Positions 1-64,000 of a DNA stretch of 64,000 bases are shown here, piece by piece. Under the pieces are notes generated by a model. The model did no database searches. It saw only the letters and a list, made by a program, of their open reading frames with translations, and was not told the origin of the DNA. The DNA comes from Bacteroidota bacterium. GTDB lineage: Bacteria; Bacteroidota; Bacteroidia; Chitinophagales; Saprospiraceae. The DNA lies in contig JAKOVW010000030.1 of the NCBI GenBank assembly GCA_029781865.1, forward strand, positions 10,001-74,000. Direction: 5' to 3'. Position 1 is the stretch's first letter. Each line of letters starts with the position of its first letter. A program made the position numbers and the translations under genes.

Positions 1-674
1 AATAACCCGGTCAACATGCCATTGAAAATGAACATAGGAATAAGAATAAGACCAAATGATGCCAGGAACAACCCAAACTTTGGAATGCCCCAAATCAGTC
101 CCATCATGATAACCGATGCGCAAACAGCCAGGCTTTCCGCTGTATATAACTTATCCATACCTATTAGATACAGAACTATAACAATCAATAATAGGACTGC
201 TTTCCAATAATTGTCCTTTACCCCTCTTATGGAGATATACTGTTCGCAGACATGATAGACAAACATTCCGCAAAATGGGATCACCAGAAACCATAGGTAT
301 TCCTCTAATGGCAAATTGAATACATAAACTCCCAAATGATAGTTTTTGTCAAACAACCAGATCCCGAGCCTGGTAAATAATATGTCCCAGATCACAAATA
401 CAAAAGAAACAATGGCAATCGCAGGCAGGAATGCTTTCATGAACACCTTTCTGAATGCAAACATGTTCAGGATGATCCCAAATACAAATACCGGACCTCC
501 TGCCAATCCATGATGTATGAAATATAAAAACCGGTTTTCCAGAAAGCTCAGATGAATCCATTCCTTACCGGTAATCTGCTCAGGCTGTCCTTTGATATCA
601 TATATAAGATACGGTAAACCGATCAATACGGCTGAAAACACAAACCATAAAATCCATTTCAATTTGTTATTCAT
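1..674 (-). CDS. Lycopene cyclase domain protein (CrtYcd type), 3' end outside the window
   Basis: Integral membrane protein read from ATG at 674; 224 codons are open when the window ends. Hydrophobic helices alternate with short loops. Around residues 95-130 is the signature of the heterodimeric/fused lycopene cyclase family: WDILFTRLGIW, then NLPLEEYLWFLVIPF. The last visible residues (IPMFIFNGMLTG) match the start of the second half-domain. Family members are about 230 residues, so little beyond the second-domain active site should be missing. Known role: cyclising lycopene ends to beta-ionone rings in the inner membrane. It follows crtB by 69 nt on the same strand, completing a crtI-crtB-cyclase operon. 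The call is firm at family level; product ring type cannot be read. Confidence 0.85.
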   Translation of the reverse strand, partial: MNNKLKWILWFVFSAVLIGLPYLIYDIKGQPEQITGKEWIHLSFLENRFLYFIHHGLAGGPVFVFGIILNMFAFRKVFMKAFLPAIAIVSFVFVIWDILFTRLGIWLFDKNYHLGVYVFNLPLEEYLWFLVIPFCGMFVYHVCEQYISIRGVKDNYWKAVLLLIVIVLYLIGMDKLYTAESLAVCASVIMMGLIWGIPKFGLFLASFGLILIPMFIFNGMLTGL

Positions 675-743
675 TCAAAATTTTTGAACATCCGCTGATC
701 AACTAAAGGTTTGAAGTACTTATTATTTGTTCTGCAACAGGAT

Positions 744-1616
744 TTAACATGTACTACTCAAAATGAGAATGAATCCTATCCATCTTAAATGATAGCGTAT
801 GGAACAATTCAAAAGAATAATTAATTTCCTCAAATCGGAAATACGCAATCGCCTCAACAGGATATCAGAAGCATCAGATCGCTTTATTTTAAGAAAAAGT
901 TTGTGATAATACCAATAGGCAACAGAAACGCCAAGACGAACTGACTTCGGAAGTTGCTTAACTCCTATCCATGCATCGGAAAATTCACGCTCAATCTCTG
1001 CCTCAATTTCTTTTTTATGATGATTCTTAAAATGATTGAATTCTACACCGGGAAAATAAATCCGGTTGCGCTCGCGGTAATCGGAATTAAAATCTCTTAG
1101 AAAATTGACTTTTTGAAATGCTGATCCGAGACTCCGCGCATATGATTTTAATTGCTCATACTTATTTTGATCAGCTTGTACAAAAATTTTCAGGCAAATC
1201 AAACCAATAACCTCCGCAGATCCATAAATGTATTTGTCATATTCTTCTTTGGAAAATCTGGTTTTAGTCAAATCCATTTCCATACTGTCCAAAAAGGCAT
1301 CAATCAATTCCATTGGAATCTGATATTCATTCACCATTAATTGAAAAGATTGCAGAACAGGATTCAGACTAATTCCGGATGCAATTGCATTTTTTGTATC
1401 CTCCCTGAATTCTTCCAATAATTTTGATTTATCATATACATGAAAGCTATCCACGATTTCATCCGCCATTCTGACAAAACCATATAAGGCGTAAATCGGT
1501 TGACGGCATCTTTTGTCAAATAACCGAATCCCAATTGAAAAGGAAGTACTATACGAATGGGTAATTTGTTTCGTATAATTTCGGCTTAATTTTGAATAGA
1601 GCTCAATCGATGTCAT
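744..1616 (-). CDS. crtB: Phytoene synthase (squalene/phytoene synthase family)
   Basis: 290-residue enzyme that condenses two geranylgeranyl diphosphates head to head into phytoene, the first committed carotenoid step. Both Asp-rich, Mg-diphosphate binding motifs are present: DEIVD at residues 52-56 and FLRDFNSDY around 172-180. The YALYGFVRMADE stretch and the NRIYFP segment after the second motif are also family hallmarks. Length is normal. Its ATG overlaps the crtI stop codon by 4 nt (ATGA), implying translational coupling. Neighbours are the desaturase upstream and lycopene cyclase downstream. The C-terminus ends in a hydrophobic tail. Squalene synthase is the alternative, but the operon context favours phytoene synthase. 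Confidence 0.93.
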   Translation of the reverse strand: MTSIELYSKLSRNYTKQITHSYSTSFSIGIRLFDKRCRQPIYALYGFVRMADEIVDSFHVYDKSKLLEEFREDTKNAIASGISLNPVLQSFQLMVNEYQIPMELIDAFLDSMEMDLTKTRFSKEEYDKYIYGSAEVIGLICLKIFVQADQNKYEQLKSYARSLGSAFQKVNFLRDFNSDYRERNRIYFPGVEFNHFKNHHKKEIEAEIEREFSDAWIGVKQLPKSVRLGVSVAYWYYHKLFLKIKRSDASDILLRRLRISDLRKLIILLNCSIRYHLRWIGFILILSSTC

Positions 1617-3097
1617 GCGTTAAATTCTTTAATCAATAATTTAGCACTGATTTGTCCAGAAATTAATGAAGGCGGTAGCCCGGGCCCAGGATGTGCAAAC
1701 TGTCCTGCATAATAAAGACCGTTTACAAATTTGTGCTTCAGCTTGGGTTTTAAAAATGCTGTCTGAAATAAAGTATTCGCCAGTCCATAGGCGTTGCCTT
1801 TGAAACTGTTGTACTCCCTTTCAAAATCAGCAACACTCATTTCTTTTTTATACACGACCTTGTCGCGCAATTTCTGCCCGGTTTGAATTTCCAATTGGTT
1901 TATAATTCCATCATATATTCTGCTCTTATCCGTTTCCGATTCTACTATACCAGCCGTTACTGGCACCAAAACGAAAACATTCTCTTTGCCTTCCGGAGCA
2001 ACTGTTGGATCTGTTATGGAAGGAATGCAGACATAAAAACAAGGATCAGAGGGCCAAACCTTCCGGTCATAAATATCTGAAATATGTTTGTTGAGATCAG
2101 AATGAAAAAATAAATTGTGGTGCATCAGATTTTCCAATCGTTCACCAAATCCTAAATAATAAATCAGTGCTGATGGAGCTACCACCCTGTTCTGCCAATA
2201 CGAATCCGAATATTGCCTGTTTTGTTTGTCTAGCAATTTTGATTCCGTATGATGATAATCTGCAGTTGAAAGAACAGCATCAAACAATTTGACTTCTCCA
2301 TGGACTTTGATTCCTTTTACTTTTTTGTCCTCAACAGCAATATGTTCTACCGGAGCATTAAAATGAAAGGACACGCCTTTTTCAACTGCAAGCGCATGCA
2401 TTCCTTCAAACAATTTAGTCAATCCTCCCTCCGGATACCAGGTACCCAAAATATAATCCGCATAATTCATTAAACTATATAATGCAGGAGTATCTGCGGG
2501 TTTGGCTCCTAAAAACAAAACCGGAAAACACAGGCATTGCCGGAGTTGTTCATTTTTAATTCCCCTGGAAATAAGCCTTTGCAATGAAGTCAGGAGATCC
2601 ATTTTAAAAACAGACTTTAAAAGTCTCCAATCCAGATATTCCTTAAAATGAATCGATGGTTTGCGGACAAATTCATTCATGCCTGCTTCATATTTGTATT
2701 TAGAATCGGCAATAAATTTTTTTAGAAAAGCACTGCTACCCGGCTCGATTTGGTCAAACAAGTCAAACGTCTGGTTGATATCCGCGGGAATTACAATCCG
2801 TTTGTCGTGAAATATAATCTGATAGGATGGATCCAATCTGATTAGCTTAAAGTAATCAGAAGTTGATTTACCATAATCATTAAAAAATTGTTCAAACACA
2901 TCAGGCATCCAGTACCAACTCGGACCCATATCAAACCGGAATCCGGATTCTTCAAATGCCCTGCCTCTTCCACCAGCACACTCATTTTTTTCAAATACAT
3001 CTACTTTAAATCCCTGATGGGCCAATTCAATTGCAGCAGCCAGCCCGGAAATACCTGCACCTATTACTGCCACTGAAGATTGTTTTGAAATCACCAA
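1613..3097 (-). CDS. crtI: Phytoene desaturase (CrtI family FAD enzyme)
   Basis: 494-residue flavoprotein that introduces double bonds into phytoene to make lycopene or neurosporene. N-terminal Rossmann motif VAVIGAGISGLAAAIELA is followed by VFEKNECAGGRGRAFEESG. The C-terminal FAD signature is YYAGQFAHPGPGLPPSLISG. The substrate-side segment FRFDMGPSWYWMPDVFEQFF is typical of CrtI. There is no in-frame ATG before the nucleotide-binding motif. The frame opens at TTG 3097 with GTG at 3094 as second codon, and an in-frame stop lies upstream, so initiation is from GTG or TTG. It heads the pigment operon, 4-nt overlapped with crtB, and is separated from rpsA by a strong terminator. Confidence 0.92.
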   Translation of the reverse strand: MVISKQSSVAVIGAGISGLAAAIELAHQGFKVDVFEKNECAGGRGRAFEESGFRFDMGPSWYWMPDVFEQFFNDYGKSTSDYFKLIRLDPSYQIIFHDKRIVIPADINQTFDLFDQIEPGSSAFLKKFIADSKYKYEAGMNEFVRKPSIHFKEYLDWRLLKSVFKMDLLTSLQRLISRGIKNEQLRQCLCFPVLFLGAKPADTPALYSLMNYADYILGTWYPEGGLTKLFEGMHALAVEKGVSFHFNAPVEHIAVEDKKVKGIKVHGEVKLFDAVLSTADYHHTESKLLDKQNRQYSDSYWQNRVVAPSALIYYLGFGERLENLMHHNLFFHSDLNKHISDIYDRKVWPSDPCFYVCIPSITDPTVAPEGKENVFVLVPVTAGIVESETDKSRIYDGIINQLEIQTGQKLRDKVVYKKEMSVADFEREYNSFKGNAYGLANTLFQTAFLKPKLKHKFVNGLYYAGQFAHPGPGLPPSLISGQISAKLLIKEFNA

Positions 3098-3175
3098 GCC
3101 GGATATATTTTGCCGCTTATTATAACTGAAAATCTGTTATAATGTTTACCCAAAGATTTTACAAACAATGAATAC

Positions 3176-3207
3176 AAAAAAAAAGCCCTTGTTTTCGAAC
3201 AAGGGCT
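3176..3207 (-). terminator. Rho-independent terminator of rpsA
   Basis: Perfect 10-bp stem (AGCCCTTGTT / AACAAGGGCT, 3184-3193 with 3198-3207) and 4-nt loop. On the minus strand it is followed by a run of nine T (A on plus, 3176-3184). It lies 24 nt after the rpsA stop and before the crtI start, so it insulates the pigment operon. Confidence 0.92.
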
Positions 3208-3230
3208 GAATGAACCATTTTTATGATGGA

Positions 3231-5636
3231 TTATTTTTCTGCTTTACCTGCTTTCAATTTATCCTGCAGTTCTTTTAATTTGTCCATTTGACCTTCTGCT
3301 GCAAGTTTTGATTGTTCCGGCCAGGTTCCCGGATCGTGCATTTTAAATCTGGATCCTGCTTTTTCCAAAATTTCTCTCAGATGCTCTACAGAAGTATCCG
3401 CCAGAGATTGGAAGCTATTGATTCCATCAGCATGTAATAATTCTGCGATTTTCGGACCAATACCTTCAATAATTACTAAATCATCCTGACCAGACTCTTT
3501 TGCTGCTTTTTTTGCTTTTGATTTCTCTGGTTTAGCTTCTACTTCAACAGGAGCTTCCATTACAGGTTCTTTATGTTCCGCTTCCATTGCAGCCACCGGT
3601 ACTTCTGCCTGAACAGGAGCTTCCATTTTTACTTCAACAGGAGTTTCTTCTATTACAACCGGAGGTTTAACTTCTGCTTTAGCTTCCAGTTTTTCTAATG
3701 CAGCAGCCGTCTTCAATTTTGCATTCTCCTGAAATTGTTCTTTCAATGCGCTAAATCCTTCGATCTCACCCAAGGTAGTTGCTTCCGTTTTAGTTGGCAA
3801 TTTATCAGCAAGTTTTTTCGGCTTTAATGCATCAGGATCTTTTTCCTTTTTCACATTATCATCAGCTTCCTTCTTCACATCTTCAAGATACTTGATGTGA
3901 GAAACCATGATTTTCTTATCATCTCTGTTGAATTCGATCACCTTCACAGTCAGAGATTCTTCAACAGCAGCTTGCGTGCCATCTTCTTTTTTCATGTGCT
4001 TGACAGGTGCATATGCTTCGAGTCCATAAGGGAGCTGAACGGTATATCCTCTGTCATCTTTTCTGAGCACAGTTGCTTCATGATAGGATCCGACAGGGAA
4101 TACATTTTCAAACGTATCCCATGGGTTTTCTTCCAGTTGCTTATGACCGAGAGAAAGCTTTCTGTTCTCTGTATCAATCTCCATAATCAGAATATCCAGG
4201 TTGTTGCCAACTTTAGTGTATTCAGATGGATGATTGAATCTTTTGGTCCAAGACAAATCAGAAATGTGAACCATACCTCCGATGCCTTCTGACAATTCGA
4301 CAAATACGCCATAAGGCGTCAGATTTTTTACTACCCCGGTATGACGTGAGCCAACAGGATAATTGTCCTGAATCTTACTCCATGGATCTTCGATCAATTG
4401 TTTAAGACTTAAGGACATTTTGCGTTCTTCGCGATCCAGTGTAACCACTTTGGCCTCAAATTCCTGACCGAGGAAGAAATAATCTTTGGCATGAACCGGC
4501 TGACTATTCCAATTGACTTCAGATACGTGGATCAAGCCTTCTACTCCTGGTAAAATTTCGAGGAAAGCACCATAGTCTTCTATGTTTACAATCTTTCCTT
4601 TAACCACGGATCCTTCCACAATATCCATTGGCATTACTTCCCATGGATGTGGCTGAAGTTGTTTCAAACCAAGTGATATTCTCTTTTTATTTTCATCGAA
4701 GTCGAGTACGACAACGTTGATTTTCTGATTTTTCTCAAGAACTTCGTTTGGATGATTAATCCTGCCCCATGAAATATCGGTGATATAAAGAAGTCCGTCC
4801 ACACCTCCAAGATCCAGGAATGCTCCAAAATCTGTGATATTTTTAACGGTACCTTCCAATACCTGGCCTTTTTCAAGACCAGAGATAATTTGCTCTCTTT
4901 GTTCCTGAAGATCCCCTTCAATCAATGCTTTGTGAGAAACTACAGCATTCTTAATGGTTTCATTGATTTTAACCACTTTGAATTCCATCACTTTTCCGAC
5001 ATAAGCATCATAATCCGTAATCGGTTTGATATCAATTTGCGAACCAGGTAAGAAGGTCTCCAAACCATTGCAATCGACGATCAATCCGCCTTTGGTCTTG
5101 CTGATTACTGAACCCTTAATGATTGTACCATTTTTATAAGAATCCACGAGGTTTTCCCAGGCGCGAAGCAATTTTGCTTTTTTACGGCTAAGAACCAGGT
5201 GTCCTTTTTCATCTTCTGTTTTTTCCACATAGATCTCTACGATGTCTCCTGTTTTAGGATCCATTTCACGGAATTCCGTCTTTGGAATCAGACCGTCAGA
5301 TTTATAGTTGATATCCAGGATAAGGCTATCCCCTGTAACGCCGGCCACTCTGGCCTGTATGACCTGTCCATCAATAATGGAACGGAAGGTAGAATCGTAA
5401 TCTTTAACGTATTTTTTCTGGTCAGCTTCAGAATAGTTCAGGGTGTTTTTATTGCTGATAGACCAATCGAACTCGTCGTGCGCACCGGAATAATCATCGG
5501 TTTCGACGAGGGTTTCCAGGTCAACGACTTCTTCAAGAAGATCCTTGGTTGACTCCTCTTTTTTAGGCAGTTCAACTAGCTCATCTTCTTTGATTTCCTG
5601 TTCGTTTTCCGGATCTAATTTGTTTTCATCCAACAT
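3231..5636 (-). CDS. rpsA: 30S ribosomal protein S1 with extended C-terminus
   Basis: 801-residue mRNA-binding ribosomal protein. Six S1 (OB-fold) repeats can be read between about residues 88 and 600, e.g. GTVKNITDFGAFLDLGGVDG, GKIVNIEDYGAFLEILPGVEG and GVVKNLTPYGVFVELSEGIGG. The first two and the last are more divergent, as usual for S1. After them comes a charged, Pro/Glu/Val/Ala-rich linker (about 640-720). The final ~75 residues are a compact helix-hairpin-helix-like domain (LVIIEGIGPKIAELLHADGI, then DPGTWPEQSKLAAEG). This domain recurs at the C-termini of Bacteroidota ribosomal proteins. An acidic N-terminal extension of about 80 residues precedes repeat 1. Monocistronic, with its own promoter and terminator. 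Confidence 0.95.
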   Translation of the reverse strand: MLDENKLDPENEQEIKEDELVELPKKEESTKDLLEEVVDLETLVETDDYSGAHDEFDWSISNKNTLNYSEADQKKYVKDYDSTFRSIIDGQVIQARVAGVTGDSLILDINYKSDGLIPKTEFREMDPKTGDIVEIYVEKTEDEKGHLVLSRKKAKLLRAWENLVDSYKNGTIIKGSVISKTKGGLIVDCNGLETFLPGSQIDIKPITDYDAYVGKVMEFKVVKINETIKNAVVSHKALIEGDLQEQREQIISGLEKGQVLEGTVKNITDFGAFLDLGGVDGLLYITDISWGRINHPNEVLEKNQKINVVVLDFDENKKRISLGLKQLQPHPWEVMPMDIVEGSVVKGKIVNIEDYGAFLEILPGVEGLIHVSEVNWNSQPVHAKDYFFLGQEFEAKVVTLDREERKMSLSLKQLIEDPWSKIQDNYPVGSRHTGVVKNLTPYGVFVELSEGIGGMVHISDLSWTKRFNHPSEYTKVGNNLDILIMEIDTENRKLSLGHKQLEENPWDTFENVFPVGSYHEATVLRKDDRGYTVQLPYGLEAYAPVKHMKKEDGTQAAVEESLTVKVIEFNRDDKKIMVSHIKYLEDVKKEADDNVKKEKDPDALKPKKLADKLPTKTEATTLGEIEGFSALKEQFQENAKLKTAAALEKLEAKAEVKPPVVIEETPVEVKMEAPVQAEVPVAAMEAEHKEPVMEAPVEVEAKPEKSKAKKAAKESGQDDLVIIEGIGPKIAELLHADGINSFQSLADTSVEHLREILEKAGSRFKMHDPGTWPEQSKLAAEGQMDKLKELQDKLKAGKAEK

Positions 5637-5678
5637 TTTGGCATGTTTTAAAGGTTAAGAAATAATTTTTTAGCGGCG

Positions 5679-5686
5679 CAAAGGTA
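5679..5686 (-). promoter_or_regulatory. rpsA promoter -7 box (TACCTTTG)
   Basis: Matches the Bacteroidota -7 consensus TAnnTTTG on the minus strand, 42 nt before the rpsA ATG. A weak T-rich -33 (TTTTCG) is at about the expected distance. Predicted start site near 5673. Confidence 0.65.
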
Positions 5687-6004
5687 AGTTTTTTGGGGAA
5701 ATCGAAAATAAATAATTCATTCAATAAATGTTAAGGCCTCGAATGTTGGCAATCAGATCCGAAAAAAAGCTGAAGCGTTGATCCAGAAACAGTTCTATTC
5801 AAAGAAGCTAAATAAATGATTATACATATTTATTTATCAGCATATGTTGTACAAAGGAAATTCTTTTGTTGAATGCTCTAAAACAGACTTTCCGTTTTTC
5901 GATGTACACATTTAAATGAGTGTAGTTTATAAAAAAATCAACGTTACTCAATCCGGCAAACCAGAATTTTTGTAAATCCGGAATTAGCAAAAACCAAAAA
6001 TACA
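5687..6004. other. Intergenic region between rpsA and the NTF2-like gene
   Basis: About 320 nt between divergently transcribed genes. It holds the upstream part of the rpsA promoter and AT-rich sequence. Short open frames here have no recognisable protein features. No consensus promoter could be fixed for the plus-strand gene. Confidence 0.5.
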
Positions 6005-6403
6005 ATGAGTAAAGAACAAAACATTCAAATTGTAAAACAGCTTTATGCAGACGTAGCTGCAAAAAACCTCGAAGCCGTTTTTAATGCATTAACTGATGAT
6101 ATTCATTGGGCACCTCCTTATGTTCCGGAAATTCACCATACCAAACCGCGCAATGGAAAAAGCGGCGTAAAGGCTTGGGTTATTGAAATGGCATCGGAAG
6201 TAACCTACCACAAAGTTGAGCCGCAGGAAATATTTGCAGATAACGATGCTGTGATTATTAAAGGTCAATTTTCAGGAACGGCAAATAACACCGGTAAATC
6301 ATTTGAATCGGACTGGATCCATCTCTGGAAATTCCGTGATAATAAAATTTGCAGTTATAAGGCTTTCTGGAACACTGCAACCGTAAGAGATGCATTGATG
6401 TAA
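6005..6403 (+). CDS. SnoaL/NTF2-like fold small protein
   Basis: 132 residues with the cone-shaped NTF2-like fold pattern. An N-terminal helix pair (QIVKQLYADVAAKNLEAVFNAL) is followed by DDIHWAPP, a central loop and alternating strands ending WIHLWKFRDNKICSYKAFWN. These are typical of SnoaL-like polyketide-cyclase or ketosteroid-isomerase-like proteins. No signal peptide, so cytoplasmic. The substrate cannot be read, because the family is used for many small-molecule reactions. It stands alone, divergent from rpsA. A start at 6005 fits the family's usual beginning. Confidence 0.75.
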   Translation: MSKEQNIQIVKQLYADVAAKNLEAVFNALTDDIHWAPPYVPEIHHTKPRNGKSGVKAWVIEMASEVTYHKVEPQEIFADNDAVIIKGQFSGTANNTGKSFESDWIHLWKFRDNKICSYKAFWNTATVRDALM

Positions 6404-6535
6404 TTGATAATTACCTAACAAGTAATCACCAATCATCGATTTGGTTTTATTGGAGCTGTGTAAAATAAAGAGTATTATTTTGTATTTACCTGCTTAATCA
6501 GGATCAATGATTCTCATTGAAGTCGGAAGTCAAAA

Positions 6536-7237
6536 TCAATTAGAAGACCATTCTCTTTTTAGCGCTAGTGAAAAACTAAAACCCTGATTTTTCAGATAGT
6601 CCTTGAAATTGTTGGTGAGTCCTAAGTAATATCCCGCAGAAAAACAAAGCAGATTTTTTTTACCGAGATGAAAGCCTACTCCAATTTGCGGACTGACAGC
6701 CAAATTCAACTTTCTTACTTCTGATGTAATGTTGTAATTGTGTCCCGCAAGTGATTTAACAGGAAAATCATCTCCAACAGAATAATTTGCATTGATCAGA
6801 AATGAAGGGATCAAGTCTACACCGGAATAAAATATGACACCCTGGTCAAACAAAACGGATAATTTCATAGGCAATGAAATATAATTAAAATGATAGTAAA
6901 CCGGAAACGTCCCGGTGACATCATTTCCATTTTCATCTTTGGCTTCCACAAGGTCTGAATATCCCAACGGATTATAAATCAGTTCTGCACCCATACTAAA
7001 ATGTTTGTTTACATATTGCTCGAACATAATACCTCCCCCAAACCGGCTTATGTATTCATGATCGTTGTATAAATCATCGGAATAAGCCCCCGAGCGATTC
7101 ATTTGAAATTTAACTCCAACGAATCGTTTCTGTCCGGTAAGATCCAATGAGCTACAAAGTAATAGCGCCAACATATGACAGGTAAATACAATACTCCTCC
7201 TTCTGAAAATAATTTGAATTTGGTTCAATCGAAGCAT
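6536..7237 (-). CDS. Outer-membrane beta-barrel protein (porin-family, PF13568-like)
   Basis: About 233 residues. A basic and hydrophobic leader (RRRSIVFTCHMLALLLCSS) ends near LTGQKR, the likely signal cleavage. The mature part is alternating amphipathic strands with aromatic girdles, e.g. FVGVKFQMNRSGAY, HFSMGAELIYNPLGY, LAVSPQIGVGFHLG. It ends in a strand (FSFSLALKREW), as small Bacteroidota eight-stranded barrels do. The frame is open up to 7279, but a -7 promoter box overlaps that point (7277-7284). The ATG at 7237 is therefore preferred. Function beyond outer-membrane location is unknown. Confidence 0.7.
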   Translation of the reverse strand: MLRLNQIQIIFRRRSIVFTCHMLALLLCSSLDLTGQKRFVGVKFQMNRSGAYSDDLYNDHEYISRFGGGIMFEQYVNKHFSMGAELIYNPLGYSDLVEAKDENGNDVTGTFPVYYHFNYISLPMKLSVLFDQGVIFYSGVDLIPSFLINANYSVGDDFPVKSLAGHNYNITSEVRKLNLAVSPQIGVGFHLGKKNLLCFSAGYYLGLTNNFKDYLKNQGFSFSLALKREWSSN

Positions 7238-7276
7238 AGTCTTTATTCTAATCACCGACAAATTATCGTGGACATA

Positions 7277-7284
7277 CAAATATA
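7277..7284 (-). promoter_or_regulatory. -7 box TATATTTG of the barrel gene
   Basis: Exact TAnnTTTG on the minus strand. Transcription would begin near 7271, downstream of the first possible ATG (7279), so it decides for the internal start at 7237. No clear -33 element. Confidence 0.6.
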
Positions 7285-7530
7285 GCCTATTCCATCTTAT
7301 TATGTAAAAAACAACAAGATGAAATGATTAAATAAAATAATTCAATAGGGATGAATGAAACATCCTTTAGAATTGCTATTACCTATTTGAAATTATAATT
7401 AGCTAAACAGAGTTTGCTGTATTCAAATACATAGACGCAATCGCTGATGAGATCGCGACTACCTATTCATGTTTATATCTATCTATATTTTAATTTACAC
7501 CTAAAGAAAATTAACAGAGTTTATCAAATT

Positions 7531-9627
7531 CTATTGAATAACCAGTCTTTTTAGGATTATATTTGAATCATACTGAATATCCAAGAAATAAATACCCTTA
7601 CACACATCATTTAAATCCATTTCAATATTTTCAGGATTAAATATTTTTTTTATCATAATTACCCTGCCATTCATATCACGAAGTTTAATAGTTAAGTTGC
7701 AATTTATTTCTGGATGAATTTGAATGAGAACATGATTAATCGCAGGATTTGGGTAGACAACTATCTGATCTTGAATCTGAGCCTTAATAATAGTTTTAGT
7801 ATACCCTTTCGTGTCCCACTTTAGAATTGATCCGTTGGTACCAACAATATGGCCTTGATCTACATTTGAAAAATAAACAGAATGAAATGATTGACCAGTA
7901 AATTTAACAGTGGTAACCCAATTTTCTCCTGAATCGTTGGTTTTCAAGATGGTACCGTATTCGCCTACAGCATATCCTATATTCGCATTTATAAAATAAA
8001 TTGCATTAATTCTATCATTTACTGAAGTTACTAATTTAATCCAATTCTTTCCTCCATCAATTGTTTTGAGAATTGTTCCATTATCACCAATTACAAATCC
8101 TATTAAAGCATCTACAAAGAAGATTTTAGAAAAATCTTCTTTGCTACTGTTCCATTGCTTCATCCAATTTTCACCACCATCAAAAGTCTTAAAAATATTA
8201 CTTCCACCTACAATATAGCCATTGAGGCTATCAGTAAAAAAAACGGACGAAGCAGAGGGAATAATCGTATCAGGCAATAAGATCCAATTAAAACCACTAT
8301 CGTTGGTTTTATAAATCAGTCCGTATTCACCTATGGCATACCCCGTTTTTCCATTTGGGAAATGAACTGAATTCAGATAATGTCTTATAGGTAAAGTAAC
8401 TGAATTCCAGCTAAAGCCATCATCTCTTGATACCAGTATGATCCCGTCCCATGGCCATGGAATATTATGTCCGCCTACAACATAAATGGTTCCATCTTTG
8501 GTAATGTCAATTGAATTCAAAGTGTAAAATTGCCCCAGCAAAATCTCTTGCCAATGAGTTCCTCCATCCACTGTCTTTAATATTGTACCATTTTGACCTA
8601 CTGCATATCCGATATTTTCATCTTTGAATCGAACATCCTTAAATGTTACATCTGTGAGTTTTGAATATTCATTCCAAGTTAGACCACCATCTTTTGTATG
8701 TAGCACTATACCATTATAACCAACAACAGTACCCTCAGCTGAATCTATAAAATGAACTGAATTAAGAACATTTTTAGAGTCCGAGTAAACAGAATTCCAT
8801 GTTATTCCGCCATCAATCGTCTTCATTATAACAACAACAACTTGACCTGTTAGATAATATGTTCCACCTGCAACAAAACCAACTTTATCATTTACAAAAT
8901 GTATAGAGTTTAAATTTACTCCACTTCCTGTACTTAATTTGATCCAGGTAGTTCCCCCATCAATTGTTTTATAAACCTTCCCTTCTGACTCTAATACGTA
9001 TCCAATATTTGAATTTGTAAATGAAATTGAGATTAACCTGTCAATTGTATCGTTTAATAAGATAGGCGACCAATTCAATCCGCCATCCATGGTTTTAAAT
9101 ATTGCATCGTAATTACCTATTACAAAACCAATATCCATATTCATAAAATAAACTGAATTTAGATCTATCATTTTTCCGATTATTAGTCTGATCCAGTTTA
9201 TACCACCATCTTCTGTTTTAATGATAACTCCATTGCTACCAACAGCGTAACCAATATTTTGATCTATAAAAAATACAGCAGATAAATTTTGGCTTGTATT
9301 ACCATATAAAATAAACCAGTTATCACCACCATCAATAGTTTTTATTATAGTGCCATTATTTCCTACAACATAACCTATTTGTCGATCAATAAAATAGACG
9401 GATGTCAAATTACTTAAAGTGACCCTTTTTAATGTATCCCAATTCAATCCACCATCTTCTGTTTTTATGATCGTTCCAAATTCACCTACAGAAAACCCAG
9501 TATTCAAATCAACAAAGTAAACTGAATGAAGACTATTTCCTGTAGGTTTGGGGTTTTGCCATCTCCATTGTCCCTCCGCAGACGAACAAAAAATAAGCAA
9601 AGTGGCGTATATAAACCCGTATCTCAT
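7531..9627 (-). CDS. Secreted YCF48/BNR-like repeat protein with T9SS type A sorting domain
   Basis: 698 residues. Signal peptide (MRYGFIYATLLIFCSSAEGQ) followed by about 13 tandem repeats of ~45 residues. The repeats have the form VYFxxxxxGYxVGxxGxIxKTxDGGxxW, the YCF48/photosystem-II-assembly-like beta-propeller repeat related to sialidase Asp-boxes. The last ~75 residues are a T9SS type A sorting domain (VVYPNPAINHVLIQI, then MNGRVI, GIYFLDIQ, ending KRLVIQ). It is therefore predicted to cross the outer membrane by the type IX system and stay at the surface or be released. Such proteins are thought to be surface scaffolds or adhesins; no catalytic residues are evident. It stands alone, and no promoter was identified. 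Confidence 0.88.
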   Translation of the reverse strand: MRYGFIYATLLIFCSSAEGQWRWQNPKPTGNSLHSVYFVDLNTGFSVGEFGTIIKTEDGGLNWDTLKRVTLSNLTSVYFIDRQIGYVVGNNGTIIKTIDGGDNWFILYGNTSQNLSAVFFIDQNIGYAVGSNGVIIKTEDGGINWIRLIIGKMIDLNSVYFMNMDIGFVIGNYDAIFKTMDGGLNWSPILLNDTIDRLISISFTNSNIGYVLESEGKVYKTIDGGTTWIKLSTGSGVNLNSIHFVNDKVGFVAGGTYYLTGQVVVVIMKTIDGGITWNSVYSDSKNVLNSVHFIDSAEGTVVGYNGIVLHTKDGGLTWNEYSKLTDVTFKDVRFKDENIGYAVGQNGTILKTVDGGTHWQEILLGQFYTLNSIDITKDGTIYVVGGHNIPWPWDGIILVSRDDGFSWNSVTLPIRHYLNSVHFPNGKTGYAIGEYGLIYKTNDSGFNWILLPDTIIPSASSVFFTDSLNGYIVGGSNIFKTFDGGENWMKQWNSSKEDFSKIFFVDALIGFVIGDNGTILKTIDGGKNWIKLVTSVNDRINAIYFINANIGYAVGEYGTILKTNDSGENWVTTVKFTGQSFHSVYFSNVDQGHIVGTNGSILKWDTKGYTKTIIKAQIQDQIVVYPNPAINHVLIQIHPEINCNLTIKLRDMNGRVIMIKKIFNPENIEMDLNDVCKGIYFLDIQYDSNIILKRLVIQ

Positions 9628-10012
9628 TTTTCCTTTATTGATCAGATTATGTTATTTAAAATTTTGAATCCAAATACTTCAACTAATTGATTTTCTATTT
9701 AATTATAAATTAATCATCTTATCTATTCCATTTTGACTTTCAACCTTCCCGTACTGAAAAATTTAACCCCAATCACATATAAATACGATAGCTAAATTTC
9801 ATCTAATATTGAATCTTGAAGGCTGATAATACTCAATATTTTAAGTGATTATTATTAAATTTGAATTGAAAGTAATTCAAGAGAAATCGGATGTGTTCTT
9901 TTGTTCCCTTCAGTCAGCTCTATCCCTCCAGAAACTTTAGATGAACTGAGATTCATAATCTGTTTTTCCGCTTCATAATCCTTTATATTAAAAACAGTCT
10001 AATCTATTTAAG
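9628..10012. other. Intergenic AT-rich region between divergent genes
   Basis: About 385 nt upstream of both the minus-strand repeat protein and the plus-strand acyl-CoA ligase. Nothing recognisable except the ligase promoter box at its right end. No RNA gene or sizeable open frame. Confidence 0.5.
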
Positions 10013-10020
10013 TATTTTTG
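10013..10020 (+). promoter_or_regulatory. -7 box TATTTTTG of the acyl-CoA ligase gene
   Basis: Exact TAnnTTTG, 26 nt before the ATG at 10047. The -33 region is not clear. Confidence 0.55.
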
Positions 10021-10046
10021 CTGTAACTTCACAGCAAATTATTCCC

Positions 10047-11708
10047 ATGTCCGAACCACGCCCCTGGCTCAAAAATTATCCGGCGGGAATTCCTGCTAAT
10101 ATCAACCCGGATACCTATCCTTCCCTCAGGGAATTTGCCGAAGAATCGTTTAAAAAATATGCCCGACTCAAAGCCTTTACTTTAATGGGTAAAAGCCTTA
10201 CTTATAAAGAACTGGATGAAAAGTCAGCTGCTTTTGCAGCATACCTGCAATATCGCGGATTAAAAAAAGGGGATCGCATTGCGTTTATGATGCCCAATTT
10301 ATTGCAATATCCTATTGCCATTTTTGGAGCCATCCGTGCTGGGATCACGATTGTCAATACAAACCCGCTGTACACTCCGCATGAAATGGAATTTGTATTT
10401 TCCAATTCGGAAGTAAAAGCGATCGTACTGGCAGAAAATTTTGCTGCGAATCTTGAAAAGATCATTCACAAAACAAAAATTGAAATTGTCATACTAACAT
10501 CCATCGGTGAGATGATGGGCGGAATTAAAGGAAGGGCTATAGATTTTGCGGTGAAATATATCAAACGAATGGTCCCAAAATATTCACTTCAAAATACGGT
10601 TAAATTTAACACTGCACTACGGCAGGGTGCTCATCAGCAAATTAAACCTGTTGAAATTAAGCCACAGGATCTCGCATTGATTCAATATACCGGAGGCACC
10701 ACAGGAATTAGTAAAGGCGCCATGCTAACGCATTACAATCTGATAGCGAATATCCAGCAAATTAAAGCAGTGATCTGCTATTATCTGGAAGAAGAAAAAG
10801 AAACCACTTTGTCACCGCTGCCCATGTATCACATATTTGCGTTTGCAGTAAACGTGATGGCGATGATGGCGATTGGTGCAAATACCATTTTGATTGTAAA
10901 TGCACGTGATATCAAATCTGTTATCAGGGCATTTCAAAAAAATCCAATTAGCCTGATGACCGGTGTCAATACTTTGTATAATGCCTTACTGCATCATCCC
11001 AAATTCACTTCCGGAAACTTTAGTGCGTTAAAAGTCAGCGTTGCCGGCGGAATGGCTTTGCAAACAACGGTGGCCGATAAATGGAAAGCCCTCACGGGTT
11101 GTTATTTAACAGAAGGCTATGGCATGACAGAGGCTTCTCCAGTTGTGAGTCTGAATCCCATAAATGGTCACGGGAAATTGGGAAGTATTGGCATCCCGGT
11201 TCCTTCGACTGATGTCAGGATAGTAGATGAAACCGGAATGATATGCAATGTGAATGAAGTTGGAGAAATCCAGGTCAAAGGACCACAGGTCATGAAAGGT
11301 TATCTCAATCGTCCGGATGAAACAGCAAAAACCGTAATTGACGGATGGTTGTGCACCGGTGACATTGGAAAAATGGATGAAGATGGATTTTTCAAAATTG
11401 TCGATCGCAAAAAAGACATGATCATTGTTTCCGGATTCAAAGTATTTCCCAATGAATTGGAAGAAGTGATATCAAAACATCCCAAAGTGCTGGAAGTGGC
11501 CGCAATTGGCATTCCAGACGAAAAGTCCGGTGAGGCTGTTAAAGTATTCATTGTAAAAAAAGACAAAAGTTTGGATGAAAACGAAATCATAGATTACTGT
11601 AAAGAGTACATGACCAATTATAAAGTTCCAAAATATGTGGAATTCAGAGCGAGTTTACCAAAAACCAATGTAGGCAAGGTGTTGCGGAGAGAATTAAAAT
11701 CAAGTTGA
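10047..11708 (+). CDS. Long-chain fatty acid-CoA ligase (AMP-forming)
   Basis: 553-residue ANL-superfamily adenylating enzyme. It activates a carboxylate, probably a long-chain fatty acid, with ATP to acyl-AMP and then acyl-CoA. The P-loop-like motif IQYTGGTTGISKGAMLTH is at about residues 213-230. Further motifs are EGYGMTEASP, the hinge GDIGKMDEDGFFKIVDRKKD and the catalytic-lysine region KTNVGKVLRREL near the end. FadD-like features (HPxLKNY-like start, FxNELEEV) and length fit the long-chain group. Cytoplasmic or peripheral to the inner membrane. Other ANL specificities cannot be excluded. Own promoter and no operon partner. Confidence 0.9.
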   Translation: MSEPRPWLKNYPAGIPANINPDTYPSLREFAEESFKKYARLKAFTLMGKSLTYKELDEKSAAFAAYLQYRGLKKGDRIAFMMPNLLQYPIAIFGAIRAGITIVNTNPLYTPHEMEFVFSNSEVKAIVLAENFAANLEKIIHKTKIEIVILTSIGEMMGGIKGRAIDFAVKYIKRMVPKYSLQNTVKFNTALRQGAHQQIKPVEIKPQDLALIQYTGGTTGISKGAMLTHYNLIANIQQIKAVICYYLEEEKETTLSPLPMYHIFAFAVNVMAMMAIGANTILIVNARDIKSVIRAFQKNPISLMTGVNTLYNALLHHPKFTSGNFSALKVSVAGGMALQTTVADKWKALTGCYLTEGYGMTEASPVVSLNPINGHGKLGSIGIPVPSTDVRIVDETGMICNVNEVGEIQVKGPQVMKGYLNRPDETAKTVIDGWLCTGDIGKMDEDGFFKIVDRKKDMIIVSGFKVFPNELEEVISKHPKVLEVAAIGIPDEKSGEAVKVFIVKKDKSLDENEIIDYCKEYMTNYKVPKYVEFRASLPKTNVGKVLRRELKSS

Positions 11709-11933
11709 TATTGGTCGCATTCAGAAATCTGTAGAACCGAAAAGAGCCTGCTTTGCTCTAATGATCGAAGTAAAATCAGGCTATACTGAAATTTCGGTTG
11801 AATCAAATCTATCAAAAGTAATAAAATGTAATTGTGAGATTATTGCCTTATCCTATATCCGGAAATGCATAAAAAGCTAAATATCCGAAATAAGCTACAC
11901 CCTTAAAATTTAGAATCCTCTGATTTCAGTTCC

Positions 11934-11941
11934 TATATTTG
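11934..11941 (+). promoter_or_regulatory. -7 box TATATTTG only 5 nt before the glycosyltransferase ATG
   Basis: Exact TAnnTTTG. With the usual spacing the first transcribed base would be at or within a nucleotide or two of the ATG at 11947, which suggests a leaderless mRNA. Confidence 0.6.
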
Positions 11942-11946
11942 CACCA

Positions 11947-12678
11947 ATGGAAGTCAATAAAACCAGTACCTTATCTATCGTAATCCCTGTTTATAATGAG
12001 GAAAAAACGATACACCTGATCCTTGAAGCCATTTCGAAAGTGACTTTGATTGAACATATTCAAAAAGAAATGATTCTGGTCAATGATTGTTCTAAAGACA
12101 ATACAGAACAAAAACTATTAGAATATATTCAAACGCATCCCGATCAAACCTTTCGCTATATTAAACACGAGGTGAATAAGGGAAAAGGTGCTGCGTTGCA
12201 TACCGGCATACGAGAAGCGAAAGGAGATTATATTATTATTCAGGATGCAGACCTGGAATATGATCCCAGAGAGTATAATTCCCTTTTAAAACCTATCCTG
12301 GAAGGTCATGCGGATATCGTTTATGGATCCCGGTTTTCCGGTGGTAATCCGCACCGGATTTTATTTTTCTGGCACTCTATTGGAAACCGATTGCTGACTT
12401 TTTGTTCGAATGTCTTTACCAATCTGAATCTGACCGACATGGAAACTTGTTATAAACTATTTAAGGCAGATATTATTAAAGGATTGGAACTAAAAGAGAA
12501 CCGATTTGGTTTTGAACCGGAAGTCACTTCAAAAATAGCAAGATTGAAAGGAGTTCGGATCTATGAAGTAGGTATTTCTTATTATGGCCGGACGTATGCA
12601 GAAGGAAAAAAGATCAATTGGAAGGATGGCTTCAGAGCAATTTATTGCATCTTAAAATACAATTTGTTCTCCAGGTAA
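11947..12678 (+). CDS. Family 2 glycosyltransferase, dolichyl/polyprenyl-phosphate mannosyltransferase-like
   Basis: 243-residue GT-A fold enzyme without membrane segments. N-terminal [18 protein letters not shown], then [23 protein letters not shown] and the metal-binding DXD-type motif [12 protein letters not shown]. The C-terminal half keeps the DPM1/DPG-synthase pattern [34 protein letters not shown] and [12 protein letters not shown]. Members transfer mannose or glucose from a nucleotide sugar to a polyprenyl phosphate at the inner leaflet, feeding protein or lipid glycosylation. Sugar specificity is not readable. Probably leaderless. Confidence 0.85.
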
Positions 12679-12782
12679 ACAGACAGTCCGTTAAAATTGT
12701 CTTTCCCTTGGATAAACCCGGAATGATAGAAGCTTCATTCTGATTCTGAATCACACTTTAATTGATAATTAAATTCCTATAT

Positions 12783-13442
12783 ATGAAAAATATCGTTCTC
12801 CTTTTTTTATCGGTTGTTCTAATCGGTACTTCCGCATTTGCACAAGTCAGAGAAAATAAAATCCAGATGAGCCTTGGTTTGCAAAATGGATTATATGTTT
12901 CAATTCCGGATGTGGAATCAAAAGTGATCCAGAAACAATGGAAAAATTACACTAAGAATTACGGCAAGCTGGTCAAAAATAAAAATGCCGACGAACAAAT
13001 CCTGGAAGCAGTAACCATTCCTTCTATCAATGCTGATAACAAAATGGATATTTATGCCATCTTTGAAAATAATGGATTGACGGCATTCTTTGATCTGAAA
13101 ACCGCTTTCCTCAATTCAACGGATCATCCTAAAGAATTTGCAGGAGCTAAGGATTTTATGCAGCAGTTCTCTTATACGGTGCAACGAGAAATCGTAAAGG
13201 AAGAACTCGAAGATGCGCAAAACCTATTGAAAAAATATACCCGCAAGATGGCCGATTTGGTAAAAGACAATAAAGGTTATCATGAGGACATTGAAGATGC
13301 CAAAGCCAAAATCAAGAAAGCAGAAAATAATATAATCGGGAATGAAAAAGACCAGGAACAAATGAAGGCACAAATCAGCGGACAAACAAAAACGGTAGAT
13401 GCCATTCAGGCCAAATTAAATAAAATCGGAAAGTCTGAATAA
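12783..13442 (+). CDS. Exported coiled-coil protein of unknown function
   Basis: 219 residues from ATG 12783. The frame is open from 12762, but the internal ATG gives a clean signal peptide (MKNIVLLFLSVVLIGTSAFA, cut before QVREN). The middle (residues ~20-120) is a mixed alpha/beta region with GLYVSIPDVESK and IYAIFENNGLTAFFDL. The C-terminal ~90 residues are highly charged with heptad-like spacing (EELEDAQNLLKKY to KAKIKKAENNII), a predicted coiled coil. Not recognised as a named family. Likely periplasmic. It follows the glycosyltransferase by ~100 nt and may be co-transcribed. Confidence 0.65.
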   Translation: MKNIVLLFLSVVLIGTSAFAQVRENKIQMSLGLQNGLYVSIPDVESKVIQKQWKNYTKNYGKLVKNKNADEQILEAVTIPSINADNKMDIYAIFENNGLTAFFDLKTAFLNSTDHPKEFAGAKDFMQQFSYTVQREIVKEELEDAQNLLKKYTRKMADLVKDNKGYHEDIEDAKAKIKKAENNIIGNEKDQEQMKAQISGQTKTVDAIQAKLNKIGKSE

Positions 13443-13897
13443 GACCAGATTAATTAAATCGAGTAAATCGTTTTCGCGCCTTTTGATATTCCTTGGAAAA
13501 ATCGTAGACGATTCTGATTAGAATAAAATTTGAGTATGAGCAACAGGATTTATATCCAAAACTGCCAACTGTAGAATCCATCACAAAAGACAGAAAAAAA
13601 GTTATTAATTTTTTTTAACATATATTCATCGCGGAGCACTTCCAACTGCAACCGGATTTAATCGGATAATAACAAGATACACACGACCCTGAACTGGATA
13701 TATTACAGCTTTATGTAATAAGTCGCTGATAAACAAATGCGATTTTAAAGTTGCAATTCATATTAAATTAATTTATAATACGTATATTTGGACTGAATTT
13801 GAAAGTGATGAGTTTTCAACATTCTTTCAACAGGTTTTTGCAGGGTTTTTAACAATTCTTCATATCATATAAAACTTTTTTACTATTTGTTCTATTC
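13443..13897. other. Intergenic region upstream of dnaB
   Basis: About 455 nt of AT-rich sequence. A further TATATTTG at 13783-13790 resembles a -7 box but has no -33 and no close start codon. No tRNA, no convincing DnaA-box cluster and no open frame of note. Confidence 0.45.
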
Positions 13898-13905
13898 TAT
13901 TTTTG
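13898..13905 (+). promoter_or_regulatory. -7 box TATTTTTG of dnaB
   Basis: Exact TAnnTTTG, 35 nt before the dnaB ATG at 13940, within a T-rich tract. Confidence 0.55.
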
Positions 13906-13939
13906 TGGTCTCCTTGCAACAAGAATCAATTCATTAACC

Positions 13940-15442
13940 ATGGCGGAACCGATAAAAGATACATTTGCCATTAATTCGGGAAATTTCAGGCGTAAAACAC
14001 CTGACCCTTCTGCCCTGGCCTATGAGCGTATTCAACCTCAGGCCGTCGAACTTGAGGAAGCCGTATTGGGTGCAGTGATGCTCGATAAAGATGCCATTTC
14101 TGTGGTATTGGATATACTGAAGCCGGAGAGTTTTTATAAGCCCGCCCATCAGAAAATTTACGAAGGGATGATCCGGTTGTTCGAAACCAATCAACCTATT
14201 GATACGCTTACGGTCCGCGAAATGCTTCACAAAACCAAAATCCTGGAAGAAGTTGGCGGGCTATCCTACATACTCGAATTAGCCAATAAAGTAGCCTCCT
14301 CAGCCAATTTGGAATATCACGCCAGAATTGTTGCCCAGAAATTTGTGCAGCGTGAACTGATTAAAATTTCTACGGGTACTATACAGGATTGTTTTGAAGA
14401 CACCAAAGATGTTTTCGATTTACTCGACTCAGCAGAACAAGGTTTGTATGAAATTACCGATAATTATTTGAGAAGAGGATATGAATCCGTCGGTTCATTG
14501 GTGCGGATGGCTCAAAACCGGCTTGAAACCATGTCTCACCTGGATTCCGGATTATCCGGAACAGCAAGTGGCTTTCCTGAACTGGATGATATTACTTCAG
14601 GTTGGCAGAAATCAAACCTCATAATTGTTGCGGCACGCCCAGGTATGGGTAAAACTTCATTTACCCTTGCTTTGGCCAGAAATGCAGCCATGGACTATCA
14701 AACTCCTGTAGCTTTATTTTCCCTGGAGATGAACAATCTCGAATTGGTCAACAGATTGATTTCTATGGAAGCCGAAATAGAGGGTACCAAAATGCGAAAT
14801 GCAAAACTGGATGAAGATGACTGGAACAAATTGAATCATGCCATAAATAAATTAAGCGAAGCACCGATTTATATTGATGACACTCCATCATTGAACGTAT
14901 TTGAACTACGTGCAAAATGTCGCCGTCTGCATCAACAGTACAAAATAGGTTTGGTCATCATAGATTACTTACAATTAATGACTTTAGGATCAGTCGATAA
15001 GAAAGGAAACCGGGAACAGGAAATTTCGACGATTTCCAGGGCACTTAAAAGTCTTGCCAAAGAAATTAATATTCCGGTCATTGCACTTTCACAGTTAAAC
15101 CGCGCCGCAGAAACCCAAAGCAAAGACAATAAGCGGCCGCAACTTTCCAACCTTAGGGAATCGGGAGCGATTGAGCAAGATGCCGATATGGTCATGTTCA
15201 TCTATCGTCCTGAATACTATGAGCTCGAAAATACATTTGAGATGCCCAAAGGATATACTGAGCTCATCATTGCAAAACACAGAAATGGTGCTACAGGTAC
15301 GGTAGGTATGAAGTTTATCGATAAATATGCTAAATTCGTACCTCTCGAGCAAAATTTTGATCCTTTTGGTTCGATGGCAAATACTCCAAATGTGATCATC
15401 AAACAATCCAAAATGAATGAAGAAGAAGACATTCCGTTCTAG
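13940..15442 (+). CDS. dnaB: Replicative DNA helicase DnaB
   Basis: 500-residue hexameric helicase that unwinds DNA at the replication fork. The N-terminal primase-interaction domain (EEAVLGAVMLDKDAISVVLD onward) spans about residues 30-135, followed by a linker and the RecA-like motor. Walker A is AARPGMGKTSFTLALA (~232-247). Other motor motifs are FSLEMNNLELVNRLIS, Walker B LVIIDYLQLM, SQLNRAAETQ (motif H3) and the arginine-finger region LRESGAIEQDADMVMFIYRPE. Length is normal and there is no intein. Its last 26 nt overlap rluB in another frame. Confidence 0.97.
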   Translation: MAEPIKDTFAINSGNFRRKTPDPSALAYERIQPQAVELEEAVLGAVMLDKDAISVVLDILKPESFYKPAHQKIYEGMIRLFETNQPIDTLTVREMLHKTKILEEVGGLSYILELANKVASSANLEYHARIVAQKFVQRELIKISTGTIQDCFEDTKDVFDLLDSAEQGLYEITDNYLRRGYESVGSLVRMAQNRLETMSHLDSGLSGTASGFPELDDITSGWQKSNLIIVAARPGMGKTSFTLALARNAAMDYQTPVALFSLEMNNLELVNRLISMEAEIEGTKMRNAKLDEDDWNKLNHAINKLSEAPIYIDDTPSLNVFELRAKCRRLHQQYKIGLVIIDYLQLMTLGSVDKKGNREQEISTISRALKSLAKEINIPVIALSQLNRAAETQSKDNKRPQLSNLRESGAIEQDADMVMFIYRPEYYELENTFEMPKGYTELIIAKHRNGATGTVGMKFIDKYAKFVPLEQNFDPFGSMANTPNVIIKQSKMNEEEDIPF

Positions 15443-16187
15443 ACCGAAGATTGATGTTCTTCCGAAAACAATTGAAATATTCAGACTCAATAAATTCATC
15501 GCACATTGTGGCATCTGCTCCAGACGGGAAGCTGCTGAATTAGTAAAAAACGGCCAAATCACGGTGAATGGTCAGGTAAATACTAATCCGGCTTATGAAG
15601 TCCAGAAAGAAGATGTAATTATTTACAAGGGTAAGATCCTTCGCACTCATTCCAAAGAAATCTATCTGCTTCTCAATAAACCAAAAAATGTCATTACAAC
15701 TTTAAATGATGAACGCGGTCGCAAAACTGTATTTGATCTGATTAAAGATGATATTACCGAACGAGTCTATCCCGTAGGAAGATTAGATAGAAATACAACT
15801 GGCTTGTTGCTGATGACGAATGACGGTGATCTCGCACAAAAATTATCACATCCCAGTCACAAGACCAAAAAAATCTATCACGTTACCCTGGATAAACCGG
15901 TTTCCAAAAATGACCTGCAACTCATTTTGAATGGAGTTCAATTGGAAGATGGGAAAGCGGAAGTGGATGGAATTGATTATGCCAACGATAAACGAAATGA
16001 AGTTGGAATCGAAATTCATCTGGGTAAAAACCGAATTGTCAGACGAATTTTTGAACATCTGGGATATGAAGTAGAAAAACTGGACCGGGTTTATTTCGCC
16101 GGATTAACCAAAAAAAATCTGCCCAGAGGTAAATACAGACACCTTACTGATAAGGAAGTTATTCAATTAAAACATTTGAGACATTGA
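15417..16187 (+). CDS. rluB: Pseudouridine synthase, RluB/RsuA family
   Basis: 256-residue rRNA-modifying enzyme. N-terminal S4 RNA-binding domain (residues ~24-75: RLNKFIAHCGICSRREAAEL, GQITVNGQ), then the catalytic domain with VYPVGRLDRNTTGLLLMTND. The Asp in GRLDRNTTGL is the expected nucleophile. KKIYHVTLDKP and GKNRIVRRIFEHLGYEV are also family marks. Likely target: 23S rRNA around position 2605, by analogy with RluB; RluE/RluF-type specificity cannot be excluded. The ATG lies inside the 3' end of dnaB (26-nt overlap, different frame), so translation is probably coupled. Its last codons (HLRH, stop) lie in the first words of an octamer repeat array. Confidence 0.92.
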   Translation: MKKKTFRSRPKIDVLPKTIEIFRLNKFIAHCGICSRREAAELVKNGQITVNGQVNTNPAYEVQKEDVIIYKGKILRTHSKEIYLLLNKPKNVITTLNDERGRKTVFDLIKDDITERVYPVGRLDRNTTGLLLMTNDGDLAQKLSHPSHKTKKIYHVTLDKPVSKNDLQLILNGVQLEDGKAEVDGIDYANDKRNEVGIEIHLGKNRIVRRIFEHLGYEVEKLDRVYFAGLTKKNLPRGKYRHLTDKEVIQLKHLRH

Positions 16188-16306
16188 GACAATTAGGTAG
16201 TTAGGTGTTTAGGTGTTTAGGTTGTTAGATAGTTGAGATATTCCTAAAAGTCTAAAAACCTAAATAGCTAAAAGGCTAATTGACTAACAGACTAAAAAGC
16301 TAAAAT
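16176..16306. repeat. Inverted pair of 8-bp-period arrays at the rluB stop codon
   Basis: Left arm (16176-16238): two TTGAGACA words, one overlapping the rluB TGA stop, then 8-bp words of the form NNTTAGGT to about 16238 (e.g. GTTTAGGT at 16207 and 16215). Right arm (16243-16306): eight consecutive 8-bp words NCTAAANN (CCTAAAAG, TCTAAAAA, CCTAAATA and so on). The arms are mutually complementary in part (TTTAGGTT with AACCTAAA) and could fold back. They lie between convergent rluB and the lipoprotein gene, so they may act as a bidirectional terminator. See findings for the family of such arrays. Confidence 0.85.
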
Positions 16307-16332
16307 GCTTCTATTAATCGGGTTTCCCTGCA

Positions 16333-16851
16333 TTAATTAATAAAAACATCAAATTGAACGGTGAGATGATGATCAGAAACAGAACCGGGCGTTACTTTAA
16401 TATTCAGTAATAATCGCATCACAAACTCAGGTTCTGAAATAATGCTTTTTACATCCGCAATTCCGGGCAGAAAAAAAAGTTCGGCTGGATTGCCGACAGG
16501 AAAATCAATATTGGCAATTTGAAGAATTCCATTTGGATCTCTTTGAAGATAAACACTTACCCGCCCTTCAGAAATGATATCATAATTTATGGCATTGTCA
16601 AATACAGGTGTCAACTTGATCGACCTGGGTTGTATTTTCTTTATATCTTTTAAGCTTAAATGATTTGCATTTAAAAACTGAATGAAGTTTGAAGGCATAC
16701 TCAATTCAAACTTATGAGTCAAAATCGGATTTGCATCTGCAGGCAGTTCAATCGGCATATCATATTCCAATTGAAATTGTCCTGACTCTTGCTTTATGCA
16801 TGACGTCAAACCGATTAACATTAAGAAAAAGGCAAGGTATTTATAATTCAT
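16333..16851 (-). CDS. Putative lipoprotein, unknown function
   Basis: 172 residues. Lipoprotein signal peptide with lipobox LTSC (Cys18), so it should be membrane-anchored by a lipidated Cys. The remainder is strand-rich with no catalytic motif (QFQLEYDMPIELPAD, RSIKLTPVFDNAINYDI, ending LTVQFDVFIN). It resembles the many small Bacteroidota lipoproteins of unknown role, and I recognise no named family. It is convergent with rluB. A -7 box ends 4 nt before its ATG. Confidence 0.7.
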   Translation of the reverse strand: MNYKYLAFFLMLIGLTSCIKQESGQFQLEYDMPIELPADANPILTHKFELSMPSNFIQFLNANHLSLKDIKKIQPRSIKLTPVFDNAINYDIISEGRVSVYLQRDPNGILQIANIDFPVGNPAELFFLPGIADVKSIISEPEFVMRLLLNIKVTPGSVSDHHLTVQFDVFIN

Positions 16852-16855
16852 TCTT

Positions 16856-16863
16856 CAAAGATA
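16856..16863 (-). promoter_or_regulatory. -7 box TATCTTTG abutting the lipoprotein ATG
   Basis: Exact TAnnTTTG on the minus strand with only 4 nt before the start codon at 16851. A leaderless or near-leaderless transcript is expected. Confidence 0.55.
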
Positions 16864-17045
16864 ATAGTGGTTGATTTATAGCATTCATAATTGCCGGAAT
16901 CATCTGTTTTCAGATTATAAACTAAGAAATGAGGTTTAAAGCAATTCTTTTTCAAAATTAAGACGAATCGGGTCAAATTGATTTGTATAATACATTTCTA
17001 AAGAGCACACAACATGTGACAAATGGTTCATATATCAGATCTCAC

Positions 17046-17076
17046 TTTGCCAAGTGAATCAGGTAATGTATTTTTG
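17046..17076 (+). promoter_or_regulatory. Full Bacteroidota promoter of the VCBS lipoprotein operon
   Basis: TTTG at 17046-17049, exactly 19 nt, then TATTTTTG at 17069-17076. This is the textbook -33/-7 arrangement of the primary Bacteroidota sigma factor. Start site expected near 17082, about 40 nt before the ATG at 17123. Confidence 0.8.
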
Positions 17077-17122
17077 CTGTCCAACCAACTGAAAACGAAT
17101 CATTTAATTAATTATTTTCCTA

Positions 17123-20100
17123 ATGAAAAATATTCTAATAATCAGCTCTTTAACTGTGGCTGCATTATATCTGGTTCTGATTGGTTCGTGTTCAAAAGAC
17201 AAGCCTAAGGCTCTGCAAGGACCTTTGTTCAGTCTGATGGATCCCAAAAACACCGGAATCGAATTTGCCAATAAGATTACGGAAACTCAGGATGAGTATA
17301 TATACAATTTTAATTATATTTATAACGGTGCTGGCGTCGGCGTCGCTGATTTCAACAACGATGGACTTCAGGATATCTATTTCGCAGGTAATCAGGTTCC
17401 AGACCGCTTATATCTCAACAAAGGCAATTTTAAGTTTGAGGACATTTCAGAAAAAGCAGGCATTTCTAAATTTGATGGATGGAGAAATGGTGTAACCATC
17501 GTCGACATTAATAATGATGGATATCCTGACATATACATCACAAGAGGCGGCTTCAAAAATGATCCCTCTAAAAACAGAAATCTTTTATTGGTCAATCAAA
17601 AAAATCTTACGTTCAAAGATGAAGCTGCTGCTTATGGAATTGATGATCCCGGGTATAGCATTGCTGCAACTTTTTTTGATTACGACAACGATAATGATCT
17701 GGATTTATATGTAACCAACAGGCCGGAGCGATGGAAAATCCAAACTGAAGATATCATTAAAGAAAAAGAATTACAAAAAACAAGAATTGATCCATTAGTA
17801 ACCCATCATCTTTATCGCAATGACAATGGTAAATTCACGGATGTATCCAAAGAAGCCGGAATTTACCCCAGCTATAGTTATGGTTTGAGTGCCATAGCAG
17901 GAGACATCAATAAAGATGGCACACAGGATTTATATGTAGCCAATGATTTTATAGAACACGATTACTTCTATGTTAATATGGGAAATGGAACTCTGCGGGA
18001 AAGTTCAAGAGATCTTTGCAATCACGTACCATTTTATGCCATGGGCGCTGATTTTGGCGATATCAATAATGACGGATTTGAAGAAATCCTGGTGGTTGAA
18101 ATGAGACCCGAAGATTACAAGCGCTCCAAAACAACGATGCCGGCCATGCAACCTGAATTCTTTTATGACTTAAGACGAAGAGGATTCGTGGATCAATACA
18201 TGCATAATGTTTTGCAATACAACCAGGGAAATGGTTTCTTCTCTGACATAGCTCAATTAGCCGGAGTTGAAAAAACGGATTGGTCGTGGGCTGCATTGAT
18301 TTACGATGTTGACAATGATGGTTACAAAGATATTTACATCACGAATGGATATTTACGGGATGTGTATGATCGCGACGGAAATATCATTATGGATAGCATT
18401 CTTAAGAAAACGGACAATTATGTAACCAATCCTGAAGATGCTTTAAAATATCTTCCTTCGGTAAAATTGGTAAATTATGTATTCCAGAATCAGAAGGATC
18501 TGACCTTTAAAAAAATGATGAAAGACTGGGGCATTACCAAAGCCGGGTTTTCAAATGGCGCAGCATTCGCTGATCTGGATAACGATGGTGATTTGGATTT
18601 AGTCATTAATAATATCAATGATCCTGCATTTGTTTATCGCAATAATCTTGACCATTCTAAAAATTATTTGAGAATTCAACTTGAAGGACCAGAACATAAT
18701 TTAACCGGCATCGGTGCAAAGGTGACCATACATACCGGAAAACAAATTCAGTATCAGCAATTCAAAGTTACAAGAGGATATCTTTCTTCCTGTGAGCCTA
18801 TAGTTCATTTTGGTTTAGATTCAATTCCAGAAGTGGATAAAGTAGAAGTGGAATGGCCAGATGGAAAACAGAATGAGTTGGAACATGTAAAAGCAAATCA
18901 GCTCCTGAAAATTTCATATAAACAGGCAGTCAATAAAACAGCACAACCCATTGCACACAAACCGGTTTTTCAGGAAATTACTGCAACTACTATGTTTCCT
19001 CCATTTTTTCATAAAGAAAATGACTTTAATGATTATCAGAAGCAAGTATTGCTACCGCACTCTTTAAGCAAGACCGGACCGCAGGTTACGGTAGGAGATG
19101 TCAATCACGACGGACTCCAGGATTTTTTTGTTGGTGCTGCACATAATCAGTCCGGCGAATTGTATTTGCAATCCAAAGACGGAACTTTTCGCAATTTAAA
19201 AAATCCCGCATTCGAGAAAGATAAACTGCAAAAAGAATATGGCAGCACTTTTTTTGATGCGGATGGAGATGGTGATCTGGATCTGTATGTCGTTTCGGGA
19301 GGTACCGAATTTCCCGAGGGAGATCCTGTTTATCAGGATCGACTTTATCTCAATGACGGCAATGGACATTTTACCAAAGCAAACGGTGCAATACCGCTTA
19401 CTAAATCAAGCGGTTCATGTGTAATTGCTGCAGATATGGATGGCGATGGCGACCTTGATTTATTTCGCGGTGGCAGATGCATACCGGATAAATATCCTTA
19501 TCCTCCTGATAGTTATTTGTTCGAAAATCTGGGCAACGGAAAGTTTAAGGATGTCACCGATGAAAAAGCACCCGGGCTAAGAAAAATTGGTATGGTTACA
19601 TCTGCGGTCTGGCAGAATCTGAACGGTGACAAAAACCCCGAATTAGTTGTGGTGGGTGAATGGATGCCAATTACCATTTTTGAAAATAAAAACGGTAAAC
19701 TTGAAAAATCAAAAGCCGAAACATTCGGTTTGAATAACACAGAAGGCTGGTGGAATCGCATCGTAGCAGCAGATCTGGATCAGGATGGCGATATGGATTT
19801 TGTTGTTGGCAACCTGGGATTGAATTACAAATTTCATGCGAATGAAGAAAAACCATTTCAGGTCTTCTGCGATGATTTTGACAAAAATGGTACCTATGAT
19901 ATTGTCCTGGCTAAATTCAACAATAATCAAATGGTACCGATTCGGGGAAAGCAATGTTCATCAGAACAGGTTCCCGAAATTGCTGTTAAGTTTCCAAGTT
20001 ATAATTCATTTGCAAATGCAACACTCAGCGATATCTATGGTGATGGTTTAAAAAATGCCCTTCACTATCAGGCTAAATTATTTAAAAGTGTCATTTTAAA

Positions 20101-20449
20101 AAACAACGGTGGTACGTTTGAAATCATAGCTCTTCCTGTAGAAGCTCAATTCTCAACCATACAGGGCATTGCCGTAGACGACTTTGACCAGGACGGGTAT
20201 CCGGATATCGTTATCGCTGGTAACTTATTTCAGGCTGAGATAGAAACGACAAGGGCAGATGCGTCCATTGGCTTATTGATGAAAGGGGTAAAATCAAAAC
20301 AAATGGTTGAACCGGTATCCGTTTTGGATTCCGGTATATTCCTTCCGAATGATGTCAAAGATGTAAAAACGATCATCGTCAATAACAAACCCTGTTTTCT
20401 TGCAACGGCAAATAATTCTGCTCTACTTTATTTTAAAAATATAAAATGA
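17123..20449 (+). CDS. VCBS/FG-GAP repeat lipoprotein with ASPIC/UnbV domain (CRTAC1-like), copy 1
   Basis: 1108 residues. Lipobox IGSC (Cys23) gives a lipid anchor. The body is two blocks of FG-GAP/VCBS beta-propeller blades with Ca-binding loops (DFNNDGLQDIYFAGN, DINNDGYPDIYITRGG, DLDNDGDLDLVINN, DADGDGDLDLYVVSGG). They are split by an ASPIC/UnbV domain around residues 515-610 (YLRIQLEGPEHNLTGIGAKV, RGYLSSCEPIVHFGL, VEVEWPDGK). It is predicted to be a surface or periplasmic propeller protein; partner and ligand are unknown. The stop overlaps the next paralogue's start by 4 nt, and a full promoter lies upstream. Confidence 0.88.
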   Translation: MKNILIISSLTVAALYLVLIGSCSKDKPKALQGPLFSLMDPKNTGIEFANKITETQDEYIYNFNYIYNGAGVGVADFNNDGLQDIYFAGNQVPDRLYLNKGNFKFEDISEKAGISKFDGWRNGVTIVDINNDGYPDIYITRGGFKNDPSKNRNLLLVNQKNLTFKDEAAAYGIDDPGYSIAATFFDYDNDNDLDLYVTNRPERWKIQTEDIIKEKELQKTRIDPLVTHHLYRNDNGKFTDVSKEAGIYPSYSYGLSAIAGDINKDGTQDLYVANDFIEHDYFYVNMGNGTLRESSRDLCNHVPFYAMGADFGDINNDGFEEILVVEMRPEDYKRSKTTMPAMQPEFFYDLRRRGFVDQYMHNVLQYNQGNGFFSDIAQLAGVEKTDWSWAALIYDVDNDGYKDIYITNGYLRDVYDRDGNIIMDSILKKTDNYVTNPEDALKYLPSVKLVNYVFQNQKDLTFKKMMKDWGITKAGFSNGAAFADLDNDGDLDLVINNINDPAFVYRNNLDHSKNYLRIQLEGPEHNLTGIGAKVTIHTGKQIQYQQFKVTRGYLSSCEPIVHFGLDSIPEVDKVEVEWPDGKQNELEHVKANQLLKISYKQAVNKTAQPIAHKPVFQEITATTMFPPFFHKENDFNDYQKQVLLPHSLSKTGPQVTVGDVNHDGLQDFFVGAAHNQSGELYLQSKDGTFRNLKNPAFEKDKLQKEYGSTFFDADGDGDLDLYVVSGGTEFPEGDPVYQDRLYLNDGNGHFTKANGAIPLTKSSGSCVIAADMDGDGDLDLFRGGRCIPDKYPYPPDSYLFENLGNGKFKDVTDEKAPGLRKIGMVTSAVWQNLNGDKNPELVVVGEWMPITIFENKNGKLEKSKAETFGLNNTEGWWNRIVAADLDQDGDMDFVVGNLGLNYKFHANEEKPFQVFCDDFDKNGTYDIVLAKFNNNQMVPIRGKQCSSEQVPEIAVKFPSYNSFANATLSDIYGDGLKNALHYQAKLFKSVILKNNGGTFEIIALPVEAQFSTIQGIAVDDFDQDGYPDIVIAGNLFQAEIETTRADASIGLLMKGVKSKQMVEPVSVLDSGIFLPNDVKDVKTIIVNNKPCFLATANNSALLYFKNIK

Positions 20450-23400
20450 TCTCATCCATCAGAATTTTCCGGACTGTAAATTCAAACTATTTACTATTCA
20501 TTTCTTTGATATTACTTTTGGTTTCCTGCAAAAAGGAAAATTCTGCCAACACTGAAAAAAAAATATTCACGCTGAAGTCCCCTGAACAAACCGGAATTTC
20601 ATTTGCAAACAAACTAACGGAAACTAAAGAACTCAACGCTTTTCTATTTAATTATATGTACAATGGTGCCGGAGTAGGCATTGGTGATATCAACAATGAT
20701 GGATTGCAGGATATTTATTTTACCGGGAATCAGGTTCCCGATAAACTATATCTCAATAAGGGCAATATGAAATTTGAAGACATTTCTGAATCAGCTGGAA
20801 TTGCTTCATTCAAAGGATGGAAAAACGGAGTGAGCATGGTAGACATAAATAATGATGGATACCTGGATATTTTTGTAACCCGTGGTGGTTTCATCAATGA
20901 TCCTTCGCTGAATACCAATTTACTGTTTATCAATCAGAAAAACAACAGCTTTAAAGAAGAAGCACGCTACTATAAACTCGATGATCCCGGATTTTCTATT
21001 GCCAGTTCTTTTTTCGATTATGACCGGGATGGCGATCTGGATTTGATAGTAACCAGAAGGCCCAACAAATGGCCGATTACAGATGACGAGATTATTGAAA
21101 TAAAAAAGAAGCAAGAACAAAATATAATTGATCCTCAAACCACCAACAGACTGTATCGCAACAATGGAGACTTAAGTTTTACGGATGTGACCAAGGAGGC
21201 CGGTTTACTTCCGGCTTATGGATATGGATTGAGTATCTGTACCGGAGACATCAACAATGATGGCTGGGAAGACATTTATATCGCCAATGATTTTGTCGAA
21301 AACGATTACTTCTATATCAATTTCGGACAGGGTAAATTCAGACAAAGTGTGCAGGATGTTACAAATCACATTTCATTCTTCTCTATGGGTTCTGATTTTG
21401 GCGACATCAACAATGACGGACATGATGAAATCGTCGTTGTCGAAATGAGACCCGAAGATTACAAACGGTCCAAAACATCAATGCCGGCTATGCAACCGGC
21501 TTTTTTCGAGAAACTCAGACAAGAAGGATTTGCCAATCAATACATGCACAACATGCTGCAATACAATCATGGCAACGGATTTTTTACAGACATTGCACAG
21601 TTGGCCGGAATTGAAAAAACAGATTGGTCATGGTCAGCACTGATTAATGATCTCGACAATGATGGATGGAAAGATATTTATATCACCAATGGATTCAAGC
21701 GCGATGTATATGACCGCGATGCACAACCCAAGCTGAGTGAATTCATGAAGAAAAATAAAATCGACAATTTTCAAAAAGGTCTTGAATTGCTTCCGCAGGT
21801 CAAACTGGTTGATTATGTTTTTAAAAATCAGGGCAATTTAAAATTTAAAAAAGTGATGAAAGACTGGGGTATTGAAACATCCAGTTTTTCCAATGGTGCC
21901 GCAGTCGGAGACTTAGACAATGACGGTGATCTCGACCTGGTGATCAATAATATTGACGATCCTGCATTCGTGTATGAAAACAATTCGAGTCCATCAAAAA
22001 ATTATCTGCGAATTAAAGCAGAAGGTCCGGCTAAAAACAAGTTTGGTTATGGAACTAAACTAACGATTCATTATAAAGATCAAATGCAATACGAACAATT
22101 GAGAACCAGCAAAGGATATCTTTCCAGTTGCGAACCTTTTGTTCATTTTGGTTTGAATGATTTGAATAAAGTGGATGAAGTTGTGGCGGAATGGTTTGAT
22201 GGAAAAAAAACGATACTCAAAGATGTCAAAGTCAATCAGGTGCTTACCATTAAATACGCTGATGCTCAATCTATCGCAGATCATGCAAAAGAAGAAACGC
22301 CTTTGTTTACCGAAAGTGCTTCAAATACCATTATTCCACCTTTTTTTCATCTGGAAAACGAATTTGATGATTATCATTCACAAAAATTACTCCCGCACAG
22401 ACTTAGCAGAATCGGACCATTTACCGCAGTAGGTGATGTGAATGGTGACGGGTTACAGGATTTTTACAGCGGTAATGCCCATGGTCAACCCGGGGGCTTA
22501 TACCTCCAGGATGCCCATGGAAATTTCAATTTAAAAAATACGATTTCCTTTTTGAATGACCGGGATTACGAAGATATGGGCTGTTGCTTTTTTGATGCGG
22601 ACGGCGATCATGACCTGGATTTATATGTGGTTTCCGGAGGTACAGAAGTGCCTGAATCCGACAGCATTTATCAGGACCGCATTTACCTCAACGACGGTAA
22701 AGGTAATTTTACAAGATCATTCGATGCATTGCCGCAAACTACTTCCAGCGGATCCTGCGTCATTGCAGGTGATTTTGATGGAGATGGAGACCTGGATATA
22801 TTCAGAGGCGGCAGAACAATTCCAGATAAATATCCATATCCACCTATAAGTTATTTGTTTGAGAATACAGGTAATGGCAAGTTCAAGGATGTAACGGAAG
22901 AAAAAGCAAAGGAATTGACCAATTGCGGAATGGTAACATCGGCCGCATGGGCTAATTTATCCGGTGATTCAAAACCGGAACTGATTGTAGTTGGCGAGTG
23001 GATGCCCATTCTTGTCTTTGAAAATCAAAACGGCAAATTGACTAAATCCAATTTAAATCAATACGGTCTTGATCACACTGAAGGGTGGTGGAACCGGATA
23101 GTTGCAACCGATTTAGATCACGATGGAGATATTGACTTTATCGTTGGAAATCTTGGGATCAATTATAAATTTCATGCAAGTATTGATAAACCGTTTCAGG
23201 TATTTAGCGATGATTACGATCACGACGGCAATTTTGAAGTGGTACTTGCAAAAATGAATGGAAATGAAATGGTACCGATCAGGGGAAGACAATGTTCCTC
23301 CGAACAAATGCCCGAAATCGCAAAGAAATTTCCGAATTATACTTCATTCGCAAATGCTAATTTAAAAGATATTTACGGAGAAGAATTAAACAAAGGATTG

Positions 23401-23811
23401 CATTATAATGTACATCTTTTTGAGAGTGTTATTTTGAAAAACAACCAGGGCAAATTTGAAATAATGCCCCTTCCTGTTCAGGCTCAATTTTCTACAATAC
23501 AGGGCATTCTCTATGAGGATCTGGACAAAGATGGTATCCCCGATATCATGATTGCCGGCAACTTATATGGATCGGAAATTGAGACTACCCGGGCGGATGA
23601 ATCCGTCGGTTTAATTATGAAGGGGACCAAAGAGCCCTATACCTTTAAACCAATGACCGTTCAGGAATCCGGCGTTTTCTTACCTGAAGATGTTAAAGAC
23701 ATTCAAAGCATTCATATTTCAGGAAATCCATCGATTTTGGTTTCAACCAACAATGGACCTTTGTTGTTTCTGAAGAATCGTTTATCATTGCGCGAAATTT
23801 CAAATAAATAA
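20446..23811 (+). CDS. VCBS/FG-GAP repeat lipoprotein with ASPIC/UnbV domain, copy 2
   Basis: 1121 residues, a full-length paralogue of the preceding gene by tandem duplication. Order of features is the same: lipobox LVSC (Cys28), propeller blades with DINNDGLQDIYFTGN and DINNDGYLDIFVTRGG, ASPIC/UnbV domain near 525-620 (YLRIKAEGPAKNKFGYGTKL, RTSKGYLSSCEPFVHFGL), second propeller (DADGDHDLDLYVVSGG, DFDGDGDLDIFRGG). Whole blocks such as MRPEDYKRSKT.MPAMQP are identical in both copies, while the N-termini have diverged. It starts in an ATGA overlap with copy 1 and ends 10 nt before the aconitase start, so all three are probably one transcript. Confidence 0.88.
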   Translation: MISSIRIFRTVNSNYLLFISLILLLVSCKKENSANTEKKIFTLKSPEQTGISFANKLTETKELNAFLFNYMYNGAGVGIGDINNDGLQDIYFTGNQVPDKLYLNKGNMKFEDISESAGIASFKGWKNGVSMVDINNDGYLDIFVTRGGFINDPSLNTNLLFINQKNNSFKEEARYYKLDDPGFSIASSFFDYDRDGDLDLIVTRRPNKWPITDDEIIEIKKKQEQNIIDPQTTNRLYRNNGDLSFTDVTKEAGLLPAYGYGLSICTGDINNDGWEDIYIANDFVENDYFYINFGQGKFRQSVQDVTNHISFFSMGSDFGDINNDGHDEIVVVEMRPEDYKRSKTSMPAMQPAFFEKLRQEGFANQYMHNMLQYNHGNGFFTDIAQLAGIEKTDWSWSALINDLDNDGWKDIYITNGFKRDVYDRDAQPKLSEFMKKNKIDNFQKGLELLPQVKLVDYVFKNQGNLKFKKVMKDWGIETSSFSNGAAVGDLDNDGDLDLVINNIDDPAFVYENNSSPSKNYLRIKAEGPAKNKFGYGTKLTIHYKDQMQYEQLRTSKGYLSSCEPFVHFGLNDLNKVDEVVAEWFDGKKTILKDVKVNQVLTIKYADAQSIADHAKEETPLFTESASNTIIPPFFHLENEFDDYHSQKLLPHRLSRIGPFTAVGDVNGDGLQDFYSGNAHGQPGGLYLQDAHGNFNLKNTISFLNDRDYEDMGCCFFDADGDHDLDLYVVSGGTEVPESDSIYQDRIYLNDGKGNFTRSFDALPQTTSSGSCVIAGDFDGDGDLDIFRGGRTIPDKYPYPPISYLFENTGNGKFKDVTEEKAKELTNCGMVTSAAWANLSGDSKPELIVVGEWMPILVFENQNGKLTKSNLNQYGLDHTEGWWNRIVATDLDHDGDIDFIVGNLGINYKFHASIDKPFQVFSDDYDHDGNFEVVLAKMNGNEMVPIRGRQCSSEQMPEIAKKFPNYTSFANANLKDIYGEELNKGLHYNVHLFESVILKNNQGKFEIMPLPVQAQFSTIQGILYEDLDKDGIPDIMIAGNLYGSEIETTRADESVGLIMKGTKEPYTFKPMTVQESGVFLPEDVKDIQSIHISGNPSILVSTNNGPLLFLKNRLSLREISNK

Positions 23812-23821
23812 ATAGTCCCGT

Positions 23822-26101
<2,280 letters not shown>

Positions 26102-26149
26102 AATGGGAAAATCGTAATTTGCCATTCTTCATTTTTAATTTATTCTATC

Positions 26150-26548
26150 ATGTTAAAAGAATTCAAAAAATTTGCAATCCAGGGAAACCTGATTGACATT
26201 GCCGTCGGTTTGGTAATGGCTACAGCATTCGGAACTGTAACTTCAGCATTCGTCGATGGTATTTTCCTACCACTGGTCGGACAAGTTTTCCAGGTAGGTG
26301 ATATGTCACAGGCTAAAATTGTTTTGTCGCATGCCGTAATCGGTGCGAATGGGAAAATTGAATCACCGGAATCTGCTATCCTTTATGGCAAAGTGATTTC
26401 ATCCATTATCAATTTTACGATAATCGCTTTTGTCATGTTTATCATTATCCGAATAATGAACAGACTTAAACCTGCAGATCCTGCGCCTAAGGGGCCAAGT
26501 CAGGAGCAATTGCTAACAGAAATACGTGATCTTCTCAGCAAAAAATAA
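26150..26548 (+). CDS. mscL: Large-conductance mechanosensitive channel MscL
   Basis: 132-residue inner-membrane pentameric channel that opens on hypo-osmotic shock. The N-terminal amphipathic helix MLKEFKKFAIQGNLIDIAVG leads into TM1 (VMATAFGTVTSAFVDGIFLP). A periplasmic loop with YGKVISS precedes TM2 (INFTIIAFVMFIIIRIMNRL), and a cytoplasmic C-terminal helix (EQLLTEIRDLLSKK) ends the protein. Length and order are standard. It begins 48 nt after aconitase. Confidence 0.96.
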   Translation: MLKEFKKFAIQGNLIDIAVGLVMATAFGTVTSAFVDGIFLPLVGQVFQVGDMSQAKIVLSHAVIGANGKIESPESAILYGKVISSIINFTIIAFVMFIIIRIMNRLKPADPAPKGPSQEQLLTEIRDLLSKK

Positions 26549-26602
26549 ACTTTTTACGAATATTTCCAAATACGCTTTTAATGACTACTGATAATACTTA
26601 GA

Positions 26603-27682
26603 ATGGAATTTAAATCAGTTACTGTACATAACATCATTCGTGAAACAAAGGATACTGTTACGATTTGTTTCGATCCCAAAGAAACCCCTGAAGAGTTTTT
26701 AAATTTCATACCAGGTCATCATCTGACTTTAAAAGTATTTATTCAATTTAAAGAGTACAGAAGATCCTATTCCATTTGTTCTGCTCAATTAGACCATACA
26801 TTAAAAGTAACCGTTAAAAAAAGTTATAAAGGAATCGTATCCAATTATCTGGTAAATGAATTAAAAACGGGTCAACGTTTAGATATTTCAAAGCCGGAAG
26901 GTCACTTTTGTATTCATCCCTCCTCTGATAAAAGACAGGATTATTATTTCTTCGCTGCAGGTAGTGGAATCACACCGGTTTTTTCGATGATTCAATCACT
27001 ATTGGAACACGAACCCAAATCCAATGTTTATCTGCTTTATGGCAGCCGAACAGAAGAAGATATCATTTTTTATAAAGAACTGGAGACCTTATTAAAAAAA
27101 TATGAAGGGCAATTACATATTCATTATACCTTGTCTAAACTGAAATCCAAACTTCTACCCTTCTTATCTTCTTCAAAAGAAAGCTGGAAAGGATGGAAAG
27201 GAAGAATTGACAAACAAATGATCCAGCGTTTTTTGGAGAATTACCCCAAACAAAATTCAACTGCTTCATACTACATCTGTGGACCAGGTGATTTGATTGA
27301 ACAAACAAAAAACAGTTTATCTGAATTAAGCATTGATCCCAAATCTATTCACGCTGAATATTTTTCTACCCCGGCTGCTGCCGTTGCTGAAGTTAAAGCA
27401 AGCCCTGTTTCAGAAGTAACATTGATTGTTCATTTGAATGACAAAAGACACGAATTTAAAATGCCTGGAAATAAAAAAGTATTGGACTTCCTCCTGGACA
27501 AAGGATTGGATCCTCCCTATTCTTGTTCCAGTGGTGCCTGTTCAACATGCATGGCTAAAGTGATTCAAGGCGATGTAAAGATGGACGTTGCGTTGGCGCT
27601 GGAACCTGAAGAAATATCACAAGGCTACATACTGACCTGTCAGTCAAGACCACTTACAGAAGTGTTGGAAATAAAATACTGA
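26603..27682 (+). CDS. PaaE-like flavodoxin/ferredoxin reductase with C-terminal 2Fe-2S domain
   Basis: 359 residues in three domains. FAD-binding (RRSYSICSAQ, ~50-60), NAD(P)-binding (YYFFAAGSGITPVFSMIQSL, ~115-135; YYICGPGDLIEQ) and plant-type 2Fe-2S ferredoxin at the end (PYSCSSGACSTCMAKV plus a later LTCQSRP, four Cys). This architecture is that of PaaE of the phenylacetyl-CoA epoxidase and related oxygenase reductases, which pass electrons from NAD(P)H to a di-iron or Rieske partner. No paaABCD or other oxygenase gene is nearby, so its partner is unknown. Family call is firm, pathway role is not. Confidence 0.88.
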   Translation: MEFKSVTVHNIIRETKDTVTICFDPKETPEEFLNFIPGHHLTLKVFIQFKEYRRSYSICSAQLDHTLKVTVKKSYKGIVSNYLVNELKTGQRLDISKPEGHFCIHPSSDKRQDYYFFAAGSGITPVFSMIQSLLEHEPKSNVYLLYGSRTEEDIIFYKELETLLKKYEGQLHIHYTLSKLKSKLLPFLSSSKESWKGWKGRIDKQMIQRFLENYPKQNSTASYYICGPGDLIEQTKNSLSELSIDPKSIHAEYFSTPAAAVAEVKASPVSEVTLIVHLNDKRHEFKMPGNKKVLDFLLDKGLDPPYSCSSGACSTCMAKVIQGDVKMDVALALEPEEISQGYILTCQSRPLTEVLEIKY

Positions 27683-27690
27683 TTACATGA

Positions 27691-27712
27691 ACCAGTACAA
27701 TCTAATACTGGT
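27691..27712. terminator. Weak stem-loop between convergent genes
   Basis: ACCAGTA / TACTGGT 7-bp stem with an 8-nt loop just after the PaaE-like stop. There is no following U-tract, so termination is only a guess. Confidence 0.25.
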
Positions 27713-27859
27713 GTGATTTGCAAATTCAAAGTTCATTTATCTCTACGAACAAAAAACGATCAAGCTTTGAATGAGTTTAATCAATTCTGCCAAACCTTTT
27801 TATGCTTCGTTTAATAATTGAATGCTCCTGATTGATTATTTATTTTAGGCATCTTTTAG

Positions 27860-29170
27860 CTACCCTTTCCAAATCCATCTGCCTATCTCTTTAATACTTG
27901 CCTTCTTACCATACATCAAAATACCTGCGCGGTAAATTCTTCCGGCAAACCAGATCATAAAGTAACTGAATAAAAACAAAAGCATGAGCGATGTGAGAAT
28001 CTGCCACCAGGGTGGATCGAATGCAAGTAACGCCGGCATTACTATTGGACTAAATAATGGGAACATCGATGCAAAGATTGCCAGTGAACTATCCGGCAAA
28101 CGAATGGCCTGAAACATCACATACATGGCTAATAAAATCGGAATCGTCACAAAAATAGTTAATGATTGAGTATCGTTGATGTCATCTCCGGCTGCTGCAC
28201 CAATTGCAGCAAACATTGAAGCATAAATAAAATATCCGCCAACAAAATAGAACACAAACAATCCTGCAATTTTCCACCAATTCATGGTTGAAATTTCACG
28301 TATGACATTTACCAATTCCTCCCCATTTACAGTTTGGTGTTGAGACATCGTTTGACTTGCTTCCTGCAACTGTTGTACATTGATTCCGGAAATGGACATA
28401 CCAATAATATAGATGATAGGAATCAGTATGACCCAAATCAAAATCTGTGTCAAACCAACCAGTCCGACTCCAATCACTTTACCTAACATCAGGTCAATCG
28501 GTTTAGCTGATGAGATAATAATCTCTACAACCCTGTTCACTTTTTCATCTGCGACGGAGCGCATTACTGATGCCCCATACAGGAAGATAATAAAGAAAAT
28601 GACATAACCCATGGCCCCACCAATGAAGGTCGCAATTTTACTGGTATATGCCGAGCGGTCTTTTTCCGTTGCCGACACCGGCTCAGGATCTATGGATATT
28701 TCTGTTTTCAATTTATCCAATTGTTCTTTTTGCAAAGACAATGATTTCATTTTATAATCCCGGACACCGTCTTCCAGAAAATTTTCGAGATTTGACTCAA
28801 CTTCAATATCCATCGGTTTGTCCGCATAATAGTAAATCGTATATGCTTTGACATCGACACCTGCAAATTTTGGAAGCACTAAAATACCATCCAATTCATC
28901 TCTGAGATATTGGGCCTTTAAACTGTCCAGGGTATTTGTCGATTTGATAAATGCAAATTTTTTGGTAGATTGGGGTAATTCAAAATTCATTTCACTTTTA
29001 TCCAGTATCGCGATTCTGTAAGTCTTGGATCCCTCATAACTAAAAATAACTCCAATGACCACAAAGAATACCAAAAATCCAAGGGGAGTAAGTAATGTAG
29101 TAAAAATGAAACTCTTGTTTTTTACTTTAGTCAAATACTCTCTGCTGATGATCAATCCTAGTTTATTCAT
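27860..29170 (-). CDS. ABC-2 type exporter permease (NatB-like)
   Basis: About 436 residues from ATG 29170, which gives the typical start MNKLGLIISREYLTKVKN. A second in-frame ATG 12 nt upstream is possible. One N-terminal membrane helix (FTTLLTPLGFLVFFVVIGVI), a large extracytoplasmic domain (~45-170), then a cluster of about five helices from ~180 on. This is the NatB/YhaP layout. It works with the ATPase encoded just upstream, whose stop codon it overlaps by 8 nt (ATGAATAA). NatAB systems export Na+ or other small molecules, and no substrate can be read here. Confidence 0.87.
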   Translation of the reverse strand: MNKLGLIISREYLTKVKNKSFIFTTLLTPLGFLVFFVVIGVIFSYEGSKTYRIAILDKSEMNFELPQSTKKFAFIKSTNTLDSLKAQYLRDELDGILVLPKFAGVDVKAYTIYYYADKPMDIEVESNLENFLEDGVRDYKMKSLSLQKEQLDKLKTEISIDPEPVSATEKDRSAYTSKIATFIGGAMGYVIFFIIFLYGASVMRSVADEKVNRVVEIIISSAKPIDLMLGKVIGVGLVGLTQILIWVILIPIIYIIGMSISGINVQQLQEASQTMSQHQTVNGEELVNVIREISTMNWWKIAGLFVFYFVGGYFIYASMFAAIGAAAGDDINDTQSLTIFVTIPILLAMYVMFQAIRLPDSSLAIFASMFPLFSPIVMPALLAFDPPWWQILTSLMLLFLFSYFMIWFAGRIYRAGILMYGKKASIKEIGRWIWKG

Positions 29171-30071
29171 GGCTGGATTCATTTACCGTTTTAATAAATA
29201 TTTCATTAAATGTTGGAAGCAATTCATTAAATGATTTGATTTTCACTTCTTTGGATAACAGCCAACTCAGTATATCGTTATTTTGCTGATTTGCTTTAAG
29301 CCGTATATAAAAATGATTCTCCGATTCAGGAATCACTTCGAATAGTTCATGAATGCTATCCGGAATGCCGGATTCCGTTTTTACTTCAAACAAATTTTCC
29401 TTAAACCGGTCTCTGACTTCATTCACTTCTCCATTCAATACAATTTTACCTTTGTTGATCAAGACAATATGCTCACACATCTCTTCGACTTGCTCCATTC
29501 TATGTGTGGAAAACAAGATGCTTGCCCCTTCGTTCTTGAGTCGTTGAATTTCTTGTTTAATCAGATTGGTATTGATAGGATCCAGGCCGGAAAATGGTTC
29601 ATCGAGAATAATCAGTTTGGGCTGATGACACACTGTTGCAATAAACTGAACCTTTTGCGACATTCCTTTTGAAAGTTCATTTACTTTTTTATTCCACCAG
29701 GATTCAATTTGAAATTTTTTCATCCAAAAAACCACATTGCGTTCTGCATCTTGCTTGCTAAGACCTTTCAGTCTCGTCAGGAAAATAAGTTGTTCGCCGA
29801 CCTTCATTTTTTTATACAAGCCTCGTTCCTCAGGCATATAACCAATTGATGGATCCTTGATTTTATAAATATCCTGATTATGCAATAACACATTACCGGA
29901 ATCAGCTTGTGTAATCCCGGTGATAATCCTGATCAGAGATGTTTTACCGGCACCATTTGGTCCCAGTAATCCTACGATGCTGGATTCAGGAACTGAAAAG
30001 CTAACATGATCTACTGCTTTAAGGCTATTGTATTCTTTTACGACCTGCCTGAGTTCTAACAAATAAGACAT
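29163..30071 (-). CDS. ABC exporter ATP-binding subunit (NatA-like)
   Basis: 302 residues. Walker A GLLGPNGAGKTSLIRIITG (~33-51), Q-loop region PEERGLYKKM, signature written as ELSKGMSQKVQF (degenerate LSGGQ), Walker B KLIILDEPFSGLDPIN and H-loop ILFSTHRMEQ. The ~80-residue C-terminal extension is of the DUF4162 type found in this ABC-2 subgroup. Forms a pair with the downstream permease. A 282-nt gap with a heptamer array lies upstream. Confidence 0.92.
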   Translation of the reverse strand: MSYLLELRQVVKEYNSLKAVDHVSFSVPESSIVGLLGPNGAGKTSLIRIITGITQADSGNVLLHNQDIYKIKDPSIGYMPEERGLYKKMKVGEQLIFLTRLKGLSKQDAERNVVFWMKKFQIESWWNKKVNELSKGMSQKVQFIATVCHQPKLIILDEPFSGLDPINTNLIKQEIQRLKNEGASILFSTHRMEQVEEMCEHIVLINKGKIVLNGEVNEVRDRFKENLFEVKTESGIPDSIHELFEVIPESENHFYIRLKANQQNNDILSWLLSKEVKIKSFNELLPTFNEIFIKTVNESSHE

Positions 30072-30183
30072 ATTTGATTGAATTGAAGATGCTAAAGTAA
30101 AGAATATGAAAGAAGTTACTTGTATTTTCTATAAAAATCAAGTGTAAAAAGACCAACGTGGTGAATTGAACTACAAAGAAAAG

Positions 30184-30258
30184 GAAGACGAGAAGCTAGG
30201 AACTAGGAACTAGGAGTGATGAGTTAGGAGTTAGGAGTTAGGAGTTGGGAGTTGGAGA
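30184..30258 (+). repeat. 7-bp-period array with GAAGACGAGA boundary
   Basis: Nine 7-bp words in register from 30196 (CTAGGAA x2, CTAGGAG, TGATGAG, TTAGGAG x3, TTGGGAG, TTGGAGA). They are preceded at 30184-30193 by GAAGACGAGA, a 10-mer that also precedes the array at 53223. Located between the DUF6089 gene 3' end and the ABC operon. Confidence 0.85.
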
Positions 30259-30353
30259 TAGGATTTATGGTTTTCATGAAAGTTGGTGTGATTGACTAAC
30301 TATAGATGAACTGATCACATTGTCGTGAGGACAATTTGAGATTAGTATTTTTA

Positions 30354-31181
30354 TCATCTGGGGGTGGAAATCTCCGGACAACGTAGTTTTCCAAAGTAAT
30401 AAACCAGATTAATGCCCAGGCTAATATATGCATCTTTTTCACGGGAGTCTCCTCGCTGTGTACCTGTGACTCCGATTTTCTGTTGATCCACATTTGCGAC
30501 AGAACGGTCTGCAAGAGCTACGGCTATATCTCCACGGTTAATTCTCAATTCATTGTAATCAGGATAAAAGCCACTGACATCATCCAGATAATCTGTATTT
30601 GTTGCTCGGTAGCCTAAATCAATATTGACACTCCAATAATAATTCAAATCGAATTTCACACCACCCCCGATCAACCAGGACGTCCCAATTTCATTGTACT
30701 CTTGCCCCGGCAGTTGTCCTTCTGTTCCCAGCTCTCTCAGAGAATACGTTTGTCCATTTAACTCCGCTTTAGGACTAAAATGAAAAACACTAAAGCCGAC
30801 ATACATATACGGAGTTATATATTCATCTTTAGAACCGTGTTTTAATGAAAAAAAATTAAATTCTATAGCAGGTGCTACTTCAATTATATTGGAATAAAAA
30901 CTGAGATTTCTTCTTAAATCAAATGCATTGGTTGATTTGGCATCACTCCCCCGGACACGTAAATAATTGAGCTGCATTCTGAGCGAAAGGCGTGTATCAA
31001 AATTATATCTACCTATTAAGCCTCCTGCCAAACCCGGTTCATTGACCCGATATAAATTATTCAAATCACCAAAATAATGTGCTGCCCCAATCCAACCACC
31101 TGCTTCATAACCTCTTTGGCTTAACAGATTGAGCGGCAATAATAAACTGCATATTATCAGGGTCTTCAATGAATTAATCAT
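30354..31181 (-). CDS. DUF6089-like outer-membrane beta-barrel protein
   Basis: 275 residues with signal peptide (LKTLIICSLLLPLNLLSQRG) and a mature N-terminus YEAGGWIGAAHYFGDLN. That start, followed by barrel strands such as GGLIGRYNFDTRLSLRMQLN, TPYMYVGFSVFHFSP and YYWSVNIDLGYR, is characteristic of the Bacteroidota DUF6089 barrels. The last strand (YISLGINLVYYFG) is followed by a short tail. Predicted outer-membrane protein, function unknown. It lies 64 nt downstream of nadA on the same strand and may be read through from gpmI-nadA. Confidence 0.78.
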   Translation of the reverse strand: MINSLKTLIICSLLLPLNLLSQRGYEAGGWIGAAHYFGDLNNLYRVNEPGLAGGLIGRYNFDTRLSLRMQLNYLRVRGSDAKSTNAFDLRRNLSFYSNIIEVAPAIEFNFFSLKHGSKDEYITPYMYVGFSVFHFSPKAELNGQTYSLRELGTEGQLPGQEYNEIGTSWLIGGGVKFDLNYYWSVNIDLGYRATNTDYLDDVSGFYPDYNELRINRGDIAVALADRSVANVDQQKIGVTGTQRGDSREKDAYISLGINLVYYFGKLRCPEISTPR

Positions 31182-31245
31182 TATTTAAAATCTCTTTAAA
31201 GGATTGGGAAATACCTAGCAGTAACGGAGTTTTGCCATTTTTATT

Positions 31246-32262
31246 CTATTTAAGACCTGCGCGGGCTGAAATTTCCATCATCCTGTCAATGCTTTTTCTT
31301 GCTTGCTTAATAATTTGATCCGGAATAGTAATTTCAGGTAATTCGTACTTCATACACAGGTAGAGTTTTTCCAGAGTATTTCTTTTCATATGCGGACATT
31401 CATTACAGGCACATAAATTATTCGGAGGCGCCGGAATAAATGTCTTATCCGGACATTTGAGTTGCATCTGATGCAAGATGCCGCTTTCGGTAGCGACGAT
31501 AAATGATTGAGACGAATCTGTTTGTACAAACTTCAATAATCCGCTGGTGGACCCAATATAATCCGCCATTTCCAAAACCGGGGCTTCGCATTCCGGATGC
31601 GCAATAATTTTTGCTTCCGGGTGACGAAGTTTAAGTTTGGTCATCTTTTCTTTTGAAAAAATTTCATGGACCATACATGCACCATTCCATAAAATCATTT
31701 TTCTTCCAGTGACTTTTTCGATATAAGCACCCAGGTTTTTATCCGGTGCGAAAATAATTCCCTGGTCTTTCGGGATACTGTTTACCACAAAAACGGCATT
31801 GGATGACGTGCAACAGATATCAGTCAGCGCTTTTAATTCCGCAGTACAATTCACATAACTCACAACAACATGATCCGGATATTTTTCTTTGAATTTTGCA
31901 AATAAAGAAGCGGGGCAGGAATCGGATAAAGAACATCCGGCTTTCAAATCCGGGATGACGACTTTTTTTTCCGGAGAAAGAATCTTTGCCGTTTCTGCCA
32001 TAAAATGGACACCTGCAAATGCAATCATATCAGCCTTAGTCCTGGCAGCTTCCTGAGACAATTGTAAACTATCCCCAACAAAATCCGCTATGTCCTGAAT
32101 ATCCGGGTCCTGATAATAATGTGCCAGTACAACCGCATTCTTTTCTTTTTTCAATTTTCGGATTTCATCAAATAAATCCAGGGAAGGATCAATGTCCATA
32201 TTCAGAAATCCTTTTACCGCAATTTCCCCTTCCCGTTTTAATTGTTCTGTACTTAGATTCAT
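31246..32262 (-). CDS. nadA: Quinolinate synthase
   Basis: 338-residue [4Fe-4S] enzyme that condenses iminoaspartate with dihydroxyacetone phosphate to quinolinate in de novo NAD synthesis. Cluster cysteines are visible at Cys110 ([10 protein letters not shown]), in [10 protein letters not shown] and in [10 protein letters not shown]. Substrate motifs include [16 protein letters not shown] and [15 protein letters not shown]. Length matches the short (~340 aa) class. The gene lies 24 nt after gpmI and is probably in its operon. No nadB is seen in the window. Confidence 0.95.
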
Positions 32263-32286
32263 TTTTTAGATAATCAATTCACCATT

Positions 32287-33807
32287 TTAATTCTTAATTA
32301 ACAAGGATTCTCCATCCATTTCAACTGGTGCAGGCAAAGACATTAAATGAAGTATCGTAGGTGCAATGTCCGCAAGCTTTCCATCTTTCAACTGCAATCC
32401 CGCCTGATTTGAAACCAGAATACAAGGCACCGGATTTTTTGTATGCGCTGTATTCGGAGAACCATCATCATTTATCATGTATTCACCATTTCCGTGATCT
32501 GCGAGAATAATGATTCCATATTCCTTCTCTAAAGCTAAGGGAATAATTTTTGATAAACATTGGTCAACCGTTTCAGCGGCTTTGATTTCTGCTTCAAAAA
32601 CCCCGGTATGACCTACCATATCTGTATTGGCAAAATTGAGACAGATAAAATCGGGTAGTACAGTCTTAATATTATGCATCACTTCCTCTGCCACTTTTGC
32701 TGCACTCATTTCGGGTTGCAAATCATAGGTCGCTACTTTGGGAGAAGGGACCAATATTCTTTTTTCGCCGCTAAACTCTTTTTCTCTTCCACCAGAGAAA
32801 AAATAACTCACATGAGGATATTTTTCTGTTTCTGCAATACGCAATTGGGTATGTCCATAGCGCGATAACATTTCTCCCAAGGTATTTTTCAAATCCTGCT
32901 TTTCAAAGACCACATGTACCTGTTTAAAACTATTATCATACCGGGCCAGCGTTGCATAATACAAAGACAGCTTAGGCATACCCGGATGAACAGCTTCTTC
33001 CTGGCTAAGTGCCTGCGTCAATTGCCTCAATCTGTCTGTTCTGAAATTAAAACACAAAACGGCATCACCATTGGCAATTGTTCCACCAGGGCCTGATTGA
33101 ATTTTATAGGCATCGAGAAATTCGTCTGTGACACCGGCCTGATAACTTTTTTCAATGGCTTCATCAGCAGTTGCTACATTCTGGCCTTTTCCGTCTACGA
33201 ATAAATCATATGCTTTTTTAATTCTCTCCCATCGCTTATCTCTATCCATTGCATAATACCGTCCTATGATACTGGCGATTTTTGATTTTTTATTTTGAAT
33301 AAATGACTCCAATTCGCTTATAAATTTTTTACCACTATGTGGATCGGTATCTCTGCCATCTGTGATGGCATGAATGAAAATTGATTCCACACCCATTGAC
33401 TCAAGAACGGTGATCAGTGCTTTTAAATGATCGATATGACTATGTACACCTCCATCTGAAACCAATCCGATGAGATGACAAGGTTTATGATTTTCAATAC
33501 AATAAGAAGCGAGCTCCTTCAACACTGAATTTTCTTTCAGTCTGTTTTCCGCAATTTCCTTATTGATTCTGACCAAATCCTGATAAACGATTCTTCCGGC
33601 TCCTAAATTCAGATGGCCTACTTCGGAATTACCCATTTGCCCATCCGGCAAACCGACATTCAGACCATGAGTCAGCAATTTGCTATGTGGATACTTCTCA
33701 AGAAGTCCGTCAAAAAAGGGAGTATTGGCTTGCGTAATGGCATCGGCATCCGGCTTTTGCCCAATTCCCCAGCCATCCAGTACGATTAAAAAAGTTCTTT
33801 TAAACAC
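32287..33807 (-). CDS. gpmI: 2,3-bisphosphoglycerate-independent phosphoglycerate mutase
   Basis: 506-residue Mn-dependent glycolytic enzyme interconverting 3- and 2-phosphoglycerate. Alkaline-phosphatase fold: LIVLDGWGIGQKPDADAI at the N-terminus, catalytic Ser61 in MGNSEVGHLNLGAG, SDGGVHSHIDHLKAL and AITDGRDTDP in the transferase insert, FANTDMVGHTG and LADHGNGEYM as metal ligands near the C-terminus. Length is normal. First gene of a gpmI-nadA unit. A near-consensus -7 (CAACTTTG, 33829-33836) precedes it. Confidence 0.96.
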   Translation of the reverse strand: MFKRTFLIVLDGWGIGQKPDADAITQANTPFFDGLLEKYPHSKLLTHGLNVGLPDGQMGNSEVGHLNLGAGRIVYQDLVRINKEIAENRLKENSVLKELASYCIENHKPCHLIGLVSDGGVHSHIDHLKALITVLESMGVESIFIHAITDGRDTDPHSGKKFISELESFIQNKKSKIASIIGRYYAMDRDKRWERIKKAYDLFVDGKGQNVATADEAIEKSYQAGVTDEFLDAYKIQSGPGGTIANGDAVLCFNFRTDRLRQLTQALSQEEAVHPGMPKLSLYYATLARYDNSFKQVHVVFEKQDLKNTLGEMLSRYGHTQLRIAETEKYPHVSYFFSGGREKEFSGEKRILVPSPKVATYDLQPEMSAAKVAEEVMHNIKTVLPDFICLNFANTDMVGHTGVFEAEIKAAETVDQCLSKIIPLALEKEYGIIILADHGNGEYMINDDGSPNTAHTKNPVPCILVSNQAGLQLKDGKLADIAPTILHLMSLPAPVEMDGESLLIKN

Positions 33808-34002
33808 AGAAAATCTAACAAATTTTAAAGCCGCAAAGTTGGCATTTTCAATACTAAATTAGCTATTAACAGCCTGTTTTTTACGACCGGTATAATTACA
33901 TTAAAATTTTAGCTTTAAAACCAACATATCTTACCGAATTGCCTTAATTTTAAGTTCTGAATGAACTTTATTAACGCTATTCCCATATAAACTGAATGAA
34001 GT

Positions 34003-34389
34003 ATGAGGATTTCCGTCGTGATTTTTTTAATTTTTGGGATAAATTCAATTTACAGTCAATCGAGAAATCTGATCTTCGATGCGATCCGGAAATCAGATTT
34101 AACCGCTTTATCCGATATGTTTGATAAGAAAATCGAATATTGCTTTAATGATCAAATTGAATTCATGGATAAAGTAACTGCTCTAAAAGCGATAAGAGCC
34201 TTTCTCGAACGAAACGTACCAAAATCGGTAACGCCTATGCATCAGGGATCTTCAAAATCTGAAGAATCCAAATTTGCAATTGCAAATATGGAAAGTAATA
34301 ATGGAAGGAAATTCCGCATTTACATTTATGCGGAAAATATTGGGGGAATCTTATTAGTGCAGGAATTAAGGATTGATGCCCAGAAATAA
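34003..34389 (+). CDS. DUF4783-family exported protein
   Basis: 128 residues. Signal peptide (MRISVVIFLIFGINSIYSQ) then an NTF2-like small domain: IFDAIRKSDLTALSDMFDKKIEY, FMDKVTALKAIRAFLERN, ending FRIYIYAENIGGILLVQELRID. This matches the Bacteroidota DUF4783 family, whose function is unknown. Likely periplasmic. It is divergent from gpmI and convergent with the M16 protease, with an inverted repeat at its 3' side. Confidence 0.72.
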   Translation: MRISVVIFLIFGINSIYSQSRNLIFDAIRKSDLTALSDMFDKKIEYCFNDQIEFMDKVTALKAIRAFLERNVPKSVTPMHQGSSKSEESKFAIANMESNNGRKFRIYIYAENIGGILLVQELRIDAQK

Positions 34390-34431
34390 TATTCAAATAA
34401 TTAATTTCTTCCTGAATTTTCAAACCACATA

Positions 34432-34516
34432 GGATTATAGTCTACAGGCGGTACATTTGATTTTTACTTTTCAAAATGTCATCTACTTTTCATCCTGCAC
34501 CTATAGACTATAATCC
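34432..34516. repeat. Imperfect inverted repeat between convergent genes
   Basis: Arms GGATTATAGTCTACAGGCGG (34432-34451) and its near-complement ending AGACTATAATCC (34497-34516), with 12 outer bp perfect. An inner complementary pair (ACATTTGA / TCAAAATGT) lies within the 45-nt loop. It could be a bidirectional terminator for the DUF4783 and M16 genes, or a small inverted-repeat element. Confidence 0.7.
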
Positions 34517-34526
34517 ATTATTCAGA

Positions 34527-37328
34527 TTACGGTTTTTTCAATTTATTTGCAAAATCTCCGCCTTTAAACACGCTCAACTTATTCACATCAATGTGCTTTC
34601 TCATTGCAGATGCAATTTGCTGTGGAGTCAATTCACTTACTTTTTTCTCAAAATCTTCCGTAAAACTCATCGTCCTTCCGATATTCAACATGGAATTTAA
34701 TGTTGCGCATAATGAATTATCCTGTGAACGACTTACTTTACGGGATTGTAAATATCCGGTCTTTGCATCTTTAATTTCCTGATCTGTAAATCCATCTTTC
34801 AGCACTTTCTCGATTTCTTCTCTATAAGCTATTTCAAGCTTATCTCTGTTTTCAGGTGCATAGATTGCATAAACCATAAATCCGCCGCTTTTATCCTGGG
34901 CACCTGCATACAATTGTGAACCTACACCATAACTGATTCCTTCTTTCTGCCGGATTCTGGTGGCAAGCCTGCTATTTAAAAATCCACCTCCCAGCATATA
35001 ATTTCCAAGAATCAATGCAGGATAATCCGGATCATCATCGCGAAGATTCAAATTCATTCCTGCCAAAAACATGGCATTCGCTTTATCCGGGGTTTCAATG
35101 TTTTGATTTACCACCGGCGGAGCCATGTAAAGATCCTCAACGCGCTTATAATTTACTTTGCTCTTCCAGTTACCAAGCTCTTTACTGACAATTGATTTGA
35201 TTTCATTTTCATCAAAGTCTCCCACAACGGACATGGTTGCATGATCTGCTCCATAAAAATCCCTGTAGAAATTTTTACAATCTTCCAATTTGATATCTTT
35301 AATGGATTGCAATTCTTCATCAATTGTCTGCACATAACGGATATCGTCTTTTGGATACGGATTTAAATGACGATTGATTGCCTTACTGACTAAGGCCTGA
35401 GGATCCGATTTTTGCTCTTCTATTCCTGCAAGTTGTTCATTTCTCAATTCTTCAAATTCTTTTTCCGGAAAAGCCGGTTGTTTTAAAACCTCGTTGACCA
35501 AATGAAGAACAGCACTTAAATTTTCTTTTGTCGTTTGAATGTTTACATTGACATTGCCTGCTCCACCGTGAAAACCAACACGTGCTTTCAGTTTGTCAAA
35601 TTCATCTTTTAATTGTTGACGGGATTTGTTCACTGTACCTTTATCCAGCATACTTGCTGTAAAACTCGAAATGGTACCTTTTCCTTTTAAATCCGTTTCA
35701 TTTCCGATTCTCAATGTTATGCTTGCATTTACGATATTTCCTTTTGTTGCCTTAGGTAAGAAAGCATATTTAATCGAATTTGGCTCCTGCCCCCGATGCG
35801 TTCTGCTTTCAATATTTGCAGGAGATGGATCGAAATCTTCCCCCTGTGCGACCTGAGCATCACCTTTATAATCTTTGACTAATGCAGCAATATCCGGAGC
35901 TTTTGGAATTTCAGAGCGATCTGGTTTCGCTTCCGGAATAAACATTCCGATGGTTCGATTATCAGGTTTAAAATATGTTGATGCAACCCGCTGAACATCT
36001 TCCGGCGTCACTTTTTTAATATTATCCCGATAGATAAAGGCTAATCTCCAATCTCCCAATCCAATATATTCACTGATTGCACGACCAACCTGTTCTGTAT
36101 TTCTAAAAAACAAATCGAAATCTTTCATCTGCTTGTTACGGGCGCGATCCACTTCTTCCTTTGTGGGAGGTGTAACCGTTACTGCATCCAATGTTTTCAA
36201 CATTATTTCTCTGGTTTCGTCAAGAGAATTTTCTTTTCTTACCTGAGCACCAAAATAAACAAAGCCTGGTTCTTTTAAAGTTGCACACCATCCAAATTGA
36301 TTAGACGCTTTTTTGGTTTCTATCAGCGCTTTATACAATCGGCCTGAGGGTTCATTGGTCATAATATCTGTAAGCAAATCAATTGCAGCTGCATCCGGAT
36401 GTGATCCTGGCGGAATATGATACAAACATGAAACTGCTTGCACGTCTCCTACCCTTTTCAATTTTACATTTCGTTCTCCGTCTTGTGTAGGCTCTTCGGT
36501 ATATGTAGGAATTAATTTGCGATCCGGTTTTGGAATTTTAGAAAAATAATCATTGACCAGCCACAGTGTTTTCTTTTCATCAATTTTACCTGCAATCATC
36601 AACACCGCATTATCCGGTTGATAATATTTTTTATAAAAAGCCTGAAGTCGATCAATAGGAACTTTTTCGATATCAGCCCTTGCACCGATAGTCGATTTTC
36701 CATAGTTATGCCATAAATAGGCGGTAGAAAGTACGCGTTCCATTAAAATTCCGGAAGGATCGTTTTCACCCATTTCAAATTCATTTCGCACAACAGACAT
36801 TTCAGTATCCAGATCCTTTTTTTCAACTCTTGAATTTACCATCCGGTCTGCTTCCAGATCCAGTGCCCAATTCAGATTTTCATCTGTAGCAGCGAATGTT
36901 TCAAAATAATTGGTTCTGTCATACCACGTGGTACCATTAGGCCTGGCACCGTGTTTTGATAATTCATTGGGTATCGAACTGGCTTCCGGACGTTTTTTGG
37001 TGCCCTTGAATACCATATGCTCCAGCAAGTGAGCCATACCGGTTTCACCATAACCTTCATGTCTTGAACCAACCTTATAAGTGATGTTCACTGTAATGGT
37101 TTGTTTAGAATTATCAGGATACATTAACACCTGCAATCCATTCGGCAAGAAATATTCCGTGATGCCCTCTACAGATGCTCCTTTAGTAACACCTGGAGGA
37201 AGATTGTTATAATTCGGTGTTGCCACTTGTTTTTCAGTGGCTGCTTTTTGTTTTTTCTTGCCTTGTGCCTGGTTGATTCCCGGCATTAATATTAAGGCTA
37301 AAAGTAAGAATGACAAATATTTATGCAT
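34527..37328 (-). CDS. M16-family zinc peptidase (two-domain, pitrilysin-like), exported
   Basis: About 933 residues from ATG 37328. The frame is open to 37382, but a promoter box at 37380-37387 and a clean signal peptide (MHKYLSFLLLALILMPGINQAQ) support the internal start. N-terminal active M16 domain with inverted zinc motif HLLEHMVFKGT (HxxEH) and downstream Glu in the VVRNEFEMGEND region. The second half (~470 on) is the non-catalytic M16 domain (YGVGSQLYAGAQDKSGGFMV). Such enzymes degrade peptides in the periplasm. It lies downstream of TIGR02757 on the same strand with its own promoter. Confidence 0.9.
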   Translation of the reverse strand: MHKYLSFLLLALILMPGINQAQGKKKQKAATEKQVATPNYNNLPPGVTKGASVEGITEYFLPNGLQVLMYPDNSKQTITVNITYKVGSRHEGYGETGMAHLLEHMVFKGTKKRPEASSIPNELSKHGARPNGTTWYDRTNYFETFAATDENLNWALDLEADRMVNSRVEKKDLDTEMSVVRNEFEMGENDPSGILMERVLSTAYLWHNYGKSTIGARADIEKVPIDRLQAFYKKYYQPDNAVLMIAGKIDEKKTLWLVNDYFSKIPKPDRKLIPTYTEEPTQDGERNVKLKRVGDVQAVSCLYHIPPGSHPDAAAIDLLTDIMTNEPSGRLYKALIETKKASNQFGWCATLKEPGFVYFGAQVRKENSLDETREIMLKTLDAVTVTPPTKEEVDRARNKQMKDFDLFFRNTEQVGRAISEYIGLGDWRLAFIYRDNIKKVTPEDVQRVASTYFKPDNRTIGMFIPEAKPDRSEIPKAPDIAALVKDYKGDAQVAQGEDFDPSPANIESRTHRGQEPNSIKYAFLPKATKGNIVNASITLRIGNETDLKGKGTISSFTASMLDKGTVNKSRQQLKDEFDKLKARVGFHGGAGNVNVNIQTTKENLSAVLHLVNEVLKQPAFPEKEFEELRNEQLAGIEEQKSDPQALVSKAINRHLNPYPKDDIRYVQTIDEELQSIKDIKLEDCKNFYRDFYGADHATMSVVGDFDENEIKSIVSKELGNWKSKVNYKRVEDLYMAPPVVNQNIETPDKANAMFLAGMNLNLRDDDPDYPALILGNYMLGGGFLNSRLATRIRQKEGISYGVGSQLYAGAQDKSGGFMVYAIYAPENRDKLEIAYREEIEKVLKDGFTDQEIKDAKTGYLQSRKVSRSQDNSLCATLNSMLNIGRTMSFTEDFEKKVSELTPQQIASAMRKHIDVNKLSVFKGGDFANKLKKP

Positions 37329-37379
37329 AATATTTAATTTTATTTTATGATCAAATAAAGCGGTCGCCATAAGTGAATG

Positions 37380-37387
37380 CAAAGATA
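37380..37387 (-). promoter_or_regulatory. -7 box TATCTTTG of the M16 peptidase gene
   Basis: Exact TAnnTTTG on the minus strand. The predicted start site (~37374) lies inside the first few codons of the longest frame, so it selects the ATG at 37328. Confidence 0.6.
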
Positions 37388-37414
37388 ATTAATTTCTACG
37401 AAAATATTCGTAGA

Positions 37415-38203
37415 TCAGAATTCCCTGGAATTATTTTTTTGTGAAAGGCCAATACCGAATAAAGCATAGTCGTATTTAACCGGGTCGTAGGGATCCAATT
37501 CCCTGCAAAATTGAGATAGTTCAAGAACGGCTTTCCAGTCAGATTGTTCACGTTTGAGCATTCCTAATTGTCTGGCAATTTTACCGACATGAACGTCTAA
37601 TGGCATTAGTAATTGTGATGGTTTTATTTTTTTCCAGATCCCGAAGTCAACTCCCTGATTATCATGACGCACCATCCAGCGTAAAAACATCAATAATCGT
37701 TTACATCTGGAATTGCTTTCCGGGGAAGCAATGTGTTTCAACGTCCTTCGAAGAGGTTGAGCATAGTGAATAAAAACAGATCTGAATTGAACCAGTGCAA
37801 CACCAACGTGCTCCTCTTTTGGGTTTAAGCCTTTTGCAAAAGCCGATTCAAGAGAACTGTTTTCACTATAGTAGTTCTGAAAAAATTCAAGAAAATAAAA
37901 GGCATCCTCATTATTAAAGGTGCGATGTACAAATTTGTCAAAACGACTTCTGTCCGTTTCTTTATGATTCTGAATAAAATCAAAAGGGGAATGGTCCATC
38001 AATGTTAAAAGTCGCATTCCGCTATTTAAAATACTTTTTCTGTTTCCCCAGGCTAAGAGTGCAATCCACAATCCGATAATTTCCTTATCTTGTTTTGATT
38101 TAAATTGATGCGGGATGGAAATCGGATCATCCTTAATGAACGAAATGTCATTATACCTGAGGACTTCAGCGTCCAATAATTCTTTTAATGCTTTAGTTTC
38201 CAA
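37415..38203 (-). CDS. TIGR02757-family protein (HhH-GPD-related)
   Basis: 262 residues with the family's hallmarks: start LKELLDAEVLRYN, DPISIPHQF, GLWIALLAWGNRKSIL, and late KIKPSQLLMPLDVHVGKIARQLGML. That last stretch resembles the helix-hairpin-helix and Asp of base-excision DNA glycosylases. The family is almost confined to Bacteroidota and its activity is not established; a DNA-glycosylase-like fold is the best inference. Cytoplasmic. A near-consensus -7 (AATCTTTG, 38234-38241) lies upstream. Confidence 0.85.
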   Translation of the reverse strand: METKALKELLDAEVLRYNDISFIKDDPISIPHQFKSKQDKEIIGLWIALLAWGNRKSILNSGMRLLTLMDHSPFDFIQNHKETDRSRFDKFVHRTFNNEDAFYFLEFFQNYYSENSSLESAFAKGLNPKEEHVGVALVQFRSVFIHYAQPLRRTLKHIASPESNSRCKRLLMFLRWMVRHDNQGVDFGIWKKIKPSQLLMPLDVHVGKIARQLGMLKREQSDWKAVLELSQFCRELDPYDPVKYDYALFGIGLSQKNNSREF

Positions 38204-39038
38204 TTAATGCTTTGTCGAGACTGAATGTGGCTGCAAAGATTGCAAAACATTAACCATCATAGAATTAAATAATCGGCGATCCATGAAATGGAATCAGAAA
38301 CTTATGCTCAATAATTCCAATAGGGCGATGGATCAATGAAGTCCAGTCTTCAATAAAAGAAATCCATTTTGCTTTGAAATGATATTAGTCTTTCGTAAAG
38401 AGTTGCCAAATCTAGATTTGGCAACTCTTTATTTTTGAAGACCAATTTTCGCTTATCATTTATTTTATTCTTAACAATCCGGCATACTCCGGTTTCCTAA
38501 TCCATTATCCCGTTCAAGTCCCGGAAACAGAATCGCATTTCTCATGGCAATTAAGATCAATTAATTCATATGAAAATGTGAAGACCCGGAATTAGAACAT
38601 GCAGACATCAAATTTCAGATCAGAACACGAATTGAAAATCCATCCATACTATTAAGTAATAAAGGCTATAGCAAGTATGAATGCCTTTTCCATAATTCTT
38701 CGACTAAAAAACACTACATAAAATCGTGCTCATTTGTTAATAGGTCAGAACATTGCTTTAATACTTTTGATTTTCTCACATGACAACATGAATCAATGCG
38801 CCGTTACTAATTCACAATTATATAGGATTTGAAATCTGAACCAGATGATTTGGGTAAATGTATTGCAAGGTTATGAACTCCCATTGTATAACAAAATCTC
38901 AAAATACTTACATGAACTTGCGAGACAAATCAATATTCCATTTCGAACTGATTCAAACAGAAATATATTCATTGGGTGTAATCCCTTACCAACGAACTGA
39001 ACAGGTCAAACTTAACTCGAAATAAATTAGCAAATCAG
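38204..39038. other. 835-nt gene-poor interval
   Basis: It contains the upstream region of the TIGR02757 gene, a 34-bp perfect palindrome (38397-38430, separate entry) and one 51-codon open frame on plus (38845-39000, ATG to TGA). That frame has plausible composition (YNKISKYLHELARQINIPF) but no recognised family and no promoter box. Otherwise AT-rich sequence. Confidence 0.4.
38397..38430 (+). terminator. Orphan 34-bp perfect palindrome, terminator-like
   Basis: AAAGAGTTGCCAAATCT joined to its exact reverse complement, centred on TCTAGA, then ATTTTTG on the plus strand. The hairpin would be very stable. There is no plus-strand gene for 4 kb upstream, so if it is a terminator it ends an unannotated transcript. 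It might instead be a protein-binding palindrome. Confidence 0.55.
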
Positions 39039-42000
39039 CTACCGGACAACAGTAACATCTCCGACTTTGGTCACTTCCGTGCCATCAATTCTCTTAGCCC
39101 TGGCGTAATAAACAAATACACCGGGATTCATTTTTGAACCATTCATCGTTCCATCCCAGCCAGCCTGTAAATCATTTACCTGAAAATTGCGGTTTTCAAA
39201 AACCAATTCTCCCCACCGATCATAAATGCGCATTTCTAAAATCTCCTGAATACTCTCTCCCCCGAATACAGTTAGCCGGTCATTGATATTATCACCATTG
39301 GGAGAAAATACATTGGGGATATAAATTTCAGTATTATTATCGACCACAATCTTAACGCGGGCACGGGTCTCACAATCAAATTCGTTTTTGAAGATCACTT
39401 CATATTCGATGTCACGGATGGGTTGAACTTCAGGATGCAAACAATCGGTGCAACTTAAACCGGTTGCCGGAATCCACTCAATTTTAGATGGACTGAAATT
39501 GAGCAATGGATCGAAAACAATTCGATCTCCCAACTTGATTTTTATTTCGGCAGTCAAATCAGCAAGTAATTCAAGCGGTTGAACCAGGGTTGCGGAATAG
39601 GTTTCGATGCAACCTAAAGAGTCCCTGAGATACAAAATATAATTTCCGGGCTTCAGTGAATCAAATACAAACTGATTGGAATAATTCAATGTATCATTAA
39701 ACGAAATCTGATATTCAGGAATGCCATGAAAAGGAGTAATGCTAATCCTCCCATTATCATCTTTATAACAGATGATGGGATCTATTTTTAAATCTGCAAG
39801 CACGGTATCTATAAATAATTGCGTAGTAATGACACTATCACATCCATAGACGTTGTTTAAGGTATCCACATAAACTCCGGTGCGATTGTATTTATTTTTA
39901 TCTACTGTTACAAATTGCCCTTTACATAAACTGCGATTTTGTTTAGTGGCATGAATTGGATTCACCGTAAGTTGAGTATTGATCACACTATCGCAACCAT
40001 TAATCGTCTGAAGACTGTCTGTGTAATTTCCAGTCATTGTGTACCTGTGATTAGCAACACGCACTTCTTCACCCTGGCATATAATAGGTTGCTGATTTTT
40101 TTGAAAGACAGGATTCACCTTCAGATTCGTGTGAACTATGCTATCACAACTGTTAATGCTTTGTAGTGTATCGGTATAGAATCCGCCTGCATTGTATTTT
40201 TTCGTTCCTACGGTTATTTCGTTTCCCTGGCATATCACGGGAGAATAATTAATGGAATAAACGGGATTTACCAGTAAGTCTGTAACAATTATGCTGTCAC
40301 AACAGTAACGGTTTTTGAATGGATTGGTATAAATGCCGGTTGATGTATACGAGTCAGATCCTACTTTTATGGATTGCCCCTGACACAACACAATTTTTTG
40401 GGTATCCAGAGAACGGATCATCTGATCAATTACTTCAAAATCCAAAGTGTCAGAAACACAGCCAAACTCATCCCTTGCAATGATTTGATGCTTTCCCGGA
40501 ATCAAGTTGGTATAGATGCCATCCGCAGTCCAGGATAACTGATCCAATGAATAATAATAAAAAGGAATTGATCCCGATGCATCCACTCTTATAAATGTAT
40601 TCGGATTGCAACAACTCAGAAACAACTGCGAAGAATCGGTTTTGAGTTGAATGGTATTTACAAATTGATTTACATCCACCATTTTTGTAATACTACAACT
40701 GGTCTGATCCCTGATTTCTATAGTATAGGTACCAGGCAGCAGTTTATCAAATTCACCAGTATTCTGCCAGACTCCGTTATTGATCCTGTATTGATAAGGC
40801 GGTATCCCTTCCAAAGCTGTAATTACAATTCTGCCAGAATCTTTACAATTTAAAGCCTGAACTCGGATGATACTATCCCTCAACCGGTGTTTGTATTCTT
40901 CCACTTTCACAATTTCAGATGCAATACAATTACCGGATCTGACATAAACCGTATAATATCCGGACTTTGAAATATAGAATGAGTTTTCTCTGGAATAGTA
41001 TTTTCCATCAATAGAATACAGAAGAGATGTATCACTATTGCCATTGAGTACGCGGAGAATTGCCGCTTTAAATGAACCACAACTATCCGTTAACTGAAGA
41101 TCATATTTTAATTGTAGTTCCTTCACATGAATTGTAAACGAATCCAGATACAAAAATCCGCACACATCGGTTTGCGTAAGAAAATACGTTCTCGTTGTGT
41201 CGGGTTGAAATACCGGATTTTTAATGGTCACATCATTAATCCCGATGGCAGGTGACCATTTGTATTTACTAAATTTAGAGGCTGCATTTACCTGTATGGC
41301 TTCTCCCTTACAAATAGTGACATCCGGCAATTTATCAACAGTACTTACATAGTTAAAACAGATTTGCTGCACATTCACAGCTCCTCCCGTTGCAGCAGTA
41401 AATCCGAAATAAACATTAGGGTCGCCATTAAAAATGGTATTTACAATATCACCGGTATATCTCAATTTAAAAATACAATCGACATAGACTTCCATTGTTT
41501 TATTAGAAGCATTCCAACGAATCAGCGCCTTATGAAAATTACAATCTTCTGCATTGACATTACCCGGTAAAATACCTATCGGCCCTGCAAGATTATCCAA
41601 CGAAGCGTGATCCGTATTTCCATTTCTCATAATAGCCATATGATCATAAACCGGATCATTGTACGGACTATTTTGATAGGTATCAAATTCAACATCAAGG
41701 CTGGGCATGATACCCTGGTATCCAAGGCCTCCGCCTGCAACACCAATTGATGTCGAAATCGGTTGAAGCACAAAAGCAATCCCATCTGCACCCTGTGCAT
41801 CCAGGCAACCGAGATTAATATCAAAATACACATCGAAACTTTTATCCAGGTTCGCTTTTTGCTCATACCACACTGAACCCGATTGTGTGAACAACGCATC
41901 TGTTAATAGATAACAATCATTACCCAAATACCGCGCATCGCGATTGACCGTAAAACTATCGTTGCCAATTGTCTTGCAACTATCCGGGACGATCACGTCA

Positions 42001-43520
42001 ATTTTTTTCTGACACAAATTGGTATCCGTTACTGTGATCGTATAAGTTCCGTTTAATAAGAGTTGGAAAAATGGATCAGTTTGTGCAAAAATGTGATTAC
42101 TGATGCGATACGAATACGGTGGCGTGCCGCCTGTTGTGAGCAATGTAATCGTACCATCACTTGCACAATGCGTTGGTGTAATCTGAACCACAGTAGGTTG
42201 AATCGGTGTATAGGAACTGAAATCAAGTTTAATACTATTATTGGCCGGGAAAAAATCCGTTTGATTATCCGGATTTCCCAAAGTAACCGTCATACTATGT
42301 TTGCCTGCAGGCAGCTTAATACAGGGTATTGGAATTTTAACCGTTTGATTTGTATTCAGATTGCCATTCCACAAAAAGCCCGGCTGTGCAATTCCGTCCA
42401 TGGTATAATCTATGAACAGCGAACTGAAATTTTTAAGTCCTTCATTCCTTATGGTCAATTCAGCACAAATGGTGTCACTGCAAAAATCAGAAATATGAAG
42501 ATCCAACACAGCAGCATCATAATTACCTAATAACATACATCCTTTGGATTGGATTAACGAGCTTCTCCGCATCTCCAGCGCAGCGATCATCCGTACGCGT
42601 TGCCCATCTGTAAAATGTACGGGCCCGCAGGAAGTATAATCCATGTAGTTACTGTTATCATCCGGCAAATCGGGTGAATCCGTGTTACATGAATTGGTAT
42701 TGCAAGGTGCAAATGAAGCTGAATTGTCCGGAGGCGTATCGCATACCTGATCTCCATCCAGCAAACAATTCGCATTGGTGCACCCACCGTTGAATGTATG
42801 ATTGAGTGAAAAATAATGTCCAACCTCATGTGCCGTAACTGTCGTGCCACCTATTGAATTCCAGTATCTGCTTTCCTGAACAATCCCATCAACTGAACAC
42901 GGTGCTCCTGGAAAATAGGCATATCCGGCCAGGCTACAACCAAAATTAGCATTGAACAAATCGGTAACCAGCCAAATGTTTATGTATTGAGTACAATCCC
43001 AATTGGAAATCATTTTAATTTGACCATCACTCGATGCATTTGTACCGGGATTGCACATCGGATCATTTACCAAAGGACTTACATCTCTGGTAATTCCATT
43101 GGTAGGTTGGCCGTTAGGATCTCTTCTGGCTAAACAAAACTGAATTCCCACATCAACACCATTTGAAGTATTGTAGGGTCCCTGGTTTGCAAAAGCCTGA
43201 TTTAAATAATTCAATCCTTGTTCCACTTCCAAATTCGTAAGATTGTTACCCTGACCAATTGGCGTGCCCGGTGGAGAAATAATATGCACGACCACAGGCA
43301 ATACATAATTTGCCCTGGCCCGGTTTTTCATTTTTTGATTGTAAAGGTTGATGGAGTAATCGTAAATAATCTTATTCAGCCGAATTACGTCATTCCGGTA
43401 ACTGGAGTCTTCGATCATTTTCTGATTATGCAACTCATCAAAGTCACATCGCCACTGTGTGTATATTGGCTGCTCGTAGAAGAGTAACAAAGCAAAAAAG
43501 AATAATCCAATCCTTCTCAT
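39039..43520 (-). CDS. Secreted M43 (pappalysin-like) metalloprotease with lectin domain and T9SS type B sorting domain
   Basis: About 1493 residues from ATG 43520, the start giving the signal peptide MRRIGLFFFALLLFYEQPIYTQ. The M43 catalytic domain (~70-320) has HEVGHYFSLNH, then CDTPPDNS and the Met-turn region NYMDYTSC. Next come a CARDB-like segment and an SprB-like repeat (DGTITLLTTGGTPPYSYRI). An L-type lectin-like domain follows (~525-740; DAQGADGIAFVLQ, PSLDVEFDTYQN), then four ~55-residue repeats with CQGxxVxVxxxxYxxxGxYxDxL and GCDSI. The C-terminus is the type B gliding-motility-associated domain (YIPNVFSPNGDNINDRLTVF, MRIYDRWGELVFE). Predicted cell-surface or released protease with glycan binding. 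Confidence 0.9.
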   Translation of the reverse strand: MRRIGLFFFALLLFYEQPIYTQWRCDFDELHNQKMIEDSSYRNDVIRLNKIIYDYSINLYNQKMKNRARANYVLPVVVHIISPPGTPIGQGNNLTNLEVEQGLNYLNQAFANQGPYNTSNGVDVGIQFCLARRDPNGQPTNGITRDVSPLVNDPMCNPGTNASSDGQIKMISNWDCTQYINIWLVTDLFNANFGCSLAGYAYFPGAPCSVDGIVQESRYWNSIGGTTVTAHEVGHYFSLNHTFNGGCTNANCLLDGDQVCDTPPDNSASFAPCNTNSCNTDSPDLPDDNSNYMDYTSCGPVHFTDGQRVRMIAALEMRRSSLIQSKGCMLLGNYDAAVLDLHISDFCSDTICAELTIRNEGLKNFSSLFIDYTMDGIAQPGFLWNGNLNTNQTVKIPIPCIKLPAGKHSMTVTLGNPDNQTDFFPANNSIKLDFSSYTPIQPTVVQITPTHCASDGTITLLTTGGTPPYSYRISNHIFAQTDPFFQLLLNGTYTITVTDTNLCQKKIDVIVPDSCKTIGNDSFTVNRDARYLGNDCYLLTDALFTQSGSVWYEQKANLDKSFDVYFDINLGCLDAQGADGIAFVLQPISTSIGVAGGGLGYQGIMPSLDVEFDTYQNSPYNDPVYDHMAIMRNGNTDHASLDNLAGPIGILPGNVNAEDCNFHKALIRWNASNKTMEVYVDCIFKLRYTGDIVNTIFNGDPNVYFGFTAATGGAVNVQQICFNYVSTVDKLPDVTICKGEAIQVNAASKFSKYKWSPAIGINDVTIKNPVFQPDTTRTYFLTQTDVCGFLYLDSFTIHVKELQLKYDLQLTDSCGSFKAAILRVLNGNSDTSLLYSIDGKYYSRENSFYISKSGYYTVYVRSGNCIASEIVKVEEYKHRLRDSIIRVQALNCKDSGRIVITALEGIPPYQYRINNGVWQNTGEFDKLLPGTYTIEIRDQTSCSITKMVDVNQFVNTIQLKTDSSQLFLSCCNPNTFIRVDASGSIPFYYYSLDQLSWTADGIYTNLIPGKHQIIARDEFGCVSDTLDFEVIDQMIRSLDTQKIVLCQGQSIKVGSDSYTSTGIYTNPFKNRYCCDSIIVTDLLVNPVYSINYSPVICQGNEITVGTKKYNAGGFYTDTLQSINSCDSIVHTNLKVNPVFQKNQQPIICQGEEVRVANHRYTMTGNYTDSLQTINGCDSVINTQLTVNPIHATKQNRSLCKGQFVTVDKNKYNRTGVYVDTLNNVYGCDSVITTQLFIDTVLADLKIDPIICYKDDNGRISITPFHGIPEYQISFNDTLNYSNQFVFDSLKPGNYILYLRDSLGCIETYSATLVQPLELLADLTAEIKIKLGDRIVFDPLLNFSPSKIEWIPATGLSCTDCLHPEVQPIRDIEYEVIFKNEFDCETRARVKIVVDNNTEIYIPNVFSPNGDNINDRLTVFGGESIQEILEMRIYDRWGELVFENRNFQVNDLQAGWDGTMNGSKMNPGVFVYYARAKRIDGTEVTKVGDVTVVR

Positions 43521-43706
43521 GATGCCCTTAACAGGATCTATTAACTTGTTAGACACTTCAGACCTTTAAAAGGTTGTATGCTATTTTACAAAATGGAATA
43601 ATAAACTGAATAATGCTAATTTGTTGTATAATGTATTGTGAAAAGTTTCGTAAAAGCTGAATTGATCCATTTCCCGTATCTATTAAACTATGAGATAATC
43701 AACAGC

Positions 43707-46700
43707 TCAATCTTTCAATATCATTTTTCGCAACAGGGCATTTCCTTTCATTGTCAATTCGACGATATAAACTCCAGGCTGCATTGTCGTAGCATCGATA
43801 ATATATTGTCTCTCTTGCGAATTCAATATTCCTTCATTCCATACCCGTGAATGGACATCATAAATTTTCCATCCTGTTACCTGTGATATTCCGGTAGAAG
43901 ATTCCAGCATTAAAATTATCCGGTCTTTTACAGGGACAGGGAATACTTCAAACTGCTGTTCACTTTTATTTTGCTGGTTTGATAAAACACGCTGAATGAC
44001 AAAATCGAAACGCGACTCGCAACCATTCTGATCGATTACTTTCACAGAATAATTGCCGGGGGCCAGATCTGAAATTTCAGTAGTGGTTTCACCGGTACTC
44101 CATTCATAATGATATGGTGGCGTGCCACCAACGATAATCGCTTTTGCAGCTCCATCTTTACCGGTACTGTTTGTAACATCCAGATTGATTAATAATAATT
44201 CAGGTGAACCGACTTCAATTACCCGTTGAGCCTGACAACCATGTGCATCTTGTACAAGTACCGAATATTTTCCGGCTGTCAATTGAAAAATGTCTTTGGT
44301 GTGTTCTCCGTTTGACCAATTAATGATAAAAGGTGCAGGTCCTGATACAAAATCCAGGTAAATACGTCCGTCATTTTTACCAAAACAACTTACATTGAAT
44401 ACCAGTGATACAAAACCTGCAGAATCCAGATTTCTTAATTCAATTTCTTGAATTAAACTACAGCCTGCAGAGTCAATCACTTTTACCTGGTAAATTCCGG
44501 ATGAAACACTGTCTATTTTAGAAGTTGATTTCCCGTTAGACCATTCATACTGATACTTTAAACCCGATCCTCCTCCTGCTATCACTTCAATGGAACCCCC
44601 GGATTCAGGGCATGCTGGCGTTGTTGCCGATTGAATGGAAATGGCCGGATTTACATGGATATTTATAAAATGCAGGCTATCACATCCGGATAAATCAGCA
44701 TGATGTGTAACAAGCCTGGTATCCTGATAGTATGCAATGCTGTCATACATTTCACCATAACACAGATTTACGTATTCATCGCTTTTTTGAGTGGGCAACA
44801 CATTGATTGAAGAAGTAATTATACTATCGCAGCCATTGGATGAAATCAAGGTATCATTATACATCCCACTAATGGTATAATGGTGTTTTCCAATATGCAC
44901 GGTGTCTCCTTCACAAAGAGTGTGCGATTGCGTATAATGAGTCTGATAATTATATAAATTTACCGAATGTGATGCTTTTTTATTTCCTTTAGTGACTTGC
45001 ACACTGAGAGGCCCAGTCTGATTGGTGCTAATCGTTTTTGTTGTAGCACCGGTCGACCATAAATATTTTGCACCTGGAATTCCGGCATCAAATACTTTAG
45101 TATCACCATCACATAAAGCAATATCACAGGGTGGAATCGAATCCTCTAATCTCCAGGAAATAACCACTGCAAAGGTCACTTTTGTATCTGTACCATTTAC
45201 AAATCTCCCGTAATTACTTGTAAAGTACCAGTTGCCTTTAGGATTAAAACGACCCAGGATTTTTACATATGTTTTTTCACCGTTTGATCCCGGCGCTTCA
45301 CCGGAATTGGGAGCATATTTGCTTCCGGAAATCCCGGTACCACTTGGTCCCTGGTAAGCAGAAGTAACATCTCTTAACCATGAGTTGCCTTTAGCATTGA
45401 TGGTCGTATGCAACTCGACCAATATATCTTTTACACCTGCCGGAACTTTCGCATAGAGACTATCTGGCACAGTTAAAGTATCATTCAAAGTGCCTTGTTT
45501 TTTAAAATCCAGAGTTACTGATGCTTGCACGGAATCTCTGAATCCATGAAGGACAGGGCAGCCCAGATTTACCAGAAAATCTGAAATCTTAATCGTGTCG
45601 GGAGCAGAATATTCTGTACAGGGATTCGCAGAAATTGCCGCTTTATAAATACCACTGTAAGTTGGCCGCAAAATAGAATCCTTAGGAGTTGACATCAAAT
45701 AATCATAATGATACCAATCATAACTGTATGTGCTTTTACCCGGCCTTGCTTTTAAAATAATATTATCCGCATCGTAATATGGACCGGCGATATTAGGTAC
45801 TATGGTAGGAAGAATATAACTGCTCAGACAGGTTTTAACCTCAACATTTTTGCGAATGAGATCTCCGGGTTCTTTTCCGAATCCATTGCTGAAGTTAATA
45901 CCATACGAGGTAAGATGGCAGTAACTCATGATAGTACCTCCATTGGTAGGCGCGGGTCCAGGTGCACACGCATTGTTTTCCGGATTCTGACAATTATCCA
46001 AGGTCATGTTCCGGTTTGGTCCCCAGGCACAGGCATGTGTATGCGGCGAACCAAAATTATGTCCCATTTCATGTGTCATCACCTCCACACTCCAGGAGTA
46101 TGTAGGAAGTTGACTGTAAGAATTATAAATATATGCAAATGAATGTGGACCACTTTGTCCATCGAAGGGTTGACAAAGCGTTCCGAGAAACGCAATACCT
46201 CCCTGCTGTTGCGGAGCATAGGTCGTCACCAACTGCGCCAGATTTCCGGTAAAATTACTTTTGCGGTATGCAGCATAGTTGTAAATGATTGACGCAAGAT
46301 CTGTGTGCAAATATGGATCTTGTGTTGTCCAGACCATGATATCAGAAATTTCAATGGTTATATACTCATTGTAATACAAGGCCTTTACCACATTGAATAA
46401 ACCGGTGATGTAATTCTTTACTGAGCTTACAGACCTGTTGTAATCCTGGTATAACTTGTAATCGCACTCAAGAAATACTTTGGTTGTTTTACAATGGCTG
46501 CTGTATATGGTATCCGGAGATAAAATAAACTCGCTGCTCCCATAATTCTGAGGAAGCAGATCCGCACCACATTGAAAATTGGATTTGCCGGTTAATTCAT
46601 TTTCATAATACAGGACATGAGGTAAATCAGATTCCGATCCGTCTGATTTTGGTTTCATTTTTCCAAGTATAAGATTGCCCTGCTCAGGCAATGCCAACAC

Positions 46701-47210
46701 GCCCATGGTCTGATCTTCAAAAAAACTGATGGCCGCTATTGAGCCGGGATATTCTTTCACCATGCCACGGTAATAGAATCCGGATTGATCATATAATCCA
46801 GACTGCGAACCTTCAGATGTAAGAAGTTTTGACCCTGCTCCGAAAAGTTCTTGCTTTTCAAGGAGAATAGTAAGATTGCGATTCTGATAATCCGTTAACT
46901 GCAATGAAATATGGCTTGGCGAATTCGCTTTTAAAATGGAATAAGCCTGGGGATCCTGATTCCAGTAGCTTGCCTTGGAATAGGTCTTTTTCAAGGATAA
47001 AGCCTGATTTTGAGGAACCGCATTCAACAGTTGAATGGGAATAAAATGCTGACCCTGCTGAACAGAAGTCTTGATTTCCTCAGTTATTCGACCGGCATGT
47101 GTCTGACCATAGATCAGTTGACCGAATAAAGACCCGATAATAAAAATAAGAAGCTGTTTATTAAATAGTTCGGCTTTGAAGAATCTGCGTACGGCGGAGT
47201 TTCGAATCAT
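43707..47210 (-). CDS. Secreted reprolysin-like (M12B) metalloprotease with SprB repeats and T9SS type A sorting domain
   Basis: 1167 residues. Signal segment LLIFIIGSLFGQLIYGQTHA, a propeptide-like region, then the zinc site HEMGHNFGSPHTHACAWGP (~380) with HExxHxxGxxH and a GGTIMSYCH Met-turn, typical of adamalysin-like enzymes. A proprotein-convertase P-domain-like region may follow (~540-690). Then come repeats of the CEGDTVHIGKHHY...GCDSI type and several SprB repeats (GSGLKYQYEWSNGKST, GTPPYHYEWSTGETT). The end is a type A T9SS sorting domain (FEVFPVPVKDRIILML, GVYIVELTMKG, LLRKMILKD). It lies 186 nt upstream of the M43 protease, and the two share the GCDSI repeat type. Confidence 0.9.
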   Translation of the reverse strand: MIRNSAVRRFFKAELFNKQLLIFIIGSLFGQLIYGQTHAGRITEEIKTSVQQGQHFIPIQLLNAVPQNQALSLKKTYSKASYWNQDPQAYSILKANSPSHISLQLTDYQNRNLTILLEKQELFGAGSKLLTSEGSQSGLYDQSGFYYRGMVKEYPGSIAAISFFEDQTMGVLALPEQGNLILGKMKPKSDGSESDLPHVLYYENELTGKSNFQCGADLLPQNYGSSEFILSPDTIYSSHCKTTKVFLECDYKLYQDYNRSVSSVKNYITGLFNVVKALYYNEYITIEISDIMVWTTQDPYLHTDLASIIYNYAAYRKSNFTGNLAQLVTTYAPQQQGGIAFLGTLCQPFDGQSGPHSFAYIYNSYSQLPTYSWSVEVMTHEMGHNFGSPHTHACAWGPNRNMTLDNCQNPENNACAPGPAPTNGGTIMSYCHLTSYGINFSNGFGKEPGDLIRKNVEVKTCLSSYILPTIVPNIAGPYYDADNIILKARPGKSTYSYDWYHYDYLMSTPKDSILRPTYSGIYKAAISANPCTEYSAPDTIKISDFLVNLGCPVLHGFRDSVQASVTLDFKKQGTLNDTLTVPDSLYAKVPAGVKDILVELHTTINAKGNSWLRDVTSAYQGPSGTGISGSKYAPNSGEAPGSNGEKTYVKILGRFNPKGNWYFTSNYGRFVNGTDTKVTFAVVISWRLEDSIPPCDIALCDGDTKVFDAGIPGAKYLWSTGATTKTISTNQTGPLSVQVTKGNKKASHSVNLYNYQTHYTQSHTLCEGDTVHIGKHHYTISGMYNDTLISSNGCDSIITSSINVLPTQKSDEYVNLCYGEMYDSIAYYQDTRLVTHHADLSGCDSLHFINIHVNPAISIQSATTPACPESGGSIEVIAGGGSGLKYQYEWSNGKSTSKIDSVSSGIYQVKVIDSAGCSLIQEIELRNLDSAGFVSLVFNVSCFGKNDGRIYLDFVSGPAPFIINWSNGEHTKDIFQLTAGKYSVLVQDAHGCQAQRVIEVGSPELLLINLDVTNSTGKDGAAKAIIVGGTPPYHYEWSTGETTTEISDLAPGNYSVKVIDQNGCESRFDFVIQRVLSNQQNKSEQQFEVFPVPVKDRIILMLESSTGISQVTGWKIYDVHSRVWNEGILNSQERQYIIDATTMQPGVYIVELTMKGNALLRKMILKD

Positions 47211-47247
47211 GGATAAATGGTTGAAGGTCCTTGTATTTAGAAAAACC

Positions 47248-47255
47248 CAAATTTA
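47248..47255 (-). promoter_or_regulatory. -7 box TAAATTTG of the M12B protease gene
   Basis: Exact TAnnTTTG on minus, 37 nt before the ATG at 47210. A short AT-rich palindrome (CATAAAATT-T-AATTTTATG, 47302-47320) lies further upstream in this divergent promoter region and could be an operator. Confidence 0.5.
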
Positions 47256-47437
47256 GTTCATTTTGGTTGCCTGTGATCGGTTCAGATATTGAAGATTTAC
47301 TCATAAAATTTAATTTTATGCATAAACTCTGTCTTAAAATATTCCATAAAATCAGGGAATTGCCTTAAAAATTGATAAAATTGGAGTTTTTTGCAATTTT
47401 TTTGTTATAAAATTATATATTAACAAAAAAACATATA

Positions 47438-47445
47438 TAAATTTG
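47438..47445 (+). promoter_or_regulatory. -7 box TAAATTTG of the DUF2007-like gene
   Basis: Exact TAnnTTTG, 22 nt before the ATG at 47468, in a strongly AT-rich tract. No -33 at the right distance. Confidence 0.5.
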
Positions 47446-47467
47446 TTCTTATGTAAAATTAGATAAC

Positions 47468-47665
47468 ATGCAAGGATGGAAAAAAATCATGTCCCTTGGG
47501 GATGTTTACAAGGCCGAAATTAAGCGGCTTCAGCTATTAAAAAATGGCATCGAAGCTATGGTAATGAACAAGCCGTTTGTGAATAAGACCATGGCTGATC
47601 TTTATGTCAAAGAAGGTCAATATGAAATTGCCAACATCTTATTGTTTGAAGACGAGGAGGCTTAG
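47468..47665 (+). CDS. DUF2007-like small protein
   Basis: 65 residues. The pattern WKKIMSLGDVYKAEIKRLQL, then NGIEAMVMNK, ADLYVKEGQYEIANILL is that of the DUF2007 (putative signal-transducing protein) fold: one strand-helix, a short strand with NK, a strand with LYV and a final helix. The fold resembles a ferredoxin-like half. Function is unknown; many Bacteroidota have one copy. Cytoplasmic. Own promoter, convergent with the small ORF and pepP on the minus strand. Confidence 0.6.
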   Translation: MQGWKKIMSLGDVYKAEIKRLQLLKNGIEAMVMNKPFVNKTMADLYVKEGQYEIANILLFEDEEA

Positions 47666-47676
47666 CCCGCACCCTT

Positions 47677-47802
47677 TCAGAAAGTCATGTGAAAGTTCTT
47701 ATTGTAGACGTAGACCAAAAGGCTGATAAATAAGAAAACAAAAAGCAGGAAGAAAATAAAACATCTTCCCTTGCTGCCTTTATTCAACTGCTGGATTTCC
47801 AT
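47677..47802 (-). CDS. Possible 41-residue single-pass membrane protein
   Basis: ATG at 47802, TGA at 47677-47679. Sequence starts MEIQQLNKGSKGRCF, has a ~23-residue hydrophobic stretch (FIFFLLFVFLFISLLVYVY) and ends NKNFHMTF. A -7-like TTACTTTG with TTG 19 nt upstream precedes it on the minus strand. No family recognised; support comes from the membrane helix and the promoter-like sequence only. Confidence 0.4.
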   Translation of the reverse strand: MEIQQLNKGSKGRCFIFFLLFVFLFISLLVYVYNKNFHMTF

Positions 47803-47894
47803 GTTTGTACTTTAAGGACGCAAAGTAAAACCAAAAAAACCTGTTTCGCAATACCCCGGCAATCTTTTGATTTCTTAGAATACAATATCCGACT

Positions 47895-47966
47895 GTAGGA
47901 ATTTAGGAGTTTAGGGATTTAGGTGTTTAGGGATTTAGTTATTTAGGGGTTTAGATGATTAGTTAA
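47895..47966 (+). repeat. 8-bp-period TTAGGNNN array (left arm of an inverted pair)
   Basis: Nine 8-bp words in perfect register: GTAGGAAT, TTAGGAGT, TTAGGGAT, TTAGGTGT, TTAGGGAT, TTAGTTAT, TTAGGGGT, TTAGATGA, TTAGTTAA. It faces the CCTAAA-rich arm at 48054-48138. Confidence 0.88.
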
Positions 47967-48053
47967 TCTGTAAATACTTTAATGTACTATAGATATTGTT
48001 TAGAGCCCATTGATATAATAAGCTGAACAGAAATAATCTCCAATCCATCTAGC

Positions 48054-48138
48054 CTATGGCCTAAAAGTCTAAAGCCTAATAACCTAAAGCCTAAAAGCCT
48101 ATAACCTAAATACCTACGACCTAATAACCTCCAGCCTT
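48054..48138 (-). repeat. 15-bp-period (8+7) CCTAAA array (right arm) at the pepP 3' end
   Basis: Read on minus toward the left: alternating 8- and 7-nt words TTATTAGG, TCGTAGG, TATTTAGG, TTATAGG, CTTTTAGG, CTTTAGG. These make a 15-nt super-period. The pepP stop TAG is itself in a CTTTAGAGG context 18 nt before the array. Confidence 0.85.
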
Positions 48139-48155
48139 TTGTCTATCCTTGTCCT

Positions 48156-49949
48156 CTAAAGACTTACACACTTTTTCTTAAGCCAGCTTTTTTCCTTACT
48201 GTCCAGATAAGGTGACAACCTTTTATAGACTTCTTTATGATATGCATTGAGCCAACTGACTGCCTGTCGGGTCATCATCGGCGAGTAGATCAGGTTTGTA
48301 TCGATTGGAAACAAGGTCACGGTTTCAAATTTCAGGTATTTTCCCTCCGGGGTTTCCGAATGGAAGGCATTCAGTACCAGATTTTCTGTACGAATGCCAT
48401 GACTGCCTTCCTTATAATAGCCGGGCTCATTGGAGGTCAGCATACCTTCCAGCATTTCGGCCTGCCCGCGCTGATTCCAGGCGGTTACAAATCCTTGAGG
48501 GGGTTCATGAACATTCATAAAAAAACCAACACCATGACCGGTACCATGACTATAGTTCAAATTTAATTTCCACAAATATTGCCGGGCAAGAATGTCCAAT
48601 TGGATTCCCTTTGTTTTTTCAGGAAATACGGCATCGCACAAGGCTATATGACCCATTAGAACTGCAGTAAACTGTTTTTTTATTTCTGGTCCTGCCGGAC
48701 TCAATGCTATTGTGCGGGTAATATCTGTTGTGCCGTCCATATATTGACCACCTGAATCTACCAACAAAATGCCCTTGGGTTTAATCTGGGCTGATGTAGT
48801 TTCTTCCGGACGATAGTGGATGATTGCTCCATTGGCATTATAACCGACTATGGCATCAAAGCTTTCCCCGACATATAATTCCTGCTGAGCCCTGAAATGA
48901 CCCAACTGCTGAGCAAACTCATATTCGCTGATCTTTTTGGATTTTTTTAAGCCATCCTCCAGCCACATAAAGGCTCTTACCAGGGCAGCCCCATCTTTTT
49001 CCATCACTTTCCTGATATGGCCGACTTCCGTTTGATTTTTAATGGCCTTCATGACCATTACCGGACTGGTTACATTGACTATAGAATTCTTAGGCAGTTT
49101 GAGTGCGAGTTTTGCGTTCAAACTACTCTGGTCCACCATTATTTTTATTCCCGGTTCAATCGATTCAATGACCCTGTCAATTTCACCATAAGCTCGTTCC
49201 TTAATAGCTGCATCCGCCAGCTTTCGCTTGATGGCTTCTGTCGTTTTACCTGCCGGAATAAATAACTCGGCATCGGTCTTGCCGACCAGCAAATAGGACA
49301 TAAACACGGGATTACAATGTACATCTTTGCCTCTCAGATTTAATAAATAGGAAATTTCATCCAATGCTGAAATCAGATAGAAATCCGTATCTGCCTTTTT
49401 CATTTCGGCCCGAATCAATTTTAATTTGGCTTCTCTGCTTTTTCCTGAATATTTAACCGGATGCTCATAAATCAATTCCAGACTATATTCCGGACGATCG
49501 TCCCAAAAGGATTCCAGCAAATCCCCGCAATCTTTTAACCGTATCCCTTTTTCAGTTAGTTTTTTATCGAAAGCCTGTATCTGGGCCAGAGAAAAACACC
49601 AGAAGTCACAACCTACCGTTTGCCCTTCCTTCAGCGTTTTACACAACCAATCGATGTACTCTGCCTGAGCCTGGGCGATGAGTTTATGCAATTCAATTCC
49701 ACTGCCTTTAAGCTGCATATCAGCCTGCAAATAATACCGGGAATCCGTCCATAAACCGGCATGATTTGAAGTAACAACCACTGTTCCGGCAGAACCGGTA
49801 AACCCTGAAATCCAGCTTCTACCGGACCAATATTCAGGTGGATATTCACTTTGATGCGGATCCGCTGATGGGATTACATAGGCATCCACCTGAGCATTTT
49901 TCATTGCATGCCTGAGATCTCTGATTTTTTGGGACGTTTCTTTTGCCAT
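48156..49949 (-). CDS. pepP: Xaa-Pro aminopeptidase (M24B, aminopeptidase P)
   Basis: 597-residue cytoplasmic metallopeptidase removing N-terminal residues before proline. It has the three-domain eukaryotic-type layout: two creatinase-like N-terminal domains (DAYVIPSADPHQSEYPP; DTDFYLISALDEISYLLNLRG) and the C-terminal pita-bread domain. The metal site is shown by VDSGGQYMDGTTDITRTI (two Asp), GTGHGVGFFMNVHEPP (His), SNEPGYYKEGSHGIRTENL (Glu) and the last Glu in FETVT. Length and motifs are normal. Monocistronic, convergent with the DUF2007-like gene. Confidence 0.95.
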   Translation of the reverse strand: MAKETSQKIRDLRHAMKNAQVDAYVIPSADPHQSEYPPEYWSGRSWISGFTGSAGTVVVTSNHAGLWTDSRYYLQADMQLKGSGIELHKLIAQAQAEYIDWLCKTLKEGQTVGCDFWCFSLAQIQAFDKKLTEKGIRLKDCGDLLESFWDDRPEYSLELIYEHPVKYSGKSREAKLKLIRAEMKKADTDFYLISALDEISYLLNLRGKDVHCNPVFMSYLLVGKTDAELFIPAGKTTEAIKRKLADAAIKERAYGEIDRVIESIEPGIKIMVDQSSLNAKLALKLPKNSIVNVTSPVMVMKAIKNQTEVGHIRKVMEKDGAALVRAFMWLEDGLKKSKKISEYEFAQQLGHFRAQQELYVGESFDAIVGYNANGAIIHYRPEETTSAQIKPKGILLVDSGGQYMDGTTDITRTIALSPAGPEIKKQFTAVLMGHIALCDAVFPEKTKGIQLDILARQYLWKLNLNYSHGTGHGVGFFMNVHEPPQGFVTAWNQRGQAEMLEGMLTSNEPGYYKEGSHGIRTENLVLNAFHSETPEGKYLKFETVTLFPIDTNLIYSPMMTRQAVSWLNAYHKEVYKRLSPYLDSKEKSWLKKKCVSL

Positions 49950-49993
49950 AGAAGAATATATTAAAAATATTTATAATATGTAAGGAAATTAAC

Positions 49994-50001
49994 TACATTT
50001 G
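49994..50001 (+). promoter_or_regulatory. -7 box TACATTTG upstream of rpoN
   Basis: Exact TAnnTTTG, 125 nt before the rpoN ATG, which would give a leader of about 120 nt. No -33 is clear, so it is a candidate only. Confidence 0.4.
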
Positions 50002-50126
50002 CCTTGCAATGTTACAAAGTTTCCGATAAGGAAATATTGCAACCAACCAATTTCTAATGCAAATCTTATCAGAAAATGACGAACTAAGATTTGCTTTCCA
50101 TTGTTTAATAGTCCAAGTTTTTATAC

Positions 50127-51677
50127 ATGATCAAACAACATCTTAGCCAAAGTCTTTTACAAAAGTTATCTCCTCAGCAAATTCAATTAATGAAATTGCT
50201 TCAAATTCCTACTTCCATTTTGGATCAACGGATTCAGGAAGAATTGGAATCCAATCCCGCGCTGGATGAAGGCAACGAACAAGAAGAGACCTATGATCAG
50301 GATGAAAAGGATACCGAATATGAAACCGACTATGAAGCAGAAGCTTCCGAACATAATGAAAAGGACAGCCAGGACGATTTAATGAACAGCGATAGTTTTG
50401 ATGACTATCTCAACAATTACATGGATGACAATACGGCTTCCTATAAATACAAATCTGAAGAGTTTGGAGGAAGTGAAGAAGAACACAGAGCAGTTCCAAT
50501 TGCAGTAGAAAGCACTTTCCACGATCATCTTAAAAAACAAATCGGACTTCTTAAATTAAAAAATGAAAATCAATATAAAATTGCATTACAATTAATAGGT
50601 AGTATTGATGATGATGGTTATTTGAGAAGAGAACCCAATGCCATCATTGATGATTTGATATTCTCTCAAAATATCGTTGCCACCGAAAAGGAAATTCTTG
50701 AAATCTTGGGTAAAATTCAATCATTTGATCCGCCGGGCGTAGGTGCCAGATCCCTTCAGGAATGTTTGTTATTACAGGTAAGAGCCAAACTGAAAAACAA
50801 TACCAATAAATTGCAATTAAAAGTACTTCGGTTGACCGAATTTATTTTAGAAAAATATTTCGAAGAATTTACCAAGAAGCATTATACCAAATTGCAACGG
50901 GTATTAAATCTTACCGAAGCGCAATTGAAAGTTGCGGTAAATGAAATTTTAAAATTAAATCCAAAACCGTCCTCCGGCTATGTAGATCAATTGCCTACTT
51001 CATTGGTTGCAGGCCATTACATCGTGCCTGATTTTACCATTCACAACCGGGATGGTGTATTGGAGTTAAGCCTGAATAGCCGCAATGCGCCGGATCTGAG
51101 AATCAATGATCAGTATCTGGATATGCTGAGATCCTATAAAGACAACAAGAAAGCAGGAAATACAAACAAACAGGAAAAAGAAGCGGTTTTGTTCATCAAA
51201 CAGAAAATCGAATCTGCAAAGTGGTTTATAGACGCTATTAAACAAAGGCAGGATACTTTGTATAAAACCATGTATGCCATCATGCAATATCAGCAAGACT
51301 ATTTCATGACCGGTGATCAGAAAAAAATTAAACCGATGATACTGAAAGACATTGCCGAAATTACTTCGCTTGATATTTCGACTGTGTCCCGTGTTGCCAA
51401 TAGCAAATTTGTCCAGACCGAATTCGGCACAAAACGTTTGAAGGATTTCTTCTCCGAGTCAATGCAGAACGAAGAAGGAGATGAAGTTTCCACTCTAGAA
51501 GTGAAAAAAATTCTTTCTGATCTGGTCCAAAACGAAAGCAAACGCAAACCATTGAGCGACGAAAAACTGAAGAACTTATTATTCCGGAGAGGTTACAATA
51601 TTGCCCGACGCACCATCGCAAAATACCGCGAACAAATGAATATCCCTGTGGCGAGATTGCGCAAGGAACTCGTTTAG
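50127..51677 (+). CDS. rpoN: RNA polymerase sigma-54 factor RpoN
   Basis: 516 residues. Region I is Gln/Leu-rich (SLLQKLSPQQIQLMKLLQIP, EELESNPALDE), followed by an acidic region II (~45-100). The core-binding domain starts at about 120 (LKLKNENQYKIALQLIGSID, FDPPGVGARSLQECL). Then come the HTH region (DIAEITSLDISTVSRVANSK) and the RpoN box (ARRTIAKYREQMNIPVARLR) near the end. All regions are present. It directs transcription from -24/-12 promoters and needs an AAA+ activator, none of which is in the window. Its TAG stop lies in the first word of an octamer array. Confidence 0.96.
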   Translation: MIKQHLSQSLLQKLSPQQIQLMKLLQIPTSILDQRIQEELESNPALDEGNEQEETYDQDEKDTEYETDYEAEASEHNEKDSQDDLMNSDSFDDYLNNYMDDNTASYKYKSEEFGGSEEEHRAVPIAVESTFHDHLKKQIGLLKLKNENQYKIALQLIGSIDDDGYLRREPNAIIDDLIFSQNIVATEKEILEILGKIQSFDPPGVGARSLQECLLLQVRAKLKNNTNKLQLKVLRLTEFILEKYFEEFTKKHYTKLQRVLNLTEAQLKVAVNEILKLNPKPSSGYVDQLPTSLVAGHYIVPDFTIHNRDGVLELSLNSRNAPDLRINDQYLDMLRSYKDNKKAGNTNKQEKEAVLFIKQKIESAKWFIDAIKQRQDTLYKTMYAIMQYQQDYFMTGDQKKIKPMILKDIAEITSLDISTVSRVANSKFVQTEFGTKRLKDFFSESMQNEEGDEVSTLEVKKILSDLVQNESKRKPLSDEKLKNLLFRRGYNIARRTIAKYREQMNIPVARLRKELV

Positions 51678-51751
51678 GAAGTCTATAGGCATTAGGTGGC
51701 TAGGCTTTTAGGTGTTTAGACATTTAGAAGTTTAGGTGCATAATTGTTTAG
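51671..51751 (+). repeat. 8-bp-period NNNTTTAG array starting at the rpoN stop
   Basis: The rpoN stop (TAG in CGTTTAGGAA) starts it, followed after a phase slip by 8-bp words GGCATTAG, GTGGCTAG, GCTTTTAG, GTGTTTAG, ACATTTAG, AAGTTTAG, GTGCATAA, TTGTTTAG (51688-51751). Confidence 0.85.
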
Positions 51752-51770
51752 TTACCAAGTGTAAGTTCCA

Positions 51771-52222
51771 GTTGTTGCAAGTTTACATTTGAAGTAATCG
51801 CGAGTTTGCAGCTGAAGTTGTTGCAAGTTTGCTCGGGTTGTTGCAAGTTTGCAACTTGCAACCATTCTACAGGCAGATTACAAACTAATACCATTTTATT
51901 AGTTGCAAATACCCTCTGCCATGAAACCATTGTTGCAAGTTTCCATCTGAAGTTGTTGCAAGTTTGCAGCTGAAGTTGTTGCAAGTTTCCATCTGAAGTT
52001 GCTACAAGTTTCCATCTGAAGTTGTTGCAAGTTTGCAACTTGCAACCATTCCACAGACCACAGACCAAAAAATGAAGTTGTTGCAAGTTTGCAACTTGCA
52101 ACCATTCTACGGGCAGAATTCAAACTAATACCATTTTACTAGTTGCAAATATCCGCTGCCATGAAACCGTTGTTGCAAGTTTGCAACTTGCAACCATTCC
52201 ACAGACCACAGACCAAAAAACC
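51771..52222. repeat. Mosaic minisatellite with 23-bp units and four perfect 10-bp hairpins
   Basis: Built from GTTGTTGCAAGTTTCCATCTGAA-like units of 23 bp (51771, 51794; four in a row 51929-52020). Four copies of GTTGCAAGTT-TGC-AACTTGCAAC follow a perfect stem-loop pattern (51840-51862, 52024-52046, 52080-52102, 52172-52194). Segments are duplicated at larger scale: about 110 bp from 51841 recur at 52081 (exactly 240 bp apart, few mismatches), and a ~52-bp block ending in ACAGACCACAGACC occurs at 52021 and about 52169. It is non-coding. Confidence 0.92.
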
Positions 52223-52322
52223 AGATCCTTACCCACCTGAATCAGACGGTCCTTGCCTTCCTATAGACTAAACGAGATCAGGAAATTGCACTGCTTACCC
52301 AACTTCTTATTAGCTTTATACC

Positions 52323-53222
52323 GTGAAATATTTTTTTGCAATTCTCATTTTTGCTTTTGTTTCCAATATTTCACCGGGACAATCATTAAATGTGTCGGCC
52401 GGTCGGTTGGTCCGGGTTGAAAATTTTCCTTCGCATTTTATACCGGCACGAAATATTGATATCTGGTTGCCCAATAATTACAGCTTCTCAAGAAAATACC
52501 GCGTCCTTTATATGCAGGATGGTCAATTTTTATTTAATCCGGATCAAAATCATCCTGAATGGAAAATGGACGAAACACTTGACAGCTTGTTATCCAAATC
52601 AGTCATTCAGGATTGCATCGTAGTAGGAATCTGGAATGCCGGCTTCAATTCCAAAGCCGAGTACTTTCCTCAAAAGGTGCTGGATCATTTTAGCTCTAGT
52701 AAAAGGCGATTATTTGTAAATAATCAATTGCGAAATAATCCTCATTCCGATGATTATTTAAAATTTATCGTCTATGAATTAAAGCCCTACATAGATCATA
52801 ATTTTTCCGTTTTCAGGGAGTCCACATATACCTATATTGCAGGATCAGGGGATGGCGCTTTGATTTCACTTTATGCCGTTTGCGAATATCCTTCCATCTT
52901 TCATGCTGCAGCTTGCTTTGATATTTATCAACAACCGGAATTCCAGTTACCTAAATTCATTTTGAAATATCTAAAAAAATATATTCCTGACCCACTGACG
53001 CATAGCTTCTACTTTGATTCAGCCGTTTTTACGCCTGATGAACCATTCACCAGCTTTCAACAAGATCTGGACGAATTATTTCAAAAGAAAAAATACGCCA
53101 ATAACTATCGAAGTAACTTCATTACCAACGAAATGCTGCAACAGATTGATTGGAACAAAAGACTTTGCAAACCGTTACTCTTTTTGTTGAAAAAAGAAGA
53201 GAAGACGAGAGAGGAGAGATGA
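52323..53222 (+). CDS. Esterase-fold (Fes/esterase D-like) exported protein lacking the catalytic serine
   Basis: 299 residues, GTG start, signal peptide (MKYFFAILIFAFVSNISPGQ). The alpha/beta-hydrolase pattern of the PF00756 esterases is clear: PARNIDIWLPNNY, YRVLYMQDGQFLF, VVGIWNAG, a YELKPYIDHNFSVFRE segment, then TYIAGSGDGALISLYAVCEYP. In active members the last segment reads GSSMGGL; here it is GSGDGAL, so the nucleophile position is Gly. No convincing C-terminal catalytic His is seen either. It may be a binding or structural protein, or decayed. The final residues EEKTREER are encoded by purine-rich sequence that runs into a heptamer array. Confidence 0.75.
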   Translation: MKYFFAILIFAFVSNISPGQSLNVSAGRLVRVENFPSHFIPARNIDIWLPNNYSFSRKYRVLYMQDGQFLFNPDQNHPEWKMDETLDSLLSKSVIQDCIVVGIWNAGFNSKAEYFPQKVLDHFSSSKRRLFVNNQLRNNPHSDDYLKFIVYELKPYIDHNFSVFRESTYTYIAGSGDGALISLYAVCEYPSIFHAAACFDIYQQPEFQLPKFILKYLKKYIPDPLTHSFYFDSAVFTPDEPFTSFQQDLDELFQKKKYANNYRSNFITNEMLQQIDWNKRLCKPLLFLLKKEEKTREER

Positions 53223-53257
53223 GTGGTTAGTGGTTAGTGGTTAGTGGTTAGTGGTTA
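53201..53257 (+). repeat. 7-bp GTGGTTA x5 array with GAAGACGAGA boundary at a stop codon
   Basis: Five identical GTGGTTA words (53223-53257), directly after the TGA stop of the esterase-like gene (53220-53222). They are preceded by GAAGACGAGA (53201-53210), the same 10-mer as at 30184-30193. The purine tract encodes the gene's last eight or so residues. Confidence 0.88.
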
Positions 53258-53286
53258 ATAATAATTATCAACTTCAATTTTGGATC

Positions 53287-54096
53287 GTGGATAAAAATAA
53301 ATTAGAAGAACTTTGTTGTAAGGCTGTTGGAATAACAAAAGATGCTGCTTCCTTCATCAAAGATGAACTTGGCAAAGTGAATGCAGAACACATTCAGGAA
53401 AAAGAAAAACACAGCCTGGTTTCTTATGTGGATATAGAAACGGAAAAAAAATTAGTTTCTGCTTTCAGTGAATTATTGCCGGAGTCCAATTTCATTACGG
53501 AAGAAGGAACCCCATTTACAAAAAATGAAAGTGCATACGTCTGGATCATAGATCCGTTGGATGGAACCACAAATTTTCTGAAAGGCATTCCGGTTTTTTC
53601 GATTAGTGTGGCATTGAGCAAAGGAGATGAACTAATACTGGGCATTGTGCATGATATCATGCAGGATGAATGTTATTACTGCTGGAAAGGAGGCGGCGCT
53701 TATTGCAATGGCAAAAAAATAGCCGTTAGTGAAGTCGGAAATATCGATGAAGCTGTCATAGCCACAGGATTTCCTTATCAGCGAAAATGGATGGACAATT
53801 TGACGCAAATCCTGATTGAAGTATTAAAAACCGCAAGAGGTGTAAGAAGATTGGGGTCTGCTGCAATCGATCTGGCATACACAGCATGTGGCCGATTTGA
53901 CGGATATTATGAAACCCGCTTAAATGCGTGGGACATGGCTGCCGGAATTTTACTGATCCGGGAAGCCGGAGGAATAGTCACCAATTTTCATGGTCAGGCC
54001 GAAAGCATACTTCATTCTCATCACATTCTTGCCAGCAACGGACGTATACACGACAAAATGTTAAACCTGACCAGACCTGCAATGCTCGATCAATAA
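53287..54096 (+). CDS. Inositol monophosphatase family protein
   Basis: 269 residues if started at GTG 53287 (MDKNKLEELCCKAVGITKDA), which matches the family's usual length and N-terminus. The frame is open to a GTG at 53251 inside the heptamer array, an unlikely start. Metal and phosphate motifs: ITEEGTP (Glu), IDPLDGTTNFLKGIPVF and WDMAAGILLIREAGG. The family includes inositol-1-phosphatase/SuhB, fructose-1,6-bisphosphatase and CysQ-type enzymes; the WDMAAG motif and length favour the IMPase/SuhB group. Cytoplasmic. It follows the esterase-like gene closely and precedes the permease by 70 nt. Confidence 0.9.
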   Translation: MDKNKLEELCCKAVGITKDAASFIKDELGKVNAEHIQEKEKHSLVSYVDIETEKKLVSAFSELLPESNFITEEGTPFTKNESAYVWIIDPLDGTTNFLKGIPVFSISVALSKGDELILGIVHDIMQDECYYCWKGGGAYCNGKKIAVSEVGNIDEAVIATGFPYQRKWMDNLTQILIEVLKTARGVRRLGSAAIDLAYTACGRFDGYYETRLNAWDMAAGILLIREAGGIVTNFHGQAESILHSHHILASNGRIHDKMLNLTRPAMLDQ

Positions 54097-54150
54097 GCTG
54101 CGCTTGTCGAATAAGATCGAAATTTCGGTTTCCTGAAACTATAGAGTATT

Positions 54151-54158
54151 TATCTTTG
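54151..54158 (+). promoter_or_regulatory. -7 box TATCTTTG 8 nt before the permease ATG
   Basis: Exact TAnnTTTG. The expected start site is 2-5 nt before the ATG at 54167, another nearly leaderless transcript. Confidence 0.55.
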
Positions 54159-54166
54159 ACCAGCTC

Positions 54167-55405
54167 ATGAAATACAAAGAAGTATTCTTTTTATCACTCG
54201 CGAATGTCAGGGCCAATTTATTGCGCTCCATTCTCACCTTAATCATCATTGCCATTGGTATCATGGCTTTGGTTGGAATACTTACTTCCATTGACAGCAT
54301 GATTTACAGCATGAGCAGTAATTTTTCATATCTCGGCGCAAATAGTTTCAGCATCGACCGGAAATCCACAGAATTCAGAAGACATGGCAGAAGAAATAAA
54401 TATAAAGAATCTGCTCCGTTCACTTATTCTCAGGTAACAGAGTTCAAAGAACGTTTTTCCGATCTTGCCGTAGTCACTATTTCTTACGGTGCAACCGGTA
54501 GCGCTACTGTTCAATTTGAAAACAAGAAAACCAATCCGACGACACGCATTCGCGGTATTGATGAAAATTATTTTAAAGTTACCGGATATGAAATTCAGAA
54601 CGGAAGAAATTTTTCCAGTCACGAATTGGAAGATGGAAGCCCGCAAGCAATTATAGGCACTGAAATTGTAAAACGTCTTTTTGATGATGACGCTGATAAG
54701 GCATTGAACAAAGTTATCCTGATCAACAATCAGAAATATCAGATCATCGGCGTATTAAAGTCTCGGGGAGCAACCATGAATCAGGGAGCCGACCGAAGAA
54801 TCTTCATTCCTTTGCTGCGTGCTAAAATGGATTATGGATTCGCAAATGCGAACTACGATTTGGATGTGGCCGTACCGAATTCTATTGAAATGGATAATGT
54901 GGTTTCCCAGGCTACAGGGATTGTGAGACTGATCCGGAATTTAAAGCCATTTGAAGAAAATGATTTTGAAATATTCAAAAGCGACGGAATTGTAGAATTT
55001 CTAAAAGAAAATACCGTGAAACTCCGAGCTGCAGCAATCGCCATCGGATTGATGACTTTACTTGGCGCAGCCATCGGATTGATGAATATCATGTTGGTCT
55101 CCGTTACCGAACGCACGCGTGAAATAGGTATCGCAAAAGCAATTGGTGCTACCCGTAAAGTAATCATTTATCAATTTCTTACTGAAGCCATCATCATCTG
55201 TCAGTTAGGTGGAATCCTTGGAATACTCTTAGGTATTCCCGTTGGAAATATAGTTAGCTTTATGGTTGGCGGCCAGTTTCTGATTCCATGGGCCTGGATC
55301 ATTTTGGGACTGGTGGTCTGCATGATTGTCGGCATTTTGTCCGGCATCTACCCCGCATTAAAAGCTGCAAATCTCGATCCTGTCGAGTCGTTGCGTTATG
55401 AATAA
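54167..55405 (+). CDS. MacB/FtsX-type ABC transporter permease
   Basis: 412 residues. N-terminal helix (ILTLIIIAIGIMALVGILTS) and a periplasmic MacB core domain (~40-270; TRIRGIDENYFKVTGYEIQNGR, RIFIPLLRAK). A three-helix FtsX domain ends the protein (GLMTLLGAAIGLMNIMLVSVTERTREIGIAKAIGA, then GIYPALKAANLDPVESLRYE). This four-helix plan is type VII ABC (MacB, LolCE). Such permeases need a separate ATPase, and none is adjacent, so its partner is encoded elsewhere. Role (export, lipoprotein release or signalling) cannot be read. Confidence 0.92.
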   Translation: MKYKEVFFLSLANVRANLLRSILTLIIIAIGIMALVGILTSIDSMIYSMSSNFSYLGANSFSIDRKSTEFRRHGRRNKYKESAPFTYSQVTEFKERFSDLAVVTISYGATGSATVQFENKKTNPTTRIRGIDENYFKVTGYEIQNGRNFSSHELEDGSPQAIIGTEIVKRLFDDDADKALNKVILINNQKYQIIGVLKSRGATMNQGADRRIFIPLLRAKMDYGFANANYDLDVAVPNSIEMDNVVSQATGIVRLIRNLKPFEENDFEIFKSDGIVEFLKENTVKLRAAAIAIGLMTLLGAAIGLMNIMLVSVTERTREIGIAKAIGATRKVIIYQFLTEAIIICQLGGILGILLGIPVGNIVSFMVGGQFLIPWAWIILGLVVCMIVGILSGIYPALKAANLDPVESLRYE

Positions 55406-55494
55406 TCATCATCTTCACTTCTTTTTCCTTCCAAAGTATATTGAACCTTGTTTGTTTAGCATTGGGAATTGCATTTATCTTCGATATGTTTTAA

Positions 55495-55625
55495 GATTCC
55501 TCACTGCCGTTCAGAATGACAGTATGCAAATTAGCAGAAGGGAACAAGCAGAAAGGCTATAGGCTTTCTGCTTCTTCCCTTCACTCTTAAAAATAATCCG
55601 TCATTCCGAACGGCAGTGAGGAATC
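55495..55625. repeat. 131-bp nested inverted-repeat element
   Basis: Outer arms of 26 bp match at 25 of 26 positions: GATTCCTCACTGCCGTTCAG (start of 55495-55520) with 55600-55625 (start GTCATTCCGAACGGCAG). An inner pair, AAGCAGAAAG / CTTTCTGCTT (55546-55555 with 55564-55573), extends into GAAGGGA / TTCCCTT. Transcribed, it would form a long hairpin. It resembles small non-coding inverted repeats dispersed in many bacterial genomes. Whether it is mobile cannot be told from one copy. Confidence 0.85.
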
Positions 55626-55971
55626 CGTTAATTAATGTGATTTAAAAAAATTAATCCGGAATAAGATTCATAAAATTATTTAGGCGCGTGCAAAATACTA
55701 TTTGCTATAAACACTCTTGTTGGTATTATTATGATTTGAATTAATTTCTTCGTTCCCTTGTATATTTCTACAAAGCAGGTATCAATGGCGCTGCTATCTG
55801 CACTGGGTTTGAATGCAAATTTGTATTTTTATTTAATCTTAATACAATCAAATCACCTGCTTTTGCTTTTCTTTCAGAGCCATGCATCTGATATTGCAAC
55901 TAGTAATTATATCTGGATAAAAAAACAATTGTTCAAAAAAATAGTAGGATCGCAATAAATTCTAATCCATT
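55626..55971. other. Gene-free interval after the inverted-repeat element
   Basis: About 345 nt, AT-rich. The only open frame (66 codons, plus, from 55758) has no family features or promoter box and is probably random. Confidence 0.45.
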
Positions 55972-56991
55972 TTACTTCCAATACGCACCTAATCTTTCAA
56001 TGGCATTCTCTCTTACATTTACATAAAAAATATTAAAATCACCCGCATGAAAATTGGAGAATGGATAAAAAAAACTGCCTTTGAATTTTGGCTTGTCTAC
56101 CCATAATATACTTTTGTGGATCTGAGCTCCGGACATACCAGCAATCGGAGCATCTTTTATATTATCCAGTACCGCTCCCTTGTTTTTTGATTTATCGACA
56201 TATACTTCATGTTCCGTAGTCCAACTCAATGGATTGGTAAGCACAATGGGCTTTTCGAATTGTACAAATTTTCCGTCATACCCTTTTTTAAAACTTCTCC
56301 AGCTACAGATGCATCCGGTCTGAAGCTTACTTTCACAGGGTTTTAAAATTTTATAATTGTCAATGGGAATTGGAAATCCAACTGCATAAGCAACTACGAG
56401 CTTTTTTCGCAAGGAATCATTATCAAAAAATTCCTTTAATAACCGGATCATATGGACAGTTCCCTGACTGTGTCCGGCCAGGATAATCGGCCTGCCCTTG
56501 TTGTAATTTTTCAAATAATATTCAAAGGCTGACCTGACATCCTGATAAGCCAGGTTTAATGCTTTATCCGCAGAAACTTTGTCGCTGCAAAAAAAACATT
56601 GATAATGGGCTTGCCGGTATCTCGGTGCATACACTTTACCTACACCATTGAATATACTGGCCTGAAATGTGATGGACCCGCCATCTGTTGCGTGATTCAC
56701 TTTATCATTATTGACATCAGCATTCCACTGATCATTTCCGCGCTTATTGAGATAACTTGTTGGATGTATAAAAAATACATCGGCCTGGGATTGATTTTGA
56801 ATATCTATTAACCCGGCAGGAACGCTATCAGCTGCATCTAAACGACCCGGCAAAGCTGCCCAGTTCTTATCAAGGCTGTAATCCGGAGCAGGCGGTGAAA
56901 CATATTGCTCAAAGGCTTTGGTTGGCTTTGTTGCTGCACACGAAGTAAAAATTATCAGAAATAAGATGCAACTTTGAACTGGAATTTTCAT
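55972..56991 (-). CDS. DUF3089-family alpha/beta hydrolase, lipoprotein
   Basis: About 339 residues from ATG 56991. The longer frame to 57018 would bury the signal peptide. Lipobox FTSC predicts a lipidated, envelope-located protein. Family features: VFFIHPTSYLNKRGNDQWNA, VYAPRYRQAHYQCF, LAYQDVRSAFEYYL, nucleophile elbow ILAGHSQGTVHM, VVAYAVGFPIPID, CICSWRSFKKGY, and a C-terminal His in NFHAGDFNIFYVNVRENA. The catalytic Ser and His are in place, unlike the esterase-like protein at 52 kb. Substrate is unknown. Divergent from rlmN. Confidence 0.85.
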   Translation of the reverse strand: MKIPVQSCILFLIIFTSCAATKPTKAFEQYVSPPAPDYSLDKNWAALPGRLDAADSVPAGLIDIQNQSQADVFFIHPTSYLNKRGNDQWNADVNNDKVNHATDGGSITFQASIFNGVGKVYAPRYRQAHYQCFFCSDKVSADKALNLAYQDVRSAFEYYLKNYNKGRPIILAGHSQGTVHMIRLLKEFFDNDSLRKKLVVAYAVGFPIPIDNYKILKPCESKLQTGCICSWRSFKKGYDGKFVQFEKPIVLTNPLSWTTEHEVYVDKSKNKGAVLDNIKDAPIAGMSGAQIHKSILWVDKPKFKGSFFYPFSNFHAGDFNIFYVNVRENAIERLGAYWK

Positions 56992-57078
56992 TACTCTATA
57001 CTTACTTGTCTTGGACATACGAAGTAAACAATAAAAATGATTTAATGCTTAATACCAACTACTTTATTTTTATCATTA

Positions 57079-58125
57079 ATGGAATTAAATAAAAAAGACA
57101 TTTTATCATTGACAAAACCACAATTAAAGGAATCTCTCATTTCTTTAGGTTTTGAATCCTATCGACTGCAGCAGGTTGAAGACTGGTTGTGGAAACATGG
57201 CGTGAGACAATTTGATGCAATGAGCAATTTATCTAAAAGTCAAAGAGCTTTGCTGGAAGAAACTTTTTTCATACCCACCCTTACAGAAGACAAAATGCAG
57301 CAAAGTAATGACGGCACTTTAAAATTCAGATTCAAACTACATGATGGTTATTTGATTGAATCGGTTTTAATTCCTGTTGCTGAGGAAGATCGCTATACCT
57401 TGTGCGTTTCATCACAGGCCGGTTGCAGCCTTTCCTGTAAATTTTGTGCTACCGGTCAAATGGGATTGCTCAGGCATCTCACTGCTTCAGAAATTTTTGA
57501 CCAATATATGTGGGTCAATGCAAAATGCATTGAGCTTTACGGAAAACCATTAACCAATATCGTGTATATGGGCATGGGTGAGCCTCTATTGAACTATAAA
57601 AATGTAATGGAAAGTGTCGCACGTCTTACTTCAGAATCCGGACCACACCTTTCTGCCAAACGAATTACTATTTCAACCGCCGGCATTGCAAAAATGATTC
57701 GAAAATTAGCCGATGACGGGACGAAAGTAAATCTGGCATTGTCGCTTCATGCCGCTGATGATAAAAAGCGAAATACCATGATGGCCATCAATGAAACCAA
57801 TAATTTATCGACATTGATGGAAGCCCTAAAGTATTTTTATAAAAAAAGCGGTAACCGGATCAGTTACGAATACATTGCCTTTCAAAATTTTAATGACACC
57901 ACCGCTGATGCAAAGAATTTAATACGCATGTGTTCCCAATTTCCGGTTCGGGTCAATGTCATCGAATACAATCCGGTAAAAGGACTTGATTTCATAAAAT
58001 CTTCGGAAGACCGCATTAATGATTTCGCGCGGGAGGTCCGCAAACATGGAATCATGATTACAGTAAGAAGAAGCCGTGGAAAAGATATTGACGCAGCATG
58101 CGGGCAGCTTGCAGGGGAAGGATGA
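57079..58125 (+). CDS. rlmN: Dual-specificity 23S rRNA/tRNA adenine-C2 methyltransferase RlmN
   Basis: 348-residue radical-SAM enzyme making 2-methyladenosine in 23S rRNA (A2503) and some tRNAs. N-terminal helical domain (LGFESYRLQQVEDWLWKHG), then the CxxxCxxC cluster motif in AGCSLSCKFCATGQMGLLR (~115-130). NIVYMGMGEPLLNY follows, and the C-terminal catalytic Cys lies in DIDAACGQLAG. A second conserved Cys forming the methylated residue pair is present in the family position. Length is standard. The TGA stop is 7 nt before a heptamer array. Confidence 0.96.
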   Translation: MELNKKDILSLTKPQLKESLISLGFESYRLQQVEDWLWKHGVRQFDAMSNLSKSQRALLEETFFIPTLTEDKMQQSNDGTLKFRFKLHDGYLIESVLIPVAEEDRYTLCVSSQAGCSLSCKFCATGQMGLLRHLTASEIFDQYMWVNAKCIELYGKPLTNIVYMGMGEPLLNYKNVMESVARLTSESGPHLSAKRITISTAGIAKMIRKLADDGTKVNLALSLHAADDKKRNTMMAINETNNLSTLMEALKYFYKKSGNRISYEYIAFQNFNDTTADAKNLIRMCSQFPVRVNVIEYNPVKGLDFIKSSEDRINDFAREVRKHGIMITVRRSRGKDIDAACGQLAGEG

Positions 58126-58132
58126 AGCAAGA

Positions 58133-58188
58133 GATCAGAAATCTGAGATATGAAATATGAACTATGAGTTATGAGTTATGAGTTATCA
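58133..58188 (+). repeat. 7-bp NNTATGA array after rlmN (left arm)
   Basis: Eight 7-bp words in register: GATCAGA, AATCTGA, GATATGA, AATATGA, ACTATGA, GTTATGA x2, GTTATCA. Inverted partner at 58355-58410. Confidence 0.85.
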
Positions 58189-58354
58189 GCTAATTAAGTA
58201 GGTTTTCGCAATATGAAATAATGAGTTTCGCACTTTGAGTACACAATTCTTAGCACCATTAGGCAAACGAAATTTACCATAAAATACCCCAGTAAAAACC
58301 ACGCCTAGCTTCAGAAGCTGAGATATGAGCTAAGTAGTTTATTAACTTTCGAAA

Positions 58355-58410
58355 ATCTCAAATCTCAAATCTCAGATCTCAGATCTCATAGTTCAGATCT
58401 CAGATCTAAT
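58355..58410 (-). repeat. 7-bp ATCTCAN array at the pfkB stop (right arm)
   Basis: Eight 7-bp words (ATCTCAA x2, ATCTCAG x2, ATCTCAT, AGTTCAG, ATCTCAG, ATCTAAT). The last word contains the pfkB stop codon (TAG on minus, 58406-58408). Its reverse complement shares CTGAGAT and GAACTATGAG wording with the left arm, so the two form an inverted pair across a ~165-nt spacer. Confidence 0.85.
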
Positions 58411-59341
58411 TCATTGTATCCAATTCATTTACCTGGAAGGTAGAAAGTTGTTCAAATTGGCGGATTCGTTCGTGAAGTTGTTGTTGTGTTAAGTTGCGAA
58501 GATTATTCAAGCTGAAATCTTCAACACAAAAAGATGCCATGGTAGATCCGTAAATGATTGCGGTTTTCATATTCGCATAACTGATATCATCTGTGCGTGC
58601 CAGGTAACCGATCATTCCACCTGCAAAGCTATCGCCTGCACCGGTTGGATCAATAACATCAGGTACAGGTAATCCGGGTGCAAAGAAAATCTGGTCGTCA
58701 TGAAAAAGTAAAGCGCCATGCTCCCCTTTTTTAATAACGAGAAATTTGGGTCCCATGTGGTGAATTTTGGCTGCAGCCCTTACCAAACTATGCTCTCCGG
58801 AAAGTTGACGAGCTTCTTCATCATTGATAGTCAGTACATCAACTCTGGCGATCACTTCCCGAAGTTTATCCATAGAATGATCCATCCAGAAATTCATGGT
58901 GTCGAGAATGATAAGTTTAGGCTTTGATGTCAGTTGGTCTAGTACAGATAACTGAATATCCGGGGTCAGATTACCCAGCATGATATACTGGCTGTTTCTA
59001 TAACTTTCAGGAAGAACCGGATTAAATTCAGCCAAAACATTGAGATCCGTGACCAGGGTATCCCTGTTATTCATGTCTTTATGGTATTTCCCGGCCCAGA
59101 AGAACGATTTTTTGCCAGGTACCCGAACCAGTCCCTGCATATTTACCCCTCTTGCCTCAAGGGCTTTTATTTCAGATTCGGGAAAATCATCTCCAACAAT
59201 GGAAACGAGGTTGATATTTTTATACCAGTAGGATGCCGCCCAACTAATATAAGTACAGGCCCCTCCGATCACTTTTTCAGCGTTTCCAAAAGGCGTTGAA
59301 ATGCTGTCAAATGCCAGAGTCCCAATGGTTAGAATACTCAT
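58406..59341 (-). CDS. PfkB-family carbohydrate/nucleoside kinase
   Basis: About 311 residues from ATG 59341 (MSILTIGTLAFDSISTPFG), the normal ribokinase-family beginning. The frame is open 21 nt further upstream. PfkB signatures: GGACTYISWAASYW early, LVSIVGDDFP, TINDEEARQLSG and the catalytic anion-hole motif DPTGAGDSFAGG (Asp base) at about 240-251. Phosphorylates a sugar or nucleoside with ATP; substrate not readable. Cytoplasmic. Just downstream of tRNA-Asn, separated by a terminator. Confidence 0.9.
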   Translation of the reverse strand: MSILTIGTLAFDSISTPFGNAEKVIGGACTYISWAASYWYKNINLVSIVGDDFPESEIKALEARGVNMQGLVRVPGKKSFFWAGKYHKDMNNRDTLVTDLNVLAEFNPVLPESYRNSQYIMLGNLTPDIQLSVLDQLTSKPKLIILDTMNFWMDHSMDKLREVIARVDVLTINDEEARQLSGEHSLVRAAAKIHHMGPKFLVIKKGEHGALLFHDDQIFFAPGLPVPDVIDPTGAGDSFAGGMIGYLARTDDISYANMKTAIIYGSTMASFCVEDFSLNNLRNLTQQQLHERIRQFEQLSTFQVNELDTMN

Positions 59342-59363
59342 TTTATAGAATTTAACATTCAAA

Positions 59364-59399
59364 ATAAAAGCCTAAAAGGAAACTCCCTTTAGGCTTTTT
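59364..59399 (-). terminator. Terminator after tRNA-Asn
   Basis: AAAGCCTAAAGG pairs with CCTTTTAGGCTTT around a short loop, and T-rich sequence follows on the minus strand (59364-59369). It lies immediately 3' of the encoded CCA and before pfkB. The plus strand also ends in a T run, so it could work in both directions. Confidence 0.75.
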
Positions 59400-59476
59400 T
59401 GGCGCCCCCTCTTGGGCTCGAACCAAGGACCTGCGGATTAACAGTCCGACGCTCTAACCAGCTGAGCTAAGGAGGC
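59400..59476 (-). tRNA. tRNA-Asn (anticodon GTT), CCA encoded
   Basis: Full cloverleaf on the minus strand: acceptor GCCTCCT with AGGGGGC, D-arm GCTC/GAGC, anticodon stem TCGGA/TCCGC around loop CTGTTAA (anticodon GTT), T-arm CTTGG-TTCGAGC-CCAAG, discriminator G (59403) and genomically encoded CCA (59402-59400). Body is 74 nt without CCA. A -7 box lies 17 nt upstream and a terminator directly downstream. Confidence 0.97.
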
Positions 59477-59492
59477 GTTTTTTAACGGAGTG

Positions 59493-59500
59493 CAAATATA
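59493..59500 (-). promoter_or_regulatory. -7 box TATATTTG of tRNA-Asn
   Basis: Exact TAnnTTTG on minus, 16 nt before the tRNA 5' end. A TTG lies 16 nt upstream, shorter than the usual 19. Confidence 0.6.
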
Positions 59501-59530
59501 AATTCAATAACTGAATCAATAAAATTAATT

Positions 59531-60274
59531 CTATTCGCTGGTTAAAACAGCCCCTATCATAGCTCTGTTCATCCTGGCTATATTTTCCAAACTGATTTCC
59601 TTAGGACATTCTGCCTCACAAGCACCTACGTTACTGCAGAATCCAAATCCTTCTTCATCCATCTGTTTGACCATATTCCGGACCCGCGAGGTATGCTCCA
59701 ATTTACCTTGTGGTAACAGGCCCAAATGAGATACTTTGGCCGCCGTAAACAGCATTGCTGATCCATTCGGACACGCAGCCACACAGGCACCGCAGCCGAT
59801 ACAGGCCGCTGCATCAAAAGATTTGGAAGCACAATCCCGGTTGACGGGTATGGCGTTTCCATCCTGTGCCTGACCTGTATTTACAGAGATATAACCGCCT
59901 GCCTGAATAATCCTGTCAAAGGCCGAACGGTCAACTACCAGATCCTTGATCACCGGAAATGCCCTCGCACGAAATGGCTCAATAACAATCTCATCCCCTT
60001 CCTTAAAAAACCGCATATGCAGCTGGCAGGTGGTTGTCGCTTTATTCGGCCCATGCGGCCTGCCATTAATCACCATACTGCAGGCTCCACAAATTCCTTC
60101 CCTGCAATCGTGATCAAAGGCAACAGGCTCTTTCTTTTCTTCAATTAATTGTTCATTGAGTACATCGAGCATCTCCAAAAAAGACATGTGCTCATTGGCA
60201 TTTACCTGATATGTTTCAAAAGCACCTTTTGCGTTTTGGCTTTTTTGACGCCATATTTTAAGTTTCAGATTCAT
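59531..60274 (-). CDS. sdhB: Succinate dehydrogenase/fumarate reductase iron-sulfur subunit
   Basis: 247 residues. N-terminal plant-ferredoxin-type domain with 2Fe-2S ligands [15 protein letters not shown] and a later CQLHMRFF. C-terminal bacterial ferredoxin domain with the 4Fe-4S motif [15 protein letters not shown] and the 3Fe-4S motif [16 protein letters not shown]. Passes electrons from SdhA flavin to the membrane cytochrome. It should follow sdhA directly in this operon type, but ~350 nt with a decayed gene separates them here. Confidence 0.95.
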
Positions 60275-60349
60275 ACTAATTGGTTTGAAGTTTTCAGTTG
60301 ACTGTTGGCCGTATTGTCCTCGCCTTTGTCAATGAAAATTTATTTATCA

Positions 60350-60592
60350 TTATTTATTTTTATTGATCCGAATATTTTCCGGATAATCTATCCTGTATTG
60401 ACTTGTTTTTCCAATTGATTCCCCGAGAAAACTGCATCTGACAGCTAACCTAAACCAAATCATGGTTTCACTAATTTCAATTCCGGAATATCTCCTTAAC
60501 TGGTCCATTAAACTATTCTTCTCCTCTTTGGGAAATACTTTCGTTAATGCAAAGATTTTCATAGTTCAAGCAAACGACTTTTCATTAGCTTT
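60350..60592 (-). pseudogene. Decayed four-helix-bundle (TIGR02436-like, 23S rRNA intervening-sequence protein) gene
   Basis: A 70-codon frame from ATG 60562 reads KIFALTKVFPKEEKNSLMDQ then LRR, the hallmark centre of TIGR02436 proteins. It then jumps straight to an ISETMIWFRLAVRCSFL segment like the family's later helix. The expected RxSxSxxSNIxEG-type stretch of ~25-30 residues is missing. In frame upstream, KANEKSFA is followed by TGA where intact members continue with a Trp-containing helix. So the gene is a relic with a premature stop and an internal deletion. It sits between sdhA and sdhB beside a heptamer array. Confidence 0.6.
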
Positions 60593-60601
60593 ATTTCTCC
60601 A

Positions 60602-60629
60602 AACTGCTAACTGCCAACTGCCAACTATT
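60602..60629 (-). repeat. 7-bp GTTGGCA array at the sdhA stop
   Basis: On minus, the sdhA TAG stop (60627-60625) is followed in register by GTTGGCA, GTTGGCA, GTTAGCA, GTTTGGA. The stop codon lies in the first word. The relic four-helix-bundle gene begins about 10 nt beyond. Confidence 0.75.
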
Positions 60630-62628
60630 TATAGCTCCTGCTGGCAATTTTTATATTTTCAAATTCCAGATTTTCTTTAATCAATTCAGGTTCTTGCGCG
60701 AGATCTTTCCACAGCCATGCAGATACATAAGCGAAATGCTCATCATCACGCAACGTTTCACCCTCGGGTGTTTGGTACTCTTCGCGGAAATGTCCGCCGC
60801 ATGATTCATTGCGATTTAAAGCATCTACAATCATGAGCTCACCTAATTCTAAAAAATCAGCGACTCTTCCTGCTTTTTCCAATTCAGGATTGAATTCATC
60901 AGTTGTGCCGGGAACAAATACATCAGACCAAAATTCTTTACGGAGTTCGCGAATAATTGCGCGCGCTTGTTTTAACCCTCCTTCGCTTCTCGCCATTCCA
61001 CAATAATCCCACATCACTTTTCCCAAGCGACGATGGTATGATTCGACTGAATTTTTTCCTTTGATTTGAATAAGCCTATTTAATCTTTCGGATACTTCTG
61101 ATTCTGCTTGTGTAAATTCCTGTCTGTTGGTATCGATTTTTGGCGTACGGATTTCTTCAGATAAAAAGTTGCCAATGGTATATGGCAATACAAAATAACC
61201 ATCCGCTAGACCTTGCATCAATGCGGAAGCACCCAATCGATTGGCTCCATGATCTGAAAAATTCGCTTCACCAATAGCAAATAATCCGGGAATATTGGTT
61301 TCGAGATTATAATCGACCCATAGTCCACCCATAGTATAATGAACAGCGGGATAAATCTTCATCGGAGTTTCGTAAGGATTTTCACCGGTGATCTTTTCAT
61401 ACATTTCAAACAGGTTGCCGTATTTCTCCGAAATTACTTCCTGTCCCAGTTTAATGATTGTGGCATCGTCCGGATTATGGAGATTCAAGACATTTGCTTT
61501 TGATTTTCCATAGCGTTGGATAGCTGCATTAAAATCCAGATACACAGCAAGACCGGTTGGACTTACTCCCAGGCCTTTATCACATTCCACTTTTGCAGCG
61601 CGGGACGCGACATCGCGGGGAACTAAATTTCCAAAAGCTGGATAACGGCGCTCTAAAAAATAATCCCGGTCTGCTTCTGCAATCTGAGTTGCTTTCATTT
61701 GTCCTTTCCTGATTTTCTCTGCATCTTCTTTTTTTAACGGAACCCATACACGACCATCATTGCGCAGCGATTCAGACATCAGAGTCAGTTTCGATTGATA
61801 ATCGCCGGATACCGGGATGCAGGTGGGATGTATCTGGGTAAAGCATGGATTGCCCATGTAAGCCCCTTTTCGCACTGCCTTCCAGATTGCGGTTGCATTG
61901 CAACCCATTGCATTTGTTGAAAGATAAAACACGTTTCCGTATCCGCCGGTACCCAATACGACACAATGTGCACCAAAACGTTCTAATTTTCCGGTCAATA
62001 AATTTCTTGCAATAATGCCGCGCGCTTTTCCATCGACCACGACCAATTCAAGCATTTCATGCCGGTTGTACATTTTCACTGTACCCAATGAAATCTGTCG
62101 ACTCAGGGATTGATAGGCACCAATCAATAATTGTTGCCCGGTCTGACCACGCGCATAAAATGTACGGCTGACCTGAACGCCACCAAAAGATCTGTTTTCC
62201 AAAAGGCCTCCATATTCTCTGGCAAAGGGTACACCCTGGGCCACTGCCTGGTCTATAATTGCTGCACTGACCTCAGCGAGACGATAGACATTAGCTTCTC
62301 TTGCACGATAATCTCCTCCTTTGATGGTATCATAAAAAAGACGGAACACACTATCTCCGTCATTCATGTAATTTTTTGCTGCATTGATACCGCCCTGAGC
62401 CGCTATGCTATGTGCGCGTCTGGGGCTGTCGTGAAATGTAAAACAATGCACCTGATAACCCAATTCGCCAAGACTGGCAGCAGCAGCAGCACCTGCCAAT
62501 CCGGTACCAACTACAATGACATCGAGTTTTCTTTTATTAGCCGGCGATACTAAGGGTACTTTGGATTTATAAGTACTCCATTTTTCTTCGAGCTTGCCTG
62601 CCGGAACTTTTGAATTTATTTTATTCAT
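60625..62628 (-). CDS. sdhA: Succinate dehydrogenase/fumarate reductase flavoprotein subunit
   Basis: About 667 residues from ATG 62628 ([17 protein letters not shown]), 7 nt after the sdhC stop. An ATG 30 nt upstream would overlap sdhC. FAD-binding [21 protein letters not shown], the covalent-FAD His region [20 protein letters not shown], substrate-site segments [10 protein letters not shown] and [29 protein letters not shown], and the C-terminal [19 protein letters not shown]. Large SdhA type of the Bacteroidota b558-class complex. Links the TCA cycle to the quinone pool. Confidence 0.95.
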
Positions 62629-62635
62629 ACCAGAC

Positions 62636-63325
62636 TCATCTTTGGATAAAATAGACATATATAGGCATTATTAAAAAACCAAACGGAATCAGAATGGAAT
62701 AAAGAATTCCGATCCATTGTATCAACGGATTGTATTTCTTATGATTCAATCCAAGTGATTGAAACGCAGATTGAAATCCATGATATAAATGCATGGCAAG
62801 TATCAACATGCTGATGACATAGAAAATGACAAACGGCAGATCTTTAAATACCTGCAACACCGGAGCATACAAATCTTTATAGGCATGTTCTTTTCCCGGA
62901 TAGTTTACCATGGGGAGATTTCCCAGTTTCATTTGCAACCAAAACTGATACATGTGAATCATTAGAAAAATAAAAATGACCACACCCAAATGTATCATGT
63001 ACTTTGCAAAAAAGCTTTTGTTGACATTAGAACTTACAGCATAAGACTGTCCTTTGGCTTTACGGTTTTCTATAGCAAGAAAAATTCCCTGGATGGTATG
63101 CAAAAGTATGGTTGCATATAGAATGTATGAAATCGTTTTGATCACCGGATTATGCGTCATGAAATAGGTGTAGAGATTGAATTGCATTCCCGCGTCATTG
63201 ATAAACAATTGCAAATTTCCAAGCAGGTGAACAATCAGAAATAACATGAGAAAGATTCCGGAAAGGCTCATGACGACTTTACGCCCGATGGACGATTTAA
63301 ATAAAAAATCAAATAACCACTTCAT
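62636..63325 (-). CDS. sdhC: Succinate dehydrogenase cytochrome b subunit (b558 family)
   Basis: 229-residue membrane anchor with five hydrophobic helices. The start [25 protein letters not shown] is typical of the b558-type single anchor subunit found with SdhAB in Bacteroidota. Candidate haem-ligand His residues lie in helices 1-4 ([40 protein letters not shown]). Heads the sdhCAB operon, with a -7 box 23 nt upstream of the ATG. Confidence 0.93.
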
Positions 63326-63348
63326 AAGGGATTTTTCAATTGACCCTG

Positions 63349-63356
63349 CAAATCTA
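63349..63356 (-). promoter_or_regulatory. -7 box TAGATTTG of the sdhCAB operon
   Basis: Exact TAnnTTTG on minus, 23 nt before the sdhC ATG. -33 not clear. Confidence 0.55.
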
Positions 63357-63409
63357 TAACATGAAAGGGAGAAAGCTAGGTCAGAATCAATAAAAACAGG
63401 TGTATTTTA

Positions 63410-64000
63410 TCATCCAATTGCCTGATTAAGATCATCTTTGAGATCATCTATATCCTCTACCCCTACACTCAGGCGAATCAGTGAATCCGTTAATCCGTTT
63501 GCAATCCTGTCTTCTCTTGGAATAGATGCATGAGTCATGCTGGCCGGATGCCCGATTAATGATTCCACACCTCCTAACGATTCAGCACAGGCAAATAATT
63601 TGGTATTGGACAATACCTTTTTTGCAGATTCAAACTGGCCATCTTTTAAATCAAAAGAAATCATGGCACCAAAATCTTTCATCTGTGCTTTTGCAATATG
63701 ATGATTGGGATGCGAGGGAAACCCGGGATACAATACTTTGGATATTTTTGGATGCTTCAACAAATATTCTGCCAGCACTTTTGCATTTTCACAGGATCGC
63801 TGTACCCTTAAATGCAAGGTTTTAATTCCACGTAGAATTAAAAAGCAATCCATTGGACCAGGTACTGCTCCACTGGCGTTCTGGATAAATTTAAGTTGTT
63901 CGTATTGCTCTTTTGATTTTGCCACAATGGCTCCATGGACAACATCGGAATGTCCTCCTAAATATTTGGTTGCTGAATGCAACACCAGATCTGCACCTAA
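63410..64000 (-). CDS. Trans-sulfuration PLP enzyme (cystathionine gamma-synthase/lyase type), 5' part outside the window
   Basis: The C-terminal 196 residues are visible and the frame stays open past the window edge. The PLP-binding lysine motif SATKYLGGHSDV is near the edge, preceded by LGADLVLH. Further signatures of the Cys/Met metabolism family are GAVPGPMDCFLILRGIKTL, the HPKISKVLYPGFPSHPNH region, and SLGGVESLIGHPASMTHASI near the end. The family covers cystathionine gamma-synthase, gamma-lyase and O-acylhomoserine sulfhydrylases. The visible part fits MetB or gamma-lyase best. No true start codon is in the window. Confidence 0.9.
   Translation of the reverse strand, partial: LGADLVLHSATKYLGGHSDVVHGAIVAKSKEQYEQLKFIQNASGAVPGPMDCFLILRGIKTLHLRVQRSCENAKVLAEYLLKHPKISKVLYPGFPSHPNHHIAKAQMKDFGAMISFDLKDGQFESAKKVLSNTKLFACAESLGGVESLIGHPASMTHASIPREDRIANGLTDSLIRLSVGVEDIDDLKDDLNQAIG

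What the first reader, a model, noticed from the sequence alone, without database searches (positions are those of the whole stretch)
16176..60629. A dispersed family of 7/8-bp-period arrays that supply or abut stop codons
Short arrays with strict 7- or 8-nt period occur after rluB, pepP, rpoN, the esterase-like gene, rlmN, pfkB and sdhA, plus two intergenic copies (30196, 47895). In rluB, rpoN, pfkB and sdhA the stop codon lies within array wording; in pepP it is in a matching CTTTAGAGG context; in the esterase-like gene the array starts at the next base. Words differ per locus (TTAGGNNN, GTTATGA, ATCTCAG, GTGGTTA, GTTGGCA) but are uniform within a locus, so it is not one dispersed sequence but one architecture. 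Such consistency at gene 3' ends suggests a process that targets terminators or stop codons, or an element that carries its own stop. I know of no standard name for it.
Basis: partly seen in the sequence, partly recalled or inferred. Interest (0 to 1): 0.85.

Follow-up and report, generated by a model that had tools for sequence, protein, structure and literature searches.

The report
Short repeat arrays anchored at stops
In this environmental Bacteroidetes genome and its relatives, short 7- or 8-base tandem repeats sit just after gene stop codons with their G-rich strand pointing away from the gene; one-word versions were known in other bacteria, but here the rule holds with many different repeated words.

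Summary
In 859 kb of the host genome, 68 of 71 period-7/8 arrays are intergenic; 36 of 68 lie within 15 nt of a stop codon (or overlap it), against 16.7 expected in the same gaps (maximum 26 of 1000 shuffles). Starts are not enriched. Near stops the sense strand is G-rich in 35 of 41 arrays. The 12 gaps scored with both polarities all read G-arm then C-arm. Other genera of the family show the same layout with other words; in 80 SdhA loci not chosen for arrays, 30 of 36 intergenic arrays have period 7 or 8.

In 38 of 51 comparable array genes an orthologue stops within one codon, so arrays mostly start at the native stop rather than carry a new one. Host and same-genus sdhA have different words at the same conserved stop.

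Prior art: Rehm et al. 2015 describe the same placement for one quadruplex-forming heptamer type in Xanthomonas and Nostoc. Here 0 of 68 arrays have a G3-quadruplex pattern. Best account: tracts that grow and copy among themselves, attach at stop triplets by short homology, and are tolerated there. No function is shown. New variant of a known kind.

The parts
16176..16234 (+). 8-nt array (TTGAGACA, then TTAGGNNN) over and after the rluB stop (TGA 16185-16187)
16244..16309 (-). inverted 8-nt arm (TTAGNNNN on the minus strand), 23 nt after the stop of the convergent ORF 16333-16851
30191..30273 (+). 7-nt array (TAGGAGT) between two minus-strand genes, 80 nt from the nearest stop; C-rich in gene sense, an exception to the polarity rule
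47891..47975 (+). 8-nt TTAGGNNN array, apparent first arm of an inverted pair
48051..48130 (-). CCTAANNN arm of mixed 7/8-nt step, about 25 nt after the pepP stop and G-rich in pepP sense; found by Tandem Repeats Finder, below the score used for the pair counts
51692..51739 (+). 8-nt TTAGGNNN array after the rpoN stop (TAG 51675-51677); stop wording similar but out of 8-nt register
53203..53257 (+). 7-nt GTGGTTA array over and after the esterase stop (TGA 53220-53222), with a purine-rich end of the coding sequence
58130..58192 (+). 7-nt array after the rlmN stop (TGA 58123-58125); 6 of 7 in-array stop triplets in register with the native stop
58353..58407 (-). 7-nt array over and after the pfkB stop, TGAGATC words on the minus strand; partner arm of the rlmN array
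60597..60626 (-). 7-nt array (CAGTTGG) starting at the conserved sdhA stop; the same-genus genome G004 has a different word at the same stop

Best explanation
The arrays are short-tandem-repeat tracts that grow in place with a 7- or 8-nt step (most simply by DNA polymerase slippage) and are copied between loci within a genome, so that each genome has its own preferred words. A stop triplet in the G-rich strand of a donor unit (TTAG, GTGA, CTAG) offers short homology to the TAG, TGA or TAA of a gene end. A copied or slipped tract therefore attaches at the native stop, in sense orientation and often in register, usually without changing the protein. Fold-back copying across the gap gives the inverted second arm. 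Inside genes or at promoters such tracts are lost; just after a stop they are tolerated. Shown: periods, placement, polarity, pairing, mostly retained native stop, genome-preferred words. Partly shown: register with the native stop. Inferred: slippage, short-homology attachment, fold-back copying, absence of a host function.
For: Intergenic autocorrelation peaks at 7, 8, 14 and 21 and not in coding DNA. Placement at stops and not at starts. Sense strand G-rich in 35 of 41 stop-proximal host arrays and in 13 of 14 in the 80 SdhA loci not chosen for arrays. An orthologue stops within one codon in 38 of 51. In-array stops are mainly in the native-stop register in 14 of 38 such genes; one gene is counted twice, so 13 of 37 distinct, about 5 expected, binomial p 0.0008. 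Array genes use TGA/TAG in 30 of 44 cases against 219 of 575 for other genes. Words: the share of arrays that have a word in common with another array is 0.54, 0.57, 0.71 and 0.74 within G004, G023, G026 and G032, but 0.07-0.19 with a host sample of equal size. Different words at the orthologous sdhA stop of host and G004. Inverted pairs arise per gap (12 against 3.4 expected) and not per gene (3 against 1.9), all 12 in G-then-C order. Ku is not found in G000, G001 or G004, and RVT_1 not in G001 or G004, so neither is required.
Against: Register with the stop is only partial: 24 of 38 verified genes have another dominant phase, and an ORF that runs into an array ends in register by construction; orthologue checking reduces but does not remove this. 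A purine-rich leader (74% purine against 50%) of 4-25 nt separates stop and array in 24 host cases, which simple stop-triplet homology does not predict. Polarity also holds at 5' edges (12 G-outward, 3 C-outward, 1 neutral), where there is no stop triplet. Word sharing between the two arms of a gap is not significant (permutation p 0.089, n = 12). Words are preferred, not exclusive: against the whole host set, 7 of 13 G004, 4 of 7 G023, 5 of 7 G026 and 9 of 23 G032 arrays find a shared word. No pair of near-identical genomes with and without an array was found; the closest pairs (L107/L108/L116, 90-91%) hold no array in the stretch held, so no birth event was seen.
Confidence: 0.45

Rival explanations
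1. Functional 3' element: the array (or its paired arms) is a transcript 3' end, terminator or stabilising stem selected after stop codons.
For: Stop-proximal, and more common in convergent gaps (16 of 77) than divergent ones (3 of 80). Paired gaps fold better (median z -2.14 in 10 gaps; single-arm -1.05 in 37; no array -0.53 in 40); the 120 nt after stops fold slightly better with arrays (mean z -1.11, n = 35, against -0.65, n = 80). In Xanthomonas, transcripts began or ended at G4-forming repeats more often than at control repeats (PMC4692102, section on RNA-seq read).
Against: Most array gaps hold a single polarity (48 of 60), with weak structure. Intrinsic-terminator-like sites 1 of 35 with arrays, 26 of 340 without, 3 of 340 after shuffling. 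Words differ freely between genomes and at orthologous genes, and most orthologues lack an array (rlmN 25 of 30 loci, rluB 28 of 30, sdhA 75 of 80).
Confidence: 0.2
2. Dedicated repeat-adding process: G-rich repeats are added to the 3' strand at DNA ends beside genes (telomere-like), and two extended ends are joined, giving G-arm/C-arm pairs.
For: Outward G-strand polarity at both edges and 12 of 12 pairs in fusion order; pairing is a property of the gap and not the gene.
Against: No RVT_1 match in the array-bearing genomes G001 and G004, nor in G010; no Ku match in the host or in G004. One genome uses many words, unlike a single template. No enzyme identified.
Confidence: 0.12
3. Stop insurance: 7- and 8-nt steps put stop codons in all three frames, selected against read-through and frameshift.
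For: 401 stop triplets in stop-proximal host arrays against 277 +/- 24 after permuting columns; 7 and 8 are not multiples of 3; in the pooled other genomes more units carry a stop at stops (0.79) than away (0.57).
Against: The antisense strand is enriched more strongly (304 against 153 +/- 21). Host arrays away from stops carry as many G-strand stops (0.88 of units in both). Periods 4, 5, 10 and 11 would serve too and are absent from the 459-kb host sample.
Confidence: 0.08
4. Mobile element inserting at stops and carrying its own stop.
For: Same words dispersed in one genome; abrupt start at stops.
Against: Orthologous stop retained in 38 of 51. The stretch between the rlmN and pfkB arms has no match elsewhere in the host genome; the 20 other host matches are to arrays or a tRNA-like stretch (33 of 120 first-look candidates were scored). 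A MITE-like element beside one G026 array has a 7/8-nt array within 120 nt in only 2 of 20 other copies fetched.
Confidence: 0.05
5. Quadruplex-forming repeats as in Xanthomonas, function through G4.
For: Same placement and polarity as PMC4692102.
Against: 0 of 68 host arrays have a four-tract G3 pattern; 25 of 68 have a four-tract G2 pattern.
Confidence: 0.03

Closest known systems
G-rich heptamer repeats GGGNATC of Xanthomonas and GGGGA(C/T)T of Nostoc (Rehm et al. 2015, PMC4692102; seen: abstract, introduction, two whole sections and passages)
   Same: 7-nt period, intergenic, G strand on the sense strand within 50 bp of stops (some overlapping the stop) or on the antisense strand upstream of ORFs, under-represented between divergent ORFs, paired convergent copies in Xanthomonas
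   Different: There one G4-forming word type per genome; here many words per genome, different preferred words per genome, 7- and 8-nt steps, no G3 tracts, and stop retention checked against orthologues
TAACTGA direct repeats of Beggiatoaceae, cyanobacteria and some Bacteroidetes (MacGregor 2015, PMC4679880; seen: abstract and one section)
   Same: Intergenic heptamer arrays; mentions larger heptamer assemblages in Bacteroidetes
   Different: Mostly just upstream of starts in the BOGUAY genome; one word; no stop-codon rule
Cyanobacterial short tandemly repeated repetitive sequences (STRR) (name and details recalled; PMC4692102 mentions three heptanucleotides of Calothrix)
   Same: Heptanucleotide arrays between genes (recalled)
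   Different: No stop anchoring known to me; not tested here
Interstitial telomeric repeats and telomere fusions of eukaryotes (recalled)
   Same: TTAGG-like words, G strand outward, head-to-head G-then-C pairs
   Different: Bacterial, many words, 7/8-nt step, no RVT_1 enzyme found in two array-bearing genomes

Membership tests
Stop-proximal G-rich heptamer repeats (Rehm type) | 7-nt tandem unit, intergenic | tested here: met
   56 of 71 arrays period 7, 15 period 8; 68 of 71 intergenic
Stop-proximal G-rich heptamer repeats (Rehm type) | G strand on sense strand near stops | tested here: met
   35 of 41, 5 opposite, 1 neutral
Stop-proximal G-rich heptamer repeats (Rehm type) | Under-represented between divergent genes | tested here: met
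   3 of 80 divergent gaps against 16 of 77 convergent
Stop-proximal G-rich heptamer repeats (Rehm type) | Paired copies in convergent orientation | tested here: met
   12 of 12 two-polarity gaps are G then C
Stop-proximal G-rich heptamer repeats (Rehm type) | Four runs of three or more G (G-quadruplex) | tested here: not met
   0 of 68
Stop-proximal G-rich heptamer repeats (Rehm type) | Preference for four units | not tested
   Unit-number distribution was not compared
Stop-proximal G-rich heptamer repeats (Rehm type) | Repeats are transcribed | not testable with these tools
   No transcript data
Intrinsic terminators | GC-rich stem followed by T run | tested here: not met
   1 of 35 array-bearing ends, own script
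MITE or insertion element | Dispersed core between or beside the arrays | tested here: not met
   One locus tested: no host match to the rlmN-pfkB spacer
MITE or insertion element | Target-site duplication at a filled site with a matching empty site | tested here: inconclusive
   No sufficiently close genome pair found
Telomerase-like repeat addition | Reverse transcriptase present in all array-bearing genomes | tested here: not met
   No RVT_1 match in G001 or G004; an RT outside PF00078 is not excluded

The most novel reading that the evidence does not exclude
A sequence-flexible, word-independent process in many Bacteroidetes adds 7- or 8-nt G-rich repeats outward from gene ends, anchored at stop codons, in the way chromosome ends are capped; the Xanthomonas and Nostoc G4 repeats would be one special-word case of the same process.
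Probability: 0.13. Interest if true: 0.85.

Novelty: new variant of a known kind. Interest (0 to 1): 0.55.

Why it matters
The placement rule (stop-anchored, G strand outward, 7-nt step, inverted pairs) was known for one quadruplex word type. Finding it with changing, non-quadruplex words and with 8-nt steps moves the question from what this sequence does to what process makes 7- and 8-nt steps at stop codons. That can be tested with strain series and mutation-accumulation lines. It also warns that TTAGG-like arrays beside genes in metagenomes need not be telomeric or regulatory.

Tried and rejected
Gene-calling artefact or low complexity: rejected by orthologue-confirmed ends and shuffles. 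G4: rejected by tract counts. Stop insurance: the column-permutation signal was not specific to stop-proximal arrays in the host, though the pooled other genomes lean towards it. mRNA 5'-3' pairing across a gene: 3 genes against 1.9 expected. Ku and RVT_1 as requirements: not met. Rho-site reading of the C-rich arms: considered only; several words (CAACTAA) have no YC step, judged by eye and not tested. Register over all 93 usable arrays without orthologue check (30 with dominant phase 0; 189 of 683 stops in phase against 96 expected) was set aside because ORFs ending inside an array are in register by construction. Filled/empty-site comparison: no close enough pair; L162/L164 (about 80% identical) show sdhB ends differing by serine codons that match the array word in L162, but the flanks downstream are not alignable. 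Six paper searches gave two closely relevant papers; of a third (PMC4060949) I saw passages, which say that tandem repeats of longer units are generally normally represented. The 2007 repeat survey cited by Rehm was not looked up, and most subscription journals are not held.

Limits of counts: host contigs were chosen from TTAGGNNN hits, G004, G023, G026 and G032 stretches from GTTAGNN hits, and some G001 and G006 stretches from earlier hits, so densities are biased; only the SdhA loci were chosen without regard to arrays. In one search one shuffle of each locus still gave 2 period-7 arrays. Genes were called by a simple codon-usage script, not a published caller. The reversed pattern used as control is itself common in G011, G032 and G008, so it is no null there. 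An earlier count said 52 compared genes; the printed rows number 51, which I use.
Full report
WHAT IS THERE. Its SdhA is 73-78% identical to the best-listed records of a GTDB scan, most of them titled Saprospiraceae, so it is placed near that family by inference. With one scoring rule the window holds 5 period-7 and 3 period-8 arrays against 0.04 and 0.06 per dinucleotide shuffle, and none of period 4-6 or 9-13. Pfam supports the gene names. Genome-wide, TTAGGNNN x3 occurs 47 times (25 forward, 22 reverse, overlapping hits counted apart) against 0 for the reversed control pattern.

STATISTICS IN THE HOST GENOME. In 459 kb the intergenic autocorrelation is 0.315 at lag 7, 0.295 at 8, 0.306 at 14 and 0.296 at 21, against 0.275-0.290 at the other lags from 6 to 30; coding DNA has 0.254-0.277 over those lags. 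In the same sample period-7 arrays number 35 and period-8 arrays 11, shuffles 0. In 859 kb (five contigs, chosen because they held TTAGGNNN hits) there are 71 arrays, 3 inside genes and 68 intergenic. 36 of 68 lie within 15 nt of a stop or overlap it; random placement in the same gap gives 16.7 (maximum 26 in 1000) and placement in any gap 7.1 (maximum 16 in 300). By gap type, gaps with arrays are 13 of 121 ++, 20 of 184 --, 16 of 77 +- and 3 of 80 -+. Within convergent gaps of 80 bp or more, 11 of 19 host arrays and 15 of 27 arrays of other genomes lie within 15 nt of a stop (5.8 and 7.4 expected; p 0.0075 and under 0.0005). In tandem gaps 18 of 39 and 22 of 50 lie at the stop (5.1 and 8.8 expected), but only 7 and 9 at the start, which is expectation. 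The enrichment is therefore specific to stops.

POLARITY AND PAIRS. Of 41 stop-proximal arrays 35 are G-rich on the sense strand, 5 C-rich and 1 neutral. Classified by the nearest gene edge, the G strand runs away from the gene in 40 arrays at 3' edges against 10 (2 neutral), and in 12 at 5' edges against 3 (1 neutral); at 3' edges further than 60 nt off it is 3 against 4. Of 60 gaps with arrays at a lower threshold, 34 have only G arms on the plus strand, 14 only C arms and 12 both; all 12 read G then C. Both arms in one gap occur 12 times against 3.4 expected in length-matched permutation (0 of 5000 as high), whereas arrays at both ends of one gene occur 3 times against 1.9. Sharing of 6-mers between arms of one gap is higher than between gaps (0.18 against 0.10) but not significantly (p 0.089, n = 12).

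WORDS. Within the host the same words recur: AGGAGTT in 11 stop-proximal arrays, AGCAGTT in 7, three words in 4 each. 40 of 54 host arrays with an exact tandem word share one with another host array, and 1-3 of 54 with arrays of each of G004, G023, G026 and G032; the other way round, against the much larger host set, 7 of 13, 4 of 7, 5 of 7 and 9 of 23 find a shared word. With samples of equal size the share is 0.54-0.74 within each of those genomes and 0.07-0.19 with the host. Words are thus preferred by genome, not exclusive. No host array (0 of 68) has four G3 tracts; 25 of 68 have four G2 tracts.

RELATIVES. Stretches of G004 (same genus), G023, G026 and G032 (same family), chosen by GTTAGNN hits, show the same layout with GTTAGTT, GTTAGAT, GTTAGTG and GAAGTTA/GAGGTTA words. 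In a pattern search of 60 genomes, 17 have GTTAGNN x3; G008 and G011 have only the reversed control pattern, G011 in quantity. Small stretches of G002, G005, G007 and G008 hold no array. Eighty SdhA loci from GTDB genomes, chosen without regard to arrays, hold intergenic arrays of period 7 (20) and 8 (10) and 6 of periods 9-12; one shuffle of each locus gave 2 of period 7; 13 of 14 stop-proximal ones are G-rich in sense, including two in Flavobacterium tegetincola; near starts 3 are C-rich and 2 G-rich.

ORTHOLOGOUS ENDS. rlmN: 5 of 30 loci carry a period-7/8 array (one far downstream, one really of period 4); rluB: 2 of 30; sdhA: 5 of 80. Array-bearing ends lie within one codon of the host end in all 12. 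Array-free ends do so in 24 of 25, 25 of 28 and 75 of 75; in rluB most (22 of 28) are one codon shorter than the host. Host sdhA (TAG, CAGTTGG words) and G004 sdhA (TAG, TAGTTGA words; 87% identical protein) both have an array at the same conserved stop, while G005, G006 and G007 have none. Across the loci used, 109 gene ends of about 80 aa or more carry arrays; 51 have a usable cross-genome match, and in 38 of these an orthologue's stop lies within one codon. One gene is present twice (L093 and L189). In 14 of these 38 the in-array stop triplets have the native stop's register as their dominant phase; 13 of 37 distinct genes against about 5 expected gives p 0.0008; the other 24 do not. Array genes use TGA 18, TAA 14 and TAG 12, other genes TAA 356, TGA 124 and TAG 95. 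The last 20 nt of coding sequence have GC skew 0.50 beside gaps with arrays and 0.23 beside gaps without. In 24 host cases a leader of 4-25 nt with 74% purines (control 50%) separates stop and array.

TESTS OF FUNCTION. Stops are enriched in stop-proximal host arrays against column permutation (401 against 277), but the antisense strand is enriched more (304 against 153), and host arrays away from stops have the same fraction of units with a stop (0.88). In the pooled other genomes it is 0.79 at stops and 0.57 away, which leans towards a role for the stops. Intrinsic-terminator-like sites: 1 of 35 with arrays, 26 of 340 without, 3 of 340 shuffled. Folding: median z -2.14 for 10 two-polarity gaps, -1.05 for 37 single-polarity gaps, -0.53 for 40 array-free gaps. 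RVT_1 is not found in G001, G004 or G010, nor Ku in the host, G001 or G004, so neither is a general requirement; the host itself has an RVT_1 protein on C51.

COMPARISON WITH THE LITERATURE. Rehm et al. 2015 (PMC4692102) report GGGAATC repeats in Xanthomonas and GGGGA(C/T)T in Nostoc with the same placement rule, many convergent pairs in Xanthomonas (few in Nostoc) and under-representation between divergent genes. They leave the function open and cite a polymerase-contact idea for 7-nt steps. MacGregor 2015 (PMC4679880) reports TAACTGA repeats, mostly before starts in the main genome studied. Six searches of the paper library (listings only) showed no paper describing word-independent, stop-anchored 7/8-nt arrays in Bacteroidetes; most subscription journals are missing from it.

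MECHANISM. I favour in-place growth by slippage plus copying between arrays, attached at stop triplets by short homology, with a fold-back copy as the second arm and selection acting only as a filter. The stop homology would explain placement, sense polarity, part of the register, and the retained native stop. It does not explain the purine leader or the outward polarity at 5' edges. A telomere-like addition at DNA ends would explain polarity and pairs, but no enzyme is indicated. A functional 3' element remains possible because two-polarity gaps do fold well.

VERDICT. Real, reproducible and not tied to one word; a new variant of a known kind, with an open and testable mechanism.

Noticed in passing
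window 51930-52034; also G000:C37:156655-157084, C20:118383-119080, C10:96744-97295: A second intergenic repeat family of about 23 bp with GTTGTTGCAAGTTTGCAACTTGCAAC-like palindromic clusters, sometimes directly after a 7-nt array.
   Followed up: no
L094:9650-9817 and L301-L320 (G026): A dispersed element of about 166 bp with terminal inverted repeats ACTAGTGGT...ACCACTAG, 39 further copies at 91-96% identity: MITE-like, beside one array; 2 of 20 other copies fetched have a 7/8-nt array within 120 nt.
   Followed up: partly
G000:C37:229109-229197: A long TTAGGCTG-type 8-nt array immediately upstream of two tRNA genes, away from any stop codon (the tRNAs are read by eye).
   Followed up: no
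L162 sdhB end, 12758-12812: Serine codons at the protein end (AGT AGT against AGC TCT in L164) match the array word, as if the array had spread into the coding end.
   Followed up: partly
G011 (72 forward and 40 reverse hits of the reversed control pattern): A genome rich in GATTGNN arrays, the mirror word of the host's; not fetched.
   Followed up: no
G000:C37:42746-43045: Between the two arms of an 8-nt pair lies a near-perfect short hairpin (AAAATATGATGAATAAAT...), possibly a terminator of its own (by eye).
   Followed up: no
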